64,000 nt of DNA, from the NCBI GenBank assembly GCA_028288165.1, contig JAQBOG010000017.1:124001-188000 (forward strand), written 5' to 3'. Position numbers and translations under genes: made by a program. Source of the stretch: Sphingobacteriales bacterium (GTDB lineage Bacteria; Bacteroidota; Bacteroidia; Sphingobacteriales; Sphingobacteriaceae). This document shows, in pieces, positions 1 to 64,000 of this stretch. Each line of letters starts with the position of its first letter. Position 1 is the stretch's first letter. The notes beneath the pieces are model-generated. The model saw only the letters and a list, made by a program, of their open reading frames with translations. It was not told the DNA's origin and made no database searches.

Positions 1-75
1 GTATAGAAGTTGAATCCATTTTACTGCAATAAAAAAACCAACGGCACAACGTTAAATCACATAATCTAGTGTAAT

Positions 76-2505
76 ATGAAAAAGATACATCGTATCTCCG
101 CAATATGTACTGCCTTATTTTTGGCATGTACCACTGTAATTTTTAGTCAGGAAGTATCCAGAAACAAACAAAGTTTCGATGAAGACTGGAAATTCAGTCT
201 CGGTCACGCAGCCGATCCTGCTAAAGATTTTAACTTCAGAGTAGCCAACATCTTTGCTAAGGCTGTTAAAACTGAAACCACCGCCATCGACTTGAAATAT
301 AATGATAAAGCTTGGAGAAGCTTGAATGTTCCTCATGACTGGGCCGTAGAATTACCTTTCGCCAATTCTCCAAACTTCGACATGATGTCGCATGGTTACA
401 AAGCCATTGGCGGGCTGTTTCCTGAAAATAGCATTGGCTGGTATCGTAAACATTTTACTGTAGCTAAAGCCGATTCGGGTAGCCGTTATTCGGTTCAATT
501 TGATGGTATTTTTCGCGATGCCATGATTTGGGTGAATGGTTTCTATTTGGGCAGAAACGAAAGCGGTTATATTGGCCAAACGTATGATATCACCGACTTC
601 TTGAACTTCAATTCGGATAATGTGATTGTGGTTAGGGCAGACGCCAGCCAGAGTGAAGGTTGGTTTTATGAAGGAGCCGGAATTTATCGCCATGTATGGT
701 TAAATAAATATAACGGCTTGCACATACCTGATGAGGGGGTTTTTGTACATGCAACTGTGGCAAATAACCAGGCGAATGTGAGTGTGGAAACAACGGTAGA
801 AAATCAATATTTAATAAAGTCGGGCTATTCACTTTTATCCTACATCACAGATAGAAATGGAAAGAAAATCGCATCATCAACTGAAACAACAGGTTCTTTA
901 AATGTAAATGAGAAAGCGAATGTTAAACAAAGCATCGCGTTAAGCAAACCCAGATTATGGTCATTGGAAGATCCGTATCAATATCATTTAGTATCAGAAG
1001 TTAGAGTTGGAAACAAATTGATTGACGTTGTTAAAACCCGTTTTGGCGTACGTACAATTGAGTTTAACCTATCCACTGGTTTTTTCCTTAACGGCAAGCA
1101 CATCAAGATCCATGGAACCAACAACCATCAAGATCATGGAGGTTTAGGGTCCGCATTGCCAAATGATCTTCAGTATTATCGCATCCGTTTATTAAAAGAA
1201 ATGGGTGTAAATGCATACCGGGCAAGTCATCACGCCCCAACTCCAGAATTGCTAAACGCCTGTGATAGTTTGGGGATGCTGGTTTTGGATGAGCAACGAA
1301 TTTTAAGTAGTAGTGCCGAATACATCGATCAGTTTACTCGTTTAATCAAGCGTGATCGAAATCATCCCTCCATATTTTTATGGTCTATCGGGAACGAAGA
1401 AGGAAGCATTCAAACAGCCAGCTCAGGCAGACGTATTGCACAAACTTTGCTGGCGAAACAAGTAGAATTAGATCCAACCAGAACCAGTACCTATGCAGCA
1501 GATTTAGCCAATGTTTTTTCTGGTGTCAATGAGGTTATCCCAATAAGGGGCTTCAATTACCGCCATTTGGGAGTTGCTGACTATCATCGCGATCATCCTA
1601 GCCAGCCAATTTTAGGAACCGAAATGGGCAGTACAGTAACCACCAGAGGTATTTATGCCAAAGATAGCGTGAGAGCATATGTTCCGGATCAGGATATTAC
1701 CGCTCCATGGTGGGCGAGTACGGCCGAAGCATGGTTACCCTTATCAGAAGAAAATCCCTTTTGGCTGGGTGGTTTCATCTGGACTGGTTTTGATTATCGC
1801 GGAGAGCCAACTCCCTACCAGTGGCCGAACATTAGTTCACATTTTGGTGTGATGGATGCTTGCGGCTTTCCTAAAAATATCTATTATTACTACCAATCCT
1901 GGTGGACTGATAAAGATGTATTACACATCACACCTCATTGGAACTGGAAAGGAAAAGAAGGCAAACTGATTGATGTTTGGGTAAATAGCAATGCGGATAA
2001 TGTAGAGCTCTTCTTAAATAGGAAAAGTTTAGGGAAGAAAACAATGCCGAAAAATAGTCATCTAATTTGGCAGGTTCCCTATCATGCTGGCGTTTTACAA
2101 GCAGTAGGCTATAAAGGCGGACGAAAAATAACTACTAAAGTAGAAACTACAGGGGAAGCCTATCAACTGGTTCTAAGGGCAGATAAAACCAATTTGAAAG
2201 CCAATGGAATTAATACAGCAGTAATCAACGTCTCAGTTGTTGATAAACAAGGTAGGGAAGTTCCCGATGTAAATGAATTAATTAGTTTTTCCCTTACTGG
2301 GGATGCTAAGATTATCGGCGTAGGAAACGGCGATCCAAGTAGCCATGAAGCGGATAAGTATTTAGAAGGAAAATGGCAACGGAAATTATTTAATGGAAAA
2401 TGCCAGGTAATTATTCAGGCTGGCAAAAACAATAGTAATATCCGTTTAAACGCAGATTCCGAAAACTTGAAAGGCAGCGTTAATCAGATTTCTATCAGTA
2501 AATAG
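76..2505 (+). CDS. Exported glycoside hydrolase family 2 (beta-galactosidase-like)
   Basis: An 809-residue exported glycosidase. A signal peptide spans about residues 1-25 (ends ...VIFSQ). The GH2 sugar-binding jelly roll follows (about 30-215), then an Ig-like domain (about 215-330) and the TIM barrel (about 330-620). The barrel carries the acid/base motif SIGNEEG, placing the acid/base at Glu441, and the nucleophile motif ILGTEMGS, placing the nucleophile at Glu516. The C-terminus holds a DUF4982-like domain and a last Ig/Big-like domain (about 690-800). GH2 enzymes of this layout remove beta-linked galactose, mannose or glucuronate from polysaccharide in the periplasm; the exact sugar cannot be read here. 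No SusC/SusD pair or sugar regulator is adjacent, so it stands outside an obvious polysaccharide locus. A hairpin with a T-run follows the stop. Confidence 0.9.
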   Translation: MKKIHRISAICTALFLACTTVIFSQEVSRNKQSFDEDWKFSLGHAADPAKDFNFRVANIFAKAVKTETTAIDLKYNDKAWRSLNVPHDWAVELPFANSPNFDMMSHGYKAIGGLFPENSIGWYRKHFTVAKADSGSRYSVQFDGIFRDAMIWVNGFYLGRNESGYIGQTYDITDFLNFNSDNVIVVRADASQSEGWFYEGAGIYRHVWLNKYNGLHIPDEGVFVHATVANNQANVSVETTVENQYLIKSGYSLLSYITDRNGKKIASSTETTGSLNVNEKANVKQSIALSKPRLWSLEDPYQYHLVSEVRVGNKLIDVVKTRFGVRTIEFNLSTGFFLNGKHIKIHGTNNHQDHGGLGSALPNDLQYYRIRLLKEMGVNAYRASHHAPTPELLNACDSLGMLVLDEQRILSSSAEYIDQFTRLIKRDRNHPSIFLWSIGNEEGSIQTASSGRRIAQTLLAKQVELDPTRTSTYAADLANVFSGVNEVIPIRGFNYRHLGVADYHRDHPSQPILGTEMGSTVTTRGIYAKDSVRAYVPDQDITAPWWASTAEAWLPLSEENPFWLGGFIWTGFDYRGEPTPYQWPNISSHFGVMDACGFPKNIYYYYQSWWTDKDVLHITPHWNWKGKEGKLIDVWVNSNADNVELFLNRKSLGKKTMPKNSHLIWQVPYHAGVLQAVGYKGGRKITTKVETTGEAYQLVLRADKTNLKANGINTAVINVSVVDKQGREVPDVNELISFSLTGDAKIIGVGNGDPSSHEADKYLEGKWQRKLFNGKCQVIIQAGKNNSNIRLNADSENLKGSVNQISISK

Positions 2506-2548
2506 CATTAAGATAAGTTAATTCGGGCAACTTATAATTATTGGTATG

Positions 2549-2578
2549 AGAGCAGGGCGAAAGTCTTGCTCTTTTTTA
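2549..2578 (+). terminator. Intrinsic terminator after the GH2 gene
   Basis: The arms AGAGCAGG and CTTGCTCT pair with one G-T pair around a short loop, followed by a run of T. It lies 44 bases after the GH2 stop. Confidence 0.7.
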
Positions 2579-2684
2579 TTTAGGTATTCCATCCGAAATT
2601 CTGGTTTTCCTTCTTTTTTCCTTCCGTATGAATGTTTAATTTTTGACAAGCCTGTTTCAATTATGGATATTTAAAAATTAGTTT

Positions 2685-2770
2685 GGGCGTTCGGGCGGGC
2701 TTTCCGTTCCAATCTTTTGCTGGTAGGAGCAAAAGGATTTTCACTTCACTCCCTAACGCAAAACCTAGCA
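2685..2770 (+). repeat. Dispersed structured repeat, copy 1
   Basis: It begins TGGGCGTTCGGGCGGGC and ends with CCCTAACGCAAAACCTAGCA. The centre CTTTTGC...GCAAAAGG is an inverted repeat, and the ends GGGCGTT and AACGC can pair. Close relatives lie near 11.1, 18.2, 23.9, 29.8 and 37.8 kb in both orientations and always between genes. No protein is encoded. The rest of the spacer from 2580 to 3000 is AT-rich with no gene that I can see. Confidence 0.85.
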
Positions 2771-3001
2771 TATTTTATAAATATCTTAAAAATGATTTTG
2801 ATCCTAACCATACAATGAAGATCGAAGGCAGCTTTTAATAGAACTTATACTAATTTAATTAAAGCATCTCCACCTAACAGATTAATTTTGTCAATGTAAT
2901 ATAAGCGTTCGCTAACTGTACGGAAATGAACAGTCTAAATAGATTTGAGTTTATAATACCCTATATATCAATATATTACTGTTTTGGTACGAGTTTGATT
3001 G

Positions 3002-3312
3002 TGATAGCTATCAGGTATTAGCAATCAGCAATCAGCCTATAGCTATCAGCCAGTGAAAAGTTCACAATAAGATTAGCTGATAGAATTATTGAAAAGATGC
3101 TCAAGGCTGAAAGCAATCAGCAATCAGCAATCAGCTTTGAGCTATCAGCCAGTGAAAAGTTCACAATAAGATTAGCTGATTGAATTATTGAAAAGATGCT
3201 ATAGGCTGATAGCTGACTGCTGACAGCTCAAAGCTCAAAAACAAACATGCTATAGGCTGATAGCTGACAGCTGATTGCTCAAAACTCAAAGCTCAAAGCT
3301 GATTGCTCAAAA
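3002..3312. repeat. AGCTATCAGC word array before permease 1
   Basis: The stretch is built from recurring words. The left part reads in the CAGC sense (GCAATCAGC, AGCTATCAGCC). The right part reads as the reverse complement (GGCTGATAGCTGAC, GCTGACAGCT), so the two halves can pair. Within it a block containing CAGTGAAAAGTTCACAATAA occurs twice, 99 bases apart (3051 and 3150). The array stops just before the ATG at 3322. Confidence 0.85.
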
Positions 3313-3321
3313 CTTAACAAA

Positions 3322-5715
3322 ATGTTTAAGAACTACCTCAAAATCGCCCTCAGAAACTTGTTTAAATACAAGCTGACCTCCTTTATAAACCTATTTGGTT
3401 TAACCATCGGATTAACCTGCTGTTTGGCAATCATCGCTTATACTTTAAACGAGATGAGCTATGATACATACCATAAAAAGGCCGATCGTATTTATCGTGT
3501 GGCTACAGATTGGAAATGGGCAGGCGGAAGCTTAAATATGGCAAACACTTCTGGTCCCGTTGCACCTTTGCTAAAACAAAACTTTCCAGAAGTAGAAAAA
3601 ACAGTTCGTTTCTATACAGAAGGAACTGAATTTGTAAAATCTGGACAAAATTCGATAGAGATTTCACCAATATTCACGGAAAATAGTTTCTTTGAAATTT
3701 TTGATCATCAATTTATTTATGGTAATCCGAAAACCGCTTTAAATGAACCAAACTCCATGATTCTTACCGAAAGCGCTGCAAAAATGATCTTTGGAAGTGT
3801 TGCCAAAGCTTATGGAAAAACGTTGGAATATATCAATCGGCCAACCCAAAAAGTAACGGGGATTATTAAAGATGTTCCGGCTAACTCTCATTTTACTTTC
3901 AACGCAGTAGGTGTATTAGATGCAAACTCTGAAAGCGTCAAAAACATACAGGAAATCAATCTGTACACCTATGTACTTTTAAAACAAGGTGCTAAAATAA
4001 CAGGCTTTGAAAAGAAAATTCAAAAGCTAATGGGCAAACAGCTAAACGATTTTCAATCTAAATACAATTATGTTTTACAGCCTTTAACTTCTATTTATTT
4101 AACATCTCATTTACAAGGTGAAATTGGTGCTAATGGTAATATTCAATACTTGTATATTTTTGGTGTGATTGGAGGGGTTATCTTACTGTTGGCCTGCATA
4201 AATTACATTAATTTAGCAACTGCACAGTCAACCCGCCGGGCGAAAGAAGTTGGAGTTCGGAAGGTAATGGGGTCGGACAGAAAGCAAATCGTTGCTCAGT
4301 TCTTTACCGAATCTCTCCTGTTAATAGTCGTTTCTTCTGTTCTAAGCGTTTTGCTTCTTCAAGCTCTTTCTCCGTTACTTAGTCAGATAGGAGGTAAACC
4401 AATTATCCTATGGTCTGCTGGTTGGCTGTCTGTTTTGATGCTGGTATTTGGATTAGCACTTACAGTAAGTATCATAAGTGGCCTTTATCCGGCTATTTTT
4501 CTTTCAAAATTTGCCCCTGCTACTGTTTTAAAAGGAGTATTTAATGGTAATCCTTCTCATTCATATCTCAGGAAATCATTGGTCGTAATTCAGTTCACCA
4601 TTTCTATTGCGCTGATAGTATTTACATTTATTAGTTGGCAACAATTAAGTTTTGTGATGAATAAAGACTTGGGTTTCAATAATAATCAAGTTGTAGGATT
4701 GCGGATTCCAAGCTATGAATTACGAACCAAAAATCTTTCTGCATTGAAACACAAGCTAAGTACTTATTCAGGTATTGTTGGAACTACTGCTACCACCAAT
4801 CAAGTAGGTAGGGATGGGGCAATTCCAACAAGCGGTTTCTTCTTCGAAAATAACAGTGAGAAACCATCTTACACAAACATGTCTCAAAAAATTGGCATTG
4901 ATGAGGCGTATTTTAAGCTGATGGAAATCAAACTCAAAGAAGGACGAAACTTCTCCGCTAGCTTTCCTTCAGATTCTTCACGAAGCTTAATTGTGAACGA
5001 AACATTGGTTGCAAAGCAGGGCTGGAAGAACCCAATAGGAAAGCGGATTTGGTATTTTGTTGATGACAATGGCAATACGCAGGAAGCGAAGATAATTGGA
5101 GTTGTGAAAGATTTTCATGTAACATCACTACATCAAACCATAGAACCCTTAGTATTCTTTATGGCTCCACCGATGGAGTCAGATAATTTATATATCAAAA
5201 TAAAGCCCGAAAAGACAAAGGAAAGCCTTGCTTTTATTCAAAAAACATATCGGGAATTTGATAATTATAACCCGTTTGAAACTTATTTTTTGGATCAGAA
5301 TTTTGCCAATCAATATCAAGACGATAACCAAAAACGAAATCTATTTATGTTGTTTGCTTCTTTAGCAATCATAATTGCTTGTCTGGGTTTGTTTGGTTTA
5401 GCTGCATTCACTATAGAACAACGCACCAAAGAAATTGGTATCCGTAAAGTTCTTGGAGCTTCGATGGAAAACATATTATTAATGGTTACCAAAGACTTTG
5501 TATGGCTCGTAATAATAGCCTTTGTAATCGCTTCGCCCATTGCACTATGGGGAATTAATAAATGGTTGCAAGATTTTGCTTATAAAGTAGATATTCATTG
5601 GTGGACATTTGCCATAGCCGGACTGCTAGCTGTTATAATTGCTTTAGCAACAGTAAGTTTCCAAGCATTGAAAGTTGCACTAGCAAACCCAGTTAAAAGT
5701 TTAAGAACTGAATAG
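3322..5715 (+). CDS. FtsX/MacB-like ABC transporter permease, paralog 1
   Basis: A 797-residue inner-membrane permease of the large Bacteroidota MacB/FtsX type. A TM helix near residues 20-42 is followed by a periplasmic MacB_PCD domain (about 45-240). The first FtsX domain follows with three helices (about 280-410) and the conserved cytoplasmic motif RRAKEVGVRKVMG. A second periplasmic domain comes next, and a last FtsX domain with the motif RTKEIGIRKVLGAS near residue 710. Such proteins work with a separate MacB/LolD-type ATPase to move lipoproteins or peptides or to sense antimicrobial peptides. No ATPase of that type is nearby. Two paralogs follow in the same direction. The first 20 residues are nearly shared among the three, which points to tandem duplication. 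Confidence 0.92.
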   Translation: MFKNYLKIALRNLFKYKLTSFINLFGLTIGLTCCLAIIAYTLNEMSYDTYHKKADRIYRVATDWKWAGGSLNMANTSGPVAPLLKQNFPEVEKTVRFYTEGTEFVKSGQNSIEISPIFTENSFFEIFDHQFIYGNPKTALNEPNSMILTESAAKMIFGSVAKAYGKTLEYINRPTQKVTGIIKDVPANSHFTFNAVGVLDANSESVKNIQEINLYTYVLLKQGAKITGFEKKIQKLMGKQLNDFQSKYNYVLQPLTSIYLTSHLQGEIGANGNIQYLYIFGVIGGVILLLACINYINLATAQSTRRAKEVGVRKVMGSDRKQIVAQFFTESLLLIVVSSVLSVLLLQALSPLLSQIGGKPIILWSAGWLSVLMLVFGLALTVSIISGLYPAIFLSKFAPATVLKGVFNGNPSHSYLRKSLVVIQFTISIALIVFTFISWQQLSFVMNKDLGFNNNQVVGLRIPSYELRTKNLSALKHKLSTYSGIVGTTATTNQVGRDGAIPTSGFFFENNSEKPSYTNMSQKIGIDEAYFKLMEIKLKEGRNFSASFPSDSSRSLIVNETLVAKQGWKNPIGKRIWYFVDDNGNTQEAKIIGVVKDFHVTSLHQTIEPLVFFMAPPMESDNLYIKIKPEKTKESLAFIQKTYREFDNYNPFETYFLDQNFANQYQDDNQKRNLFMLFASLAIIIACLGLFGLAAFTIEQRTKEIGIRKVLGASMENILLMVTKDFVWLVIIAFVIASPIALWGINKWLQDFAYKVDIHWWTFAIAGLLAVIIALATVSFQALKVALANPVKSLRTE

Positions 5716-5718
5716 TAA

Positions 5719-6009
5719 TGAGCTATCAGCAGTCAGCTATCAGCCCTTTTATACGTTAAAGGAAAGGGAGCTGTCAGCTATCAGCCTTTTACAGTTCAAA
5801 AGAAAGGGATTTTTGTTCGGAAATAGAGTCTAAGTTGACAGCTTAAAATTCAAAATAATAAATATGCTATAGGCTCATTGCTGACTGCTGATAGCTGACA
5901 GCTCAAAGCTCAAAATAATAAACACGCTATAGGCTCATTGCTCACTACAGATAGCTAAAAGCTAAAAACTTGCTAGAAAACTGATACCTCACAGCTGATA
6001 CCTGATACC
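5719..6009. repeat. AGCTATCAGC word array between permeases 1 and 2
   Basis: It begins four bases after the stop of permease 1 with AGCTATCAGCAGTCAGC (5721-5737) and ends just before the next ATG. The exact reverse complement GCTGACTGCTGATAGCT is at 5880-5896. A unit of about 62 bases containing GCTATAGGCTCATTGCT is repeated in tandem (about 5865-5955). Confidence 0.85.
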
Positions 6010-6016
6010 TAAAAAA

Positions 6017-8407
6017 ATGCTTACTAACTACCTCAAAATCGCTTGGAGAAGTTTGTTTAAAAACAAGCTTTTCTCTTTCATTAACATATTTGGACTGGCT
6101 TTAAGCTTGTCGATTTGTATGATGGTGATGGTAAGAATTAAAAACGAATTTAGCTATGATCGCTTTCATCCTTATCCAGAGCGTACCTATCGGATTATTT
6201 CGGAAATCAGCAATAAAAGAGGCGATCATTGGAAGCTGGCCAGCACTCCCTTGCCTTTAGAACAAAAAATAGTATCAAGTAGTGATGCGATTGAAAGTAC
6301 CGTACAGATTTATCCGGCCATTAATCAAAAGGCAGCAACCGAGGGCAAAGAATTATCCATTCGTGGAGCATTTACAGAATCCTCTTTCTTTAAAGTTTTT
6401 GGTTTTACACTAAAGCAGGGCGATGAAAATACCGCATTAAATGAGCCGAACAGCATTATTCTAAGTAAAACTGCTGCTGAGAATTTTTATGGAAGGAAAA
6501 GTGCTATCGGGCAAATTTTAAATCTGGAAACTTTAGGAAGCTATCAGGTTACCGGCGTATTGAATGAAATACCCGGCATATCACATCTTGATTTTGATGT
6601 TTACATAGCTTCTTCCGCAATTCCACAATTAGAAAAGCTGCACAAATTGCCGCAATTCTTAAATAATTGGGATTCCTTTGAAAAGGGATATACCTATGTG
6701 TTGCTTCAAGAAAATGCATCGCCGGAAACGGTAACCAAAAGCTTAAAAAGGATATCAGCAGAAATCAACAAGCTATCAAAAGATGGGCAGTTTAATTTTG
6801 TAACAGAACCTTTAAGTGCTATAACTCCAGGCAGTAGTGATGTTTACAATGGAATAGGTGGCGGTACCAGTTGGATGAAAGTTTATATTGAGTCTGGAGT
6901 AGCATTGATTTTACTTCTGGCCGCTTGTTTCAATTATGTAAACCTGACCATCGCAAGGGCACTTACCCGGGCAAAGGAAGTGGGCATCCGTAAAGTTAAT
7001 GGTGCTTCCAGGTACCAGATATTTGCTCAATATATCATCGAATCGGTATTAATTGCCTTCTTTTCCTTAGGTGTAGCATTAATTATTTTGTCTTTTGTGC
7101 TCAGATATAAACCTTTTAATGATGGTTATGAAATGATTCCGAATGTCCAGTTAGACTATTCGATCTTGATTATTTTTGTATCATTTACTGTTATTATCGG
7201 TATGCTTGCTGGTTCATTTCCTGCGTGGATCTTGTCGGCTTTTAAACCAGTGCGAGTTTTAAAAAATATCTCTACCGAAAAGTTGTTTGGTAATATTTCG
7301 CTGCAGCGGATATTAATTGTATTTCAATTTTCACTTTCACTGGTAATCATTATTTTCCTTTCCGCCTTTTATCGCCAGTTCAGTTATTTGGGCAAAGCCG
7401 ATTATGGATTTAGAAAGAATAATTTGATCACCATCCCGTTGAACGGAAATAAACCTGAAATATTAATAAATGCCCTCGCTGGTGTTACCGGAGTGGGAAA
7501 AATTGCTGCTATTTCTGATAATTTCGGTTCCAGACAAACCGGCGACATCACGGCCTTGTATAATAAGGAGAAAAATCTGCGTATCAATTTGGCGTATTAT
7601 TTTGCTGATCAGAATATAGTTCCGGTGATGGATTTGAAGATTAAAGCTGGCGAAAACCTACCAATAACCGATGATCAGAATAAAGGAAAGTATTTACTGG
7701 TGAATGAAAAGGCCGTATTAGCAATGGGATACAAAATGAATGAAGCAATTGGTAAAATGGTTTGGTTAAATGATACAGCACAGGCAACTATTACGGGGGT
7801 TGTTCAAGATTTTTACTACCGTAACCCGGGTATCAACCCTCAGCCAATGGCACTGATTAACAATGCTACAGACGTTAAATATTTAACAATAACCGTTTCA
7901 ACTTCCGATAGAGAAAGGTTCGTTTCTGTTTTGAAATCGGTATGGCAGCACGTAACCCGACAAGAAAACTTCGTTTATAATTGGTTTGATGAATATTTAG
8001 AAGAATCAAGTGACCAAACAGCTACTATTTCTTTATTGGGATATTTAGCTTTTATGGCGGTGTCCATTGCTTCTTTAGGCTTATTCGGGTTAGTGATTTA
8101 TACAATCGAAACCAGGCGAAAGGAAATTAGCGTACGGAAAGTGATCGGTGCAAGTGTGAACCAACTAATGGCCCATCTGTCCAAAAACTTTGTAAAGCTG
8201 CTTTTAATTTCAGGGGCCATAGCAATGCCCTTAGGCTACATTCTAAGCCGAATCTTTCTTCAAAATTTCCCATCAAGAATAAACTTCGGAGTTGAAAGTG
8301 TGTTAGTTTGCTTTATGCTTTTATTAGTAATAGGCTTATTTACCATCCTAAGTCAAACCTTTAAAGCAGCAAGGGAAAACCCGGTAAAAAACTTAAGAAA
8401 TGAGTGA
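6017..8407 (+). CDS. FtsX/MacB-like ABC transporter permease, paralog 2
   Basis: A 796-residue permease with the same plan as its neighbours: an N-terminal TM helix, a MacB_PCD periplasmic domain, three helices after the motif RAKEVGIRKVNGAS, a second periplasmic domain, and a C-terminal FtsX domain with RRKEISVRKVIGAS. It is diverged from paralog 1 over most of its length although the start (MLTNYLKIAWRSLFKNK) is very similar. It needs a partner ATPase that is not encoded here. The 301-base spacer in front is almost wholly word array, so co-transcription with paralog 1 is possible but not shown. Confidence 0.92.
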   Translation: MLTNYLKIAWRSLFKNKLFSFINIFGLALSLSICMMVMVRIKNEFSYDRFHPYPERTYRIISEISNKRGDHWKLASTPLPLEQKIVSSSDAIESTVQIYPAINQKAATEGKELSIRGAFTESSFFKVFGFTLKQGDENTALNEPNSIILSKTAAENFYGRKSAIGQILNLETLGSYQVTGVLNEIPGISHLDFDVYIASSAIPQLEKLHKLPQFLNNWDSFEKGYTYVLLQENASPETVTKSLKRISAEINKLSKDGQFNFVTEPLSAITPGSSDVYNGIGGGTSWMKVYIESGVALILLLAACFNYVNLTIARALTRAKEVGIRKVNGASRYQIFAQYIIESVLIAFFSLGVALIILSFVLRYKPFNDGYEMIPNVQLDYSILIIFVSFTVIIGMLAGSFPAWILSAFKPVRVLKNISTEKLFGNISLQRILIVFQFSLSLVIIIFLSAFYRQFSYLGKADYGFRKNNLITIPLNGNKPEILINALAGVTGVGKIAAISDNFGSRQTGDITALYNKEKNLRINLAYYFADQNIVPVMDLKIKAGENLPITDDQNKGKYLLVNEKAVLAMGYKMNEAIGKMVWLNDTAQATITGVVQDFYYRNPGINPQPMALINNATDVKYLTITVSTSDRERFVSVLKSVWQHVTRQENFVYNWFDEYLEESSDQTATISLLGYLAFMAVSIASLGLFGLVIYTIETRRKEISVRKVIGASVNQLMAHLSKNFVKLLLISGAIAMPLGYILSRIFLQNFPSRINFGVESVLVCFMLLLVIGLFTILSQTFKAARENPVKNLRNE

Positions 8408-8408
8408 A

Positions 8409-8598
8409 GGAGCTGTCAGCGATGAGCCGTCAGCTATCAGCACTTGGCGAGTGTAATAACTGAAGTGAAAACAAAATATAGATATGCTATCAGCTAATAT
8501 TGATACAAAATAATTAACTCGCTATAAGCTGATAGCTCAAAGCTGACTGCTGACAGCTAAAAAAGCTCATTGCTGACTGCTGATAGCTAAAAGCTAAA
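8409..8598. repeat. AGCTATCAGC word array between permeases 2 and 3
   Basis: It starts directly after the stop of permease 2 with CAGC-sense words (AGCTGTCAGC, AGCTATCAGC). It ends with GCTG-sense words, including the exact 17-mer GCTGACTGCTGATAGCT at 8572-8588 and a one-mismatch copy at 8542, up to a few bases before the next ATG. Confidence 0.85.
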
Positions 8599-8603
8599 AA
8601 AAC

Positions 8604-10976
8604 ATGCTCAAAAATTACTTTAAATCTGCTTGGCGAAGTATTCTTAAGAACAAAGGAACTGCTTTTATAAACATCACTGGTTTATCGGTGGGATTAACTG
8701 CTGCGGTTTTAATATTGTTGTGGGTGCAAAATGAAATGAATTTTGATAAAGATCATCCCGAATCGGGAAACATTTACAGACTGACAACCAGTATTCCGTC
8801 AAATAACTGGATGTGGGAAACTACGCCTTTGCTTTTAGCTGATGCTGCGAAAAAAGCTATTCCAGAGATCGCTTCAGCATCCCGATTATACGCAGATAAC
8901 TCGCCTGTTTTCAATGTAAACGGGGAACTTATTTATGAGAAAAAGACGGCCTATGTTGATGACGATTGGTTCCAGATATTTCACTATGATTTTGTGGAAG
9001 GCAATGTTCAGTCATTTGCTCAAAATCATAACGGGATTATATTAACCCAGTTTGCTGCAGAAAAATATTTTGGGAAACAACCGGCGATCGGCAAAACCAT
9101 TCGAATTGACAGTGCCAATTTTCAAGTAAGAGCAGTCGTGAAAAATGCATTATCAAACTCTAGTTTTCAATATGATGCTTACCTACCTTTAGCCGCTTTA
9201 TTAACCGATAAACAAAGACGAGAAAATGATGAGGATTGGGGAAATTTCAATTACCTCACATTCATAAAGCTGAAACAGGGTTCAAATACTACTCTTACAG
9301 AAAGGAAACTAACACATGTATTGCCCGATAATGCAAAGGAAGAAACTAAAATCACGCTTCTTCCCTTAAATAAATTGCATTTCGAGGGCGGCTCCGAGTT
9401 TTCTGCTTTTGCCCATGGTAATCAAAATACGGTGTATATATTTTCTGCGCTTGCTTTTTTGCTGTTATTGGTAGCCTGCATCAATTACGTAAATCTTACA
9501 ACGGCAAAAGCCAGTCTGCGGGCCAAAGAAGTAAGCGTCCGGAAGATGATTGGTGCTAAACGAATCCATTTATTTTGCCAGTTCATTGCGGAAGCCGTAC
9601 TTATTAGCGCAATATCGATGGCCACCACCTTGATTCTTGTTCAAGTATGTTTACCCTACTTCAACGTAATTACCGGTAAAAATTTTGAGTTTACTCTCAC
9701 CTCATTAAATATGTGGTTTGTGATTGGGGGTACTTTGCTTACCGCTTTCTTATTAAACAGCATTTATCCAGCTTTAGTTTTATCATCATTTAAACCACTG
9801 AGTGTGTTTCGTGGCTTTATGATATTAAAATTAAAAGACACCTATTTTCGCAAAGGGTTGGTAATACTTCAGTTTACTATTTCGGTGATATTAATTTCAA
9901 GTACCATTGTCATTTACAGGCAAATGAATTTTATCCAACAAACTAATCCGGGTTATAATCGTTCACAAGTGCTTTTGTTTTCGCTGCCTCAAAATATCAG
10001 TGCTGATAAAAAGAGCTCGATTATTCAAAATATGAAGCAAAATCTGCAATACCAAAGCAGTATAGAAAGTATGACAGTCGCGAACCAATCTATTGTGAAT
10101 ATTGGTAGTTTATCTACAGGCAGTGCAGATTGGATTGGTCGTGATACCACCTTTAATCCAAAAATAGCTCAACTATCTGCAGATGCAGATTTTCAAAAAA
10201 CAATGCAATTAAAAATGCGAGAAGGCAGATGGTTTCAGCAAGGAAATGAAGCTGATAAAAACAATGTGATCCTAAATGAAACGGCCGTAAGCCAACTTAA
10301 TATTCCCAAGCCAATTATAGGGCAGCGGTTTACTTTTAAGGGGAGAACCGGACAAATAGTTGGGGTGGTAAAAGATTTCAATTTCAAAAGTTTGCATTCT
10401 AAAACCAGTTCACTAATTGCTTTTAATGATCCAACGTGGTTTAATTATTTTATGGTTCGTATTGCGCCCGGAAATATGGATAAATCTATTTCAGTTCTAA
10501 AAGATGCCTGGAAAGAACTGTTACCCAATAATCCATTGGAATACAAATTTTTGGATGATAGCTTTAATGAAAATTATAGAGAAGATCAACGTGCATCCTT
10601 CTTGATCTTGGTATTTGCGATCATTGCGATCCTAATTTCATCACTTGGTTTATTTGGTTTATCAGCCTTTACCGCAGAACAACGCAAAAAGGAAATTGGT
10701 ATTCGGAAAGTATTAGGCGCAACTGTTGCGAACATTACCGGCTTGCTATCAAAAGATTTCGTCAAACTAGTAGGTATTTCAATTATAATAGCCACGCCAC
10801 TAGCTTTTTGGGCCATGAATAAATGGATCCAAAATTTCGCCTATCGAATTGAAATAGTCTGGTGGATGTTCGCTGCCGCGGGATTGCTTGCCTTACTTAT
10901 TGCTTTGCTAACTACTAGTTTTCAGGCGGTTAAAGCAGCTTTGTCTAATCCGGTTAAAAGTTTAAGGACGGAGTAG
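8604..10976 (+). CDS. FtsX/MacB-like ABC transporter permease, paralog 3
   Basis: A 790-residue member of the same tandem family. It has an N-terminal TM helix (about 20-42), a MacB_PCD domain, a first FtsX domain with RAKEVSVRKMIGAK, and a second with RKKEIGIRKVLGATV near residue 700. The C-terminus ends ALSNPVKSLRTE, almost identical to the end of paralog 1 (ALANPVKSLRTE), while paralog 2 ends NPVKNLRNE. Paralogs 1 and 3 are therefore probably closer to each other at the C-terminus. The likely role is an ABC permease for export or peptide sensing; the substrate is unknown. Confidence 0.92.
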   Translation: MLKNYFKSAWRSILKNKGTAFINITGLSVGLTAAVLILLWVQNEMNFDKDHPESGNIYRLTTSIPSNNWMWETTPLLLADAAKKAIPEIASASRLYADNSPVFNVNGELIYEKKTAYVDDDWFQIFHYDFVEGNVQSFAQNHNGIILTQFAAEKYFGKQPAIGKTIRIDSANFQVRAVVKNALSNSSFQYDAYLPLAALLTDKQRRENDEDWGNFNYLTFIKLKQGSNTTLTERKLTHVLPDNAKEETKITLLPLNKLHFEGGSEFSAFAHGNQNTVYIFSALAFLLLLVACINYVNLTTAKASLRAKEVSVRKMIGAKRIHLFCQFIAEAVLISAISMATTLILVQVCLPYFNVITGKNFEFTLTSLNMWFVIGGTLLTAFLLNSIYPALVLSSFKPLSVFRGFMILKLKDTYFRKGLVILQFTISVILISSTIVIYRQMNFIQQTNPGYNRSQVLLFSLPQNISADKKSSIIQNMKQNLQYQSSIESMTVANQSIVNIGSLSTGSADWIGRDTTFNPKIAQLSADADFQKTMQLKMREGRWFQQGNEADKNNVILNETAVSQLNIPKPIIGQRFTFKGRTGQIVGVVKDFNFKSLHSKTSSLIAFNDPTWFNYFMVRIAPGNMDKSISVLKDAWKELLPNNPLEYKFLDDSFNENYREDQRASFLILVFAIIAILISSLGLFGLSAFTAEQRKKEIGIRKVLGATVANITGLLSKDFVKLVGISIIIATPLAFWAMNKWIQNFAYRIEIVWWMFAAAGLLALLIALLTTSFQAVKAALSNPVKSLRTE

Positions 10977-10984
10977 GCATCGGG

Positions 10985-11030
10985 TTTTGAGTTGTAAGTT
11001 TATGGGTGGTAAGTTGTAGGTGTCGATGCC
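10985..11030 (+). repeat. Low-complexity GTAAGTT-type words
   Basis: Recurring near-words such as GAGTTGTAAGTT and GGTAAGTTGTAGG occur just after the stop of permease 3. A second set of similar words (TAAAGTATAAAGTC) is at 13190-13266. No coding potential is seen. Confidence 0.45.
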
Positions 11031-11062
11031 TAAATAGCGTTGACTGTTTTGTAGGTCCATTG

Positions 11063-11190
11063 AGCATGCTAGAGCGTTAGGGGTTGTTCCAAAGGAATCC
11101 CTTTGGGACAGTGAAAATCCTTTTTTGTTGTTTTGACCTGGTGGAGGAAACAAAAGATTGTAGCGTAAACCCGCCCTGAACGCCCAAATT
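11063..11190 (-). repeat. Dispersed structured repeat, copy 2 (reverse)
   Basis: Read on the minus strand it runs from TTTGGGCGTTCAGGGCGGG to CTCTAGCATGCTC. It has a longer middle than copy 1, with an extra hairpin GGTTGTTCCAAAGGAATCCC in place of the short loop. It sits in the 348-base spacer between permease 3 and the ABC exporter. Confidence 0.8.
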
Positions 11191-11311
11191 GTTCTTATTA
11201 AATGATGTTTGGTATCTCTTCTGTAAACATAAATGGTTTCACAGATTCAATTCATTAATCATCATTAAGTAACTATTCGCCTCGGTTTAACATTCCTACC
11301 ACCTCAAACCT

Positions 11312-11319
11312 TATTTTTG
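11312..11319 (+). promoter_or_regulatory. Candidate -7 element TATTTTTG of the ABC exporter
   Basis: It matches the Bacteroidota -7 consensus TAnnTTTG. It ends five bases before the ATG at 11325, so a transcript starting at the usual distance would be leaderless or nearly so. The -33 element is not clear (GTTTAA near 11285). Confidence 0.45.
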
Positions 11320-11324
11320 CTATT

Positions 11325-13178
11325 ATGAGCAAAAGTCGTTTTGAACAGAAACCTAAAAATCAAATAAAAGCTTCTTCATTAACTTTTAAAGAAAGGTTTG
11401 ACGCATTACGCAACTTGCCTCATTTTCTCAAGCTGGTTTGGCAAACTCATCCAGGAATGACATTGGCGAGTTCCTTGTTGCGAATCATTCGTTCGGCTTT
11501 ACCACTGGCGATTCTGTATGTCGGCAAGCTTATTATTGATCAGATAGTACTTTTAAGTAATCATACAAGCAGCCATTCGCCTAATTATTTGTGGAAATTA
11601 GTAGCACTAGAGTTTGCTCTAGCTATTTTATCGGATGTTTTAAATCGGGCGATCACCTTAATGGATAGCTTGCTAGGTGATTTATTTTCCAATTTCACTT
11701 CGGTTCAGATTATGGCGCATGCTGCCACGTTAGATCTTGACCAATTCGAAGATTCGGTTTTTTACGATAAAATGGAACGGGCAAGGCAGCAAACAGTAGG
11801 TCGCACCGTTCTACTTTCACAGGTAATGAGTCAATTGCAAGATTTGATTACCATCAGCTTTCTTGCGTCTGGATTATTGATTTTTAATCCCTGGCTTATT
11901 TTGCTTTTGCTGTTAGCTATTGTACCGTCTTTTCTCGGAGAATCCTATTTTAATGACCAAACCTACGCCATGACCCGAAGTCAAACACCTGAACGCCGGG
12001 AATTGGATTATTTCAGGTTTTTAGGTGCCAGTGATGAAACAGCGAAAGAAGTGAAAACATTCAACCTTTCGGGATTTATCATCGAAAGATTCAAATTTCT
12101 ATCAAATAAATTTTACCAGGATAATAAAAAATTAGTACTTCAGCGGGCATCTTGGGGAACTTTCTTTTCAATGCTCAGTAGCGCCGGATATTACACAGCA
12201 TACGTAATTATCATTCTTCGTACCATCACCGGGCAGGTTAGTATTGGGGAGCTAATTTTTCTGGCAGGTTCATTCCGGCAAATGAAGGGTTTACTAGAAG
12301 GGATTTTAACTCGTTTTACAGCAGTATCTCAAGGTGCTATTTATCTCAGCGATTTTTTTGAGTTCTTTGAAATCAAACCGAAAATAAAAGTGGCAATCAA
12401 TCCCTTACCTTTTCCAAAACCGTTAAAAACAGGATTCACGTTTGAGAATGTTGGTTTCAAATATCATAACTCCGACCGGTGGGCCAATCGATATTTAAGT
12501 TTTACGCTTCAACCAGGAGAAAAATTGGCTTTGGTAGGGGAGAATGGAGCAGGTAAAACAACGCTGGTTAAATTGCTGGCTCGTTTATATGATCCAACGG
12601 AAGGAAGGATCTTGTTGGATGGTATTGATTTGAAAGAGTATGATTTAAACGATTTGAGGCTGAATACCGGAATTATTTTCCAGGATTATCTCAGATACCA
12701 AATGACATTGGCTCAAAATATCGCAGTTGGGAACATCACCGAAAAGGATAATCGTGAACTAATCGAAAGTTCTGCGGAGCTAAGCCTGGCTGATGTACTT
12801 GCGAATAAACTTCCTGAAAAATACGACCAAATGTTAGGGAAACGCTTTTACCAGGGTGTGGAACTATCCGGTGGCGAATGGCAAAAAGTCGCACTCGCCC
12901 GTGCTTACATGAAAGACACTCAGTTATTAATACTGGATGAACCAACCGCCTCACTGGATGCCCGTGCGGAATATGAAGTTTTTCAGCGTTTTGCCGAATT
13001 AACTAAAGGAAAATCCGCCGTCCTGATTTCGCACCGTTTCTCGACCGTTCGCATGGCAGATAGAATTTTAGTTTTAGATAAAGGTCAATTAGTTGAACTC
13101 GGCAGTCACGAAGAACTTTTGCAAAAAGGTGGCCGTTATGCAGAGCTGTTTGATTTACAGGCAATGGGGTATAGGTAG
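11325..13178 (+). CDS. ABC exporter, fused membrane and ATPase domains
   Basis: A 617-residue half-transporter. The N-terminal membrane domain has about six helices (residues 40-340). The nucleotide-binding domain follows (about 370-610) with Walker A GENGAGKTT, signature ELSGGEWQKVALARA, Walker B LLILDEPTASLD and the switch His in LISHRFSTV. Half-transporters of this class form homodimers and export lipids, drugs or peptides. No C39 peptidase domain is present and no precursor peptide gene is adjacent, so the substrate is open. The signature LSGGEW differs slightly from the usual LSGGQ. It lies downstream of three permeases but is separated from them by a repeat copy, and its own permease domain makes it an unlikely ATPase partner for them. 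Confidence 0.92.
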   Translation: MSKSRFEQKPKNQIKASSLTFKERFDALRNLPHFLKLVWQTHPGMTLASSLLRIIRSALPLAILYVGKLIIDQIVLLSNHTSSHSPNYLWKLVALEFALAILSDVLNRAITLMDSLLGDLFSNFTSVQIMAHAATLDLDQFEDSVFYDKMERARQQTVGRTVLLSQVMSQLQDLITISFLASGLLIFNPWLILLLLLAIVPSFLGESYFNDQTYAMTRSQTPERRELDYFRFLGASDETAKEVKTFNLSGFIIERFKFLSNKFYQDNKKLVLQRASWGTFFSMLSSAGYYTAYVIIILRTITGQVSIGELIFLAGSFRQMKGLLEGILTRFTAVSQGAIYLSDFFEFFEIKPKIKVAINPLPFPKPLKTGFTFENVGFKYHNSDRWANRYLSFTLQPGEKLALVGENGAGKTTLVKLLARLYDPTEGRILLDGIDLKEYDLNDLRLNTGIIFQDYLRYQMTLAQNIAVGNITEKDNRELIESSAELSLADVLANKLPEKYDQMLGKRFYQGVELSGGEWQKVALARAYMKDTQLLILDEPTASLDARAEYEVFQRFAELTKGKSAVLISHRFSTVRMADRILVLDKGQLVELGSHEELLQKGGRYAELFDLQAMGYR

Positions 13179-13189
13179 GTTGGTTTTGA

Positions 13190-13317
13190 GTATCAAATCG
13201 TAAGTGTTAAGTAGTAAGTCGTTAGTATAAAGTATAAAGTCCTTATTATAAAATGTTAAGTATCAAGGTGGACCTGCAAACCTCAAAGCTGACTGCTGAT
13301 AGCTGACTCTTCAAAGC
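13190..13317 (+). repeat. Word repeats in the spacer after the ABC exporter
   Basis: Positions 13190-13266 hold AAGT-type words (AGTATAAAGTATAAAGTC). Positions 13276-13317 hold the GCTG-sense words with an exact GCTGACTGCTGATAGCT at 13288-13304. The remaining spacer to 13654 is AT-rich and shows no gene. Confidence 0.7.
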
Positions 13318-13654
13318 TGTATAAGTATTCCCATCATAAGAATCTGTCGCCCCAAATTGGGGAAAAGGAGAAACACTCGAGTAATTATTAGTGTAAGATT
13401 TTTAAATAATTAGATAAATTATAAAATCAATATGTTATTTAAATTAATCATAGCTTTTTATGTGAAATCAATAGTTATATTAAATATTGTATTATGAAAT
13501 ATTCCTTAAGTTATTAAAGAATAAGGAAAATGGGGGATGCGCAATAAACTTGCCTGTAGTCTTGGCTGAGTTTATGTGAATCAAAGTATATATAGTACTC
13601 GAACCAGAATATATTGGTTTTTAATGTGATTGTTTACCATCTATTCCCCCGTAT

Positions 13655-14068
13655 ATGAAAAAACATGACTTCTATAAATTAATTCTCTCACGAAAAAAGC
13701 CTCTTAGATTACTGGCTTTGCAATTTACCAATGACGAAAAAGATGCCGAGGAATTGGTTGAAGGAACGATGTTAAAGGCCATAGCTGATCTGCACAGCTA
13801 TAAAACAGGCAATAATATAAATGGATGGTTATATTCAATTATGAAAAGTAGGTTTATTCAGAAATATAAAAAATCTGTAAAAAGGAATTTGCTTATTGCT
13901 AGGTCGAAACAGGAAGTATTCGAACATCTGCCTTATAGTTGTGCTTTAAATAAGGTTCATTTCAAGGTATACGATATCACCAACTTATTATTGAATTACA
14001 AAATAAATGGTCAAGCACCATTCTCTCATTATCACAACCCTACCAATTTAAACGAAAACGTTGATTAG
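13655..14068 (+). CDS. Sigma-70 region 2-like protein lacking region 4
   Basis: A 137-residue protein. Residues 17-75 follow ECF sigma region 2 closely: LRLLALQFTNDEKDAEELVE, then TMLKAIADLHSYKTGNNINGW and LYSIMKSRFIQKYKK, the helices that bind core polymerase and the -10 region. The C-terminal part keeps what looks like the lead-in to region 4 (NGQAPFSHYHN). It then ends with about nine polar residues where the helix-turn-helix should be. It may be a decayed ECF factor, or a core-binding sigma fragment acting as a regulator. I found no region 4 continuation in another frame just downstream. No anti-sigma gene is adjacent. Confidence 0.65.
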   Translation: MKKHDFYKLILSRKKPLRLLALQFTNDEKDAEELVEGTMLKAIADLHSYKTGNNINGWLYSIMKSRFIQKYKKSVKRNLLIARSKQEVFEHLPYSCALNKVHFKVYDITNLLLNYKINGQAPFSHYHNPTNLNENVD

Positions 14069-14096
14069 GGGATTAGGGTTTACAGGGATTTAACCA
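14064..14096 (-). repeat. AAATCCCTGTAAA-type words
   Basis: On the minus strand the words AAATCCCTGTAAACCCTAA recur in the style of a second low-complexity family, also seen at 37526-37585 (AAATCCAGTAAATCCTGATT). It overlaps the end of the sigma-like gene. Confidence 0.35.
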
Positions 14097-14177
14097 CGCT
14101 CATCAAGCTTAAGAATTCTGCTATTTCCTATATCTGAAAAAATCAGTATTCTGCTTATTTATGCCAATTAGTTATTC

Positions 14178-14220
14178 TGATAGCTCAAAGCTGACTGCTG
14201 ATAGCTAACAGCTCACAGCT
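14178..14220 (-). repeat. AGCTATCAGC word array after DUF4202 gene
   Basis: On the minus strand it starts four bases after the stop of the DUF4202 gene and reads in the CAGC sense, the same order as seen after the permease stops. It contains the exact 17-mer (plus-strand 14190-14206). Confidence 0.8.
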
Positions 14221-14224
14221 AAAA

Positions 14225-14815
14225 TCAAACAGCCGCTGCCTTCCCAATCAGTTCCCCCACTTTATCTGACACCGGAATTTTAACAGCTGCATCAATGCCA
14301 TGTGGCGACATTTTTTTCAGTGTCTTCTGAATAATATCAATCACTTTATCATCTTCATGTTTTGCGGCAAATTCGTCCAGATAATACTGGATAAATACCA
14401 AGCAGATTACATCTTCTAACAGCTGAGTATCCGGGTTTTGATGGAGCTGTTTTTTTAAAAGAAGTGCTTTGACTTTCTCAATCGTATCGTCATCGTATTT
14501 GCATTCGCGAAGTATCTTTTCTGCCACAGCAGCATGATGAAGCTTTAACTGGCTTCTCCATTGTAAATAGCCTTTTCGATCCATTGGATATTCACTTCTG
14601 GCAATTTCCCATCTGCCAATATGCTGAGACCGGGCAGCAAGCTGTAAATAATCCGGAACATCAAAAGCAAAATCGTTAAGCTTTTCGGTCATCCTCAATG
14701 CATATAAAACTTCCTTCGGATAGGTATCACCTTCAAATATCTCTCTATTTGGATCGGCAGAATTATATAAATCGAAGGCGTCAAAAGCCTGTTGTAATTG
14801 CTCGTTCAGATTCAT
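14225..14815 (-). CDS. DUF4202 family protein
   Basis: A 196-residue soluble protein that matches the DUF4202 family over its whole length. It has the N-terminal FDLYNSADPN motif and a histidine/aspartate-rich helical core (LAARSQHIGRWEIAR, LKLHHAAVAEKILRE, LLEDVICLVFIQYYLDEF). The conserved His/Asp pairs suggest an HD-like metal-dependent hydrolase fold, but no activity is established to my knowledge. No operon partner is evident; the FKBP gene lies upstream with a terminator between. Confidence 0.8.
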   Translation of the reverse strand: MNLNEQLQQAFDAFDLYNSADPNREIFEGDTYPKEVLYALRMTEKLNDFAFDVPDYLQLAARSQHIGRWEIARSEYPMDRKGYLQWRSQLKLHHAAVAEKILRECKYDDDTIEKVKALLLKKQLHQNPDTQLLEDVICLVFIQYYLDEFAAKHEDDKVIDIIQKTLKKMSPHGIDAAVKIPVSDKVGELIGKAAAV

Positions 14816-14850
14816 ATTGAAATATAATAGTTTAAAGCTTAGTTTATATT

Positions 14851-14878
14851 AAATAAAAAAACTCCCGAAGGAGTTTTA
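14851..14878 (-). terminator. Intrinsic terminator of the FKBP gene
   Basis: An eight-base-pair stem AAAACTCC/GGAGTTTT with a four-base loop is followed on the minus strand by a run of T. It lies just past the FKBP stop and separates it from the DUF4202 gene. Confidence 0.85.
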
Positions 14879-14904
14879 TATTTTCTAAAATTTATTAGGA
14901 TTTG

Positions 14905-15663
14905 TTATTTAATCGGTTTTGGCTCTACATTCGGAGTTTCCTTGCCAAATTTGATTAACTCCACTTCAAATATCAGCACGCTGTAGGGAGGTATTTCTTG
15001 TCCAGCTCCCTTTTCACCATAAGCTAATTGATAGGGGATAAAGAAACGATATTTAGAACCAATAGGCATTTGTTGTACACCTTCTGTCCAACCTGGGATA
15101 ACTTGATTTAAAGGGAATGAAATAGGTTCGCCACGATCATATGAACTATCGAATTGTTTTCCATTCAATAAAGTTCCTTTATAATGAACAGTAACTTCAT
15201 CGGTAACTTGTGGTTTTGGCCCTGTACCAGCTTGTAATATAAGATATTGTAAGCCACTAGGTAAGGTTACTACACCTGGTTTTGTTTTATTCTGTTCTAA
15301 AAATTTAGTTCCTTCAGCGATGTTTCCAGAAAACTTATTCTTGTTAATACTGGATAAAAAGGTATAAATAGTTTGCTGACATTTATCTGCAGCTAAATCT
15401 GGCTTTGAATCTTTAAAAACATCATTCATCGCATTGCTCAGCAAAGCATAATTTAAATTAGTAACCCCACGTGATTTTAGATCTTGTGCAATACTATATC
15501 CAAATGCATAGCTAACAGAGTCGAGCGATGATTTGATAACAACACTTGCAAGAGTTGCTTTTTTAGCGGTTCCAACAGGTTTTTTAACAACCTTTTTAAC
15601 CTGAGCTTCACTATATAAGGCTCCACAGAGACTTAATGCAATCAATAATACTTTCTTATTCAT
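14905..15663 (-). CDS. FKBP-type peptidyl-prolyl isomerase, exported
   Basis: A 252-residue periplasmic isomerase. A signal peptide (about 1-20, ALYSEAQ) is followed by a short low-complexity linker. An FKBP_N dimerisation domain (about 45-130, SYAFGYSIAQDLKSRG) and an FKBP catalytic domain (about 140-240) follow, the latter with VTVHYKGTLLNGKQFDSSYD and AYGEKGAGQEIPPYS. The plan is that of FkpA/Mip proteins, which fold proteins in the periplasm. Nothing suggests loss of activity. Confidence 0.9.
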   Translation of the reverse strand: MNKKVLLIALSLCGALYSEAQVKKVVKKPVGTAKKATLASVVIKSSLDSVSYAFGYSIAQDLKSRGVTNLNYALLSNAMNDVFKDSKPDLAADKCQQTIYTFLSSINKNKFSGNIAEGTKFLEQNKTKPGVVTLPSGLQYLILQAGTGPKPQVTDEVTVHYKGTLLNGKQFDSSYDRGEPISFPLNQVIPGWTEGVQQMPIGSKYRFFIPYQLAYGEKGAGQEIPPYSVLIFEVELIKFGKETPNVEPKPIK

Positions 15664-15882
15664 TTCAATATTTATAATGGCCTAATATATAAAATTGAAT
15701 AATAGCTCTACAATATTAAATCATATCGTACTGATAATCAACTGAAAATCTATGTAACTGTTATTCACAATAAAATAATTGTTAACAATTTACAGAGTGA
15801 TGTAACCTTTACTGCCTGTTTTACGAAAACATACCTGTAAATATTATCAAGGGCAACCACAAGAACCATTTAATTTATAGTT

Positions 15883-16230
15883 ATGCATTTTGGAAAGATT
15901 GTTAAAAATGTAGCATATTCATATGATTTATCAGCAGAAGAATTTGCTGAAATGCTAGGTCATACAGAAAAACACTTATTGTATTTGTATGAGCAAAAGG
16001 AGTGGACTTCTGGAAATATCAAATCAGCCTCTATCGCATTAGATCATGATTTTGGAAAATATTTCAAAAACGGTTTCCAATTAGATTTCATGCAAAGTGA
16101 TAAAAAAGATGATAATCAAGAACTGATTTTAACCATTAGATATTCGAAAGGTAAAGAATTTCTGTTGAACACCTGGCTTGATAAAATAGCTCAAATTGCA
16201 CGTGCAATTGGTCTTGAAATCGGAAAATAA
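15883..16230 (+). CDS. Small protein with degenerate XRE-like helix-turn-helix
   Basis: A 115-residue protein of unknown function. Residues 3-58 resemble an XRE/Cro helix-turn-helix (LSAEEFAEMLGHTEKHLLYL, followed by an ALDHDFGKYF segment). The usual basic recognition residues are poor and the first helix lacks the normal Arg pairs, so DNA binding is uncertain. The C-terminal half is basic and amphipathic. A strong terminator follows, so it is probably a single-gene unit. Confidence 0.6.
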   Translation: MHFGKIVKNVAYSYDLSAEEFAEMLGHTEKHLLYLYEQKEWTSGNIKSASIALDHDFGKYFKNGFQLDFMQSDKKDDNQELILTIRYSKGKEFLLNTWLDKIAQIARAIGLEIGK

Positions 16231-16267
16231 ATTAAGTCTTCTATAACCGCCCTTGTAAAGATATTTA

Positions 16268-16298
16268 AGAGGTTATCCCAAACGGATAGCCTCTTTTT
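16268..16298 (+). terminator. Intrinsic terminator
   Basis: An 11-base-pair stem AGAGGTTATCC/GGATAGCCTCT with one G-T pair and a five-base loop is followed by TTTTT. It lies 37 bases after the XRE-like gene. Confidence 0.9.
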
Positions 16299-16325
16299 AT
16301 TTATACAGTAAAAAGCTTTTTTGAA

Positions 16326-16763
16326 CTATCTGATCATCCTAGAGGTTTTTGCTGCAAAACCGCCAAAAATTAAATGAGCAGGAAATAATTGTGTATAGAA
16401 TTTTAAACGCGGAAGATATGGTGGCTGAGGGACTACAAATAAAGTAGATCTCCATACGATGATCCCTATAAGACCACTTACTCCACCTAATAACAAGCCT
16501 GATTTAACACTTGCTTTCTTTGAAGACTTATCCCAAATCTTATCATAAACAGATATAAAAGCCATTCCCGCTAGGTAGTGCGCAATCCAACCCAATGCTT
16601 GTGATTTTTTTGGAGATTTAACGGGTGTGTTTCTCTTTATGATCTCGCCAAGCAATTTTGGCTCTTTAAAGTTTCTATCAGCAGATTCTGAAAGTAAATA
16701 ACTAAATAAAGTCATTGCTGAAGTTGCTACTAGTGTTGGGATAAGAATTTTAATATATCGCAT
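16326..16763 (-). CDS. Small integral membrane protein of unknown function
   Basis: A 145-residue protein with about four hydrophobic segments: 5-25, 58-78, 88-110 and 122-138. The loop between the first two is lysine-rich and reads SPKKSQALGWIAHYLAG. I do not recognise a named family; it has the look of a DUF1440/DUF2938-type inner-membrane protein, but I cannot confirm this. It lies on the strand opposite to both neighbours. Confidence 0.6.
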   Translation of the reverse strand: MRYIKILIPTLVATSAMTLFSYLLSESADRNFKEPKLLGEIIKRNTPVKSPKKSQALGWIAHYLAGMAFISVYDKIWDKSSKKASVKSGLLLGGVSGLIGIIVWRSTLFVVPQPPYLPRLKFYTQLFPAHLIFGGFAAKTSRMIR

Positions 16764-17099
16764 GCTGAAAATTTATCAAAATCATGCTATTGTTAATAAA
16801 CTATCTCAGAATCAATCGTAAAATGACTCCTATTTTTAAATCAGAATTAACCAAAGTAAAAGGGTTATAAATGAAGAAACCCAACCAATGGCCGGGTTTT
16901 AGTACAATCAGTAAACTCAACTCCTGTTGAACGGCACTTAATCGCCTGTTTATCCTTATATTATCTATATGAACAAATGTTGTTTCGAATTGTTTTTGCA
17001 GGATTAAAAAAAAATTTAAATTATACTTTTAGGATATTAATCCCATTTTACAATCTCTTTACTAATTTTAAATCCTGTAAAGGGAAAATAGAGCTATTG

Positions 17100-18116
17100 A
17101 TGCAAACGATATATCAAAAAATAATTGAACTAGAAGGTATACCGAGTTATTCGAAGCATCAACGCATTGTTAACGGAGTAATAAATGCCATTAACGACAA
17201 AATTGTAGGAAAAGGAGAGGTGCTTCCGTCGGTAAATATGCTCATCAAAGAACTCGGATTTGCTCGGGAAACCATTGTAAAAGGCTATCGGGATTTAATG
17301 AACCGAGGTATCATTGAATCCAAAAGCCGACAGGGTTACTTTGTTTCAAATGTAGACACCGAACAAACAATAAAGGTTGCTTTAATGATGTATAGCATAG
17401 ATACTTACCAAGAGCAATTATATAATAGTTTTAGAACTACTTTGGGTGAAAATGTTCATGTCGATGTTTTTTTTCATCATAATAACATCGACGTTTTCGA
17501 AACCATGTTAGACCACATTAATGGCAAGTATGGCATGTATGTAATTTGTCCGGTTACGCATCCAAAGGTCAAAAAGCTGCTGGAAATTATTCCTAAAAAC
17601 AAGTTTCTAATGATCGACAGGTTCGAACCATTAGAAGGGGAATTTAATTACCTCACGCAAGAGTTTGAGCAAGCATCTTATAAAATTTTCGAAAACCTAA
17701 ATAAGGCAATTTCATCATTTGATGAAATGATATTCTTCTGCAAAAACAATTCACCCGTAGAGCATGAAATTGCTAGCTCGTTCAATAAGTTTATCAAAAA
17801 TTATAAGATAAAAGGAAAAATAGTGAATACTTATGTACCAGGTTCCCTTAAAAAGGGAAAAGTATATTTAAGTATAGATAATGCCGAACTGTGGACCATT
17901 CTTAAAGACTTAAAGCAAAAGAAATTAAAATTGGGTAAAGATGTGGGGATATTATCAATGAATGACGAACCAATAAAAGAACTGATTTTTGGAGGAATTA
18001 CTACTTTTTCGACAGACTTTTCATTGATTGGAAAATTGGCTGCTCAAAATGTACTTACTCATAGCACCGTGCAAAAGGTAATTCCAACTGTTCTGTACCG
18101 CAGAAAATCTCTTTAA
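17100..18116 (+). CDS. GntR-type transcriptional regulator with LacI-like effector domain
   Basis: I place the start at the ATG at 17100, because the in-frame ATG at 16977 would add 41 hydrophobic, non-conserved residues. From there a GntR winged helix spans residues 5-80 (KGEVLPSVNMLIKELGFARE, TIVKGYRDLMNRGIIES, GYFVSN). It is followed by a periplasmic-binding-protein-like sensor domain (about 85-335) like that of AraR. Such Bacteroidota regulators usually sense a sugar or sugar derivative and control nearby catabolic genes, but none is adjacent here. Confidence 0.8.
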   Translation: MQTIYQKIIELEGIPSYSKHQRIVNGVINAINDKIVGKGEVLPSVNMLIKELGFARETIVKGYRDLMNRGIIESKSRQGYFVSNVDTEQTIKVALMMYSIDTYQEQLYNSFRTTLGENVHVDVFFHHNNIDVFETMLDHINGKYGMYVICPVTHPKVKKLLEIIPKNKFLMIDRFEPLEGEFNYLTQEFEQASYKIFENLNKAISSFDEMIFFCKNNSPVEHEIASSFNKFIKNYKIKGKIVNTYVPGSLKKGKVYLSIDNAELWTILKDLKQKKLKLGKDVGILSMNDEPIKELIFGGITTFSTDFSLIGKLAAQNVLTHSTVQKVIPTVLYRRKSL

Positions 18117-18215
18117 TTTACCATCACCCCCTCAGAACATTACTTTGAGACAAAAAGTTGGTGTTAGCATTTAATTAAGCTAAATGTGCCTTTCTAGTAT
18201 ATTTAAGACGTTTAT

Positions 18216-18300
18216 TGGGCGTTCGGGCAGGCTTTTGTTCTAATCTTTTTGCGGTAGGGGCAAAAAGGATTTCCACGCAATCCTTAACGCAAAATTCAGG
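18216..18300 (+). repeat. Dispersed structured repeat, copy 3
   Basis: It runs from TTGGGCGTTCGGGCAGGCTT through the inverted centre CTTTTTGC...GCAAAAAGG to CCTTAACGCAAAA. A 65-codon open frame that overlaps it is explained by the repeat and is not a gene. Confidence 0.8.
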
Positions 18301-18369
18301 TCTTCACGATTATTCTATTACAACCCTGTTTTTATTCATAAGTAAAATCTTAACAAAACATCAAATACA

Positions 18370-18401
18370 AAAGAGGCTATCTCTTTCAAGACAGCCCCTT
18401 T
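18370..18401 (-). terminator. Probable terminator of the OmpA gene
   Basis: An imperfect 13-base stem (AAAGAGGCTATCT against AGACAGCCCCTTT, two mismatches) has a T-rich stretch on the minus strand after it. It lies about 40 bases past the OmpA stop. Confidence 0.6.
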
Positions 18402-18439
18402 GTAATGTATGAACCTAAATAGTCGAATTTTAATTCTGC

Positions 18440-20374
18440 TTATTTAACAGAAACAATATCGATAATAACTGTTCTGTTGTAAAAACGTTCTTCAGGAAGG
18501 CTATTATCAAAAGGAGAGTGGGTAATATCTTCTCCAAATCCAAATGATTCGAATTTCACATTTGTTTTGCCTGCTGCTGTTAATGCATTTTCTAACACTT
18601 TTTGAGCTTGTTGTGCTCTGTTTTGTGAAAGAGTCTGATTGTAATCTTCGTTTCCGATAATATCTGTATGGCCATGGATGATCACGGTAGAACCATCAGA
18701 AATCAATGGTGATACAACATCTACTAAGAATTTCTCATAAGATGCGATTGATTTTGACTTATCAAAATCAAACAGAATGCTATAACGATATCCTTTTTCA
18801 CTTACATCAGTAGGGCGCATTAAGTGAACAGTACTTTTTTTAGTCACTGTCAATCCTTCTTTTGTTAATCCGGTCATTACAATTTGGTAATCACCTTCAG
18901 GGCTAGTTCCTAATACAGAATTTCCAGGTAAAGTAGCTTTCTCGTTGGTATATGGTCCGTAATGTTGTACAATCCCTTTGTCATCTTTCATATCAACAGA
19001 CCATGATTTGAAAAGCTTTTTAGCTCCTACCACGTTCATTATAATATGACTATCTAATGGATCAACCTGGGTAGCTTTAATTACTATCGGTTTCATCATA
19101 TCTCCACCAACTTCCATTAACAATTCAGGTGATGCACTTTGAATATCAACACGACGATCTCCCTGACGAAGAAGCACTAATTCTTTTGTTCCACCAGGTT
19201 GCTCAGAAGGAATAAGTGGTTTTACACGTCCTTGAGTAGTAATTCTTGAGGCGTCAATTCCGAATGCTGTAACCATATATTGCTTTACAGATTCTGCACA
19301 TACTTTACCATCTTTAGCTCCTTTGCCTGAAGCGCCACTCAATGCCAATGAAGCACCTGGGTTAGCTCTCATCCGGTCGCCTAAAATGTTTAACACGTTA
19401 TGGTACACATTTAACTGTCTTCCAGAACGTCCAGCCATGTTTACTGATTGCTCATTTTGTAACTGCTCTTCTTTAAACTCAGACGCCTGAGCACTGGTAA
19501 GGGTAATATACCTGGTAGGAATAGTAGATGAACCTTCGTCAAAAAATACTGAATTACGCAAAGGTAAAGTTTCACTAACCTGACGGGTAACCGGAACTGT
19601 TTTTGGAGCTCGAACAGAAAACACAACGTCTCCGGCAGGAACTACTACATCATTAACAACAGTTGAAGCTTTTCCAGCTTTTCCAAATTTTAAGGCTACA
19701 CCAGCTCTAACAGTGGTTAACGATAAACTTTCTATCGTACGAGGATCTTGACCAAAATAAGGATGGAAAGATACAAATGGAGATAATACTACTTTTGTAC
19801 TACTTGTTGCTGCCGACATTGGTATATCATACCCAGCACCAATTTGACCAGAAATAACGGTTTTGCGCATGGCGCTTAACTCTCCGTCTGTATTAGGTTG
19901 TTTCAATTGGGTGTATGCAAAATCTTTCTTTAAGTTAAAGCCAATTCTCGGACCGGCAAAAAGGTAAAAGTTAGAGGATGCAACGTTTAAGCGTAAACTT
20001 GGCTCAACGGTTACGTAGCTAATGTTTGTTTTAAGAGTCGCAGGACAATTACATGCAGCTACCACACTATCCATTTTACCACCACGACCATCATAGCCAA
20101 CATTTAAGCTAAATCCTAAAATTTTGCTAGGGCGGTATTCCATTAAAATAGAACCAAATGGACGAACACCATTTCCTTTATGGAAAGCAGCCGGAACTAT
20201 TAATGAATTATTTAAACGCTGGGTTGTTCCGGTGTAAGAGTTAAAATTTGCGGCACCAGATACTCCGAACCACCAGGTTGGTTGCGTGGTTTGGGCAGTT
20301 ACTGTACTTATGGCAAAAACTGCGAACATTGAACAAGCGACGAATTTTTGCAAGGTTTTATTTATGGGTATCAT
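18440..20374 (-). CDS. Outer-membrane protein with C-terminal OmpA domain
   Basis: A 644-residue outer-membrane protein. A signal peptide (about 1-27, ending STVTAQ) leads into a beta-barrel-like region (about 30-225) and a long middle part. The C-terminal OmpA peptidoglycan-binding domain (about 530-640) has FDFDKSKSIASYEKF, IHGHTDIIG, NQTLSQNRAQQAQKVL and a final NRTVIIDI. It should tie the outer membrane to the cell wall. It lies 78 bases downstream of the ice-binding lipoprotein gene on the same strand, so the two are probably co-transcribed. A nine-base-pair hairpin sits between them. Confidence 0.85.
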   Translation of the reverse strand: MIPINKTLQKFVACSMFAVFAISTVTAQTTQPTWWFGVSGAANFNSYTGTTQRLNNSLIVPAAFHKGNGVRPFGSILMEYRPSKILGFSLNVGYDGRGGKMDSVVAACNCPATLKTNISYVTVEPSLRLNVASSNFYLFAGPRIGFNLKKDFAYTQLKQPNTDGELSAMRKTVISGQIGAGYDIPMSAATSSTKVVLSPFVSFHPYFGQDPRTIESLSLTTVRAGVALKFGKAGKASTVVNDVVVPAGDVVFSVRAPKTVPVTRQVSETLPLRNSVFFDEGSSTIPTRYITLTSAQASEFKEEQLQNEQSVNMAGRSGRQLNVYHNVLNILGDRMRANPGASLALSGASGKGAKDGKVCAESVKQYMVTAFGIDASRITTQGRVKPLIPSEQPGGTKELVLLRQGDRRVDIQSASPELLMEVGGDMMKPIVIKATQVDPLDSHIIMNVVGAKKLFKSWSVDMKDDKGIVQHYGPYTNEKATLPGNSVLGTSPEGDYQIVMTGLTKEGLTVTKKSTVHLMRPTDVSEKGYRYSILFDFDKSKSIASYEKFLVDVVSPLISDGSTVIIHGHTDIIGNEDYNQTLSQNRAQQAQKVLENALTAAGKTNVKFESFGFGEDITHSPFDNSLPEERFYNRTVIIDIVSVK

Positions 20375-20413
20375 GAGAAATCTCTTTTAAATTATTTTGT
20401 GAGCCTAAGTATT

Positions 20414-20437
20414 GTAAATCCCCCGAAAGGGATTTAC
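20414..20437 (-). other. Intercistronic hairpin between the ice-binding and OmpA genes
   Basis: A perfect nine-base-pair stem GTAAATCCC/GGGATTTAC surrounds a six-base loop, with no T-run on the minus strand. It may stabilise the upstream message or reduce read-through rather than end it. Confidence 0.6.
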
Positions 20438-20452
20438 TTGATACTGATAGGA

Positions 20453-22516
20453 TTATGGTTGATTTACTGTAGCTGTGTTTAAGGTAACTGCTGTTTGAGC
20501 GAACAATTTACCCGTAACCATTGATCCTGTGTTTAAGGATATAAGTGTTTTACTTAGGATAGTTCCGTATAAAACAGTGTTGGTTCCTAAAACAGCCTGA
20601 CCGGCTACAACCCATGTAATGTTTTTGGCTTGTGCACCACCTAACAATTTAACCTGAGCACTGCTATTTAAAGTAAGGTCTTGAGCGATTTGGAAAACCC
20701 ATCTGTCATTTGGACCACCTGCTAAAGTAACCGTTGCATTAGGGGCTATTAATACACCAGTACTCCATTTGTATAAACCTGGGGCTAATGTTAAACCGCT
20801 GATGTTTCCAGCTCCTGTTTCAAGGATTGGTGCAGGGGTTACCAAATTGTTTGCTGTGGTATAAGCAGTTTGCATATCACCAATGGCAACCGTTAAGTCA
20901 CTTGGAGTAGGGGCAGCATAATCAGCTGCGTATACTTTTCCGGTAACATGGGTAGCAATTGTGGTGTGTGATGACTGACCATTTGTATCCATTATTAAAC
21001 CAAAACCAGTTATCGCCGAAGCAGCTGCAGGACTTACACCTATATCACCTTCTACTGCTGTGATACCAGTACTTGATATTCCTGATTTTGTTAGGATTGA
21101 ATACTGGTCAGCAGATTTAAGATCCACTGGGCCAGGGCCTATTCCAACTGCTAACGGTATTAAAGTGAAGTTGGCAGTGATGTTTTTATCCGAAGTCATA
21201 AGCACTGTTAATGGATTTGCAGAGCCTGTGGCGTTTCCGCTCCAAGATGAAAATACGTAACCAGAACTTGGGGTCGCGGTAAGTCTAACGCTAGTTCCAT
21301 GGTTGTAAGTTGCTTGACTTGGGTTTTTAACAACTATTCCGTTCGTTGCATTTACAATCAATGTATAAGAGTTAAGAACGAAATTGGCAACTAACGTTCT
21401 GTTTGTACTTAACGGGAATGTATAAATAGCACTTGTTGATGCAACTGCACCAGTGGCTTTTTCAGTCCAGTTTATAAATGTATAACCAACATTTTTGGCT
21501 GCAGTGATTGTTACTGATGTTCCTGATGGATAAGCTCCTTCACCGTCTGTTGATCCGCCATTTGCTGGGCTAGAAGATAGAACAACAGCGAATTGAGATG
21601 CTGGAATCACTCTATAGTTCGCAACAAGTGTTCTGTTGTTAATAATTGTAAATTGATAACTAGAGCTTGTGGATACGATGTTTGCACCTTCTGTCCAGTT
21701 TACAAACGTATAACCCGTATTTGGAGATGCGCTAACTACTACCGTAGAACCAGCGAAATATGATCCTGATCCTTTAGTGATACCACCGGCTGCTGGGCTT
21801 GAAGAAAGATTTACAGCGAAATTCCCTACTGCTACAGGTATAAAGTTAGCTACTAAAGCTTTATTGCCCGACATTGCGAACGAGTAATTCGAGCTTGTGG
21901 AAACTTCGGTTCCGCCAACTGTCCAGTTTACAAAAGTAAAATTTGCGTTAGGGACTGCAGTAACTACTACACCGGCATTTTGTGCGAAAGTACCTCCACC
22001 ACCAACAGTACCACTGGTACCAGGGCTTGCTGTTACCATTATTTGAGGTATTGTTGTAAATGTCCACACATAATCAGTAAGCATGGCAGTTTTGAAAGTA
22101 TCAGTTGCTCCGGTAGTGATGGTACCTGTGTATACGGTAAAAGGTAATAAGTCTACATCGGGTTTAAATGTAAATGTTTTTCCGTCTGCTGTTGGCGATA
22201 CCGTTCCTGAAACTAAGGCTCCGCCTTGTTTAATAGTAAAGGTGGTTTTGCTAATTGTTGCCGGCTTCATGTCCGTATTAAAAGTTGCTGAAATAACCTT
22301 GTTTAAAGCTACGTCTACAGCCTTGTCCATTGGGTCAGTTGAAACAACTACTGGGCAAAGGCCTACAACCTCATCTTTGAAATCGTCTTTTTTACATCCA
22401 GCGGTAAAAATTGCTAGCAGTATAAATAAAGAAGAGAGAGACTTGTAAAGCGTTGAATACCTAGTGCTTTTAAAAGCAGAAGTATTGGGATGAATTGTTG
22501 TAATCTTTTTTTTCAT
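20453..22516 (-). CDS. Ice-binding (DUF3494) lipoprotein with Ig-like and InlB B-type repeats
   Basis: A 687-residue surface protein. A lipoprotein signal ends at Cys in FTAGCKKDD (about residue 41). An SbsA-type Ig-like domain follows (about 55-155, VDVALNKVISATFNTDMKPA). Then come four divergent InlB B-type repeats (about 160-455) with the core pattern GYTFVNWTEG and TLVANF. The C-terminal DUF3494 ice-binding domain (about 465-685) has ITAVEGDIGVSP, ETGAGNISGLTLAPGLYKW, DRWVFQIAQDLTL and a VLGTNTVLYGTI ending. DUF3494 proteins bind ice crystals and limit recrystallisation or anchor cells to ice. The repeats would act as a stalk from the outer membrane. It leads a probable two-gene unit with the OmpA gene. 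Confidence 0.9.
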   Translation of the reverse strand: MKKKITTIHPNTSAFKSTRYSTLYKSLSSLFILLAIFTAGCKKDDFKDEVVGLCPVVVSTDPMDKAVDVALNKVISATFNTDMKPATISKTTFTIKQGGALVSGTVSPTADGKTFTFKPDVDLLPFTVYTGTITTGATDTFKTAMLTDYVWTFTTIPQIMVTASPGTSGTVGGGGTFAQNAGVVVTAVPNANFTFVNWTVGGTEVSTSSNYSFAMSGNKALVANFIPVAVGNFAVNLSSSPAAGGITKGSGSYFAGSTVVVSASPNTGYTFVNWTEGANIVSTSSSYQFTIINNRTLVANYRVIPASQFAVVLSSSPANGGSTDGEGAYPSGTSVTITAAKNVGYTFINWTEKATGAVASTSAIYTFPLSTNRTLVANFVLNSYTLIVNATNGIVVKNPSQATYNHGTSVRLTATPSSGYVFSSWSGNATGSANPLTVLMTSDKNITANFTLIPLAVGIGPGPVDLKSADQYSILTKSGISSTGITAVEGDIGVSPAAASAITGFGLIMDTNGQSSHTTIATHVTGKVYAADYAAPTPSDLTVAIGDMQTAYTTANNLVTPAPILETGAGNISGLTLAPGLYKWSTGVLIAPNATVTLAGGPNDRWVFQIAQDLTLNSSAQVKLLGGAQAKNITWVVAGQAVLGTNTVLYGTILSKTLISLNTGSMVTGKLFAQTAVTLNTATVNQP

Positions 22517-23221
22517 AATTGTAATTTTAAACTCTTACTAACTGTTCAATATTTTTTTAAATTCCTGTGAGTTTATTGGTGGGATCTGGATTTACAGATG
22601 TTTTAGTATATAAAGCACTTGACAACATCCTGGATGTTGTATATACTTAAAGAATTGAGTATTAATTTTCGTTTTGTTTTAGTTTGATCCTGAATACCAG
22701 TTTAAATAAACTGATGATATCTTGTGCTTGATTTTCATATTGATTATTTCTCAAAAAAGAAATCGAGCACTGGGAGTTGACTATAATGTCATTTTAAATA
22801 AATTTAAATTGTTTAAATCATTAATATTTTAATTTCACTAATAATAAACCTAAAAAATAATCAAGTAAATTATTTTACTTATAATTAACGGACAAGCCGT
22901 GCGAAAGGTTACGAGAACGTTGGCTTTCGTTTTTAAATCATCAATAAAGCTTGTTTAAATTCGTGTGAGAGTGAGTAAAGTGTGTACTATTATCTCAGTA
23001 TACAATATTGGTACCAAAAAAATAATAAATTTTATAAAGGGCTATTTTAGAAGAATTTCAAAATAAAAAAAGTCGATTACTTGAATTATTATTCTATATA
23101 AACTACTTCAATCAGTATATTATTTTGTATAACACTTAGTTGACGCCTTTAAAGAGTTTATTCCTTGCAATTACTTTGCAATTATAATTATGCTAGTTTT
23201 ATTGTTTTAATAAACTCTGAT
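22517..23221. other. AT-rich spacer upstream of the ice-binding gene
   Basis: About 700 bases between divergent genes, very AT-rich, with no coding frame that I can support. The notable item is the palindrome at 22622-22640. Promoters for both flanking genes must lie here. Confidence 0.6.
22622..22640. promoter_or_regulatory. 19-base palindrome, candidate operator of the ice-binding unit
   Basis: ACAACATCC-T-GGATGTTGT is a perfect nine-plus-nine inverted repeat around one base, 106-124 bases before the ice-binding start. On the plus strand it lies between TTGACA (22619) and TATACT (22642), spaced 17 bases. That looks like a classical sigma-70 promoter with the palindrome as spacer, but it is not the normal Bacteroidota consensus. 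Confidence 0.45.
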
Positions 23222-23833
23222 ATGTACACACCCAAGCTTTTCGCTTATAAGGATGATAATGAAGTTTACAATTTTATGAAACAGTACAGTTTCGCTACCA
23301 TTGTCACTTCAAACAATAATATTCCAGTGGCAACGCATCTTCCTTTTACAGTGACCAAACGAGGAGAACAAATCATAGTAACTTCTCATTTTGCAAAAGC
23401 CAACCCACAATGGAATGAAGTAACTGATAACAAGGTGCTGGTTATTTTCGCAGAACCACATGCGTATATTTCACCGAAACATTATGATAGTCCATTAAGC
23501 GTACCTACCTGGAATTATATTTCTGTGCATGCTTATGGAAATGGTAAAATCATTGCAAACAAAATGCAGGCATTTGAAGTGTTAGAAAACATGATTGATA
23601 CCTATGATTCGAATTATAAAAAACAGTGGAGCCAGCTTCCTGAAGATTATAAGCTAAAAATGCTAAACGGGATTATTGCATTTGAGATAGTGATTTCCGA
23701 ATTACAAGTCACCAAAAAGCTTAGTCAAAACAAAACAGAAGCAGAGCAGCTACGAATAATTGATACACTTTCAGCTAGCGAAAATACTTCTGAAAAGCAG
23801 ATAGCGGCTTGCATGAAAGAGAATCTGAAATAA
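23222..23833 (+). CDS. PaiB-like FMN-binding split-barrel protein
   Basis: A protein of 203 residues from the ATG at 23222; the longer frame from 23165 adds 19 non-conserved residues. The start MYTPKLFAY, the motif VATHLPF, FAKANPQW and the block PHAYISPKHYDSPLSVPTWN are typical of the PaiB family of FMN-binding proteins. In Bacillus PaiB was described as a negative regulator of sporulation and protease genes; the true activity of most members is unknown. It is a single gene with no partner PaiA acetyltransferase adjacent. Confidence 0.88.
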   Translation: MYTPKLFAYKDDNEVYNFMKQYSFATIVTSNNNIPVATHLPFTVTKRGEQIIVTSHFAKANPQWNEVTDNKVLVIFAEPHAYISPKHYDSPLSVPTWNYISVHAYGNGKIIANKMQAFEVLENMIDTYDSNYKKQWSQLPEDYKLKMLNGIIAFEIVISELQVTKKLSQNKTEAEQLRIIDTLSASENTSEKQIAACMKENLK

Positions 23834-23911
23834 TGATTGTTCGTAATAGTTTAACTGGTGTGATAGCTCATGTTTCGTTAATTCGGGAATTGTGATTAAA
23901 TCATGGATATT

Positions 23912-24006
23912 TGCGTGAGGGATTGCAGTGAAAAGCCCACAGCCCAATTTTTCATTGGAGCGAGGACTTGTAACGGAAAGCCCGACCCGTTTGGGGCACG
24001 CCCAAA
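23912..24006 (-). repeat. Dispersed structured repeat, copy 4 (reverse)
   Basis: On the minus strand it runs from TGGGCGTGCCCCAAACGGGT and CGGGCTTTCCGTTACAA to TTTTCACTGCAATCCCTCACG. The internal loop differs from the other copies. It lies in the spacer before the HipA-like gene. Confidence 0.75.
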
Positions 24007-24058
24007 GCTGTTTTACACCGTCTTCCTTATATAATATGTAATGTGAATTTGAAAGTAG

Positions 24059-24853
24059 ATGAATACTGACTATTTATTAGAACTAAGAACCGTAAATGTG
24101 ACGCGGTATGTTACTCCCTTACGGGAAGGCGGATCGATGCCCGCAATTACCGAAGCGGATGACGATTTTTTATATGTATTGAAATTTCGGGGTGCTGGTC
24201 AGGGGGTAAAAGTGCTTATTGCCGAAATAATTGGCGGAGAGATTGCCCGTTTATTGGGTTTAAAAGTGCCTGAATTAGTATTTGCAAATTTAGATGAAGC
24301 TTTTGGACGAACCGAACCGGATGAAGAAATCCAAGATTTGTTGAAATTTAGTGTCGGCTTGAATTTAGGTTTACATTACTTATCAAGTGCTATTACGTTC
24401 GATCCGACGGTTACCACCGTAAATGCTCGGTTGGCTTCCGAGATAGTTTGGCTGGATTGTTTGATTACCAATATGGATAGAACGCCACGCAACACGAATA
24501 TGCTGATTTGGAATAAAGAATTGTGGCTGATTGATCATGGTGCTTCTTTATACTTTCATCATTCATGGCAAAACTGGGAAGAGCAAGCAAAACGCCCTTT
24601 TACACTTATTAAGGAGCATGTATTGTTGCCCCAAGCCAGTGAACTGCAACAGGTTGATGCAGATTTTCGGGAACTGCTAACGAGCGAACGCATTCGAGCC
24701 ATTGTTGCTTTAATACCCGACGAATGGCTAACAGGCGCTTTTGATACTCCTCAACAACATCGGGAAGCTTATAGTTATTTTTTGGAAACCAGGATTGCTA
24801 ATTCTGAAATTTTTGTAAAGGAAGCCCAAGATGCAAGGAAAGCACTTATTTGA
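24059..24853 (+). CDS. HipA-like kinase family protein (HipA_2 type)
   Basis: A 264-residue protein related to the short HipA_2 branch of HipA-type kinases. The N-terminus holds a candidate ATP-anchoring Lys in FLYVLKFRGAGQG. The catalytic loop reads WLDCLITNMDRTPRNTNML (Asp and Asn as in HipA N-D-R-x-x-x-N), and the metal-binding Asp lies in LWLIDHGASL. Classical HipA is longer and is paired with a HipB repressor, which is absent. Instead the gene overlaps a DUF3037 gene by 23 bases, a pairing seen widely for this family but of unknown function. Possible roles are a protein or tRNA-synthetase kinase in a toxin-like module. Confidence 0.8.
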   Translation: MNTDYLLELRTVNVTRYVTPLREGGSMPAITEADDDFLYVLKFRGAGQGVKVLIAEIIGGEIARLLGLKVPELVFANLDEAFGRTEPDEEIQDLLKFSVGLNLGLHYLSSAITFDPTVTTVNARLASEIVWLDCLITNMDRTPRNTNMLIWNKELWLIDHGASLYFHHSWQNWEEQAKRPFTLIKEHVLLPQASELQQVDADFRELLTSERIRAIVALIPDEWLTGAFDTPQQHREAYSYFLETRIANSEIFVKEAQDARKALI

Positions 24854-25211
24854 GTATGCCGTAATTCGTTTGGTGCCAAGGGTAGAACGCGAAGAGTTTT
24901 TTAACGTTGGTGTAATATTGTACTGTTCAAAGCAACGCTTTTTGAAGGCAGTTTATCAGGTGAATCTGGAGAAGTTAAACGCTTTATGTTTGGATGCTGA
25001 TTGTGATGAACTAACGAAAAACCTCCAAGCTTTTATAAATATTTGCGATGGTACGAATGGTGGGCCAATTGGTCAGTTAGATAAAGCTTCCCGGTTTAGA
25101 TGGCTAACTGCCACTCGAAGCACTGTGGTTCAATGCTCTAAAGTACATCCTGGATTTTGTGATGATGCAGCAGAAACACTCAATAAGCTTTATAATAAAC
25201 TGGTTCTTTAG
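24831..25211 (+). CDS. DUF3037 family protein
   Basis: A 126-residue protein with the DUF3037 signature near its start (YAVIRLVPRVEREEFFNVGV, then ILYC), followed by a helical part. It begins inside the last codons of the HipA-like gene in another frame, which argues for translational coupling. No function is known for the family. By position it could be a partner or antidote of the kinase, which is inference only. Confidence 0.8.
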   Translation: MQGKHLFEYAVIRLVPRVEREEFFNVGVILYCSKQRFLKAVYQVNLEKLNALCLDADCDELTKNLQAFINICDGTNGGPIGQLDKASRFRWLTATRSTVVQCSKVHPGFCDDAAETLNKLYNKLVL

Positions 25212-25283
25212 GAGTTTCGTAATAGATTTTTTATTTTTTATTGCATATTATGCAGCTTAACCTGCGTTACTAATAGATTTAAT

Positions 25284-27194
25284 TTGTCGGAATATTTTAA
25301 GCAGCAACTCGAATTATTAAAAATTGAGCGGGAAGAAGATCTTAGATCTTTTCTAAAATTATCGGAAATAAGTTCGGTATCAGATCGTCGGAATAACGGT
25401 TTTACGTGGTATCCTATTGCCATACGGGATACGGAGATGAGCAGGGGAGATTATTTGGTTGTAGAAGTTGAGCGAACCACACATCAGGATGTGTCACATC
25501 AGCTTCGCTTTGGAGCTTCGGCTGTTTTATTTTCTAATCATGATCCTAAAAAAGATCGGGTAGAGGGAACTATCTCTTATCAAAGTGGAAACAGGTTAAA
25601 AATAACTTTGCGTACAGATGAATTGCCAGATTGGAGTCGAGATGGGAAATTAGGAATTGATCTTCTTTTTGACAATAACAGTTACGATGAAATGCAGCAT
25701 GCGCTTAAACAAGCAGCTGCATTGGCTGAAAAAGATAAAGAGGGGCGGTTAACAAGGATTCTTATAGGCCAAACATCTCCTGTTTTTAAACCAGAACCTA
25801 TTAATTATAATAATCAGGTTTTAAACGAAAAGCAAAACGAAGCGGTAAGTAAAATCTTGTCATCAGATCATTTGGCCATCGTTCACGGGCCGCCAGGAAC
25901 GGGTAAAACTACCACCTTAGTGCAAGCGATAAAGGCCATCATCAAACAAGAAAAACAGCAGGTATTAGTAGTTGCGCCGAGTAACACCGCAGTTGACTTA
26001 TTGAGCGAAAAGTTAGCAGAGGAAGGTTTAAACGTTTTACGGGTTGGTAATCCGGCAAAAGTTTCGGAGCGTTTAATGAAACTTACTTTAGATAGTAAAA
26101 TGGCTGAGCATAGCGGAATGAAAGAGATTCGTAAGCAAAAAAAACAAGCTGCTGAATACAAAAACATGGCTCATAAGTACAAGCGCAGTTTCGGCAGGGC
26201 TGAGCAGGAACAACGGAAAGCTTTGTTTTCGGAAGCCAGAAAAATAATGAATAATGTTGCCGATACAGAGCAATATATCATGGATGATTTGTTTGCGAAA
26301 GCACAGGTTATTACTGCGACTATGGTTGGATCAAATCATTATACTGTTCGGAGCTTGAAATTTAAAACTGTGGTAATTGATGAAGCTGGCCAAGCTTTGG
26401 AGCCTTCTTGCTGGATACCGATACTTAAAACAGAAAAAGTAATACTGGCGGGAGACCATTGTCAGCTGCCACCAACCATAAAATCACAGGAAGCATTTAG
26501 AAAAGGTTTAGGAACTACACTTCTGGAAAAAACAGTTAAACTGCACCCTGAAGCTGTTGTTTTATTAGAAGAACAGTACCGAATGAATGAGATAATTATG
26601 GGTTTTTCGTCAGCTGAATTTTACTACAACAAATTAACAGCCCATAATTCAGTTGCTAATCATTTATTGTTTCCCGAGGATGAGCCTTTATTATTTATTG
26701 ACACTGCCGGTTGCGGTTTTGATGAAAAATCGGAAGGGACGAGCACCAGTAATCCGGATGAAGCAGCATTTTTATTAAAACATTTAAGTAATCTGGTTTC
26801 GGTTGTCTCTTCTAAAACATCGCCAAATGAACTTCCTACAATTGGGGTTATTTCGCCTTATAAGCAGCAAATCCAGGTGATAAATGAGTTGTTGCCGACG
26901 TATCCCGACTTGCAACAATTTTTGAGTAAAATAACTGTTAATACTATTGATAGTTTCCAGGGGCAAGAGCGGGATGTAGTTTATATCAGTTTGACACGAA
27001 GTAATATAGAGGGTGCTATTGGTTTCCTGTCGGATATTAGGCGTATGAATGTGGCTATGACTCGAGCAAGAAAAAAGTTAGTGGTAATTGGCGACAGCTC
27101 CACACTTTCCCGCTTGAAGTTTTACGCTGATTTCATCAGTTATTCTGAAAAACACAATGCGTATAAGAGTGCCTGGGAATTTACTGAAGTGTAA
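25284..27194 (+). CDS. SF1 helicase of the Upf1/IGHMBP2 type, TTG start
   Basis: A 636-residue superfamily 1 helicase. An N-terminal OB-like domain (about 1-160; ERTTHQDVSHQLRFGASAVL) is followed by two RecA domains. They show Walker A GPPGTGKTTTLV, motif II DEAGQALEPS, motif III GDHCQLPPTIKS, motif IV/V TVNTIDSFQGQERDV and motif VI NVAMTRARKKL. The start codon is TTG at 25284. The frame is open back to a stop at 25209 but has no ATG, and homologs begin at about this point. It starts 72 bases after the DUF3037 gene on the same strand. It is a widespread Bacteroidota protein, so a link to the kinase pair is uncertain. Confidence 0.88.
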   Translation: MSEYFKQQLELLKIEREEDLRSFLKLSEISSVSDRRNNGFTWYPIAIRDTEMSRGDYLVVEVERTTHQDVSHQLRFGASAVLFSNHDPKKDRVEGTISYQSGNRLKITLRTDELPDWSRDGKLGIDLLFDNNSYDEMQHALKQAAALAEKDKEGRLTRILIGQTSPVFKPEPINYNNQVLNEKQNEAVSKILSSDHLAIVHGPPGTGKTTTLVQAIKAIIKQEKQQVLVVAPSNTAVDLLSEKLAEEGLNVLRVGNPAKVSERLMKLTLDSKMAEHSGMKEIRKQKKQAAEYKNMAHKYKRSFGRAEQEQRKALFSEARKIMNNVADTEQYIMDDLFAKAQVITATMVGSNHYTVRSLKFKTVVIDEAGQALEPSCWIPILKTEKVILAGDHCQLPPTIKSQEAFRKGLGTTLLEKTVKLHPEAVVLLEEQYRMNEIIMGFSSAEFYYNKLTAHNSVANHLLFPEDEPLLFIDTAGCGFDEKSEGTSTSNPDEAAFLLKHLSNLVSVVSSKTSPNELPTIGVISPYKQQIQVINELLPTYPDLQQFLSKITVNTIDSFQGQERDVVYISLTRSNIEGAIGFLSDIRRMNVAMTRARKKLVVIGDSSTLSRLKFYADFISYSEKHNAYKSAWEFTEV

Positions 27195-27287
27195 TTCTAA
27201 TCCCCCGAAACTTGACTAAAATATCAAATCGTGCTCTCGCTTTTTATTATGGGTTGCAGTACCAGATTAATTACATTTATAATTAAA

Positions 27288-27308
27288 GGCTTTTGTTCTA
27301 ATCTTTTT
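27288..27308 (+). repeat. Fragment of the dispersed structured repeat
   Basis: These 21 bases are identical to the left part of copy 3 (GGCTTTTGTTCTAATC and the following T-run). The rest of the element is missing. Confidence 0.5.
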
Positions 27309-27343
27309 AACTTTCCGGTCACAAAACAAAATATATTAAACGT

Positions 27344-27886
27344 ATGAACTTCCATAAATATCTAAAATCTTACTCGACGCCGTTTGTAATGGCTGTTTTA
27401 GTTCTTTCTCTTTATTCATGTAAAACAAAGAAAATCGCTCAGACTGCGCCAATTCCAGAAACAACCACTGTAGAAAAAGCAAAAGCTGAACCGGTACCTG
27501 AAACAGCTATTGAAAAGGAGGAAGAAACTGCCGCTGTACCAGAAAAAATTAATTATGATTTCAAGACTATTCAATTTGAATTCAATTCTTCGGTTTTGAA
27601 AACGTTCTCTTATCCGGTTTTAGATCAAATAGCAAAGGCAATTAAAAAAGATCCATCTGTAAAATTCAATGTGGATGGGCATTCTTCGGCTGAAGGAACC
27701 GTTGAGCGTAACCAAACGTTATCAACAGACCGGGCCAATTCAGTAAAGTCATATTTAGTAAGCAGTGGCGTAAGTGCTAGCAACTTAATTGCAACTGGTT
27801 ACGGCGAAAGTAAACCAATCACATCAAATACAACAGAAGCTGGCAAAGCCCAAAATAGAAGGGTGGAGATTAGTAAGGTTGAGTAG
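27344..27886 (+). CDS. OmpA-family lipoprotein
   Basis: A 180-residue lipoprotein. The lipobox ends at Cys in LSLYSCKTKK (about residue 26). A Glu/Pro/Ala-rich linker (about 35-70) leads to a C-terminal OmpA domain (about 75-180) with IQFEFNSSVLKTFSYPVLDQ, VDGHSSAEG, NQTLSTDRANSVKSYL and NRRVEI. It is the size and plan of Pal-type cell-wall anchors. No Tol genes are adjacent. Confidence 0.88.
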   Translation: MNFHKYLKSYSTPFVMAVLVLSLYSCKTKKIAQTAPIPETTTVEKAKAEPVPETAIEKEEETAAVPEKINYDFKTIQFEFNSSVLKTFSYPVLDQIAKAIKKDPSVKFNVDGHSSAEGTVERNQTLSTDRANSVKSYLVSSGVSASNLIATGYGESKPITSNTTEAGKAQNRRVEISKVE

Positions 27887-28164
27887 GTTGTTTCTATTTA
27901 TAATAGCTTGCTACTTGCTACATGAAGGTTACACGCTGATTTCCACAAAATGTTGAGAACTAGCTGCATTTAATGGAAACTCTGCAAGCATAATGAAGGT
28001 ATAAATACCCGAGAGCGTTAATTTAGAATATAGAGCTGGAATCACTGAGTGGTTGCCAGCTTTATTGTTTTATCAGAATATAATGCTTGATATTTGCTAT
28101 AATTACAACAGGCTTATTATGAGTGATTGAAACAATAACCTGCATCCATTCCCAACCAATTCAA

Positions 28165-29721
28165 TTAAGAACTACAAGACAACATAGAACAACCAGCCAT
28201 TTGAGTTGCCCAATCCGGTCTTATTACAAAAAACTCATCGTAATTTTTAGAATAGGGATCTTTCATCGCATCCTGTAATTTTATAAACAATTCATTTTTT
28301 CCTTTTTCTAACTCTTCAATTGCTTGATGAAGTAAGTAGTTTCTTAAGATGAAGCGTGGATTACTTTTCCGCATTCGCATTAACGAGTTCTCTCTGGAAC
28401 ACGTATTTTGTTTAATTCGATGCTGATATTTACCTATTAATTGAGAAAAAATTGTGATTTCGGACGGTTGAAGTTCATGATATAAACTATGCTTAAAATG
28501 GTTAACTATTTCAATTTCATTTTCTAAATCTAAGGGCAAGTCAATAAGTAATTGGTAAAAAATGGTCATATCTGGCTGGATAGATGTTAGCACATCTTCA
28601 AATTCCATAATGAGGTTTACATCATCCTGGGTAATTTGATCGAGCCCTAATTTATTACCCATCATGCCATAATATTCACGATAGTAAATATCTTCAAAGG
28701 CTTCTGCTGCTTGAATGAGCTTTTCTTTATCAGGGACTAACGATGAGATGGCATTAGCCAAGCATCCCAAATTCCAGTAAGCAATGGCTGCTTGTTTCCC
28801 GAAGGCGTATCTTCTGCCTGGTAAGTCGGTAGTATTTGGTGTAAAATCCGGATCGTAATTATCTAAAAAAGAAAAAGGACCGTAATCTATTGTTAGGCCA
28901 AGTATTGACATATTGTCGGTATTCATCACTCCATGTACAAAACCTACCCGTAACCATTCAACAATCATTTTTGCTGTTTTGTCAACTACTTCAGCGAACC
29001 ATGTTAATATTTTATCATCGCCTTGTATGTGTGGATAATGCTGATTAATAGTCCAATTAACAAGATTCTGCAGGTTATCCGTTTCGTTTCTGGCAGCCAG
29101 CATTTCGAAATTCCCAAAGCGCAAAAAGCTAAGTGCAACCCTCATAACAATGGCACCAGGTTCGTAAGATGGACGGCCATCATAAAACATATCGCGTACA
29201 ATTTGATCTCCGGTGGTAACCAAACTTAAAGCCCTGGTAGTTGGCACACCCAGGTAATGCATGGCTTCACTCATCAAGTATTCTCGAACAGAAGATCGTA
29301 AAACAGCCCTTCCATCGGCTCTACGAGAATAAGCTGTTGGACCTGCTCCTTTAAGCTGGAGTTCCCAACTTTTGTTTTCTGAGATTTCCCATTCACCTAA
29401 CGTGATTGCTCGGCCATCTCCCAATTGTCCAGCCCAGTTTCCAAACTGATGTCCGGCGTAACATGCAGCATACGGATACATGGTAGGAGTAACTAGGTTG
29501 CCGCCTAAAATATCGATGTCTTCCTTGTCAGGATATTCAATTTCTAATTGAGTGGCTAATTCATCAGACCAAGCCAAAAGTTCTGGATTTTTTACCGGTG
29601 TTGGTACCGCTTTGCTGTATAAAACTCCTGGCGTTTGCCTTGGAATAACGCTTCCGCTTTGATCACCTGAAAAGTTGGATATAAACGTGTTTTTGAATGC
29701 TTTTAAATGAAGTTTATTCAT
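28165..29721 (-). CDS. selO: SelO/YdiU family protein adenylyltransferase
   Basis: I place the start at the ATG at 29721 (MNKLHLKAF), which fits family members; an in-frame ATG at 29751 adds ten residues. The 518-residue protein carries the pseudokinase marks of SelO: GHQFGNWAGQLGDGRAITLG, then AYSRRADGRAVLRSS, the HGVMNTDNMSILG loop and the DYGPF motif. SelO transfers AMP to protein side chains and is tied to redox control. The C-terminus ends GCSMLSCSS, with two cysteines in the place where eukaryotic SelO has a Cys/selenocysteine pair. Confidence 0.93.
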   Translation of the reverse strand: MNKLHLKAFKNTFISNFSGDQSGSVIPRQTPGVLYSKAVPTPVKNPELLAWSDELATQLEIEYPDKEDIDILGGNLVTPTMYPYAACYAGHQFGNWAGQLGDGRAITLGEWEISENKSWELQLKGAGPTAYSRRADGRAVLRSSVREYLMSEAMHYLGVPTTRALSLVTTGDQIVRDMFYDGRPSYEPGAIVMRVALSFLRFGNFEMLAARNETDNLQNLVNWTINQHYPHIQGDDKILTWFAEVVDKTAKMIVEWLRVGFVHGVMNTDNMSILGLTIDYGPFSFLDNYDPDFTPNTTDLPGRRYAFGKQAAIAYWNLGCLANAISSLVPDKEKLIQAAEAFEDIYYREYYGMMGNKLGLDQITQDDVNLIMEFEDVLTSIQPDMTIFYQLLIDLPLDLENEIEIVNHFKHSLYHELQPSEITIFSQLIGKYQHRIKQNTCSRENSLMRMRKSNPRFILRNYLLHQAIEELEKGKNELFIKLQDAMKDPYSKNYDEFFVIRPDWATQMAGCSMLSCSS

Positions 29722-29800
29722 ATGTGTTTGCATCAGCGAAGGCCATGCCATTCTGATTTTACTGACAGTTCTTCTTATTAATCAGCTTTAGAATATGAAT

Positions 29801-29912
29801 TTGGGCGTTCGAGAGGGCTTTCGTTCAATCTTTTTGTATTTGTCGTTCTTCGACTACGCCAGAACGACAAACACAACATGGATTTTCACTACAATCCGCA
29901 AAACCTAGCATG
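29801..29912 (+). repeat. Dispersed structured repeat, copy 5, with nested hairpin
   Basis: It runs from TTGGGCGTTCGAGAGGGCTT to CAATCCGCAAAACCTAGCAT. In the loop lies an extra inverted repeat TTTGTCGTTCT/AGAACGACAAA (about 29839-29871) that other copies lack. A tail with ATCAAGAAGATTAAAGG continues to about 29957 and is echoed near other copies. The remaining spacer to 30234 has no gene that I can see. Confidence 0.75.
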
Positions 29913-30234
29913 CTATACAAAGGACTTGTAGAGTAACTAGATCAAGAAGATTAAAGGAAGATTGGGTTTTTCATACTTACTTTTATTAATGTAACTAGGA
30001 GCTATTCTGTACAATCGTGCAAGTAAACGGCTTTTATTTCACGCGGTAACTATGAAAAAATACACAGGACAAAACAAAAATTAAGTGATATTAATTTCTT
30101 GGTCTTGCAGCAAGCCCCGCTAGAATAAGGGACACTTCTCACTTACTCAATTTTACTACTCAATCGAGCTTAGGCAATTTTTTGCCTTGGGTTTCTATTT
30201 AAATTTAAATTACTAATATATAAACCTATGAATT

Positions 30235-31272
30235 ATGAAAAAGTTATTAACTATTACAGCAATTATCCCTCTTTTGATTTTCTCTTGTAAAAAAGACCAA
30301 TCGATTAATGAAGGTGAAATTAAAACTGATTCGAAAAAGTACGCAGTAAAATTTAACGTCTCGGATTTCAAACAATCCGTTGAAAGTATGGTGAGAAAAA
30401 ACTCTTCTGGCATATTGAATTCACCCAAGCACTTAGCGTCTTTGGATAGCAATATTGGCTACCTATACTACATCGCCTACAACTCTGCCAGGCAGGAAGT
30501 GAGCAGGCGAAAACAATGGGCGAACGGGATGACTTCAAAATATTTGTATGATGGAACTCCTAGCCCTCAACATTATGAAGAATATGCCGGTGTTTTCCCC
30601 TTTGGCAGCATCACCGATTCATTAGCTGCTGGAACTTATACTATTGTGTTTGCTGGTGCAGAAAACGAGTTTTCAATCAATAGCCGATTTGAAGGACTAT
30701 TAGGGGTTCAATACCTACCCTTTAGTGAGGCTCATTTTATCGATAACCGAGGAATAGACTCCTGGTCAAGAGCTTGTGACTCATTTTACAAAAAATACTC
30801 GGTTACCGTTGGTGAACAAGACATTGAAAAACAAGTTGAATTAGATCGGATAATAGGTAAAATTGAAATATCGATATTAGATGCAATGCCATCAAATGCT
30901 GATCATTTTGCGTTTCTCTTTATTAATGAGAACGAAGGGTTCAAATTTAGCACCGAGTCTGGCTTTAGTTGGACAGATGATATATCAAACGAAAATTATT
31001 TATCAACGGTTGCTGCTAGCCAAATGAGCCAATCAAATTTTCATTTTGATAAAATGATTTATAATACAACTACTCCGCTTGACGTCATTATAAAGTGTTA
31101 TGACGCTTCTAACGTCTTAATTGCTTCTAAAACCGTTTCGAATGTTCGATGCTTTAAAAATAAACGAACACTTTTAAGTGGAAACTTTTTCACCACATCT
31201 TCTCCAAAAAGCAGTTTTACTGTTACGGTAAATGATGAATGGGATGAAGAAGTCGAGGAAGTTTCTTTTTAA
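30235..31272 (+). CDS. Lipoprotein, probable FimB/Mfa2-like family
   Basis: A 345-residue lipoprotein with its Cys in LLIFSCKKDQ (about residue 18). The middle motif VELDRIIGKIEISILDAMP matches the strand pattern shared by FimB/Mfa2-type anchors of Bacteroidota (polar-R-I-[VI]-[AG]-K-[IV]-E). The end has LLSGNFF and SFTVTVNDEWDEE, also usual there. In fimbriate relatives such proteins anchor the pilus, but no major fimbrillin gene is adjacent, so a role in surface assembly is only inferred. Confidence 0.6.
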   Translation: MKKLLTITAIIPLLIFSCKKDQSINEGEIKTDSKKYAVKFNVSDFKQSVESMVRKNSSGILNSPKHLASLDSNIGYLYYIAYNSARQEVSRRKQWANGMTSKYLYDGTPSPQHYEEYAGVFPFGSITDSLAAGTYTIVFAGAENEFSINSRFEGLLGVQYLPFSEAHFIDNRGIDSWSRACDSFYKKYSVTVGEQDIEKQVELDRIIGKIEISILDAMPSNADHFAFLFINENEGFKFSTESGFSWTDDISNENYLSTVAASQMSQSNFHFDKMIYNTTTPLDVIIKCYDASNVLIASKTVSNVRCFKNKRTLLSGNFFTTSSPKSSFTVTVNDEWDEEVEEVSF

Positions 31273-31276
31273 TAAG

Positions 31277-31305
31277 TATAGCTCCGTGTAAAAAGCGGAG
31301 CTATA
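31277..31305 (+). terminator. Hairpin terminator after the lipoprotein gene
   Basis: A ten-base-pair stem TATAGCTCCG/CGGAGCTATA with a nine-base loop starts five bases after the stop. The T-run after it is short (TTTC), so termination may be partial. Confidence 0.65.
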
Positions 31306-31455
31306 TTTCATGCTTGTCTCTACATTTGCTTTCTGCTTTTTCGTTTTCCAGTGGGCACTCACTGAATAGCACTTTTCGTTCTTCAACTCGATCAAAAAAA
31401 TGAAAACGAAATTAAACTTTTCCCAGAAGGAGCCCTTCGAAGCAATAAACTTGGT

Positions 31456-31514
31456 GCAAAATGTAGCATCTTTTACTAAGCGCTTATAAATTAACTAAAT
31501 CAAGAAGATCGAAA
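31456..31514 (+). repeat. Probable right-end remnant of the dispersed repeat
   Basis: GCAAAATGTAGCAT followed by AACTAAATCAAGAAGATCGAA resembles the right end and tail of copy 5 (GCAAAACCTAGCAT ... AACTAGATCAAGAAGATTAA). The left part is not recognisable. The rest of the 31306-31910 spacer is AT-rich with no gene. Confidence 0.4.
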
Positions 31515-31910
31515 TAAAGTCTTTCACATTAATCAGCACAGAAAAAACGCTTAATATTTTATTCCTTCTTGACTTAGGTAAATATTTTATGAGCGTATCG
31601 ATTGGATTCTTTTTCATACATATTGAATTAAAGAAGTTAAAATTTAATTCGGTACTCTTTTATTTTGTAGATAAAAACATACTGAAAAATAGTTATAGCT
31701 CTAGTGATTTTTAACCTACTAGAAATTGGTTGTCCTCGTGCATTCTGTTGACTGCTATCTTACTACTGCAAAAAAAGGTAATTTACCTGTAACCTCTTCT
31801 AATTTACTGCGTCATATAATTACATCTCCAAAAGGTTAAACAGCAAATAAAATGAAAGTTTTGCCTATTTGAATTAATTATTGACCAAAAGTCTACCTAA
31901 AAATTGTGTT

Positions 31911-34340
31911 ATGAAAAAATTATTACCCTTTAGTCTGTTTTTACTGTCACTTTTTACGCTGCCAGCTTTTTCAAGTGCTCAATCAAAAGCAACCATTAGT
32001 GGCAAAGTGATAGATGAAAAACAAAAAGCTATTGACTTTGCAACCGTTAGCTTGTTAAATACAAAAGATTCGGCCGTTGTGAAAACCACTTCAACAGATG
32101 CCGCCGGCGATTATAAATTCGAAAAAGTATCATCAGGCGATTTTCTGATTGCTGTACATTCTTTTGGATACAGAAAGTGGGTAAGTAAAGTTGTGTCTGT
32201 AAGTGGCGAACAAACGATTAGCATCCCCACAATAACCTTAGCTTCAGAAAGCAAAACCTTAAACGAAGTAACAGTTACAGCCAAAAAGCCTTTTATAGAA
32301 AGAAGAGCTGATAAACTAATTGTAAACGTGGAAGGAAGTGCGGTTGCTGTAGGAAATAACGCTTTAGAAGTTCTTAAAAAAGCGCCCGGAGTATCATTGG
32401 ATAAAGACGATAACATTTCCATGAATGGGAAAAATAGCGTTTTAGTGATGCTGGACGGCAAACCTACTTATATGAGTAATGCCGACTTGGCAAATATGCT
32501 TCGGAGCATGCAAAGCTCTCAAATTGAAACCATTGAGTTAATAACGAACCCTTCCGCAAAGTATGATGCTGCCGGAAATGGTGGTATTATCAACATCAAA
32601 ACCAAACGGAATAAAAGTATGGGCTTTAACGGAAGTCTAACTACCGGTGCCGGATATGGTAGAACCACTAAATACAATGGTAGCACCAACCTGAATTTTA
32701 GAAAAGGGAAAACAAACGTATTCGGTAATTATAACTACAGCAACAACGGAAACAAAAATATTTTTGAGTTGAACCGGAAGGTTACCAATAATGGTGTGAT
32801 TACCAATTTTGATCAGGATAACGATTGGAATTCCAGACGTGATAACAACGGTTATAAAGCCGGAGTGGATTTGTTTTTGACTAAGAATACAACGATTGGT
32901 TTTCTAATAAATGGGTATAATAACGCTGTCAATGAACTCTCGAACAGTGGAACCCTGATTTTTAATGGTAGCTCAAGTCTTGATAGTAGCATCAATGTAA
33001 ACGGTCGAAATAAGCAGCATTATGCTAATAATGCATACAATTTTAATTTGAAAACCACACTCGATACTTTAGGAAGAGAGTTGACGTTTGATGCCGATTA
33101 TTCAAAATACAATGGCAGAATGGATGAATTTAGGGATAGTTATTACCTTAATTTCAACAACAATCCAGGTGTAGAATATATTAACAACTTAGCGCCAGCT
33201 AAAATTGAAATACAATCTGCAAAGCTTGACTATACCCATCCAATAAATAAAAAGTTGAAATTAGAAACCGGCTGGAAAAGCAGTTGGGTAACTACAGACA
33301 ATGATTTACAGTTTGCTACTTTGTCTGGTTCAGTTTGGAGTCCGGACAAAAACCGCTCAAATCATTTTATCTACAAAGAAAACATCAATGCAGCCTATGT
33401 GAACCTAAACAAAGAGTTTAAAACTACTTCGGTGCAAATGGGATTACGTGGAGAGCATACCAACTCGAACGGAAACTCGATTACGATTGATAGTGTGGTT
33501 AAAAGAGATTATATCCGGTTTTTCCCAAGCTTATCTATCAGCCAGAAATTAGGGAAAGATCATCAACTAGGCCTTTCTTACAGCCGAAGAATAGATAGAC
33601 CAAGCTATGATAATTTAAATCCTTTTATATATCTGCTTGATAAATACACTTACATGCAAGGTAATCCGCAATTGAGCCCTCAATTTACCAACTCATCGCA
33701 ACTTTCATATACGTATAAAGGTTCTACCACATTTTCGTTGGGTTATAGCAAAACCACTAATGTTATGACTCAAATCACGGAGCAAAACAACGAAACGAAA
33801 ATTACCTACGCTCAGGAAAGAAACCTAAATAATCAAACAGTTTTTTCGTTCAATGTTTATTCCCCAGTTCCTGTTAAAAAATGGTGGAACATGAATAATA
33901 ATGCACAGGTTTTTAACATGGGCTTTACTGCTGATTTATTTGGTGAGCGATTGAAAGCGAGTCAAACGGTTTTTCAAATAAACACTGATAACCAGTTTAC
34001 TATTAACAAAACGGTAAGTGCTGAGTTATCAGCATGGTATATGTCGCCGCTACAATATGGCATATTCCGGATCAAAAATTCCCCATCTGTAAATGTCGGA
34101 CTAAAGAAATCGTTTAAGGACAACAAGGTGAATATGAAATTGAATTTGAACGACATATTTAATACACAACGAAATCGGGGATCTACTACTTACTCAAACA
34201 TGAATTTTAATTTCATGAATAAATGGGAGAGTCGTGTAGTAAACTTCAGCTTGAGTTACCGGTTTGGAAGTAACGACGTTAAACCAGAAAGACGTCGTTC
34301 TACAGGTTTAGAATCTGAAGCAAATAGAATGAAGAATTAA
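31911..34340 (+). CDS. Outer-membrane beta-barrel family 3 receptor (TonB-receptor-like)
   Basis: I place the start at the ATG at 31911 (MKKLLPFSLF); an upstream in-frame TTG would add ten residues before the signal peptide. The 809-residue protein has a signal peptide (about 1-24). A carboxypeptidase-D-type regulatory domain follows (about 27-110, ATISGKVIDEKQKAIDFATV), then a plug-like domain (about 120-215, ITNPSAKYDAAGNGGIINI) and a long barrel. The barrel contains the family 3 motif YDNLNPFIYLLDKYTYMQGN. No TonB box or SusD partner is seen. It may transport a small ligand or act as a structural barrel. Confidence 0.88.
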   Translation: MKKLLPFSLFLLSLFTLPAFSSAQSKATISGKVIDEKQKAIDFATVSLLNTKDSAVVKTTSTDAAGDYKFEKVSSGDFLIAVHSFGYRKWVSKVVSVSGEQTISIPTITLASESKTLNEVTVTAKKPFIERRADKLIVNVEGSAVAVGNNALEVLKKAPGVSLDKDDNISMNGKNSVLVMLDGKPTYMSNADLANMLRSMQSSQIETIELITNPSAKYDAAGNGGIINIKTKRNKSMGFNGSLTTGAGYGRTTKYNGSTNLNFRKGKTNVFGNYNYSNNGNKNIFELNRKVTNNGVITNFDQDNDWNSRRDNNGYKAGVDLFLTKNTTIGFLINGYNNAVNELSNSGTLIFNGSSSLDSSINVNGRNKQHYANNAYNFNLKTTLDTLGRELTFDADYSKYNGRMDEFRDSYYLNFNNNPGVEYINNLAPAKIEIQSAKLDYTHPINKKLKLETGWKSSWVTTDNDLQFATLSGSVWSPDKNRSNHFIYKENINAAYVNLNKEFKTTSVQMGLRGEHTNSNGNSITIDSVVKRDYIRFFPSLSISQKLGKDHQLGLSYSRRIDRPSYDNLNPFIYLLDKYTYMQGNPQLSPQFTNSSQLSYTYKGSTTFSLGYSKTTNVMTQITEQNNETKITYAQERNLNNQTVFSFNVYSPVPVKKWWNMNNNAQVFNMGFTADLFGERLKASQTVFQINTDNQFTINKTVSAELSAWYMSPLQYGIFRIKNSPSVNVGLKKSFKDNKVNMKLNLNDIFNTQRNRGSTTYSNMNFNFMNKWESRVVNFSLSYRFGSNDVKPERRRSTGLESEANRMKN

Positions 34341-34417
34341 TAATTTAGATTTTGCTCTTGTTTGTGAATTATCAAGCGCATTTCAAGGTGTTTTGTTTTT
34401 ATGAATACTAAGAAGTA

Positions 34418-34449
34418 AAGGGATTTACAGTTCAAACTGTAAATCCCTT
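34418..34449. terminator. Long perfect hairpin, possible terminator of the receptor gene
   Basis: A perfect 14-base-pair inverted repeat AAGGGATTTACAGT/ACTGTAAATCCCTT surrounds a four-base loop, 78 bases after the receptor stop. It has no T-run, so it may be a 3' stability element or processed end. Confidence 0.55.
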
Positions 34450-34984
34450 ATCGTTAAATCTTATGACAGCTATTAAAGTAAACTTGCTTTCCTGTTAAAT
34501 TAAATAACACGTTTTAAACGCGATAATTATATCGTTGATAGCCAAAGGGTGATTACAAAATAACTTAATAATAAGCCTAATCTAAAGAAGGGGAGAGATT
34601 TGTAAACCCTTTGACTTGGTACATGAAGGCTTTCTCAAAAAACTCCAGCACAATTACCAGATCTTAAGCCTCTTCCCAAAATTGTGCGTCTATATTAAAA
34701 TGCGCCTATCGTCAAAACAAATCGCCGTTTTACCTGAACATCGAACCAGAGTCAGTAATCAAATCCCGATACCGACTATGGTTAAAATTTAATCTAAAAA
34801 GAATTAAACTTAGAGGAATTTTTGAATTAATACAATTCATAACCAAGCGATTCGGTGGTTAATTTATATATTCTTTGGCTAACCTTAATCTAATACGAGG
34901 TGATGGCAAAATTGAAGTTCTTAGTATTTTCTGTGGTGGTGAAGTAAAGGTTATGAAAAGATTCTGTTCTGCTGCTATCTTTTG

Positions 34985-35062
34985 GCAGTCCCGTGTTGCA
35001 CTCATACGCCACAGGCATTAGGCGCAGGGCCGGTAAACGTTTCACCCAGGTTTAGGGTGGAA
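34985..35062. other. GC-rich non-coding patch
   Basis: The segment around CACAGGCATTAGGCGCAGGG and TTCACCCAGGTTTAGGGTGG is clearly richer in G and C than its flanks, with small inverted parts. It could be another repeat family or a gene remnant. I saw no second copy in this window. Confidence 0.35.
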
Positions 35063-35214
35063 GGTTGGAATTTCTATGACATTTTTGTTTAAAAAAAATG
35101 CACAAATAACCTATTTTAGATATGTAATAAATAGGCAGCTAGCATTCAGATTTTTTCTTATCATTATAAAATTTTTCCCTTGAATCATTTCATTTTTGTA
35201 ACCTATATAATTTT

Positions 35215-35603
35215 ATGGAAGAAGAGCAACCAAGTTTAGTAGCCAGATTTCAATCAACTTTTATCGATATGTTGTTCATTATCGTTATCATGATGATCGC
35301 ATCGTACGTTTTAGACAGCTTTGCTAACGTGCCAGATTGGGTCAGAATTAGCCTCATGGTTGGTTTATTTATAGCGTATGAACCGTTATGTATGTATTTG
35401 GATGTACAATCGGTAATTACATTAAAAACATTCGGGTTAAAAACTATGCTGATACCAGTAGTCGGATAAATATTCTCCAAGCCATTATACGTTATCTGTT
35501 TAAAATACTTTTAGGATGGATCTCATTTCTAACCGTCCATTCCAATCCATCTAAAAGAGCTATTCACGACTTAATTTCAGGAAGTGTAATGGTTAAAATC
35601 TAG
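35215..35603 (+). pseudogene. RDD family membrane protein, broken by a frameshift
   Basis: Two frames together make one RDD protein of about 129 residues. The first (35215-) gives the N-terminus with two helices (ARFQSTFIDMLFIIVIMMIA; ISLMVGLFIAYEPLCMY). The second frame then gives GCTIGNYIKNIRVKN, QAIIRYLFKILLGWISFLT and KRAIHDLISGSVMVKI. The switch falls at 35395-35400 in TATTTGG. One more T (TATTTTGG) would restore MYFGCTIGNY, so a single-base deletion in a T-run is the simplest cause. Unrepaired, the first frame ends at 35469 after 84 residues. It may be a true pseudogene or a sequencing error. Confidence 0.8.
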
Positions 35604-35633
35604 TATCAACTGGAAAATTTATATAAACGAAAA

Positions 35634-35658
35634 AAGGCCCGAAACGTTTCGAAGCCTT
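35634..35658 (-). terminator. Terminator of the NTF2-like gene
   Basis: The stem AAGGC/GCCTT encloses a second stem CGAAA/TTTCG, and on the minus strand a run of T follows. It lies about 25 bases past the stop at 35684. Confidence 0.75.
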
Positions 35659-35683
35659 AGCAAGGTTAGCGTGTAATAAAGTC

Positions 35684-36112
35684 TTATTTCAAGTAACTGC
35701 TTGAAATGTTGGTGATCTTCCAGCCGGTTCCTGTTTTGTCTAAATTGATGTAGTTAATTTTTGTAAAACCTTCATACTTCATGATCACTTTTATGATCGC
35801 TTGTGATGAATTGATTTTCTCTACTTCATAATCTGTAGTGCAGTTTTGTACCACGTTTTCTGAATGCTTCAAATAATTTAATAAGTCAGTTTTAGAGTAG
35901 TTAACCACCTTGTCCGCTCTTATTACAGTGAATTTCATGGTTTCATCTAGTATATCACCTAAGCCTTCCATTTTGCCATTCGCTACAGCTTCCACATAAG
36001 TATTTAGGGTATTATCAATTTTTGATTTTTCATTTTTTACACCATCTGCTGCAAATGCGCTAACGGATAATATCATGAATAAAGAGGCTGTTAAAGTTTT
36101 TAAAGTTTTCAT
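35684..36112 (-). CDS. Secreted NTF2-like (lumazine-binding-like) protein
   Basis: A 142-residue protein from the ATG at 36112 (MKTLKTLTASLFMIL). An upstream in-frame ATG would add 30 residues in front of a good signal peptide and is less likely. The signal peptide spans about 1-21 (VSAFAA). The mature part has the NTF2-like pattern DNTLNTYVEAVANGKMEGL, MKFTVIRADKV and a final GTGWKITNISSSYLK, as in the putative lumazine-binding family. The function is unknown; such proteins bind small ligands in the periplasm. Confidence 0.75.
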   Translation of the reverse strand: MKTLKTLTASLFMILSVSAFAADGVKNEKSKIDNTLNTYVEAVANGKMEGLGDILDETMKFTVIRADKVVNYSKTDLLNYLKHSENVVQNCTTDYEVEKINSSQAIIKVIMKYEGFTKINYINLDKTGTGWKITNISSSYLK

Positions 36113-37525
36113 TGTGTGTGATTTTAGATTTTTCTTTTCTGTTTGTTGATTCAAATGTAGGTCGAGAACCAACGCTGGCAAATCACAATTAGGTAAGCGC
36201 ATTTAACTTTTCGGTGAACAGAAGTTTTATTTCGGTGAAAATGAGTAAGGGGAATTTTTACCGGAAGGGAATAGGGGATATAAAGAGATAAATCATAACG
36301 ATAGCTAAGAAGGAATTTGTCTCTTAATCTAGATGAGTGGCTGAAGAAACGGACTAGCCAAGCGGAAATATGGCGAATGATTTGGAAGCGTCCGAGATAT
36401 GCATTGAACGTTTGGAAAGAAGAGGTGAGTGCTGTGTGGAATAGTTGCAGCCAGGATTAAAAATTAATGCGAACAGGATATAGGAATGTTCCGCAGAAAG
36501 CCTACTATTTAGTCAGGACAATACTGCCCACATACTTGATTTGCAAACTGGCGGTTTAGCCAATCAGCTCCGAAAAACTGAACCTGATAAATCACTTTAC
36601 AAAGGTTGACAAAAGCAATTGATTTATCAATTAATCAAAACGTATTCGACTCCGAGTCGTTCAAAAACTGGATACTTTACCGGAAAGTTCAAGACAAGAA
36701 GTGCGACCTCAGATTCATGTAAGGTTTGAAAAAGATGAACACCTAAAATTCGGAAGTATCAAAGACGACTAGATGGTGCTCTTGATTTTACAGGAAGAGA
36801 AGAGCAATCTACCCTTGAAACTGATCTTCTTATTTGCAAATTAAGTAAGCCGTTTTTAGGTCTTTTTGAACTTTTGATCGGTTAATAAAATGCAGGTTCA
36901 GTAGCTAACTGGAGGGACTTTTGTTCATGCTAATTTGCTGTACGTCGCATTGGAAAGTCCGGGGGACATGGTTAAAAGAACCTGTCAAAATCAGTAATAC
37001 CTCCTAGTATTTAAGGCTGAAAAGTGCCCAATTTATCTTCGTTAAAAGTTAACCGATGCATTTCCTGAAAATCATTCGTTAAATAAGTACAAAATATTTA
37101 ATGTGAATTTATATTTTATATAAGTAATAATAAATATCTCATTTACATTATTTTATAAAACTGTATTACTTTAAGTAATGGTATGATTTTTGGGTATTTG
37201 CCCCTTCATTATTAAACGAAAGCCGATTTGGCGCTTTAGAATTTATGAAAACGAATTGTTTGTCATCCACTCAAATTGTGGGAGATAAAAGTATAGTTCT
37301 TTGAAATGAGCATTGCAAAGGAGATCATAAAAATGGCTCGGTTAGGACCCGATAAATATCAGTTTGATTTCACCCGAAAATTAAAAGATGTACTGTAAAT
37401 ATCTCCGCTAATACAGCCGATAAAGAAGACATATTTCTGAAAAAATCCCAGCTTGGCTAGGCCCCTTGTCGCCACAAGGGGAAATCTATCTCCGACTAGG
37501 AATACAAAAAGCAAGTACTTAATAA

Positions 37526-37585
37526 ATCGCCCAAATCCTGCTCATCCCCAAATCCAGTAAATCCTGATTTTGACTACAGTTATGC
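37526..37585 (+). repeat. AAATCC-type word repeats
   Basis: Near-words AAATCCTG, AAATCCAG and AAATCCTGATT follow each other with short gaps. The style is like the other low-complexity intergenic words in this window. Confidence 0.4.
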
Positions 37586-37785
37586 CATAATACTGATTTA
37601 ACAATATGGAGTGGAATTTTTTTAACGACTGGCAGGCATGAGACACCAAAAGATGTTTAAACTTTTGTGTAACATATCCGTAAATACTGTTGATCAGAAA
37701 TTGCTTTATGAAAAAATCACCACACGTTTATCGTAAACATGCAAATAACCTAGTTCGAATATGAAAATAGTTTAAAAATTGCTTC

Positions 37786-37880
37786 TGGGCGTTCGGGCGG
37801 GCTTTCCGTTACAATCTTTTTGCCCAAAGAAAGAGGGCAAAAAGGATTTTCACTCAATCCCTAACGCAAAACCTAGCATG
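37786..37880 (+). repeat. Dispersed structured repeat, copy 6
   Basis: It begins TGGGCGTTCGGGCGGGCTTT and ends with CCCTAACGCAAAACCTAGCA and TG. The central inverted repeat is CTTTTTGCCC/GGGCAAAAAG. This is the most complete and symmetrical copy. Confidence 0.85.
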
Positions 37881-38106
37881 CTTCCTAATCACATTTTTAT
37901 GTTTTCTGAATCTTAATGATACTTTGCATATCGAACTCAGATTAATAGGTTGTCTAATTTTCTGTCTGAGCGGTGTAAGCTTTTTGCTTTGTAAGCTACT
38001 TTTATAGCTCGTAATTTTCATAATGTGTTTTTAACAGCCCTCATAACAGCTAAAAGCGTATATTTGGGATATTTTGCTATTAATATTACCTATATTATAA
38101 TTTATA

Positions 38107-39573
38107 ATGACCGCTATTGCCGACAGCTTATTAGAAAAATACGAACTTGTTGTAGGTTTAGAAACACATGTGCAGTTATCTACCTTAAGTAAAATATTTT
38201 CAACAGATTCAGCTGGTTTTGGAGCTAATCCAAATGAGCATGTAAATCCGGTAACTGTTGGCCTGCCAGGAACTTTGCCAAAACTCAACGGAAAAGTTGT
38301 GGAATACGCCATTAAAATGGGGCTTGCTACCAATTGTAAAATAAATTTGGAGAATCATTTCGATCGTAAAAATTACTTTTACGCCGATTTGCCAAAGGGT
38401 TTTCAAACAACTCAAGATAGTAAACCTATTTGCATAGAAGGGTATCTTGACATAAAAACCAAAAGTGGCAAAGAGGCACATATCCGGATAAATAGGATTC
38501 ATATGGAAGATGATGCAGGAAAAAGCATGCATGACCAAGATCCTGTTGATTCGCTGATTGATTTAAATAGGGCAGGTGTTCCGTTAATTGAGATTGTATC
38601 AGAACCTGATATTCGTTCGGCCGAGGAAGCCGCTCTTTACTTAGGTGAAATCAGAAAACTAGTTAAGTATCTGGATATTTGTGATGGAAATATGGAGGAG
38701 GGAAGTATCCGCTGCGACGCAAATATTTCTGTACGTTTAAAAGGCAGTGAACAATACGGTAACCGTTGCGAAGTGAAAAACTTAAATTCGGTTCGTAACT
38801 TGCAAAGAGCCATTGAACATGAGTATATCAGGCAGGTTAAACTCATTGAAGACGGAATTTATATAGAGCAAAATACGTTAAACTTCGATGCCAACACCGG
38901 AATCACTTCTCTATTAAGAAGCAAAGAAACAGCAAACGATTACCGCTATTTCCCTGAACCCGACTTAACACCATTAGTACTATCTGAGCAGTATATTGAA
39001 GAGCTTTTATCGCAATTGCCAGAACTACCTGAAAAGAAGGTGAAAAGGTATGTTAATGACTTAAATTTATCAGAATACGATGCGTATGTGTTGACATCTG
39101 AAAAGGAATTAGCAGAGTATTTCGATGAGCTAACCAAAGTAACATCGAACTATAAGGCTGCTGCAAATTGGATGATGGGTACCGTGAAGTCTTATTTAAA
39201 TTCAAATAGTATCTCCATCACAGAATTTACCATTAAACCCAAGGTATTAGGGCAATTAATTGCCTTAATTGATAGTGGGAAAATTAATAACAGCGTTGCT
39301 TCTCAACAGGTTTTTCCTGCTTTGCTTGATAATCCCAATTCATCTGTTGAGAGTATAGCAAAACAACTTAATGTTTTGATCGACGAATGTGTTGATGGCT
39401 TGGATGACTTAATAACAGAAGTTTTGAATAAATATCCTGACAAAGTGAAAGAATACCACAATGGTAAAAAAGGTGTTGTTGGATTGTTTATGGGGGAGAT
39501 CATGAAGAAATCAAAAGGTAAAATCAATCCTCAGGACGCAAATAAATTAGTACTTCAAAAATTAGAAAAATAA
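38107..39573 (+). CDS. gatB: Aspartyl/glutamyl-tRNA amidotransferase subunit B
   Basis: A 488-residue GatB. It has the N-terminal YELVVGLETHVQLSTLSKIF, the metal and transamidation site motifs (RNEYFADLPKGFQ-like KNYFYADLPKGFQ; GVPLIEIVSEPD), the EVKNLNS motif and the C-terminal YqeY-like tail domain (about 340-488). With GatA and GatC it converts misacylated Glu-tRNA(Gln) or Asp-tRNA(Asn) to the amides. gatA and gatC are not in the window, which is usual in this phylum. A TATATTTG -7-like element is at 38059. The next gene starts one base after the stop. Confidence 0.96.
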   Translation: MTAIADSLLEKYELVVGLETHVQLSTLSKIFSTDSAGFGANPNEHVNPVTVGLPGTLPKLNGKVVEYAIKMGLATNCKINLENHFDRKNYFYADLPKGFQTTQDSKPICIEGYLDIKTKSGKEAHIRINRIHMEDDAGKSMHDQDPVDSLIDLNRAGVPLIEIVSEPDIRSAEEAALYLGEIRKLVKYLDICDGNMEEGSIRCDANISVRLKGSEQYGNRCEVKNLNSVRNLQRAIEHEYIRQVKLIEDGIYIEQNTLNFDANTGITSLLRSKETANDYRYFPEPDLTPLVLSEQYIEELLSQLPELPEKKVKRYVNDLNLSEYDAYVLTSEKELAEYFDELTKVTSNYKAAANWMMGTVKSYLNSNSISITEFTIKPKVLGQLIALIDSGKINNSVASQQVFPALLDNPNSSVESIAKQLNVLIDECVDGLDDLITEVLNKYPDKVKEYHNGKKGVVGLFMGEIMKKSKGKINPQDANKLVLQKLEK

Positions 39574-39574
39574 C

Positions 39575-40675
39575 GTGAGAAGAATAAATCTGTTGGCTAT
39601 AATTAGCATACTGTTAGCTTTTGCTTCCTGTAAAAAAAATGACGAATTCAGTATATCCGGAAAACTTTTAAATGCTGGTGATGTAAAAAAAGTATTGCTT
39701 TATCAAGGCGATTCACTTGTAGATTCATCTATGCTGAATACAGATAAAGAATTTAAATTTAGAAGGGTTTCTGTAGATCCTAATTTCTACAATATCTCTG
39801 TTGGTGATAAAAACTATCTGGTAGTTGCTCAAAATGGGGATGAATTAGATTTTACGGCTGATTTAAAAGATGCTAACAATAGCTATGAAATTGAAGGATC
39901 AAAGAATGCAGACAAAATAAAGGAGTTTAATGCGATTAATACTAAATACGGAAAGGTTTTTCAAGAAATTCAAGGTGAATTTAGCCGCGTAGTAGAAAAA
40001 AATCCTTCGTTGAAAGATTCCATTACTAGTGTTTTAATGCCACAATTTGAAAAGAATATGACTGAATATTCTGAAGAGGTTTTAAAGTTTGCTAACAACA
40101 ACAAAGATAATTTAGTCGGTTTTTATGCTATCGGAACCATTGATGCATCTACGTACGAACAAGAATTAATAAAATATTCAGACGATATTAGCTCTAAGTT
40201 TCCTAATAATAAGCCAGTTAAGGATTTCATTACCAAAATGGCCGAGATCAAAAAGGTATCGGTCGGCCAGTCTGCACCTTTGTTTGAATTACCTACTCCA
40301 GAAGGTAAAATAGTTAAGCTAAGTGATTTTAAAGGTAAATTCGTTTTGATAGATTTTTGGGCTTCTTGGTGCGGACCATGTAGACAAGAAAATCCAAATT
40401 TGGTAAAGGCATATAATGCGTTCAAAGACAAGGGTTTTACTGTCTTGGGAGTATCTTTAGATGATAGTAAAGCTGACTGGTTAACTGCCGTTAAAAACGA
40501 CAATTTAGCTTGGACGCACGTATCTGATCTCAAAAGATGGGATAGCAAAATTGCTGCATTATATAAAGTGGAAGGTATTCCAGCATCATTTATCTTAGAC
40601 CCGACAGGAAAGATCGTTGCAAAAAATTTAAGAGGAGAGAAGCTTGAAAATTTTTTGAAGACTAATTTGAAGTAA
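39575..40675 (+). CDS. TlpA-like thioredoxin lipoprotein with DUF4369 domain, GTG start
   Basis: A 366-residue lipoprotein: Cys in LLAFASCKKND, then a DUF4369 domain (about 25-125), a helical part (about 130-215) and a thioredoxin/TlpA domain (about 225-366). The redox motif is WASWCGPCRQE. The cis-proline region is GIPASFILDP. It reduces or shuffles disulfides at the outer face of a membrane. The start is GTG at 39575, one base after the gatB stop, so it is probably co-transcribed with gatB although the functions are unrelated. Confidence 0.9.
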   Translation: MRRINLLAIISILLAFASCKKNDEFSISGKLLNAGDVKKVLLYQGDSLVDSSMLNTDKEFKFRRVSVDPNFYNISVGDKNYLVVAQNGDELDFTADLKDANNSYEIEGSKNADKIKEFNAINTKYGKVFQEIQGEFSRVVEKNPSLKDSITSVLMPQFEKNMTEYSEEVLKFANNNKDNLVGFYAIGTIDASTYEQELIKYSDDISSKFPNNKPVKDFITKMAEIKKVSVGQSAPLFELPTPEGKIVKLSDFKGKFVLIDFWASWCGPCRQENPNLVKAYNAFKDKGFTVLGVSLDDSKADWLTAVKNDNLAWTHVSDLKRWDSKIAALYKVEGIPASFILDPTGKIVAKNLRGEKLENFLKTNLK

Positions 40676-40690
40676 ATAGATTGTTAACGC

Positions 40691-40728
40691 TTAACAACAC
40701 TTAACAATTACTTAATAAGCACTTAACA
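40691..40728 (+). promoter_or_regulatory. Helically phased TTAACA repeats, Pho-box-like
   Basis: TTAACA occurs at 40691, 40701 and 40723 and TTAATA at 40712, with spacings of 10, 11 and 11 bases; a half copy TTAACG is at 40684. Direct repeats with 11-base spacing are the usual site form for OmpR/PhoB-type regulators. It ends about 20 bases before a -7-like TAATTTAG (40749) and 48 bases before the response regulator ATG. Confidence 0.7.
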
Positions 40729-40775
40729 ATTTGATGGCTTAGACAGGGTAATTTAGCAACACACAAAATTGAATT

Positions 40776-41465
40776 ATGAGCACTGCTAAACATAAGATCC
40801 TGATCGTTGATGATGAACCAGATATTCTGGAACTAATCGAATACAATCTGAAAAAAGAAGGTTACCACGTGTTCACTGCAAGTAATGGCCAAGAAGCTGT
40901 TACGTCTGCTAAGAAAAACTTACCCGATTTAATCATCCTTGATATCATGATGCCTAAAATGGATGGTATTGAGGCTTGTCGTATTATGCGAACAATGCCC
41001 GAGTTTAAAAATACCTTCATGGTGTTTTTAACTGCCCGAAGTGAAGAATATTCTGAAATTGCCGGATTTAATGTGGGTGCCGATGATTATATCGCTAAAC
41101 CAATCAAACCAAGAGCTTTGGTGAGCCGTATCAACGCTATATTAAGGCGTAATGTACAATCAGAGGAAGTAATTGATAATAAGCTCGAAATTTCTGACCT
41201 AACCATTGACCGTGAAGCTTTCTTAGTATATCGTGATGGCGAACGAATTGTGTTAGCTAAAAAGGAGTTCGAACTTCTTTACTTATTAGCCTCAAAGCCT
41301 GGCAAGGTTTATACTCGTGATGTTATTCTTAGAAGTATCTGGGAAGATTCAGTAGTAGTAACCAACAGAACCATTGATGTTCATATTCGTAAAATTCGCG
41401 AAAAACTCGGCGAAACTTATATTTCAACAGTAAAAGGAGTAGGGTATAAGTTTGAAATTCATTAA
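40776..41465 (+). CDS. OmpR/PhoB-family response regulator
   Basis: A 229-residue two-component regulator. The receiver domain (about 5-120) has DDEPD, the phosphorylation Asp in LIILDIMMPKMDGIEA (about residue 54), the Thr in VFLTARSE and the Lys in IAKPIKP. The winged helix (about 135-229) has KKEFELLYLLASKPGKVYTR, TNRTIDVHIRKIREKLG and KGVGYKF. It resembles PhoB/PhoP-type regulators. No sensor kinase gene is adjacent in this window. The TTAACA repeats in front suggest that it controls its own promoter. Confidence 0.92.
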   Translation: MSTAKHKILIVDDEPDILELIEYNLKKEGYHVFTASNGQEAVTSAKKNLPDLIILDIMMPKMDGIEACRIMRTMPEFKNTFMVFLTARSEEYSEIAGFNVGADDYIAKPIKPRALVSRINAILRRNVQSEEVIDNKLEISDLTIDREAFLVYRDGERIVLAKKEFELLYLLASKPGKVYTRDVILRSIWEDSVVVTNRTIDVHIRKIREKLGETYISTVKGVGYKFEIH

Positions 41466-41491
41466 TCTAAACATTGCTCTTAACAGGAAAT

Positions 41492-41520
41492 AGAGCTGAT
41501 AGCTGACTGCTAATAGCTCA
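41492..41520 (+). repeat. Word array before the pseudouridine synthase gene
   Basis: GAGCTGATAGCTGACTGCTA and ATAGCTC: a one-mismatch copy of the 17-mer at 41502, in the GCTG sense. The array is itself an imperfect inverted repeat (GAGCT..TAGC / GCTA..AGCTC). Confidence 0.7.
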
Positions 41521-41537
41521 TTTCTCCTTAAAAACCG

Positions 41538-41545
41538 TACTTTTG
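41538..41545 (+). promoter_or_regulatory. Candidate -7 element TACTTTTG
   Basis: It matches TAnnTTTG and lies 18 bases before the GTG start of the pseudouridine synthase gene. No clear -33 TTTG is seen. Confidence 0.4.
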
Positions 41546-41562
41546 CACCTTAATTTATTTGT

Positions 41563-42282
41563 GTGAAGTATCCAAAATTCGAGGGTCTAATCCTTTTTGA
41601 AAATAATGATCTGATTGTAGTTAATAAACCAGCTTTTTTAAGTTCGCTTGATGAACGGGAAGGCGGGGATATTAACTTATTAAGGCTGGCAAAGCAATAT
41701 TCTGATGACGCTCAAATCTGCCATCGCTTAGATAAAGAAACCTCTGGGGCATTAATTATTGCTAAGAATCCTGAAGCCTATCGCTTTGTTTCAATGCAAT
41801 TTGAGCATCGGAAAGTTAAAAAAATTTATCATGCCATTATAAACGGAACACATGTTTTTGAGAATTTAACCGTGGATTTGCCAATTTTGAATCTTGGAAA
41901 TAAAAATGTGGCAATTAGCAAACAAGAGGGGAAAAAGGCGGAAACCATCTTTAATTCCCTTCAGTTTTTTAAACACTACACCTTAGTAGAATGTAGTCCT
42001 ATAACAGGTCGTATGCACCAAATAAGGATCCATTTAGCATCTCAACGGGCTTGCATTGCAGGTGATGAAATGTATGGAGGAAAACCAGTTTTTTTATCAG
42101 AGATAAAAAGAGGCTATCGTTTGGGTAAAGAGCAAGAAGAATTACCTATCATGAAACGTTTTGCTTTACATGCTAAACAGATCACGTTTAAGATTAGTGA
42201 GGATACAGAAATGACCTTTGATGCTCCTTATCCTAAAGATTTTGCAACTCTACTAAAACTTCTCGAAAAGTTTGATGCTTAA
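41563..42282 (+). CDS. RluA-family pseudouridine synthase, GTG start
   Basis: A 239-residue RNA pseudouridine synthase without an S4 domain. It has FENNDLIVVNKPAFLSS, the catalytic Asp in CHRLDKETSGALIIAK and the GRMHQIRIHL motif. It isomerises uridine in rRNA or tRNA; which site cannot be told. The start is GTG at 41563. Its stop codon abuts the stop of the convergent lipoprotein gene with no base between. Confidence 0.92.
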   Translation: MKYPKFEGLILFENNDLIVVNKPAFLSSLDEREGGDINLLRLAKQYSDDAQICHRLDKETSGALIIAKNPEAYRFVSMQFEHRKVKKIYHAIINGTHVFENLTVDLPILNLGNKNVAISKQEGKKAETIFNSLQFFKHYTLVECSPITGRMHQIRIHLASQRACIAGDEMYGGKPVFLSEIKRGYRLGKEQEELPIMKRFALHAKQITFKISEDTEMTFDAPYPKDFATLLKLLEKFDA

Positions 42283-42816
42283 TTATTTCAAAGCACTATA
42301 GAGTTCAGAAACTGCCTCCCATTTAGGATCTTCTTCGAAAACAAAGGACTTGATTGCTGGATACTTTGTTTTCAAGCTGCTTATTTGTGAGCTAAAATCC
42401 TTTTGATCTTTAGATTTTATATAAAATATGAAATCGCGATAAGTATTCATATCGGTGTTTCCAATATAGCAAGTAGAGAATCTGGAAATGCTTTTCAAGA
42501 TATCCTGTTCGAGCTTATTGAACTGAATACTATCTCTCACACTTATGGCCCCTTCTTTGGTTTTCGATTGATTGACAGTAATAAAAACAGAAAGGGAATA
42601 GTCCATTTTATTGTTGAAATCTCTGTATTTGGTACTGATGTTTGCTGTGCAAGGTTGATTATTGGCCATGAACTTCAGCACAATTAACTTATCGGCAATT
42701 ACATTTTTGGTGGTATCCTTTGGGGTATAATTAGCATCAGTCAGACTTTTCTGACTTTTATCGCCACATGATGATGCTAGGAGTAATGTTCCGATGAGAA
42801 GTGAAAAAATCTGCAT
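42283..42816 (-). CDS. Lipoprotein with DUF695-like C-terminus
   Basis: A 177-residue lipoprotein: lipobox Cys in LLLASSCGDKS (about 17). The C-terminal half (DFIFYIKSKDQKDFSSQI and FVFEEDPKWEAVSELY) resembles the DUF695 pattern of an alternating beta strand, a helix and a final EDP-x-W motif. The function is unknown. It is a single gene, convergent with the pseudouridine synthase. Confidence 0.65.
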   Translation of the reverse strand: MQIFSLLIGTLLLASSCGDKSQKSLTDANYTPKDTTKNVIADKLIVLKFMANNQPCTANISTKYRDFNNKMDYSLSVFITVNQSKTKEGAISVRDSIQFNKLEQDILKSISRFSTCYIGNTDMNTYRDFIFYIKSKDQKDFSSQISSLKTKYPAIKSFVFEEDPKWEAVSELYSALK

Positions 42817-42934
42817 ATTTTTTGACTTTGCTAAAGTATTCTAAATTAAGCAAGCCTAGGCTATGAAATGAAGATAGTCCATGATTTACAAATAATCATG
42901 GACTATCGAATATTAATTTAGTCGAATTGACTTA

Positions 42935-44323
42935 TTAAGCCGTATAGCCTAGAATCTTCAATACTTGTTTACTGTTTTGCTCTTCTCCAAAAACTTCAAA
43001 GTTGAAGGTTTCATCTCTATTTCTGCGAATGATAACATGCTTCGGAGATGGGAGCAAGCAATGATGAATACCTCCGTAGCCACTTAAAACCTCTTGGTAA
43101 GCACCTGTATTAAAGAAACCTAGATATTGTACTTTACGTGTTTTAGGCATGAAAACACTATTCATATGTGCTTCCTGGTTATAGTAATCCTGGCCATCGC
43201 AAGTGATACCACCCAAGTTAACACGTTCATACTCAGAATCCCAGTTATTAACAGGTAAAAGAATATACTTTTGGTTCAAGGCCCAAACATCGGGAAGGTT
43301 TGTAATGAAAGAACCATCCAACATTAACCATTTTTCACGGTCATTTTGTTGTTTACGGCCTAAAACCTTGTATAAAATTCCTGAAGCTTCTGCAACAGTA
43401 TATTTTCCAAATTCGGTAATAATATCTGGTTCAATGGTATCGTTCTCTGCGCAAATTTCTTTAATTCGTTTAACAATTTCGTTTACCATGTATTCGTAGT
43501 CGAAATCGAAAACCAAAGAATCTTTAAAAGGCATTCCACCGCCAATATCCAGGGTATCTAGATCAGGATTTACCTTTTTGAATTTGCAATAGAGTGTTAC
43601 ATATTTTTCAAGTTCGTTCCAATAATATGGTGTGTCAGATATACCAGAATTTATAAAGAAATGGAGTAATTTAACTTTGAAGTTTGGTTTTGAAGAAATT
43701 TTATTGTTGTAAAAATCAATAACGTCTTCCATTCTTATTCCTAAACGCGAAGTGTAAAATTGCGAATCAGGTTGCTCTTCGGCTGCAATCCGTATCCCAA
43801 GATTACAAGGAATGTCAAGTTCATCATCATAGATATTAAACTCTTCTTTGTTATCCAAAACTGGGATAATGTTAGTATATCCATCATGCAGCATATCAAT
43901 AATGTACTGCTTATATTGAAAGGTTTTGAAACCGTTACAAATTACGGTAACATCCTTCCTTAGGTTCCCTTTTTTCTCTAAAGCATCAATCATTGGCATA
44001 TCAAATGCAGATGATGTTTCGATATGGATACCATTTTTTAGCGCTTCCTCCACAATGTGTTTGAAGTGGCTACTCTTGGTACAATAACAATACTTATAAG
44101 AACCTCTGTAGTTATTATTGACAATGGCTTTTTTAAACAGCAATTTTGCTTGCTGTATTTTCTTACTTATAATCGGAAGATAGGTAAAGCGAAGTGGTGT
44201 GCCGTAAGTCTCTATCATTTCCATGAGATTTAAATCATGGAAGTATAATTCATCATCGATAACTTCGAAACCTTCTTGTGGAAATCCTACACTTAGGTCA
44301 ATAAATTCCTGATAGCTCTGCAT
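42935..44323 (-). CDS. PLP-dependent arginine decarboxylase-like protein
   Basis: A 462-residue fold-III PLP enzyme of the Orn/DAP/Arg decarboxylase group, in the short form common in Bacteroidota. The PLP Lys is in YKYCYCTKSSHFKHIVEEAL. HFFINSG and LDIGGGMPFKD supply the phosphate-binding Gly loop, and TEFGKYTVAEAS and a C-terminal FFNTGAYQE with GGIHHCLLP complete the site. The likely reaction is arginine to agmatine, the first step to polyamines. It follows the deiminase and citrulline hydrolase genes on the same strand after 101 bases, so all three share arginine as starting material. Confidence 0.8.
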   Translation of the reverse strand: MQSYQEFIDLSVGFPQEGFEVIDDELYFHDLNLMEMIETYGTPLRFTYLPIISKKIQQAKLLFKKAIVNNNYRGSYKYCYCTKSSHFKHIVEEALKNGIHIETSSAFDMPMIDALEKKGNLRKDVTVICNGFKTFQYKQYIIDMLHDGYTNIIPVLDNKEEFNIYDDELDIPCNLGIRIAAEEQPDSQFYTSRLGIRMEDVIDFYNNKISSKPNFKVKLLHFFINSGISDTPYYWNELEKYVTLYCKFKKVNPDLDTLDIGGGMPFKDSLVFDFDYEYMVNEIVKRIKEICAENDTIEPDIITEFGKYTVAEASGILYKVLGRKQQNDREKWLMLDGSFITNLPDVWALNQKYILLPVNNWDSEYERVNLGGITCDGQDYYNQEAHMNSVFMPKTRKVQYLGFFNTGAYQEVLSGYGGIHHCLLPSPKHVIIRRNRDETFNFEVFGEEQNSKQVLKILGYTA

Positions 44324-44424
44324 TAATTAAATTTTGGCAAAAATGTGATTTTAAAATGAATTTGTCTGCTCTTCATGTGAAATTTCGAACGAAATAATCA
44401 AAAATTACACGCTACTGTATAAAT

Positions 44425-45342
44425 TTATGACTCAGCCGGTAAATGGATTTCAGCAATCATACAACGAGCGCTTCCTCCGCCAATATTTTCAATGGTTGTT
44501 AATGGTGAAAATATGATTTTACAATTTCTGTTAAGTGTTTTTAACTGTTTCTTGTCCAGAGATTTGTATGCCCTTTCTGACATTACTAATAATTTTTCTC
44601 CTGTTTTTGACTGAAGCTCCAGCATATTGCCAGCAAAATCGTTCATTTGCTCAAATGAAATGGTGATAATTTCTTTATGTGATTGGTTTAATGAATTAAT
44701 AACAAGCTCACGTTCTTGTTGGCTAGAAATGGCATCTAAACAAATAATCGCGAACTTTTCTGCTAGGCATATCATCACATTCGTGTGATAAATAGCGATG
44801 CCATTCAGATCAATTGCAGAAAATGTAATCGGCTTAAAACCAGTTAGATTACAGTAATAATCAAGAACCTCTTTGTCGGTTCTTGAGGAAACACAAGCGT
44901 ATACAATATGGTTATCTCTATCCAAAATCATGCTTCCCGTGCTTTCTAAAAACTTACTTTGACTTTCGAAATAGCTCAAGTCAATAACTTCGCGAATTTT
45001 AAAATGCTCCTTTAAATAGTCGATAATATCGGTTCTTCTTTCAAGTCGCCGGTTTTCTGCTTCCATTGGAAAAAGGAAAACTCGACCATCATCATTAAAA
45101 GAAATCCAATTGTTTGGGAAAATAGAATCCGGTTTATGAGGCGTATTAGTATCGTTAATGATAATAACATTTACCCCATTAGCTTTCAACACGTCTACAA
45201 ATGCGTCAAATTCTTTTAAAGCCCTTTGCTGAATACTAGCAGTATTTGGATCATATGTTTGGAAGGCATTACTTTCAGCTGTTTGTTGGTTAAAACCAAA
45301 TTTAATTGGCCTGATCATTAATATAGATGAAGCAGCAGACAT
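44425..45342 (-). CDS. ctlX: CtlX-type citrulline hydrolase (arginine deiminase fold)
   Basis: A 305-residue member of the amidinotransferase/deiminase fold. It has MIRPIKFGFNQQTAESNAFQ, DSIFPNNWISF, STGSMILDRDNHIVYACVSS, the His in YHTNVMICLAEKFA and the catalytic Cys in GGGSARCMIAEIHLP. This matches the CtlX family, reported in Francisella to split citrulline to ornithine, ammonia and CO2. Its start lies two bases after the stop of the arginine deiminase gene, so the two are coupled. Together they give a route from arginine to ornithine without carbamoyl phosphate. Confidence 0.85.
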   Translation of the reverse strand: MSAASSILMIRPIKFGFNQQTAESNAFQTYDPNTASIQQRALKEFDAFVDVLKANGVNVIIINDTNTPHKPDSIFPNNWISFNDDGRVFLFPMEAENRRLERRTDIIDYLKEHFKIREVIDLSYFESQSKFLESTGSMILDRDNHIVYACVSSRTDKEVLDYYCNLTGFKPITFSAIDLNGIAIYHTNVMICLAEKFAIICLDAISSQQERELVINSLNQSHKEIITISFEQMNDFAGNMLELQSKTGEKLLVMSERAYKSLDKKQLKTLNRNCKIIFSPLTTIENIGGGSARCMIAEIHLPAES

Positions 45343-45344
45343 AA

Positions 45345-46796
45345 CTATAAGTTCTCAATTTCGCTTCTAAATAGCGGCATACTCATACAATGAAAGCCGC
45401 CCCTGGCTCGTGACAGTTCTGCAGATGGCATTAGGATTAATGTGTTTTCGATATCATTGACATTTAATTCATCGTTTTCTAACCTATTCACCAATTCTGA
45501 AGCATTAATAATATTGAAGCCTGCTTCCACAAATCCCTCAACTGTTTTGTCGTTGCGATCATAACCAAGAACCACGCCTTCTTTCAAAGCCAGAAGGTTA
45601 CAAGAGTCAGTCCATTGTTCCCTGGCGTCATAGGGGAATACGTTATTGCCGCTATAAATAAATTCGGTTTCTTCCTCACTATTCAAGTCATTACGACTAA
45701 CATCGTTCAGCAAATCTTCGATACTATCAAATTTGTTTGGTTTCTTCTGATCTTTTATGAACTGTAAAATTTCTGGTTTGTCCTTAGAGTTTGTATCTGT
45801 TAAATGGTATAATGGTTCTGATTTATTCGGTTTAGTTGGGTTAGAAATAGATCCCAATAAAACCCATATATTCCGCTTTACTTGTGTGAAAATGGTATCT
45901 ATATGCATGAAATCTCTTCGCGGTGGAATTTTTATAACACTGACTTTACTTACCACATTCATATCAAACAAAAGTTTAATAGCCTCATTAACCCCATTAG
46001 GCGATGTACGTTCACTACAACCCATTAGTAGGTGGTTTTTACTTACCATCATTACATCACCACCTTCGAGAGTAGTTTTATCGGTATTATCCTCTCCAGG
46101 CCTCAAAAATTGCTGAACAGAGTTGGGAATCTCTAGTATGTTATTAACGTAATTTTTAAAAATCGGATGGTTGTAAAATATATATTTTGTAAGAAGTGTT
46201 TCTCGATTCCTAGCCTTTTTAGCCGGCTTATTCAAAAGAATATGATTGTTAATTATAATGCCCAAATCTCGCGTAAAAATAAGATTGGGGATAGGAGAGA
46301 ACATCATCGGCCCCTCTTTTAAGGATCCGGATATGAAAATTTTGGCTAATTCGATTGGAGATGTTTCAATTAATTGTTGTTGAAATTGATAGGAACAACC
46401 TTCAATAGCGCATACCGAAGCAACCAATTTTGTTTTGATACTTTCAACCTCCAAAATATCTGCAAGTAATACTTCAAGTTCTATTACTTTTAATGATGAA
46501 TGAAAGCCGGAATGATGTGGTTTATAAAATTCTCTATTCTTTTCATCACTATCAATACTAATTAAGTGCCCTTTAATCATCTCCGGATCAAGGAAATACA
46601 TAAGCAATTTAACATAGTAGTCATATTCTTTTTTACGAACTGTTTTAAGATGAACAATGTCCTCAAATAACCAGTCTTGTGCTTTAGAAGGTACCACACG
46701 CCCGAGACCTTTATCAGGACTATGTATTAAAACAGAGCGTAGTGTACCTATTTCTGATGTAATGTTTAATTCGAAATTTTCGTTTTTTAAAATCAT
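45345..46796 (-). CDS. Arginine deiminase family protein
   Basis: A 483-residue protein with the full deiminase set: SEIGTLRSVLIHSPDKGL, FTRDLGIIINNHIL, LEGGDVMMVSKNHLLMGCSE, the His in DFMHIDTIFTQV and the nucleophile Cys in ARGGFHCMSMPLFR. Classical enzymes have FTRDP; the Pro is Leu here. It has an insertion of about 60 residues near 330-390 (KPNKSEPLYHL...EEETEFIYSG) compared with the usual 410. It should convert arginine to citrulline. It is transcribed away from argS, with 81 bases between the starts. Confidence 0.88.
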   Translation of the reverse strand: MILKNENFELNITSEIGTLRSVLIHSPDKGLGRVVPSKAQDWLFEDIVHLKTVRKKEYDYYVKLLMYFLDPEMIKGHLISIDSDEKNREFYKPHHSGFHSSLKVIELEVLLADILEVESIKTKLVASVCAIEGCSYQFQQQLIETSPIELAKIFISGSLKEGPMMFSPIPNLIFTRDLGIIINNHILLNKPAKKARNRETLLTKYIFYNHPIFKNYVNNILEIPNSVQQFLRPGEDNTDKTTLEGGDVMMVSKNHLLMGCSERTSPNGVNEAIKLLFDMNVVSKVSVIKIPPRRDFMHIDTIFTQVKRNIWVLLGSISNPTKPNKSEPLYHLTDTNSKDKPEILQFIKDQKKPNKFDSIEDLLNDVSRNDLNSEEETEFIYSGNNVFPYDAREQWTDSCNLLALKEGVVLGYDRNDKTVEGFVEAGFNIINASELVNRLENDELNVNDIENTLILMPSAELSRARGGFHCMSMPLFRSEIENL

Positions 46797-46865
46797 ATAT
46801 CACTCATCATATACAAATCTATCAGAATAATCAGAATATAATTCGGGCATAATGGCTTTATTACT

Positions 46866-46873
46866 TAATTTTG
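46866..46873 (+). promoter_or_regulatory. Candidate -7 element TAATTTTG of argS
   Basis: It matches TAnnTTTG, with TTCG 20 bases upstream (46842) as a weak -33. It ends four bases before the argS ATG, so the message would be leaderless or nearly so. Confidence 0.5.
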
Positions 46874-46877
46874 GCGA

Positions 46878-48647
46878 ATGAATTTTATCATACAAGGTAC
46901 TCTCAAAGCAATTAAAGAACTTTATAATACTGATATATCTGAAGAAGCAATCGCTTTGCAGGAAACTCGTAAAGAATTTGAAGGCCAAATAACTATCGTT
47001 ACTTTCCCGTTAACACGCATCTCTAAAAAAACACCTGAACAAACTGGTAATGATTTAGGTGAATATTTAAAAAATACCTTACCAGAAGTAACTGGTTTCA
47101 ATGTTATTAAAGGGTTTTTAAATATTTCCGTTTCTGATAACTTTTGGCTTCACTTATTTACAAGTTCTATTCTACAACCTACCTACGGTCAGTTTCCAAA
47201 GAATGGTCAAAAGGTAATGGTTGAATATTCATCTCCGAACACAAATAAACCCTTACACCTTGGTCATGTTCGTAATAATTTGTTAGGTTATTCAGTTGCA
47301 CAAATTCTGGATGCGAATGGTTACGATGTTATTAAAGCAAATTTAGTGAATGATCGAGGCATACATATTTGCAAATCAATGCTTGCCTGGCAATTGTTTG
47401 GAAATAACGAAACTCCGGAAACGAATAATTTGAAAGGTGATCATTTAGTTGGGAAATACTATGTGCTATTTGATAAAGAGTATAAAAAACAGATTGAAGA
47501 GCTAAAAGAAGCTGGACAAACGGAAGAGGATGCAAAGAAGAACGCACCCTTGATCCGTAAGGCACAAGAAATGCTTTTATTGTGGGAAGCTGGAGATGCT
47601 GAAGTTATTTCGCTTTGGAAGAAAATGAACGCTTGGGTGTATGCCGGTTTTTCATCTACTTACAAAAAGCTTGGAGTTGATTTTGATAAATTTTATTACG
47701 AATCTGATACCTATTTATTAGGGAAAGATATAATTGACGAAGGACTAGAAAAAGGAGTGTTTTTTAGTAAACCAGATGGTTCTGTTTGGATTGATTTGAC
47801 TGCTGATGGTTTAGATGAAAAATTAGTTTTACGTGCTGACGGAACATCAGTTTACATTACACAAGACCTAGGAACTGCCCAATTAAAATATGATGATTTT
47901 AAAATGGATCAATCCATTTATGTTGTTGGAAATGAGCAGGATTATCACTTCAAAGTTTTGTTTTTAATTCTTGAGAAACTCGGTAAAGTTTGGGCTAAAG
48001 GTTTATATCATCTCTCTTATGGTATGGTTGATCTTCCTTCCGGGAAAATGAAATCACGCGAAGGCACCGTTGTAGACGCGGACGATCTGGTTGATGAGAT
48101 GATTGCAACTGCCCGAACTCGCACTGAAGAATTGGGTAAAGTAGAAGGATTTTCTGACGAAGAAAAGCAAAGTCTGTATGAGATGATAGGTTTAGGAGCC
48201 TTGAAATATTTCCTTTTAAAAGTAGAGCCTAAAAAGCGACTGTTATTTGACCCGAATGAATCAATTGATTTCCAAGGAAATACTGGTCCTTTTATTCAAT
48301 ATACACATGCACGAATCTGCTCAGTTTTAGCAAAAGGCTTGTATGAGAATGCAAAAAAATCCGATTATGCACCTGCTTTAACGAATGTGGAAAGAGATTT
48401 AATAGTACTGCAGAGTAAATATCCCGAAATTATCGAAGCATCTGCTCAAGATCATAGTCCTGCCTTAATTGCAAACTATATATTTGAACTGGCTAAACTT
48501 TATAATAAGTTTTACCATGAAGAGCCAATTTTAAAAGCTGACGATCTTCAAATTAAAGAGTTCCGTTTGGCTCTTTCTAAAGCAACTGCAACTATTTTGA
48601 AGAAGGGAATGAAGCTTTTGGGTATTGAGGTTCCTGATAAGATGTAA
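46878..48647 (+). CDS. argS: Arginyl-tRNA synthetase
   Basis: A 589-residue class I synthetase. It has the N-terminal Arg-tRNA recognition domain (about 1-85), the HIGH motif in SPNTNKPLHLGHVRNNLLG, the KMSK-like motif GKMKSREGTVVDADDL and a C-terminal anticodon-binding DALR domain (about 470-589). It charges tRNA(Arg). It is divergent from the arginine deiminase gene, and both starts share a short intergenic region. A hairpin overlaps its stop codon. Confidence 0.97.
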   Translation: MNFIIQGTLKAIKELYNTDISEEAIALQETRKEFEGQITIVTFPLTRISKKTPEQTGNDLGEYLKNTLPEVTGFNVIKGFLNISVSDNFWLHLFTSSILQPTYGQFPKNGQKVMVEYSSPNTNKPLHLGHVRNNLLGYSVAQILDANGYDVIKANLVNDRGIHICKSMLAWQLFGNNETPETNNLKGDHLVGKYYVLFDKEYKKQIEELKEAGQTEEDAKKNAPLIRKAQEMLLLWEAGDAEVISLWKKMNAWVYAGFSSTYKKLGVDFDKFYYESDTYLLGKDIIDEGLEKGVFFSKPDGSVWIDLTADGLDEKLVLRADGTSVYITQDLGTAQLKYDDFKMDQSIYVVGNEQDYHFKVLFLILEKLGKVWAKGLYHLSYGMVDLPSGKMKSREGTVVDADDLVDEMIATARTRTEELGKVEGFSDEEKQSLYEMIGLGALKYFLLKVEPKKRLLFDPNESIDFQGNTGPFIQYTHARICSVLAKGLYENAKKSDYAPALTNVERDLIVLQSKYPEIIEASAQDHSPALIANYIFELAKLYNKFYHEEPILKADDLQIKEFRLALSKATATILKKGMKLLGIEVPDKM

Positions 48648-48673
48648 AATTCGGTTAGGCCGGATTTTACATC
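48641..48673. terminator. Hairpin overlapping the argS stop codon
   Basis: A stem of about 13 base pairs (GATGTAAAATTCG against CGGATTTTACATC, one G-T pair) with a seven-base loop includes the TAA of argS. It lies between convergent genes and could end both. Confidence 0.6.
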
Positions 48674-48690
48674 TAATTTAAAGTTATCTT

Positions 48691-50157
48691 CTAATTTTCG
48701 ATCACTTTAATCATGGTACCGGGAGTAATCCTGTCTTTTAATTCCATTCCGTTTAATATAGCCAACTCTTCTAATCGTTTGTAGGCTACTTTGTATTGAC
48801 GCAATGCCTGCTCCAATGTAATTGATTGATTAACCGTTTTTATACGAATACGCTCAGGCTGTTTGTTAAGTTTAGAAGCATCTCTCAATTCCTTGAAGTT
48901 CTGCATTGTATTTGTAAATAGCGATGAGTAATTACTAAAGTCGGATGTTCCTGCAACTCCGATAAGTAGGTAATTTAAATCCCCATAATGAATAATATAT
49001 GATAAGGTTCTAACAGTAGCTGCTTGTTGTTGAGCTTGTTGCTGTTGTTGTTGAGGTAGTTGGTCAGCCACCATCGTAATTGCTTGTAAGCCATTAACTG
49101 TAGTCTGCCTGGAATCAACCACTTGGAGATTATATTGCTTTAAAACTCCACTAGCCGATTCTTCCAGTGTTTTTCCGGGAGCAATGGTCATCAACATTAA
49201 AGCTTTACCACCTTTTGGAGCCATTTGAACGCTTTGTGGACTGTTTTGTAAAGCCCAATTAGTTGGCACAGGAAATTGGAATTTCAATACCGGATGATAA
49301 AAAATACTATTTTCTACAAAGCCTTGTTTTGGATCCTCACCATAAACAAGTCCTTCAATTCTTTTTAAATAACTATTTCTGTTGATTTGTGCGTTTGTCA
49401 AACTTAGTTTTTGCTTCCACTCTGTCGCTAATTTGCCAACAGTTACAAATCTGTCGCCCGGATTTGGATGAGAAGACAGGAAATCAGGGATTTCACCAGC
49501 GCCACTTCTCTTTTGATCGCGTTCAAGCGTATGAAAGAAATTAGCCATCTGCTGAGCATCATATCCAATTTTTGATGAATATTCAACTCCTAACTGATCT
49601 GCCTGACGTTCGTCATCCCGACCAAATTTTAGCATTAATAAACCAAGTCCTTGAGAGGCTTGCTCGGCGAACTGACCTAATTTGGGTGCAATCACCATTC
49701 CTGCAATTAAACCAACTTGGCCGAGCATCGCATTCCTTTGTTGTGCTACACCATGGCGAGCCGTTATATGTCCTGTTTCATGGCCTAATACGCCCGCAAA
49801 TTGTGCTTCATTATTGAAATAAGCCATAATGCCTCTGGTGAAATATACATACCCACCAGGAACTGCAAATGCATTTAAAATATCTGAATCAACAATCTTA
49901 AATTCATAATTTAAATTGGGTCTATGTGATATGGCGGCCATACTCTTACCCTTTTCGTTAATAAAAGCTTGCAGCGCCTTATTCTCATACAACCCGTATT
50001 GGGCAACAATTTGTGGATCGGCATCTTTACCCATAGCAATCTCTTGCGCTTCCGACATTAACACGATTTCTTTTTTTCCGGTCACGGGATTAACGGCGCA
50101 AGAATTAATGAGGATCGAAACAGTAGTTATACAAGAAATTAGAAAGTGTTTTTTCAT
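48691..50157 (-). CDS. M48-family metalloprotease lipoprotein
   Basis: A 488-residue protein from the ATG at 50157; a TTG three codons upstream is also in frame. The lipobox Cys is in SILINSCAVNP (about 20). The M48 domain (about 40-260) carries the zinc motif LGHETGHITARHG and the third ligand region RDDERQADQLGVEYSS. A C-terminal LysM-like segment (about 440-488, SITLEQALRQYKVAYKRLEE) ends the protein. It resembles BepA/YfgC-type proteases that survey outer-membrane protein assembly. A glutamine-rich stretch (QQQQQQAQQQ) near 375 is a linker. Confidence 0.9.
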   Translation of the reverse strand: MKKHFLISCITTVSILINSCAVNPVTGKKEIVLMSEAQEIAMGKDADPQIVAQYGLYENKALQAFINEKGKSMAAISHRPNLNYEFKIVDSDILNAFAVPGGYVYFTRGIMAYFNNEAQFAGVLGHETGHITARHGVAQQRNAMLGQVGLIAGMVIAPKLGQFAEQASQGLGLLMLKFGRDDERQADQLGVEYSSKIGYDAQQMANFFHTLERDQKRSGAGEIPDFLSSHPNPGDRFVTVGKLATEWKQKLSLTNAQINRNSYLKRIEGLVYGEDPKQGFVENSIFYHPVLKFQFPVPTNWALQNSPQSVQMAPKGGKALMLMTIAPGKTLEESASGVLKQYNLQVVDSRQTTVNGLQAITMVADQLPQQQQQQAQQQAATVRTLSYIIHYGDLNYLLIGVAGTSDFSNYSSLFTNTMQNFKELRDASKLNKQPERIRIKTVNQSITLEQALRQYKVAYKRLEELAILNGMELKDRITPGTMIKVIEN

Positions 50158-50258
50158 GGCATTCAATAAATAGGTTATATAATCGATTGGAAGTATTTAT
50201 TACCATTCAATTATAATACCAGAGGTCAATTATAATCCCAGAGGAAAACCAGGTGTGG

Positions 50259-51149
50259 TTAACTCGAAAACTTATCTGCAATTACTAAGTCTTTATTGCC
50301 AAATGTGTACTTATAAAATCCGGTTCCAGATTTAATACCCAGCTGATTTGCAGTAACCATATTAATTAGAAGTGGACAAGGAGCATATTTTTGATTTCCG
50401 AAGCCATTGTATAAAATTTTTAAGATTGATAAACAAACGTCGAGGCCTATAAAATCAGCCAACTGCAATGGCCCCATGGGATGTGACATCCCGAGTTTCA
50501 TTACTGTGTCTATTTCGCTAACTCCGGCTACACCTTCATGCAATGCATAAATAGCTTCATTTATCATTGGCATCAAAATTCGGTTTGCTACAAAACCTGG
50601 GTAGTCGTTAGCTAAAACGGGCGTTTTGTTAAGCTTTCTTGCAAGCTCAGAAATCGAAAAAGTTGTCTCTGATGAAGTAGAGTAGCCATTTATTATCTCA
50701 ACTAATGGCATTAAGGGAACAGGATTCATGAAATGCATCCCAATTACGTTCGTTTCCCGTTTAGTTGCGGAGGCAATTTTAGTAATAGAGATGGATGATG
50801 TGTTAGAGGCGAAAATGCAATCTGGTTTACAGAAAGTATCCAAATCAGCAAAAATTTTCAACTTCAAACTTTCATTTTCGGAAGCAGCTTCAACTACTAG
50901 ATCCGCGTTTTTCGCTGCCGATTTTAGATCAGTAAAAGTTTGAATGTTGTTTAAGGTATTCACTCTCACTTCTTCGGTAATAGTGCCTTTAGATATCTGC
51001 CGTTCCAAGTTTTTCGAAATGGTATTTAGCCCTTTTTCTAAAGCCTCTTGGCTAACATCTACTAGTGAAACAGTGTAACCAAATTGTGCGAAGGTGTGAG
51101 CTATTCCATTTCCCATGGTTCCAGACCCGATAACTGTTATGTTTTTCAT
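50259..51149 (-). CDS. hbd: 3-hydroxybutyryl-CoA dehydrogenase
   Basis: A 296-residue dehydrogenase. It has the NAD-binding loop GSGTMGNGIAHTFAQFGY, the catalytic pair region FASNTSSISITKIA and IGMHFMNPVPLMPLVEI, and the C-terminal motif MKLGMSHPMGPLQLADFIGL. It interconverts acetoacetyl-CoA and 3-hydroxybutyryl-CoA. It lies 52 bases downstream of bioD on the same strand; the link with biotin genes may be only positional. Confidence 0.93.
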   Translation of the reverse strand: MKNITVIGSGTMGNGIAHTFAQFGYTVSLVDVSQEALEKGLNTISKNLERQISKGTITEEVRVNTLNNIQTFTDLKSAAKNADLVVEAASENESLKLKIFADLDTFCKPDCIFASNTSSISITKIASATKRETNVIGMHFMNPVPLMPLVEIINGYSTSSETTFSISELARKLNKTPVLANDYPGFVANRILMPMINEAIYALHEGVAGVSEIDTVMKLGMSHPMGPLQLADFIGLDVCLSILKILYNGFGNQKYAPCPLLINMVTANQLGIKSGTGFYKYTFGNKDLVIADKFSS

Positions 51150-51201
51150 TAAATAGATATTAGAGGTTCGAATTGAGATAGGCGGATGCCATATTTAAAA
51201 T

Positions 51202-51819
51202 CTAATCGATATCAATACTACTTCCAGCAGCTATAATGGTTTCCCTATTTAGTATGTCGAAGTTATTTATTCGCCCTAAAGTTAGTGATTTCGAAAAATT
51301 AAGAATTGCTTTTTCAGAATGTTCATCTCTAATTCCGTTATAAATAATTCCCTTTAGATTTATATTTCTAGCGTTTAATAATTCGATAGAAAGGAGTGTA
51401 TGATTAATGCTTCCTAGGTAATGTTGAACAACTAAAATTACTTCAGCCTCGAATTTAATTATCAAATCGACCACTAGATCCTTATCATTTAAAGGGACCA
51501 TTAAACCTCCTGCGCCTTCAATAATTAGGTGATTGCTGGTTTTTGGAACCACGAAATTATCGAGATTTATTCTTACTCCATCTAATTCTGCAGATTTATG
51601 AGGAGAATAAGGTTGAGTTAATCGATAAGCTTCAGGATAAAAGAATGACGTTTTATTTGATACCAGGCTTTTCACCTTTAGTGTATCAGAATCGTTCAAA
51701 TCACCAGATTGAATAGGTTTCCAATAATCTGCTTTAAGCTTTTCAACTAAAACAGCTGACGTAATTGTTTTTCCAATTCCCGTGCTGATTCCAGTTATAA
51801 AAATCGGTTTTGGGCTCAT
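51202..51819 (-). CDS. bioD: Dethiobiotin synthase
   Basis: A 205-residue enzyme with the P-loop GISTGIGKTITSAVL, KPIQSGDLND and the conserved IEGAGGLMVPLND. It closes the ureido ring of biotin from diaminopelargonate, CO2 and ATP. The ATG overlaps the bioF stop (ATGA), which shows coupling. Confidence 0.93.
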   Translation of the reverse strand: MSPKPIFITGISTGIGKTITSAVLVEKLKADYWKPIQSGDLNDSDTLKVKSLVSNKTSFFYPEAYRLTQPYSPHKSAELDGVRINLDNFVVPKTSNHLIIEGAGGLMVPLNDKDLVVDLIIKFEAEVILVVQHYLGSINHTLLSIELLNARNINLKGIIYNGIRDEHSEKAILNFSKSLTLGRINNFDILNRETIIAAGSSIDID

Positions 51820-52937
51820 ACTAATTTGTTAAGGCTTTCGGTTAAGGCTTTAATTTGCTCCATTGTGTTATGGTTATGCAGGCAAATCCGTAATCGCTCA
51901 GATCCTTCTGCAACAGTAGGACTTAAAATAGCTCTCACATCAACACCGTCAGCTTGGAGTTTTAAGGATATCATTTTTGCTTCTGCATTTCCACCGATAA
52001 TAATTGCCTGAATTGCTGATCTGCTTCTCACTAAGTTAATTTCAGGACGCAAGTTTTCTCTAAAAAGCTTTATTCTATCATGAATAAGCTGTTGATGATT
52101 TTGTTGTTGTAGAAACTGGTAGGCTAATTTAACTGAAAGGTGAGAAGTGAATGGACTGGCAGTTGTATAAATAAAGGATCGAGAAAAATTTATTAAATAA
52201 TTTCTTAGTGAAATACTACCGAGTACTGCAGCGCCGTGAGTTCCCAATCCTTTTCCAAAGGTTATAATCCGAGCAAAAACTTCTTTTTGTAAATTTAATT
52301 CCTCCACTAAACCTTTCCCCTGGTTTCCGAAAATAGTGGTTGCATGTGCTTCATCTACAATTACTGCTGCATTGTATTTTTTTGATAAGGCACAAATTTC
52401 AATTAGCGGAGCTTCGTCACCGTCCATTGAATAAATACTCTCTACAGCAATATATATATGTCCTTTAGCAACTTTAAGTTTATCTTCTAAGTTATTTAAA
52501 TCATTATGTTTAAAGATATAACGATTGGCATAACTTAATCTGGCGCCATCAATAATACTAGCATGATTCAGCTCATCAGTGATAATTGTATCACCACGTT
52601 GGGGAAGAGAAGAAAGAAGGCCAAGATTAGCATCATAGCCTGAATTGTAGATCAGAGCAGTATCTGCGATATGAAATTGTGCAATATCCGACTCGAGCTC
52701 CTCAGTGAAATCATCATTTCCGGCCAATAATCTAGAACCTGTTGAACCAAGTTTATAGTTCGGAAGGGTTCTAAGCGTATCTTCAAATATATTCCTTAAG
52801 GAGGTTGATCTCGCAAAGCCTAAATAATCATTTGAACAAAAGTCAATCAGATTATTATTAGGCTTTAACGTTCTGAAAGCGTCTTGTTCTTTTCTTCGCA
52901 ACAGACGAGTATTTATGAAGCTGTTAATATTTTCCAA
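51816..52937 (-). CDS. bioF: 8-amino-7-oxononanoate synthase, TTG start
   Basis: A 373-residue PLP enzyme. It has the N-terminal LIDFCSNDYLGFARS, GSTGSRLLAGN, the PLP-contact DEAHATTIFGNQGKG and the PLP Lys in TFGKGLGTHGAAVLG. It condenses pimeloyl-ACP or pimeloyl-CoA with alanine. The start is TTG at 52937; no ATG lies in frame upstream and the N-terminus fits the family. bioA, bioB and bioC are not in the window. Confidence 0.93.
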   Translation of the reverse strand: MENINSFINTRLLRRKEQDAFRTLKPNNNLIDFCSNDYLGFARSTSLRNIFEDTLRTLPNYKLGSTGSRLLAGNDDFTEELESDIAQFHIADTALIYNSGYDANLGLLSSLPQRGDTIITDELNHASIIDGARLSYANRYIFKHNDLNNLEDKLKVAKGHIYIAVESIYSMDGDEAPLIEICALSKKYNAAVIVDEAHATTIFGNQGKGLVEELNLQKEVFARIITFGKGLGTHGAAVLGSISLRNYLINFSRSFIYTTASPFTSHLSVKLAYQFLQQQNHQQLIHDRIKLFRENLRPEINLVRSRSAIQAIIIGGNAEAKMISLKLQADGVDVRAILSPTVAEGSERLRICLHNHNTMEQIKALTESLNKLV

Positions 52938-52963
52938 TAATGAAATAATAAAGCACTAAAATA

Positions 52964-52993
52964 ACAAAAGCGACCATAAAAGATCGCTTTTGT
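52964..52993 (-). terminator. Terminator of the Spy-like gene
   Basis: A ten-base-pair stem ACAAAAGCGA/TCGCTTTTGT surrounds a ten-base loop, 22 bases past the stop at 53015. It separates this gene from bioF. Confidence 0.75.
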
Positions 52994-53014
52994 AATCAAC
53001 AAATGTATCGGCTA

Positions 53015-53452
53015 TTAATTAGAACTGTTTTCGCTATGATCTCTATTGTCTCTACCTTTTTTATCACCTCTTTGCTCTTTTAACTTTGCTTTATTTTCAT
53101 CTTTTAATTCTTGGTAAGTCTTCTTTTGATCTTCAGTAAGTACTTCAACCAATTTCCTATCTGATTCTTCCATTAATTCTTTACGAACTTCCATCTGTTT
53201 TTTTCTGTCTTCCGTATTCGAATTCGAACTTTGGAATTCATTCATTTTCTGGGCACGTTCAAGGTTTATTTGGTATACCTTCGCTTTTTGATCTGCAGAA
53301 AGGGCCAACTTTTTTTCTAAACCATTTGTCATTAATTGAGCTCTCTCTTCTGGTGTTTTTCTTTCGCGATTATCCGTAGAAGTTTTTTCTTGAGCAAAAC
53401 TAATACAAATTGAGCTTATTAAAATTGCGGCTGTTATCATTAGCTTTTTCAT
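53015..53452 (-). CDS. Periplasmic Spy/CpxP-like helical protein
   Basis: A 145-residue secreted protein. A signal peptide spans about 1-20 (ICISFAQ). The rest is almost all charged helix with the repeated pattern LALSADQKAKVYQINLERAQ and LVEVLTEDQKKTYQELKDEN, as in DUF4890/Spy-type proteins, ending in a charged, Asn-rich tail. The family is thought to act as a periplasmic chaperone or stress sensor, which is inference here. Confidence 0.7.
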   Translation of the reverse strand: MKKLMITAAILISSICISFAQEKTSTDNRERKTPEERAQLMTNGLEKKLALSADQKAKVYQINLERAQKMNEFQSSNSNTEDRKKQMEVRKELMEESDRKLVEVLTEDQKKTYQELKDENKAKLKEQRGDKKGRDNRDHSENSSN

Positions 53453-53527
53453 ATCTATCTTTTTTCGTTGTTTAATTAATAGATACTATTTCGGGGCTAA
53501 AGTTTAATGATGATATGTTAAAATTTG

Positions 53528-54301
53528 TTAAGATTTTTCATGAAGATTTTTTAAAGACTTCTGCATTTGCGACATCATGCTTGTGATAGTTTCTAAAGTT
53601 GGCTCTGGAGCCGGTTCTGGAAATGACATGCTGATGTATGCTTTAGCCTTCCAAATCTCTAATACATCTTCTCCAGCAATACTGTAAGGTTCATAAACTG
53701 GATTGTCTGAGATCAGTTTAAGTGATTTGTTCTCTTTGAATTTGTTCCCGACTCTTTTATAAACCAGGCCATCACCCTTACTTATAATTACATAGGTGTC
53801 ATTCGGTTTCAGTTCATTCCAATTTTCAAGATATTCACCAACAACGATGGTTCCTGATTGAAGAGGGAGCATAGAATCGCCCTTTATTTCGAAAGCACGA
53901 TAAGTTCCCTGACGAAACATGGGTAGATGAAATTTTGGTAACGTACTAATAAATTGAGGATCTGAAAATCCATTTAAATATCCAGCACTAGCCTTAACTG
54001 GTACAAGTTCGATGTTTTCTCTATCCTCACTATCAACAGAAATACTTAGTACCCGAATGTTCGCAGGATCGCCCTTTGGTTTTGGTTTCCATTTATCATT
54101 TATGGTTTCATTAATCAATTCATCCATTGAAAGTTCATAAAACTCTGCGAATTTTTTTAGCAATTCGTATTTAGGTTCTGCACGGTCTTCTTCATATGCT
54201 CCAACTAATGAACGTTTAATGTCCATAGAATCAGCGAACTGTTGCTGTGTGAGCCCTTTTTTCTTTCTTAGGTATTTAAGATTTGATGAAATATTTGCCA
54301 T
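53528..54301 (-). CDS. XRE repressor with S24 peptidase domain
   Basis: A 257-residue cI/LexA-type regulator. The N-terminal helix-turn-helix (about 5-62) has LRKKKGLTQQQFADSMDIKR. The C-terminal S24 domain (about 95-225) has the likely cleavage region KASAGYLNG, the Ser in IKGDSMLPL and the Lys in LVYKRVGN. Such repressors cut themselves when stimulated by RecA filaments or act as plain repressors. A perfect TACTAA-N5-TTAGTA inverted repeat lies 21 bases before its start. It is divergent from the GIY-YIG-like gene, and no phage genes are near. Confidence 0.88.
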   Translation of the reverse strand: MANISSNLKYLRKKKGLTQQQFADSMDIKRSLVGAYEEDRAEPKYELLKKFAEFYELSMDELINETINDKWKPKPKGDPANIRVLSISVDSEDRENIELVPVKASAGYLNGFSDPQFISTLPKFHLPMFRQGTYRAFEIKGDSMLPLQSGTIVVGEYLENWNELKPNDTYVIISKGDGLVYKRVGNKFKENKSLKLISDNPVYEPYSIAGEDVLEIWKAKAYISMSFPEPAPEPTLETITSMMSQMQKSLKNLHEKS

Positions 54302-54321
54302 TTTAAAAATAAATTTGGTAA

Positions 54322-54338
54322 TACTAAATTTGTTAGTA
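54322..54338. promoter_or_regulatory. Inverted repeat TACTAA-N5-TTAGTA, candidate operator
   Basis: Perfect six-base arms around ATTTG, 21 bases upstream of the repressor start and in the 117-base divergent region. Its size and place suit a dimer of the S24-type repressor controlling itself and perhaps the gene at 54419. A related half-site (GGTAATACTAA) overlaps on the left. Confidence 0.55.
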
Positions 54339-54418
54339 AATTTATGCTCATAAAATTAGCAAATTATTTTGAATACTAAAGAAGTATAGAAAAATTATAA
54401 CGCCTTAAAATAAAGAAG

Positions 54419-54760
54419 ATGAAAAAGTATGTTTATTTAGTAACCGATCGTAACAGAAGCTGTTTACACGTTGGAATGAGTACGGATTTAATGAAGACAA
54501 TGGCTTTTTATCGCAAAATGCCGAACCTGTTTTTCGATGCCGGGCAACAGCTAACCAGATTAGTTTATTTTGAAGAATTAAATTCTGAATCTAACGCGAT
54601 TCAACGGTTTAGTTTGATAAGCAAGTTTACCCGTGCTCAAAAGGATAAGTTAATAAGAGCGGTAAATGCGGATTGGGTTGATTTAACTGTAGGATTAGAC
54701 TATGAAAACATTCTTAGAACAGGGATACAAATTAGGCCTGCTGCTGCGATGCTTTCATAA
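54419..54760 (+). CDS. GIY-YIG-like protein lacking key catalytic residues
   Basis: A 113-residue protein that follows the UPF0213/GIY-YIG pattern: YVYLVTDRNRSCLHVGMSTD, LTRLVYFEELNSESNAIQR, then LISKFTRAQKDKLIRAVNAD and WVDL. The GIY is VYL and the YIG is HVG. The usual Arg after the second motif is not in place, and the metal-binding Glu (normally in A-I-x-R-E) is Phe. It therefore probably keeps the fold but not the nuclease activity. Its divergent pairing with an S24 repressor suggests damage- or stress-linked expression. Confidence 0.7.
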   Translation: MKKYVYLVTDRNRSCLHVGMSTDLMKTMAFYRKMPNLFFDAGQQLTRLVYFEELNSESNAIQRFSLISKFTRAQKDKLIRAVNADWVDLTVGLDYENILRTGIQIRPAAAMLS

Positions 54761-54780
54761 GACTCGCGAAAAATGAATGT

Positions 54781-55299
54781 TTATTTTTTGTATTCAATAA
54801 ATTTTAAGGCAGCGGAATTAATGTAATATCTTTTGCCACCCTTATCTTCAGGACCATCGTCAAATACATGTCCGAGATGAAGACCGGTTTTAGTTTCAAC
54901 CACTTCATCTCGTTCAATACCAAAAGAATTATCTTTCTTAATTGTTATAAAATCCTGTTTAATGGGCTTAGTAAAACTTGGCCATCCTGTTCCTGATTCA
55001 AACTTATCTTCAGAGCTAAATAAAGGTTCTCCTGTAGCGGCACTAACATATGTACCAGTATCATGTTCATTATAGTATGAGTTGTTAAAGGCTGGTTCTG
55101 TACCACCTTCAACCATGATTTCATAAGCGTTTGGGCTCAGTACTTTTTTCCACTGTTCATCGGTGTTATATGCTGGATATTTTTTTGAGCTTGTATTTTC
55201 CCGATTTTGGCAGCCACAAAGCAAAATCAAAAAAAAGGGGACTAAAAGAACTTTATGTAGTTTGATATTATTTGACGAAAGAATATTTAAACGAATCAT
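54781..55299 (-). CDS. MsrB-like lipoprotein without the redox cysteines
   Basis: A 172-residue lipoprotein (CGC near residues 28-30). The MsrB fold is clear: GGTEPAFNNSYYNEHDTGTY, SAATGEPLFSSEDKFESGTG and HLGHVFDDGPEDKGGKRYY. The catalytic Cys of MsrB (RYCxNS) is Tyr159 here (codon TAC). The resolving position in SGCGWPSF is Thr104, and both zinc CxxC pairs are absent. No Cys remains in the mature domain apart from the lipid anchor. Normal methionine-R-sulfoxide reduction is thus unlikely; binding of oxidised methionine is possible. Confidence 0.85.
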   Translation of the reverse strand: MIRLNILSSNNIKLHKVLLVPFFLILLCGCQNRENTSSKKYPAYNTDEQWKKVLSPNAYEIMVEGGTEPAFNNSYYNEHDTGTYVSAATGEPLFSSEDKFESGTGWPSFTKPIKQDFITIKKDNSFGIERDEVVETKTGLHLGHVFDDGPEDKGGKRYYINSAALKFIEYKK

Positions 55300-55321
55300 A
55301 CATTTGTTTAAAACATTAAAT

Positions 55322-55344
55322 AAAAAAAGCGGCCAGAGCCGCTT
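55322..55344 (-). terminator. Terminator of the 1050-residue protease/propeller gene
   Basis: A seven-base-pair GC-rich stem AAGCGGC/GCCGCTT with a four-base loop is followed on the minus strand by seven T. It is 23 bases past the stop. Confidence 0.9.
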
Positions 55345-55366
55345 AAAAATTCTTCAAACCAATTTA

Positions 55367-58300
55367 TTACCAACCGGGCGATAAATTAACACCGAACACT
55401 CCACCTTTAACATCTGTTCTTTGAAAAGGCATCGCTAGATATGGTTCAACAATTAAGTAACCAAAAACGTTCACACGTAACGATATACCCGCACTCATAG
55501 CGGGAACACGCTCATAATATTGTGGAACTAATGTATTAGAATTTGGATTTGACGGATCTAGCCTAGAACCAATTCCTCTTGGAGATGATCTAAAAGCCAC
55601 TTTCGAATCACTGTCATAAGCTAATCCGATATCAAAAAATAGGTTAAGGTCCGAAAATAAAAATTTGGATTCTATGGCAGCTAATTTCTCTGGTCCAGTA
55701 AATGGCAATCTGACCTCAAAATTCGCTACAGCAACCTTGCTTCCTACCAATTGATATAAATTAAATCCTTCTGCATTTGCTGCACCTGTTTTCATGAACG
55801 AGCCATATTCATATCCACGGATCAAGGTAGGATAACCTATGAATTGTTGCGAAAAATATTGCTCCTGATCCCGGCCGAACGTGGTATTGGTATAAAGTCT
55901 TGCAGCTAAAGTAACAGGCTTAAACCGGGCATATTTCCTTAAATCTGTAAGCAAGGTTCCATACTTATAATCTCCCGTTTGCTGGCTTGTTCCAATACGA
56001 TATCTAAAGCCACTTAATGGACTAGTAATCCCTGAAAAGCTGTTATCTCCAACAAACGCAATGTCAATTCCACCTACTTTCAGATTATTAAAAGGGAAAC
56101 CATAAGATTGGCTAGCTTCTTCTTTAGATAACTTTTTATAAGGTTCGTAATATGCATAACTATTAGCTGGATAGAAAGTCCGTTGCCGTTCAATTCTATA
56201 TGAATAATAGGCTAATGATCCTCCAAGTTCAAATCTATGTATTTTAGAAAACGGATACGACCCAAATACCTGTGCTCTTTCCTCGAAAGTCCTAATTATA
56301 TCATTATTGATTACATAGTCTCCTGTGTTTTGGTCTACACTATAAGTTTGATATCCGGATATATACGGAATATGCGAAATGCCAGCACCCCAATTGATCC
56401 GGCTATCCTGATTCATATAAGCGAATTGACCACCAAAATCGTAAATCTGACCATTTACAGCAACGGTAGCATAAATCTGGTTTCGCCCCAAAATGTCACT
56501 AAAAATACCTTGTATTCCACCAGAAACACCACTTCCAAAACGTCCACCGACGGATGCACCTACTCCTGTATTTGCTAAATAATCAAGTTTGAATTTTGGC
56601 TTATACCCAATGTTCTTTATAGTCTTAGAAGCAATTTGTTCAAACCGTTCAAAATTATCTAAATTGGCATTAATGATATCAACGCCTACAGATTGAGCAG
56701 GAGGGAGATTCGCGGCGTCAAAATTAACAGCTTGCGGATCAACAGGTTTTGCTTTGAAGTCGGTAGCTTTTGCTATATACAGTGAATATTTTTGAGCCCG
56801 GTAATACGAATATAGGATATCATCTTTTTTGGATACACTCAATGCCGGCGAAAATTCTGTAATTCCACTTATGCCTGTGAAATAGTCTGTTAGCTGCTCC
56901 ACATTTTTTGTAGGAATGCTATAGCGATACATATTCCTAAATCCATCTCTATTCGAAAGGAAATAGATATTTTGGTTGTCTGAAGAAAACTGTGGATTTA
57001 AATTATTTGCACCGTCAAAAATGGGTATATCTGTTACTTCACTGCTGCCTAAATCTAAGATTGCTAAATTAAAAGTAATGTCTACTCCTTTGGCTGCTTT
57101 ATCGAAGGTGGAACGATCACTACTGAAGACGATCTTTTTACCATCATTAGAATAATTCGCCTGATAATCTGAATAAACATCGTTTGTTAGCTGAGTTACT
57201 TTTTTCGATTTAAGGTTATAGGAGTATAAATCACTTTGGCCTTCCTTTAATCCTGTAAAGGCAATATCAACTCCGTTAGGAGACCATGTTAAATTTGAAA
57301 ATTCTTCGACATTGCCCATTGATGCTGTCCTTACCGTACGACCACTAGCAACATCAACGATAATCATCTGGTTCCTTCCTTTTGCAAAAACACTAAATGC
57401 AAACTGCTTACCGTCTGGAGACCAGGCACCTGCAGATTCGATGAAGTTAAACTCATCAATATGGGAATTACGAGCTTTGCTGGTTAATTTTCGAAGTATT
57501 TTTCCAGTATTGGCCTCCGCTAAAAATAAATCGATACTTAAGAGATCTTTTTCAGAAAGAAAAACAACGTATTTTCCATCGGGAGAAACGGATGGAGCAA
57601 CGTTATAATGCTCACCCGCATTTTTCTCATCTACAATGCGTTTGCCAATCGGAATTTGGGCGGTATCTTTTAAATAAGGTTTATAGGTATTTTCTATACT
57701 TGTTTTCCATAAACTGGAGAGTGTTCTTTCGTCATACCCAAACGTTCGTCTTATTGCTAATTGATAACCCGATTTAGCAGTTTCCTTAAAAAAAGGAACA
57801 ATCACAGTGTCACCATAAGTCGAGCCGATATAAGCCCAAAATGCCTGTCCATAACGATATGGGAAGTATTTATTAGAAGTAGTTAAGTCTCTTAAAGTGG
57901 GTATGTCTTTAGTAAGATATGCATCTCGCATCCACATAGCTGTATATGCATCCACTTTACCCACAGACAGGTATTCTGCCATCCCTTCCACCATCCACAA
58001 AGGCAAATTTCCAATATTCTCAAGATTGGTTGAATCGCCACCTATCAATGAATGATATTGAAAAGCATGCACCAGCTCATGTCCTAATACATGCCTGGTT
58101 TGATTGTTTAATTGGGTTAATGGCATGATAACCCTATTTTTCATGCCTTCAGTAACACCACCTGTTCCTACACCTATTTCACCATCAAGAGCGGTTGTTT
58201 GTTGAAACTCCGGACTGTTATTATATAGGATAAGTGGATTTTTCTTGCTAAAAGTATCTCTAAAAATTTGTTGATGAAGATCATACCAAACTTCTGTTTC

Positions 58301-58519
58301 TTTTGCAAAACGCTTAATTAAACTGTCGTTTTTTAGATAGTAATAAATCTCAAAGTGCGGAGTTTGATACACTTTAAATTTAAGATTCTTATATCGAACC
58401 TTATTTTGTCCAAAATACTGTGCATTGGCGTCGAGGGTGGAGCTAAAAATAAGGAGGCATAGTAGTGACGAAGTAAACCAATATGACGGCCGGAACTGTA
58501 TAGTAGACTGAATATTCAT
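55367..58519 (-). CDS. Gluzincin protease, TolB-type propeller and outer-membrane barrel fusion
   Basis: A 1050-residue outer-membrane protein. A signal peptide spans about 1-33 (DANAQ). A gluzincin-like domain (about 50-290) carries the zinc motif LGHELVHAFQYH and a third-ligand Glu in MVEGMAEYLSVG. TolB/WD40-type PD40 repeats follow (about 300-600; VSPDGKYVVFLSEKD, WSPDGKQFAFSV, FSSDNQNIYFLSNRDG). The C-terminal barrel (about 650-1050) ends FGVNLSPGW and resembles the BamA/surface-antigen barrel. The protease domain should face outward or into the periplasm with the propeller as a substrate-handling part. The function is not established to my knowledge. Confidence 0.85.
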   Translation of the reverse strand: MNIQSTIQFRPSYWFTSSLLCLLIFSSTLDANAQYFGQNKVRYKNLKFKVYQTPHFEIYYYLKNDSLIKRFAKETEVWYDLHQQIFRDTFSKKNPLILYNNSPEFQQTTALDGEIGVGTGGVTEGMKNRVIMPLTQLNNQTRHVLGHELVHAFQYHSLIGGDSTNLENIGNLPLWMVEGMAEYLSVGKVDAYTAMWMRDAYLTKDIPTLRDLTTSNKYFPYRYGQAFWAYIGSTYGDTVIVPFFKETAKSGYQLAIRRTFGYDERTLSSLWKTSIENTYKPYLKDTAQIPIGKRIVDEKNAGEHYNVAPSVSPDGKYVVFLSEKDLLSIDLFLAEANTGKILRKLTSKARNSHIDEFNFIESAGAWSPDGKQFAFSVFAKGRNQMIIVDVASGRTVRTASMGNVEEFSNLTWSPNGVDIAFTGLKEGQSDLYSYNLKSKKVTQLTNDVYSDYQANYSNDGKKIVFSSDRSTFDKAAKGVDITFNLAILDLGSSEVTDIPIFDGANNLNPQFSSDNQNIYFLSNRDGFRNMYRYSIPTKNVEQLTDYFTGISGITEFSPALSVSKKDDILYSYYRAQKYSLYIAKATDFKAKPVDPQAVNFDAANLPPAQSVGVDIINANLDNFERFEQIASKTIKNIGYKPKFKLDYLANTGVGASVGGRFGSGVSGGIQGIFSDILGRNQIYATVAVNGQIYDFGGQFAYMNQDSRINWGAGISHIPYISGYQTYSVDQNTGDYVINNDIIRTFEERAQVFGSYPFSKIHRFELGGSLAYYSYRIERQRTFYPANSYAYYEPYKKLSKEEASQSYGFPFNNLKVGGIDIAFVGDNSFSGITSPLSGFRYRIGTSQQTGDYKYGTLLTDLRKYARFKPVTLAARLYTNTTFGRDQEQYFSQQFIGYPTLIRGYEYGSFMKTGAANAEGFNLYQLVGSKVAVANFEVRLPFTGPEKLAAIESKFLFSDLNLFFDIGLAYDSDSKVAFRSSPRGIGSRLDPSNPNSNTLVPQYYERVPAMSAGISLRVNVFGYLIVEPYLAMPFQRTDVKGGVFGVNLSPGW

Positions 58520-58610
58520 AAAATAAATATTTTGATGGTATCTCTAAATTACGTAAAAACTATGGATTTCGATTTGGAAATAATTGGTGCGATAATTATT
58601 CCAATTTTGA

Positions 58611-61073
58611 TTACTCTTGCCGCTCTTCAAGTCTTTTTTGACGTCTTTCTTCCCGAAGCTGTTTTTTGGTTTTGGAAGGTTCAGATTTTGTGGGTTGATT
58701 TTGTTCAATAGCTTGATTATCAGTTGTAGATGGTTTTTTATTGTCGGGTTGTTTACCAGCCTCGGGTTCAACAGAACTGGTATCCGGAAATTCAATTGGC
58801 TGCTCTAAGGAATCTATAAAGGAACTGTCAGCATCCAAAGAATCTGAAGTGTCTATAGAATAAATAGGACTTACACACTTGTATTCCTTGGTGATTTCAA
58901 CCGTAGGCTTTGGAAAAGGGCCTTCGGAAATTCCTGTTGAGGGATCATGATATACCTTCTCCATAAATTTAGCGAAAATCGGAAGCGCCGTTTTGGACCC
59001 TTCTCCAGTTTCAGAAGTTCTAAAATGGACAGTTCTTTCGTCGCAGCCTACCCATACACCAGTTACTAAATCTTTAGTGAGCCCCATATACCATCCATCC
59101 ACATAATCTGATGAGGTACCGGTTTTGCCAGCAATCTGATTTCCTTTTCTGAAAAGATCCCATTCCCATAATGCTTGAGAAGTTCCACCTGGTTCTTCCA
59201 TACCACCTCTTAACATATACATCATCAACCAGGCTATTTCTTCACTTATGGCACGAGTTGGAGTACTTTTAAATTCTTTCAATACATTTCCGTCTTTGTC
59301 GGTAATTTTTTGAACCAGGATTGGATCTGTTTTCATGCCTTTATTAAGGAATGTAGCGTAAGCACGAACCATTTCAAATACAGATACATCATTTGAACCC
59401 AAACTTACAGAAGGAACCGATTTTAAAGGACTTTCAATCCCACATCGATGTGCATAATCAACTACTTTATCCCACCCAATTTCTTCAGTAATTTGGGCTG
59501 TTATTGAATTTACAGATCTAGCCATAGCATGCCTTAGGGTCATTTCTTGTCCAGAAAAACTGAAACTAGCATTTTTAGGCTCCCAAACTTCCTTTTTATT
59601 ATTATCGTCATAAACAATTTTAACAGGCTTGTCAATGTACATGTCGCAAGGAGTTTTGCCATTATCTAAAGCAGCTAAATAAGCAAATGGTTTAAAGGTA
59701 GACCCTGCCTGACGTTTAGCCTGATTAACATGGTCATAATTAAAAAATTTGTGATCAATTCCGCCAACCCAAACTTTAATGTGTCCGTTGAACGGATCAA
59801 GGGTCATCATACCCGTATTTAGTAATTTTGAATAGTATTCGAGGGAATCAATGGTAGAAAAGTTAACCTTTTTTTCTCCCTCTTTATCATAACTAAAAAC
59901 AGTCATTTCTTTTTTAATGGCCAAGTAGGCTTTTATAGAATCAATGTTGTTGTTATATCTTTTTTCTAGAAATTTATAAATAGGTAATCGCTTTGCGGCA
60001 TTCAAAGCAAAATCTTCTATTTCTTTACCCTCCGAATCATGCCAAGGTTTTTGGTTACCCCAAGCATTTTGCAATCTATTTTGAAGGCTTTTCATTTGAC
60101 TTGCCACTGCTTCTTCCGCGTATTTCTGAAGTTTGGAATCGATGGTCGTATAAATTTTTAAGCCCCCTTCATACAAATCATAGTCGTTTTCTTCACACCA
60201 TTTTTCTATATAACCGGCTACTGCAGATTTTAGATAAGATTCTCCATTGCTAGAATCTTCAAATTCACCTTCTTTTGTTACCAACGGTGATGCAATGTAT
60301 TTTGTCAATTCAGCAGCAGTTAAATAATTGTACTTCTGCATTTGAGACAAAACAACGTTTCTCCTTTCTAAGGATTTTTCCGGATTTCGGATTGGATTAT
60401 AAGTGGTGTTTGCTTTTAACAATCCGATTAACGTTGCAGACTCCTGAACTTCTAATTCAGCCGGTTGCTTATTAAAAAACCGTTTTGCTGCTGTTTTAAT
60501 ACCAAACGTGTTGTTTCCAAATGGAACTGTATTTAAGTACAAGGTTAAAATTTCGGGCTTTGAATATTGTCCTTCTAACTTTAAAGCAGTCATCCACTCT
60601 TTAAGCTTATAAACCACTGTTCTGACAAGAGGTACATTTTTGATAAAGCCTTGCGATTTTTTATTTCTGGTACTGTAGAGGTTCTTAGCAAGTTGTTGAG
60701 TAATTGTACTAGCACCCCGTTTATCACCCCGAGCAGTAGAAATCGTACTGGATATGACACCCAAAAAATCAACGCCGCTGTGCTTGAAGAAACGTACATC
60801 TTCAGTTGCTACTAATGCATTTATAACACTTGGCGCAATTTTGGAGTATTCTACCGGGGTTCTATTCTCCTTGTAATATCGGCCTATCAATTTGCCATCT
60901 GCCGTATATAGCTCAGAGGCAATTCGCATATTGGGACTTTTAATATCTTTAATTGAAGGAGAATAACCAAACAACCATAAAAAATTCAGCTCAATAGCAC
61001 AGAAAAAAAGTATTATAAAGTATAAACAAATAATTAGATAGCGTAGTGGCTTGAATTTTATTCTTTTAAACAT
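58611..61073 (-). CDS. Class A penicillin-binding protein (PBP1A type)
   Basis: An 820-residue bifunctional cell-wall synthase. A TM helix spans about 13-35. The glycosyltransferase domain (about 60-240) has ATEDVRFFKHSGVDFLG and GASTITQQLAKNLYS. The transpeptidase domain (about 390-680) has the Ser-x-x-Lys in AGSTFKPFAYLAAL, SVN in ARSVNSITAQ and KTG in AGKTGTSSDYVDGWY. A charged tail rich in Pro, Glu and Lys ends the protein. It polymerises and crosslinks peptidoglycan. It lies 91 bases upstream of the protease/propeller gene on the same strand. Confidence 0.95.
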   Translation of the reverse strand: MFKRIKFKPLRYLIICLYFIILFFCAIELNFLWLFGYSPSIKDIKSPNMRIASELYTADGKLIGRYYKENRTPVEYSKIAPSVINALVATEDVRFFKHSGVDFLGVISSTISTARGDKRGASTITQQLAKNLYSTRNKKSQGFIKNVPLVRTVVYKLKEWMTALKLEGQYSKPEILTLYLNTVPFGNNTFGIKTAAKRFFNKQPAELEVQESATLIGLLKANTTYNPIRNPEKSLERRNVVLSQMQKYNYLTAAELTKYIASPLVTKEGEFEDSSNGESYLKSAVAGYIEKWCEENDYDLYEGGLKIYTTIDSKLQKYAEEAVASQMKSLQNRLQNAWGNQKPWHDSEGKEIEDFALNAAKRLPIYKFLEKRYNNNIDSIKAYLAIKKEMTVFSYDKEGEKKVNFSTIDSLEYYSKLLNTGMMTLDPFNGHIKVWVGGIDHKFFNYDHVNQAKRQAGSTFKPFAYLAALDNGKTPCDMYIDKPVKIVYDDNNKKEVWEPKNASFSFSGQEMTLRHAMARSVNSITAQITEEIGWDKVVDYAHRCGIESPLKSVPSVSLGSNDVSVFEMVRAYATFLNKGMKTDPILVQKITDKDGNVLKEFKSTPTRAISEEIAWLMMYMLRGGMEEPGGTSQALWEWDLFRKGNQIAGKTGTSSDYVDGWYMGLTKDLVTGVWVGCDERTVHFRTSETGEGSKTALPIFAKFMEKVYHDPSTGISEGPFPKPTVEITKEYKCVSPIYSIDTSDSLDADSSFIDSLEQPIEFPDTSSVEPEAGKQPDNKKPSTTDNQAIEQNQPTKSEPSKTKKQLREERRQKRLEERQE

Positions 61074-61205
61074 GAAGGTAAATATGTATAAAATGCCCCG
61101 TTAATACCATAAATAAGTATATTTTTAAACGGTACATTGATGGATAACGAATATAATTTAATAAAATTTTCAGTTCACAATAATAAACAAATCAAATATC
61201 TGAGC

Positions 61206-62081
61206 ATGGACAATATTGTTAAAAAATGTAAAATTAAAGCAGATTCTGATTTTAAGTTAAAAGATCACAATACTGCTTACACATCCGATTTAAAAAAAGA
61301 AGATTCTACTAAAATCTTAAGTAATAATATAGCTGAATTGAAAGTTCTTCAAGAAAAGTTATATAGCAGTAATCGGTTTTCGTTATTATTAATATTTCAA
61401 GCAATGGATGCCGCTGGTAAAGACAGTGCCATCGAACATGTAATGAGCGGAATCAATCCGCAGGGATGCGAAGTTTATAGCTTTAAACAGCCTTCTTCGG
61501 AAGAACTTGAGCATGATTTTTTATGGCGACATGCGAAGGCCTTACCTAAAAAAGGAATGATCGGTATTCACAACAGATCTCACTATGAAAATGTACTTGT
61601 TTGTAAAGTTCACCCAAACATTATTACAGATCATGATGATCGCCTATCATTTGAAGATATTGATGAGGAGTTTTGGAGGAAAAGGTATGAAAGCATTCGT
61701 GATTTCGAAAAACATCTTGTCAGAAATGGTACTGTAATTATAAAATTCTTTTTGAATGTTTCTAAAGAAGAACAAAAAGAAAGGTTTTTGGATAGAATTA
61801 ATGAACCGTTTAAAAACTGGAAATTTTCCTCGTTTGATATTGAAGAGCGTAAAAAGTGGACTGATTACATGAACGCTTACGAGTCGGCAATTACAGAAAC
61901 TAGTAAAGATCATGCTCCATGGTATGTAATTCCCGCCGATAAAAAGTGGTTTTCTCGAATGGCAATCAGCGAGATAATAAAAGAAACATTAAAATCTCTA
62001 GACTTGGAAATCCCCGAGTTAAGTAAAGAGGAATTAGAAGGACTAATTAGAAGTAAAGAAGAATTATTACGAGAAGAATAA
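61206..62081 (+). CDS. Polyphosphate kinase 2 family protein
   Basis: I favour the ATG at 61206 (MDNIVKKCKIKADSDFKLKD), which fits family N-termini; an in-frame ATG at 61137 adds 23 residues. It has Walker A FQAMDAAGKDSAIEHV, then FLWRHAKALPKKGMIGIHNR, SHYENVLVCKVHP and RFLDRINEPFKNWKFSS. PPK2 enzymes move phosphate between polyphosphate and nucleotides. The gene is convergent with the GNAT gene, four bases apart. Confidence 0.9.
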   Translation: MDNIVKKCKIKADSDFKLKDHNTAYTSDLKKEDSTKILSNNIAELKVLQEKLYSSNRFSLLLIFQAMDAAGKDSAIEHVMSGINPQGCEVYSFKQPSSEELEHDFLWRHAKALPKKGMIGIHNRSHYENVLVCKVHPNIITDHDDRLSFEDIDEEFWRKRYESIRDFEKHLVRNGTVIIKFFLNVSKEEQKERFLDRINEPFKNWKFSSFDIEERKKWTDYMNAYESAITETSKDHAPWYVIPADKKWFSRMAISEIIKETLKSLDLEIPELSKEELEGLIRSKEELLREE

Positions 62082-62085
62082 GGGT

Positions 62086-62370
62086 TTATCGAATAACCAC
62101 ATCATCATAAGCTCTATTTTTGTCAAAAACCGATTTGGCAAAAATACATAATGGAACAATTTTAATATTGTTATCTCTCGAATAGGCTACGGCTGCATCA
62201 ACTAATGAATTTCCAATTCCCTGGCCCTGTATCTTTTGCGAAACTAATGTATGATCGATTATCAATTTATCATGGCCGGCAAAACTATAGGTCATTTCAG
62301 CAAGCAAAACTCCATTATCTTCCATATAAAAAGATCCTTTGTGTCTGTTTTCACGATGTTTGATTTCCAT
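62086..62370 (-). CDS. Small GNAT-type N-acetyltransferase
   Basis: A 94-residue protein of the short GCN5-related family (YjdJ/YidJ type). It has LAEMTYSFAGHDKLIIDHTL, the acetyl-CoA loop VSQKIQGQGIGNSLVDAAV and IKIVPLCIFAKSVFDKN. It lacks the N-terminal part of full GNATs. The substrate is unknown. Confidence 0.85.
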   Translation of the reverse strand: MEIKHRENRHKGSFYMEDNGVLLAEMTYSFAGHDKLIIDHTLVSQKIQGQGIGNSLVDAAVAYSRDNNIKIVPLCIFAKSVFDKNRAYDDVVIR

Positions 62371-62452
62371 GTTAAAGATCTTTGGTAGTATGTGTCAGAT
62401 AATGAAATAGGATATGTTAAAATTAGAGGAACAAAATTACATAATTTAAATT

Positions 62453-63235
62453 TTATATAATTCCTAATTTAAACTCATCTGCATCATTTAAAAACGGAAA
62501 ATCCTTACGTGCTCTTTCTACATCTTCTTTTGATATCGAAAAAGTATATAAATCTTCATCATTAGGTTTATAATACACGACTTTTCCTGTTGGATCTATG
62601 CACATTGAATCCCCAGAATGATATACTTCGTTACCATCATGTCCGACACGATTAACCGCTATTACATATGATTGATTTTCAATCGCTCTGGCGGGAATAA
62701 GCGTGCGCCAGTGTAGCGACCTCCTTTCTGGCCAGTTGGCAACAATTAACAAAATATCGTATTCGGGTTCCTTATTTCGCAGCCACACAGGGAATCTCAG
62801 ATCATAGCAAATTACCGGACAGATCTTAAATCCGCCAAGTTCTACGAATAGTTTTTTGTTGCCAGGTGTGAAATGCTTGTCTTCATTACCCATACTAAAT
62901 AAATGTCTTTTATCATATTGTTCAAATGTACCATCAGATTTCATCCAAATCAGTCGGTTATAAAATTTGGAATTCTCTTTAATGATTAACGTTCCAGTGA
63001 CAACACAATCAAATTTCCGTGCTTGCTGATGCATCCATTGCATTGTTTTACCATTCATTTCTTCGGCCAGTTTTTCGGTATTCATCGAAAAACCCGTGCT
63101 AAACATTTCCGGTAACACAATTAAATCTGTTTTCTCTCTAATAGAAGATAGCCTTAAAGCAAGGTTCTGAAGGTTTTTGTCAATATTTTCCCAAAACAAG
63201 TATGCCTGGAAGGTGGTAATTTTCAGCGAATTCAT
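62453..63235 (-). CDS. Omega-amidase / nitrilase family (YafV type)
   Basis: A 260-residue C-N hydrolase. The catalytic Glu is in IVLPEMFSTGFSM, the Lys in YDKRHLFSMGNEDKHF and the Cys in CPVICYDLRFPVWLRN. YafV-type omega-amidases hydrolyse 2-oxoglutaramate and 2-oxosuccinamate left by glutamine- or asparagine-dependent transaminases. It lies 45 bases downstream of such a transaminase gene, which supports this role. Confidence 0.88.
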   Translation of the reverse strand: MNSLKITTFQAYLFWENIDKNLQNLALRLSSIREKTDLIVLPEMFSTGFSMNTEKLAEEMNGKTMQWMHQQARKFDCVVTGTLIIKENSKFYNRLIWMKSDGTFEQYDKRHLFSMGNEDKHFTPGNKKLFVELGGFKICPVICYDLRFPVWLRNKEPEYDILLIVANWPERRSLHWRTLIPARAIENQSYVIAVNRVGHDGNEVYHSGDSMCIDPTGKVVYYKPNDEDLYTFSISKEDVERARKDFPFLNDADEFKLGII

Positions 63236-63280
63236 TTTTTTTATTTAATTGATACGGTTTTGTTAAAATATTGTATTCAG

Positions 63281-64000
63281 TTAAACTTTTATTAATCTTT
63301 CAACGGCTTTATCCAGTGTTTCTTGCTTTTTAGCAAAACAAAAACGTAAAACCTTATAATCTGCACCATTTTTATAGAAGGCAGAAGTGGGTATCCCTGC
63401 AACGCCAAATTCTTTTATTAAACGTATTGCAAAATCATGGTCACCCTCACTAGTAATTTTATGGTACTGAACAGATTGAAAGTAAGAACCTTCGCAGGGC
63501 AGAATATCAAAACGTGTACTCTTTAATAAATTTTTAAAGTGATCTCGTTTTTCTTGATAAAAATTACTCAGCTCCATATAGTATGATTTGTTATCTAAAA
63601 AATCACTAATAGCATATTGAATAGGAGTGTTCACACTAAAAACTAGAAATTGATGGATTTTTCGAAATTCGGTCATTAACTTTTCGGGTGCAATGCAATA
63701 GCCTACTTTCCAACCCGTATTATGAAACAATTTCCCGAATGAAGCGGTAATAAAGCTTCTGTTTTTTAATTCAGGATACCTGGCCATACTAAGGTGTTGT
63801 TTTTTATCAAACACTAAATGTTCATACACCTCATCGCTTAGTATTAGGATATCTGTATTTGTAATAAGTTTAATGAGCTGTTTAATGTCGTTTTCATCCA
63901 GAATAGTTCCAGTTGGATTTTGAGGGGAGTTCAAAATTATCATCCTGGTTCTATTAGTGATGAGTTTCCTTACCACCTCCCAATTAATTTTATAATCTGG
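63281..64000 (-). CDS. Methionine-type aminotransferase, cut by window end
   Basis: The frame is open to the last base of the window, so the N-terminal part is missing; a GTG at 63976 is not the true start. The visible 239 codons give the fold-I aminotransferase core: ILNSPQNPTGTILDENDI, SDEVYEHLVFD, the PLP Lys in TASFGKLFHNTGWKVGY and the C-terminal Arg in VLRFCFAKK. It resembles YbdL, which uses glutamine to amidate 4-methylthio-2-oxobutyrate to methionine, and is paired with the omega-amidase. Confidence 0.88.
   Translation of the reverse strand, partial: PDYKINWEVVRKLITNRTRMIILNSPQNPTGTILDENDIKQLIKLITNTDILILSDEVYEHLVFDKKQHLSMARYPELKNRSFITASFGKLFHNTGWKVGYCIAPEKLMTEFRKIHQFLVFSVNTPIQYAISDFLDNKSYYMELSNFYQEKRDHFKNLLKSTRFDILPCEGSYFQSVQYHKITSEGDHDFAIRLIKEFGVAGIPTSAFYKNGADYKVLRFCFAKKQETLDKAVERLIKV

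Follow-up and report, generated by a model that had tools for sequence, protein, structure and literature searches.

Intergenic arrays of degenerate heptads that face gene edges in a Sphingobacteriales bacterium and its relatives

Several kinds of repeat dispersed between genes are known. The cyanobacterial STRR heptanucleotide repeats are intergenic 7-bp repeats in tandem copies, and REP/BIME/ERIC-type repeats are imperfect palindromes that lie between genes and are rare between divergent ones. The arrays described here resemble STRR in being dispersed, intergenic and built on 7 bp, STRR copies being near-perfect; they resemble REP/BIME/ERIC repeats in their palindromy and their scarcity between divergent genes, but the latter are not built of heptads. 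Direct repeats of the heptamer TAACTGA have been described between genes of Beggiatoaceae, Cyanobacteria and five Bacteroidetes (PMC4679880). The BOGUAY sets described there hold two to six TAACTGA copies, mostly at starts, and in 36 of the sets one or two related 7-mers interrupt the copies. The SAS/ESAS sequences of cluster K mycobacteriophages are start-associated, with a consensus that varies between phages, and about half of the sites include a 17-bp imperfect inverted repeat, mostly with a 4-13 bp spacer; unlike the heptad arrays they are tied to starts and, in the available part of the description, carry no mention of a 7-bp period (PMC3203893). The parS site of plasmid pSM19035 shares with the arrays contiguous 7-bp repeats read in multiples, but it is a plasmid centromere whose unit orientation is not fixed (PMC9499535).

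The window analyzed here comprises 64,000 nt of contig JAQBOG010000017.1 of the Sphingobacteriales bacterium assembly GCA_028288165.1. The initial annotation had noted a 17-mer word recurring between genes, and its positions were confirmed: the word is exact at 5880, 8572, 13288 and 14190, has one mismatch at 3212, 8542 and 41502, and its exact complement is at 5721. Its recurrence is far above chance (21 matches in the window at three mismatches or fewer, against a shuffle mean of 0.15 and a largest value of 2), but the repeating unit is shorter: the 17-mer is a piece cut from degenerate arrays that repeat exactly every 7 bp on the skeleton GCT-N-A-N-N. The window holds 18 arrays of at least three heptads, three of which are the opposite-strand shadow of another array, against a mean of 0.13 and a maximum of 1 in 30 Markov shuffles. 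In the whole assembly, which is 68.6% complete, 35 sites carry the 17-mer with at most one mismatch (20 forward, 15 reverse) and the reversed-pattern control gave none; contig C11 makes up 6% of the assembly, yet carries 21 of the 35. Once the genome-wide count and the strand test had been run, neither chance-level counts nor an absence of strand bias was found, so that the annotation was not refuted.

The feature had been considered to be of no nameable type. It belongs to a known, little-studied kind, the intergenic heptamer repeats (PMC4679880). Like the TAACTGA repeats described there, it consists of 7-bp tandem units, mostly intergenic, with the forward sense just 5' of starts; TAACTGA differs by a single base from TAGCTGA, the register in which the window's repeats read; one Flexibacter set of seven units directly follows a stop, in reverse sense; and in some species the repeats are mixed with other heptamers. 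The BOGUAY sets differ from the arrays described here, in which the units vary around a skeleton, stops are more often abutted than starts, a junction may carry both senses, and one polarity applies to different heptads. In BOGUAY the copies are of one heptamer, related ones being rare as direct repeats (PMC4679880); many heptads are mixed here. We read the degenerate skeleton and the two-sided gene-edge polarity as what is new relative to known heptamer repeats. In our searches of the open-access literature we met no account of a word-independent polarity rule at both gene ends, nor of orthologous junctions holding heptads in different words. With the polarity rule, the long-standing questions of why the unit has seven bases and why it lies between genes become open to direct testing.

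Three tandem MacB_PCD/FtsX permease genes on the plus strand (3322-5715, 6017-8407 and 8604-10976) adjoin arrays. In the junction preceding the first gene, the left side (3001-3161, minus strand) contains arrays in reverse-complement (rc) sense at 3016-3050 and 3108-3149, and forward arrays at 3198-3239, 3249-3283 and 3291-3311 (within 3192-3321, plus strand) reach up to its start codon at 3322. Directly after its stop (5715) come rc-sense arrays at 5717-5744 and 5765-5785 (5717-5785, minus strand); forward arrays at 5866-5914 and 5926-5946, followed by mixed GCT/CCT heptads at 5973-6016 (5866-6016, plus strand), run up to the start codon at 6017. By eye, 3192-3283 and 5855-5946 contain local copies of about 50 bp. 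An rc-sense array (8407-8441, minus strand) directly follows the stop of the second permease (8407), and forward arrays at 8521-8562 and 8565-8599 (8521-8599, plus strand) end 4 nt 5' of the start codon at 8604. A second heptad type of period 7 at 13193-13249 (no strand assigned), classed by eye in a lag-7 window as AAGTNNT-like, lies after the stop of an ABC transporter gene at 13178. The DUF4202 gene on the minus strand (14225-14815) has at its stop a forward array (14183-14224, plus strand) that aims at the stop codon and touches it. The gene-end polarity that had been proposed holds at 3322, 6017, 8604, 5715, 8407 and 14225; two further arrays lie at a distance from gene ends: the short forward array at 13288-13308 (plus strand) has no adjoining gene, the nearest stop being 109 nt away, and the forward array at 41495-41522 (plus strand; 17-mer at 41502), between the genes of a response regulator and an rluA-type pseudouridine synthase, ends 40 nt 5' of the GTG start at 41563, upstream of a conserved TAnnTTTG box. 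Only two Flavo-1 RNAs scored above the Rfam gathering threshold, both outside the arrays. A terminator scan limited to loops of 3-8, with spaced arms judged by eye, gave 20 terminator-like sites at 2500-14300; one of them, at 5786-5769 on the minus strand and antisense to the genes, falls inside a heptad array. By eye, the forward arms run out into A-rich heptads or a start codon and not into a T run.

Placement was analyzed in 781 of the 3,693 kb of this genome, namely C11 and C37 whole and other stretches picked for 17-mer hits; 52 of the 71 sampled arrays are on C11. The arrays are nearly confined to junctions: called ORFs cover 85% of the sample and contain 3 of the 71 arrays, or 2 of 66 with a stricter core. 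The three ORF-internal arrays, at least one of them in a doubtful ORF, were left out of the 68 used for polarity. Stops and starts are abutted: the 3' end of an array lies within 10 nt of 16 stops and 10 starts, 26 edges in all, and the 5' end of a single array lies that close to an edge. Where both senses are present the order is outward, rc then forward, in 10 of 10 junctions. The polarity of paired arms with gene direction is in itself uninformative because any inverted repeat between tandem genes yields it. More telling are the arms without a partner, which are likewise turned to the closest gene edge, be it stop or start, and the parallel behaviour of a second heptad family. One sense only was found at 27 of 37 array-bearing junctions, at least two of which (one on C2 and one on C11 at 71.3 kb, split by a doubtful ORF) are truly two-sense and were missed by the filter. 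Among [CG]CT.A rows at -8 to 30 nt, 31 of 36 face the stop and 5 point away, some doubtful ORFs being included, and 26 of 27 face the start, one pointing away; all seven ACAAC rows in this range face the edge. The second, unrelated heptad, ACAACYY, followed this polarity in all of its 11 cases, and a looser CAAC core gave 11 to 1 in this genome and 5 to 1 in relatives. The other cores in the genome's own sample gave no significant polarity (CCT.A 3 to 2, GATAC 7 to 2, ACTT.A 4 to 3). An artefact of ORF calling, by which rc arrays before starts would be swallowed, being without stop codons, was rejected: only two arrays lie in ORFs, which is too few.

Heptads are scarce between divergent genes. 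This genome and its relatives together carry them at 96 of the 515 junctions where a gene 3' end is present, versus 14 of the 164 between divergent genes (P 0.002; this genome alone P 0.004, relatives alone P 0.07), and at 20 of 113 convergent junctions. The last figure weighs against a role in translation, in which a forward array would be the ribosome-facing leader of the next gene, with stops in all frames and an A-rich end by the start, as in MacGregor's proposal for TAACTGA. Ten starts do lie within 10 nt of an array, the final heptad is often A-rich, and since GCTGA heptads each contain TGA a run of them closes all frames; in BOGUAY 132 of 170 TAACTGA sets point to a start without RBS (Table 1 of PMC4679880). 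However, the abutted stops outnumber the starts, and the rluA array is upstream of the TAnnTTTG box and would fall outside that leader. We regard such a role as improbable.

The 313 heptads of the own-genome sample are led by GCTGATA (59), GCTGACT (34) and GCTCAAA (34). The skeleton is constant while positions 4, 6 and 7 vary; the constancy of GCT is partly imposed because the scan required it. Certain heptads mark the ends, GCTAAA(A/C) being final in 17 of 19 occurrences and GCTATAN initial in 10 of 11. Beyond the array ends, matches to the four skeleton letters had no clear direction of decay (means of 1.46, 1.21, 1.18 and 1.11 past the 5' end and 1.27, 1.45, 0.98 and 0.72 past the 3' end; baseline 1.00). 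Adjacent heptads are alike no more than by chance (15 of 242 against 15.9 expected), and at lag 2 there is a weak excess (16 of 171 against 10.7, P 0.03). Simple 7-bp slippage was therefore rejected as the whole story. A neutral microsatellite, functionless slippage products filling tolerant spacer, would account for the exact period, the mostly intergenic position and the different words at an orthologous junction; but slippage predicts alike neighbours, and the outward polarity at stops and starts and the fixed end heptads are left unexplained. We regard this explanation, too, as improbable.

The free positions within a kept skeleton, the dissimilar neighbours and the defined end heptads would also suit a DNA- or RNA-binding factor that reads the skeleton; the arrays along gene edges would be its multivalent sites, with words that differ between species through co-evolution of factor and site. 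Words common within genomes and the repeated presence of heptads, in different words, at the rluA junction point the same way, and the pSM19035 partition system, which reads contiguous 7-bp repeats and needs at least four, offers a precedent (PMC9499535). That system, however, accepts several unit orientations, whereas orientation here is nearly fixed; one factor does not explain why the unrelated GCTNAHW and ACAACYY share a polarity in one genome; and part of the constancy comes from the scan. We consider a factor possible but rather unlikely.

The period of 7 extends to relatives, whose stretches were partly picked for heptads, permeases or the rluA site: lag 7 alone was enriched, in 114 of 907 sampled junctions from 16 genomes, against 1, 1, 6 and 3 for lags 5, 6, 8 and 9, and in 14 of the 16 genomes. 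Polarity in four relatives was 37 to 9; no ACAAC arrays were found in the relatives' stretches. The orthologous rluA junction also holds heptads in 9 of 19 relatives, written in other words; the relative L277 also clears the threshold at lag 8, and in the relatives L271 and L273 there are only short AAAGCT stretches, which stay below it. No DNA match to the DUF4202 site was found among the 19 relatives. Words are held in common within genomes, 38% of locus pairs sharing them within a genome versus 22% between, which exceeds all 300 label shuffles. Outside the genus, polarity was scored at 31 hand-picked loci of 115, with 17 to 6 at 16 cyanobacterial loci, 12 to 3 at ten from Acidobacteria and the like, and 1 to 2 at five from other Bacteroidota. 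Ten dense viral contigs gave a weak split (63 to 38, one tie), stops being faced both ways (26 to 20) and only starts being clear (26 to 4); these rows are not independent because L223 shares sequence with both L258 and L197. Among the collected loci, which are partly related, adjacent arrays of opposite sense were rc-forward in 22 cases and forward-rc in none on genome contigs, and 59 and 6, respectively, on viral contigs. It is conceivable, but very unlikely, that genes in these bacteria and some phages are bracketed by inward-facing heptad arrays in a genome-specific vocabulary, through a putative dedicated writer and reader, templated or factor-guided. If so, such a system would make unrelated loci share words within a genome and orthologous junctions change words between species.

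The two senses had also been proposed to pair across the spacer. Among 24 junctions of 60-500 bp, those with both senses do fold (the mean fold z is -5.3 over 6 paired junctions, and -1.4 over 18 passing as single-sense, a group that includes the truly paired C2 junction with its z of -7.6), but arms from the same site show no special complementarity. A specific hairpin with co-evolving arms was not supported: same-site arms gave a mean of -49.7 and cross-site arms one of -50.9 kcal/mol (10 sites, permutation P 0.63), and variable positions matched in 27% of cases versus 32% in shuffled pairs (41 tight pairs from the collected loci). Since they match no more than shuffled ones, the stem is without covariation support.

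Our tentative preference, held with somewhat less than even confidence, is for a dispersed, non-coding, imperfect-palindromic intergenic repeat whose arms consist of degenerate heptads in tandem, built on one skeleton with the other positions free. As the two arms face outwards, each would end at a gene edge. The heptads would arise and turn over through duplication and copying inside each genome, and would come to rest wherever spacer at a gene 3' end tolerates them. In the transcript, a long stem interrupted by mismatches may form between adjacent cistrons or at a 3' end; at most it would tune message stability or keep cistrons apart, and an arm standing alone would be half an element or a remnant. 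REP/RAYT elements are short palindromes with a linked Y1 (RAYT) transposase; the assembly contains five matches to Y1_Tnp, four of them above cut-off and none on C11.

The arrays crowd 14 tandem MacB/FtsX permease genes, being present at 15 of 18 junctions. Promoters were rejected there, TAnnTTTG occurring in sense at just 5 of 14; sigma-70-like promoter sites number 28, under the shuffle mean of 39.9. Arrays were found at permease junctions of relatives in 5 of 8 (G013), 2 of 8 (G006), 5 of 8 (G018) and 0 of 5 (G003) cases, and among these G018 alone gave a significant link by itself (P 0.01).

The 17-mer singled out in the initial annotation is indeed present at all the positions reported for it, and in the window it far exceeds chance, with 21 matches at up to three mismatches against 0.15 expected. 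Judging by its genes and promoter motif, we take the organism to be a Pedobacter-like member of the Bacteroidota. The genome-wide count proposed there found 35 sites that deviate from the 17-mer by one base or none, and the reversed pattern had no site, in an assembly of 3.69 Mb that is 68.6% complete; 21 of these 35 sites lie on the contig that contains the window (C11). A degenerate pattern (three GCTNAHW units followed by GCT) gave 78 matches, some overlapping, against none for the control. The word is a slice of an array of 7-bp units (heptads) with the skeleton GCT-N-A-N-N, in which successive GCT triplets are exactly 7 bp apart. Scanning for runs of at least three heptads, with GCT obligatory and one non-A at position 5 tolerated per array, revealed 18 arrays in the window, of which three are shadows of arrays on the opposite strand; shuffled sequence yielded a mean of 0.13. 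The 781 kb sampled contained 71 arrays (313 heptads), 52 of them on C11, and tri-nucleotide shuffles of C11 and another contig, C37, produced none or one. The heptad arrays are real, at a frequency far above chance.

Variation is found at heptad positions 4, 6 and 7 (mainly G/C/A, T/C/A and A/T, respectively), and both array ends are defined: GCTATAN was the opening heptad in 10 of its 11 occurrences and GCTAAA(A/C) the final one in 17 of 19. Adjacent heptads were no more similar than in within-array shuffles. Reading by eye, we noted direct copies of about 50 bp as a higher order inside the arrays at 3192-3283 and 5855-5946, some of which contain an ATG resembling the permease genes' start region. 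A word-free comparison recovered the same period. On C11, 22 of 124 intergenic junctions had at least 24/35 matches at lag 7, against none at lags 5, 6, 8, 9 and 10. At a threshold of 23/35, applied to our own sample and 15 relatives, lag 7 passed in 114 of 907 junctions, against 1, 1, 6 and 3 at lags 5, 6, 8 and 9. G015 and G016 were the only ones among the 16 genomes in which no junction passed at lag 7. The window itself held eight lag-7 windows (587 bp), one each at lags 9 and 10, and none at lags 5, 6 and 8. The genome also carries a second heptad family, GTTGT plus two purines. Weaker heptads of this type, below the lag-7 threshold, were seen by eye at 10977-11035, 3' of the third permease stop.

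The arrays cluster at the junctions of a run of 14 tandem MacB_PCD/FtsX permease genes, all on one strand and each encoding about 800 residues (66-135 kb of C11), the last three of which occupy 3322-10976 of the window. Arrays were present at 15 of the 18 junctions of these genes; elsewhere on C11, 10 of 106 junctions had them (Fisher P 2.5e-10), and on the remaining sampled contigs 26 of 260. Two of four sampled relatives lean the same way, one significantly, and two do not. Permease gene runs also occur in relatives G013 and G006. Where one or both genes have their 3' end at the junction, 96 of 515 junctions carried heptads, against 14 of 164 divergent ones (P 0.002; own genome alone P 0.004, relatives alone P 0.07).

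The polarity relative to genes claimed in the initial annotation held up. Among 68 junction arrays, the gene was closer to the 3' end of the forward (GCT) sense in 51 and to its 5' end in 17. Of the arrays lying no more than 10 nt from a gene edge, 26 faced the gene (16 stops and 10 starts, all edges distinct) and one backed it (P 4e-7); this sole backing array adjoins a doubtful ORF. Stricter cores gave 47 facing against 17 for GCT.A in our genome and 37 against 9 for [CG]CT.A in relatives, and the ACAAC core gave 11 against 0 in our genome; the polarity of three smaller cores was below significance. All 10 junctions holding both senses had the reverse complement first, an order expected of any inverted repeat between two genes. 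The informative evidence comes from single arms and the second word. Genes thus tend to have arrays on their flanks that point into them, in more than one word.

Folding was analyzed against dinucleotide shuffles. The mean z was -5.3 for six paired junctions against -1.4, hardly better than shuffles, for 18 junctions passing as single-sense. Duplex energy showed no advantage of arms from the same site over arms across sites (10 sites, P 0.63), and in 41 tight reverse complement-loop-forward pairs taken from viral contigs and other genomes, matches at variable positions came to 80 of 294 (27%), against 32% in shuffles. The stem is a property of the common skeleton, and these comparisons gave no sign of selection for it. 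A single one of the 20 terminator-like sites at 2500-14300 falls inside an array, on the strand opposite to that of the genes.

Where a response regulator gene adjoins rluA, heptads reached the threshold (19/28) in our genome and in 9 of the 19 relatives, the other ten staying below it; the baseline in relatives was 67 of 406 junctions (P 0.002). By eye, the words vary between genomes: GCTGATA-like in our own, CCTGATA and GCTGATA in G013, CCTAATA in G018, ACTTATT in G002, CTTTTAG in G009 and G016, and AAAGCT in G017. A TAnnTTTG box, the promoter motif of Bacteroidota, follows the arrays at this junction and is retained, by eye, in 18 of 19 relatives; if it is the promoter, the arrays lie upstream of it and thus outside the rluA leader. 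Word sharing between locus pairs was 38% within genomes against 22% between them (shuffles up to 36%), our genome supplying 47 of the 114 loci.

An exact scan for three GCTGAYW units followed by GCT found at least 115 stretches in many phyla, some within long open frames, and 81 stretches in viral contigs. Adjacent opposite-sense arrays had the reverse complement first in 22 of 22 cases in genome contigs, among the matches listed, and in 59 of 65 viral cases. Four viral contigs (L258, L223, L197 and L248) are dense in GCTGANN arrays, with 17 in 9.2 kb of L258 and 35 in 14.4 kb of L223, and in ten dense viral contigs the forward sense pointed toward starts in 26 cases against 4. From their Pfam matches, a capsid in L258 and a weak portal match in L248, these two look like phage; none of the named phages that L258 matched reaches 60% identity to it.

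MacGregor 2015 (PMC4679880) describes heptamer repeats of the sequence TAACTGA that precede starts in Beggiatoaceae, reports others in Cyanobacteria and five Bacteroidetes, and suggests translational regulation; this is the kind of repeat to which our arrays belong. Five 16-base repeat strings were absent from the open-access papers searched. The degenerate skeleton, the stop side being commoner than the start side, the single polarity for two words and the word change at an orthologous junction appear to be new in that literature. We tentatively favour, at somewhat less than even confidence, a dispersed imperfect-palindrome repeat that would turn over inside each genome and at most tune transcripts. 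Two minus-strand Flavo-1 RNAs (RF01705), at 2689-2764 and 37791-37872 of the window, also scored above the gathering threshold.
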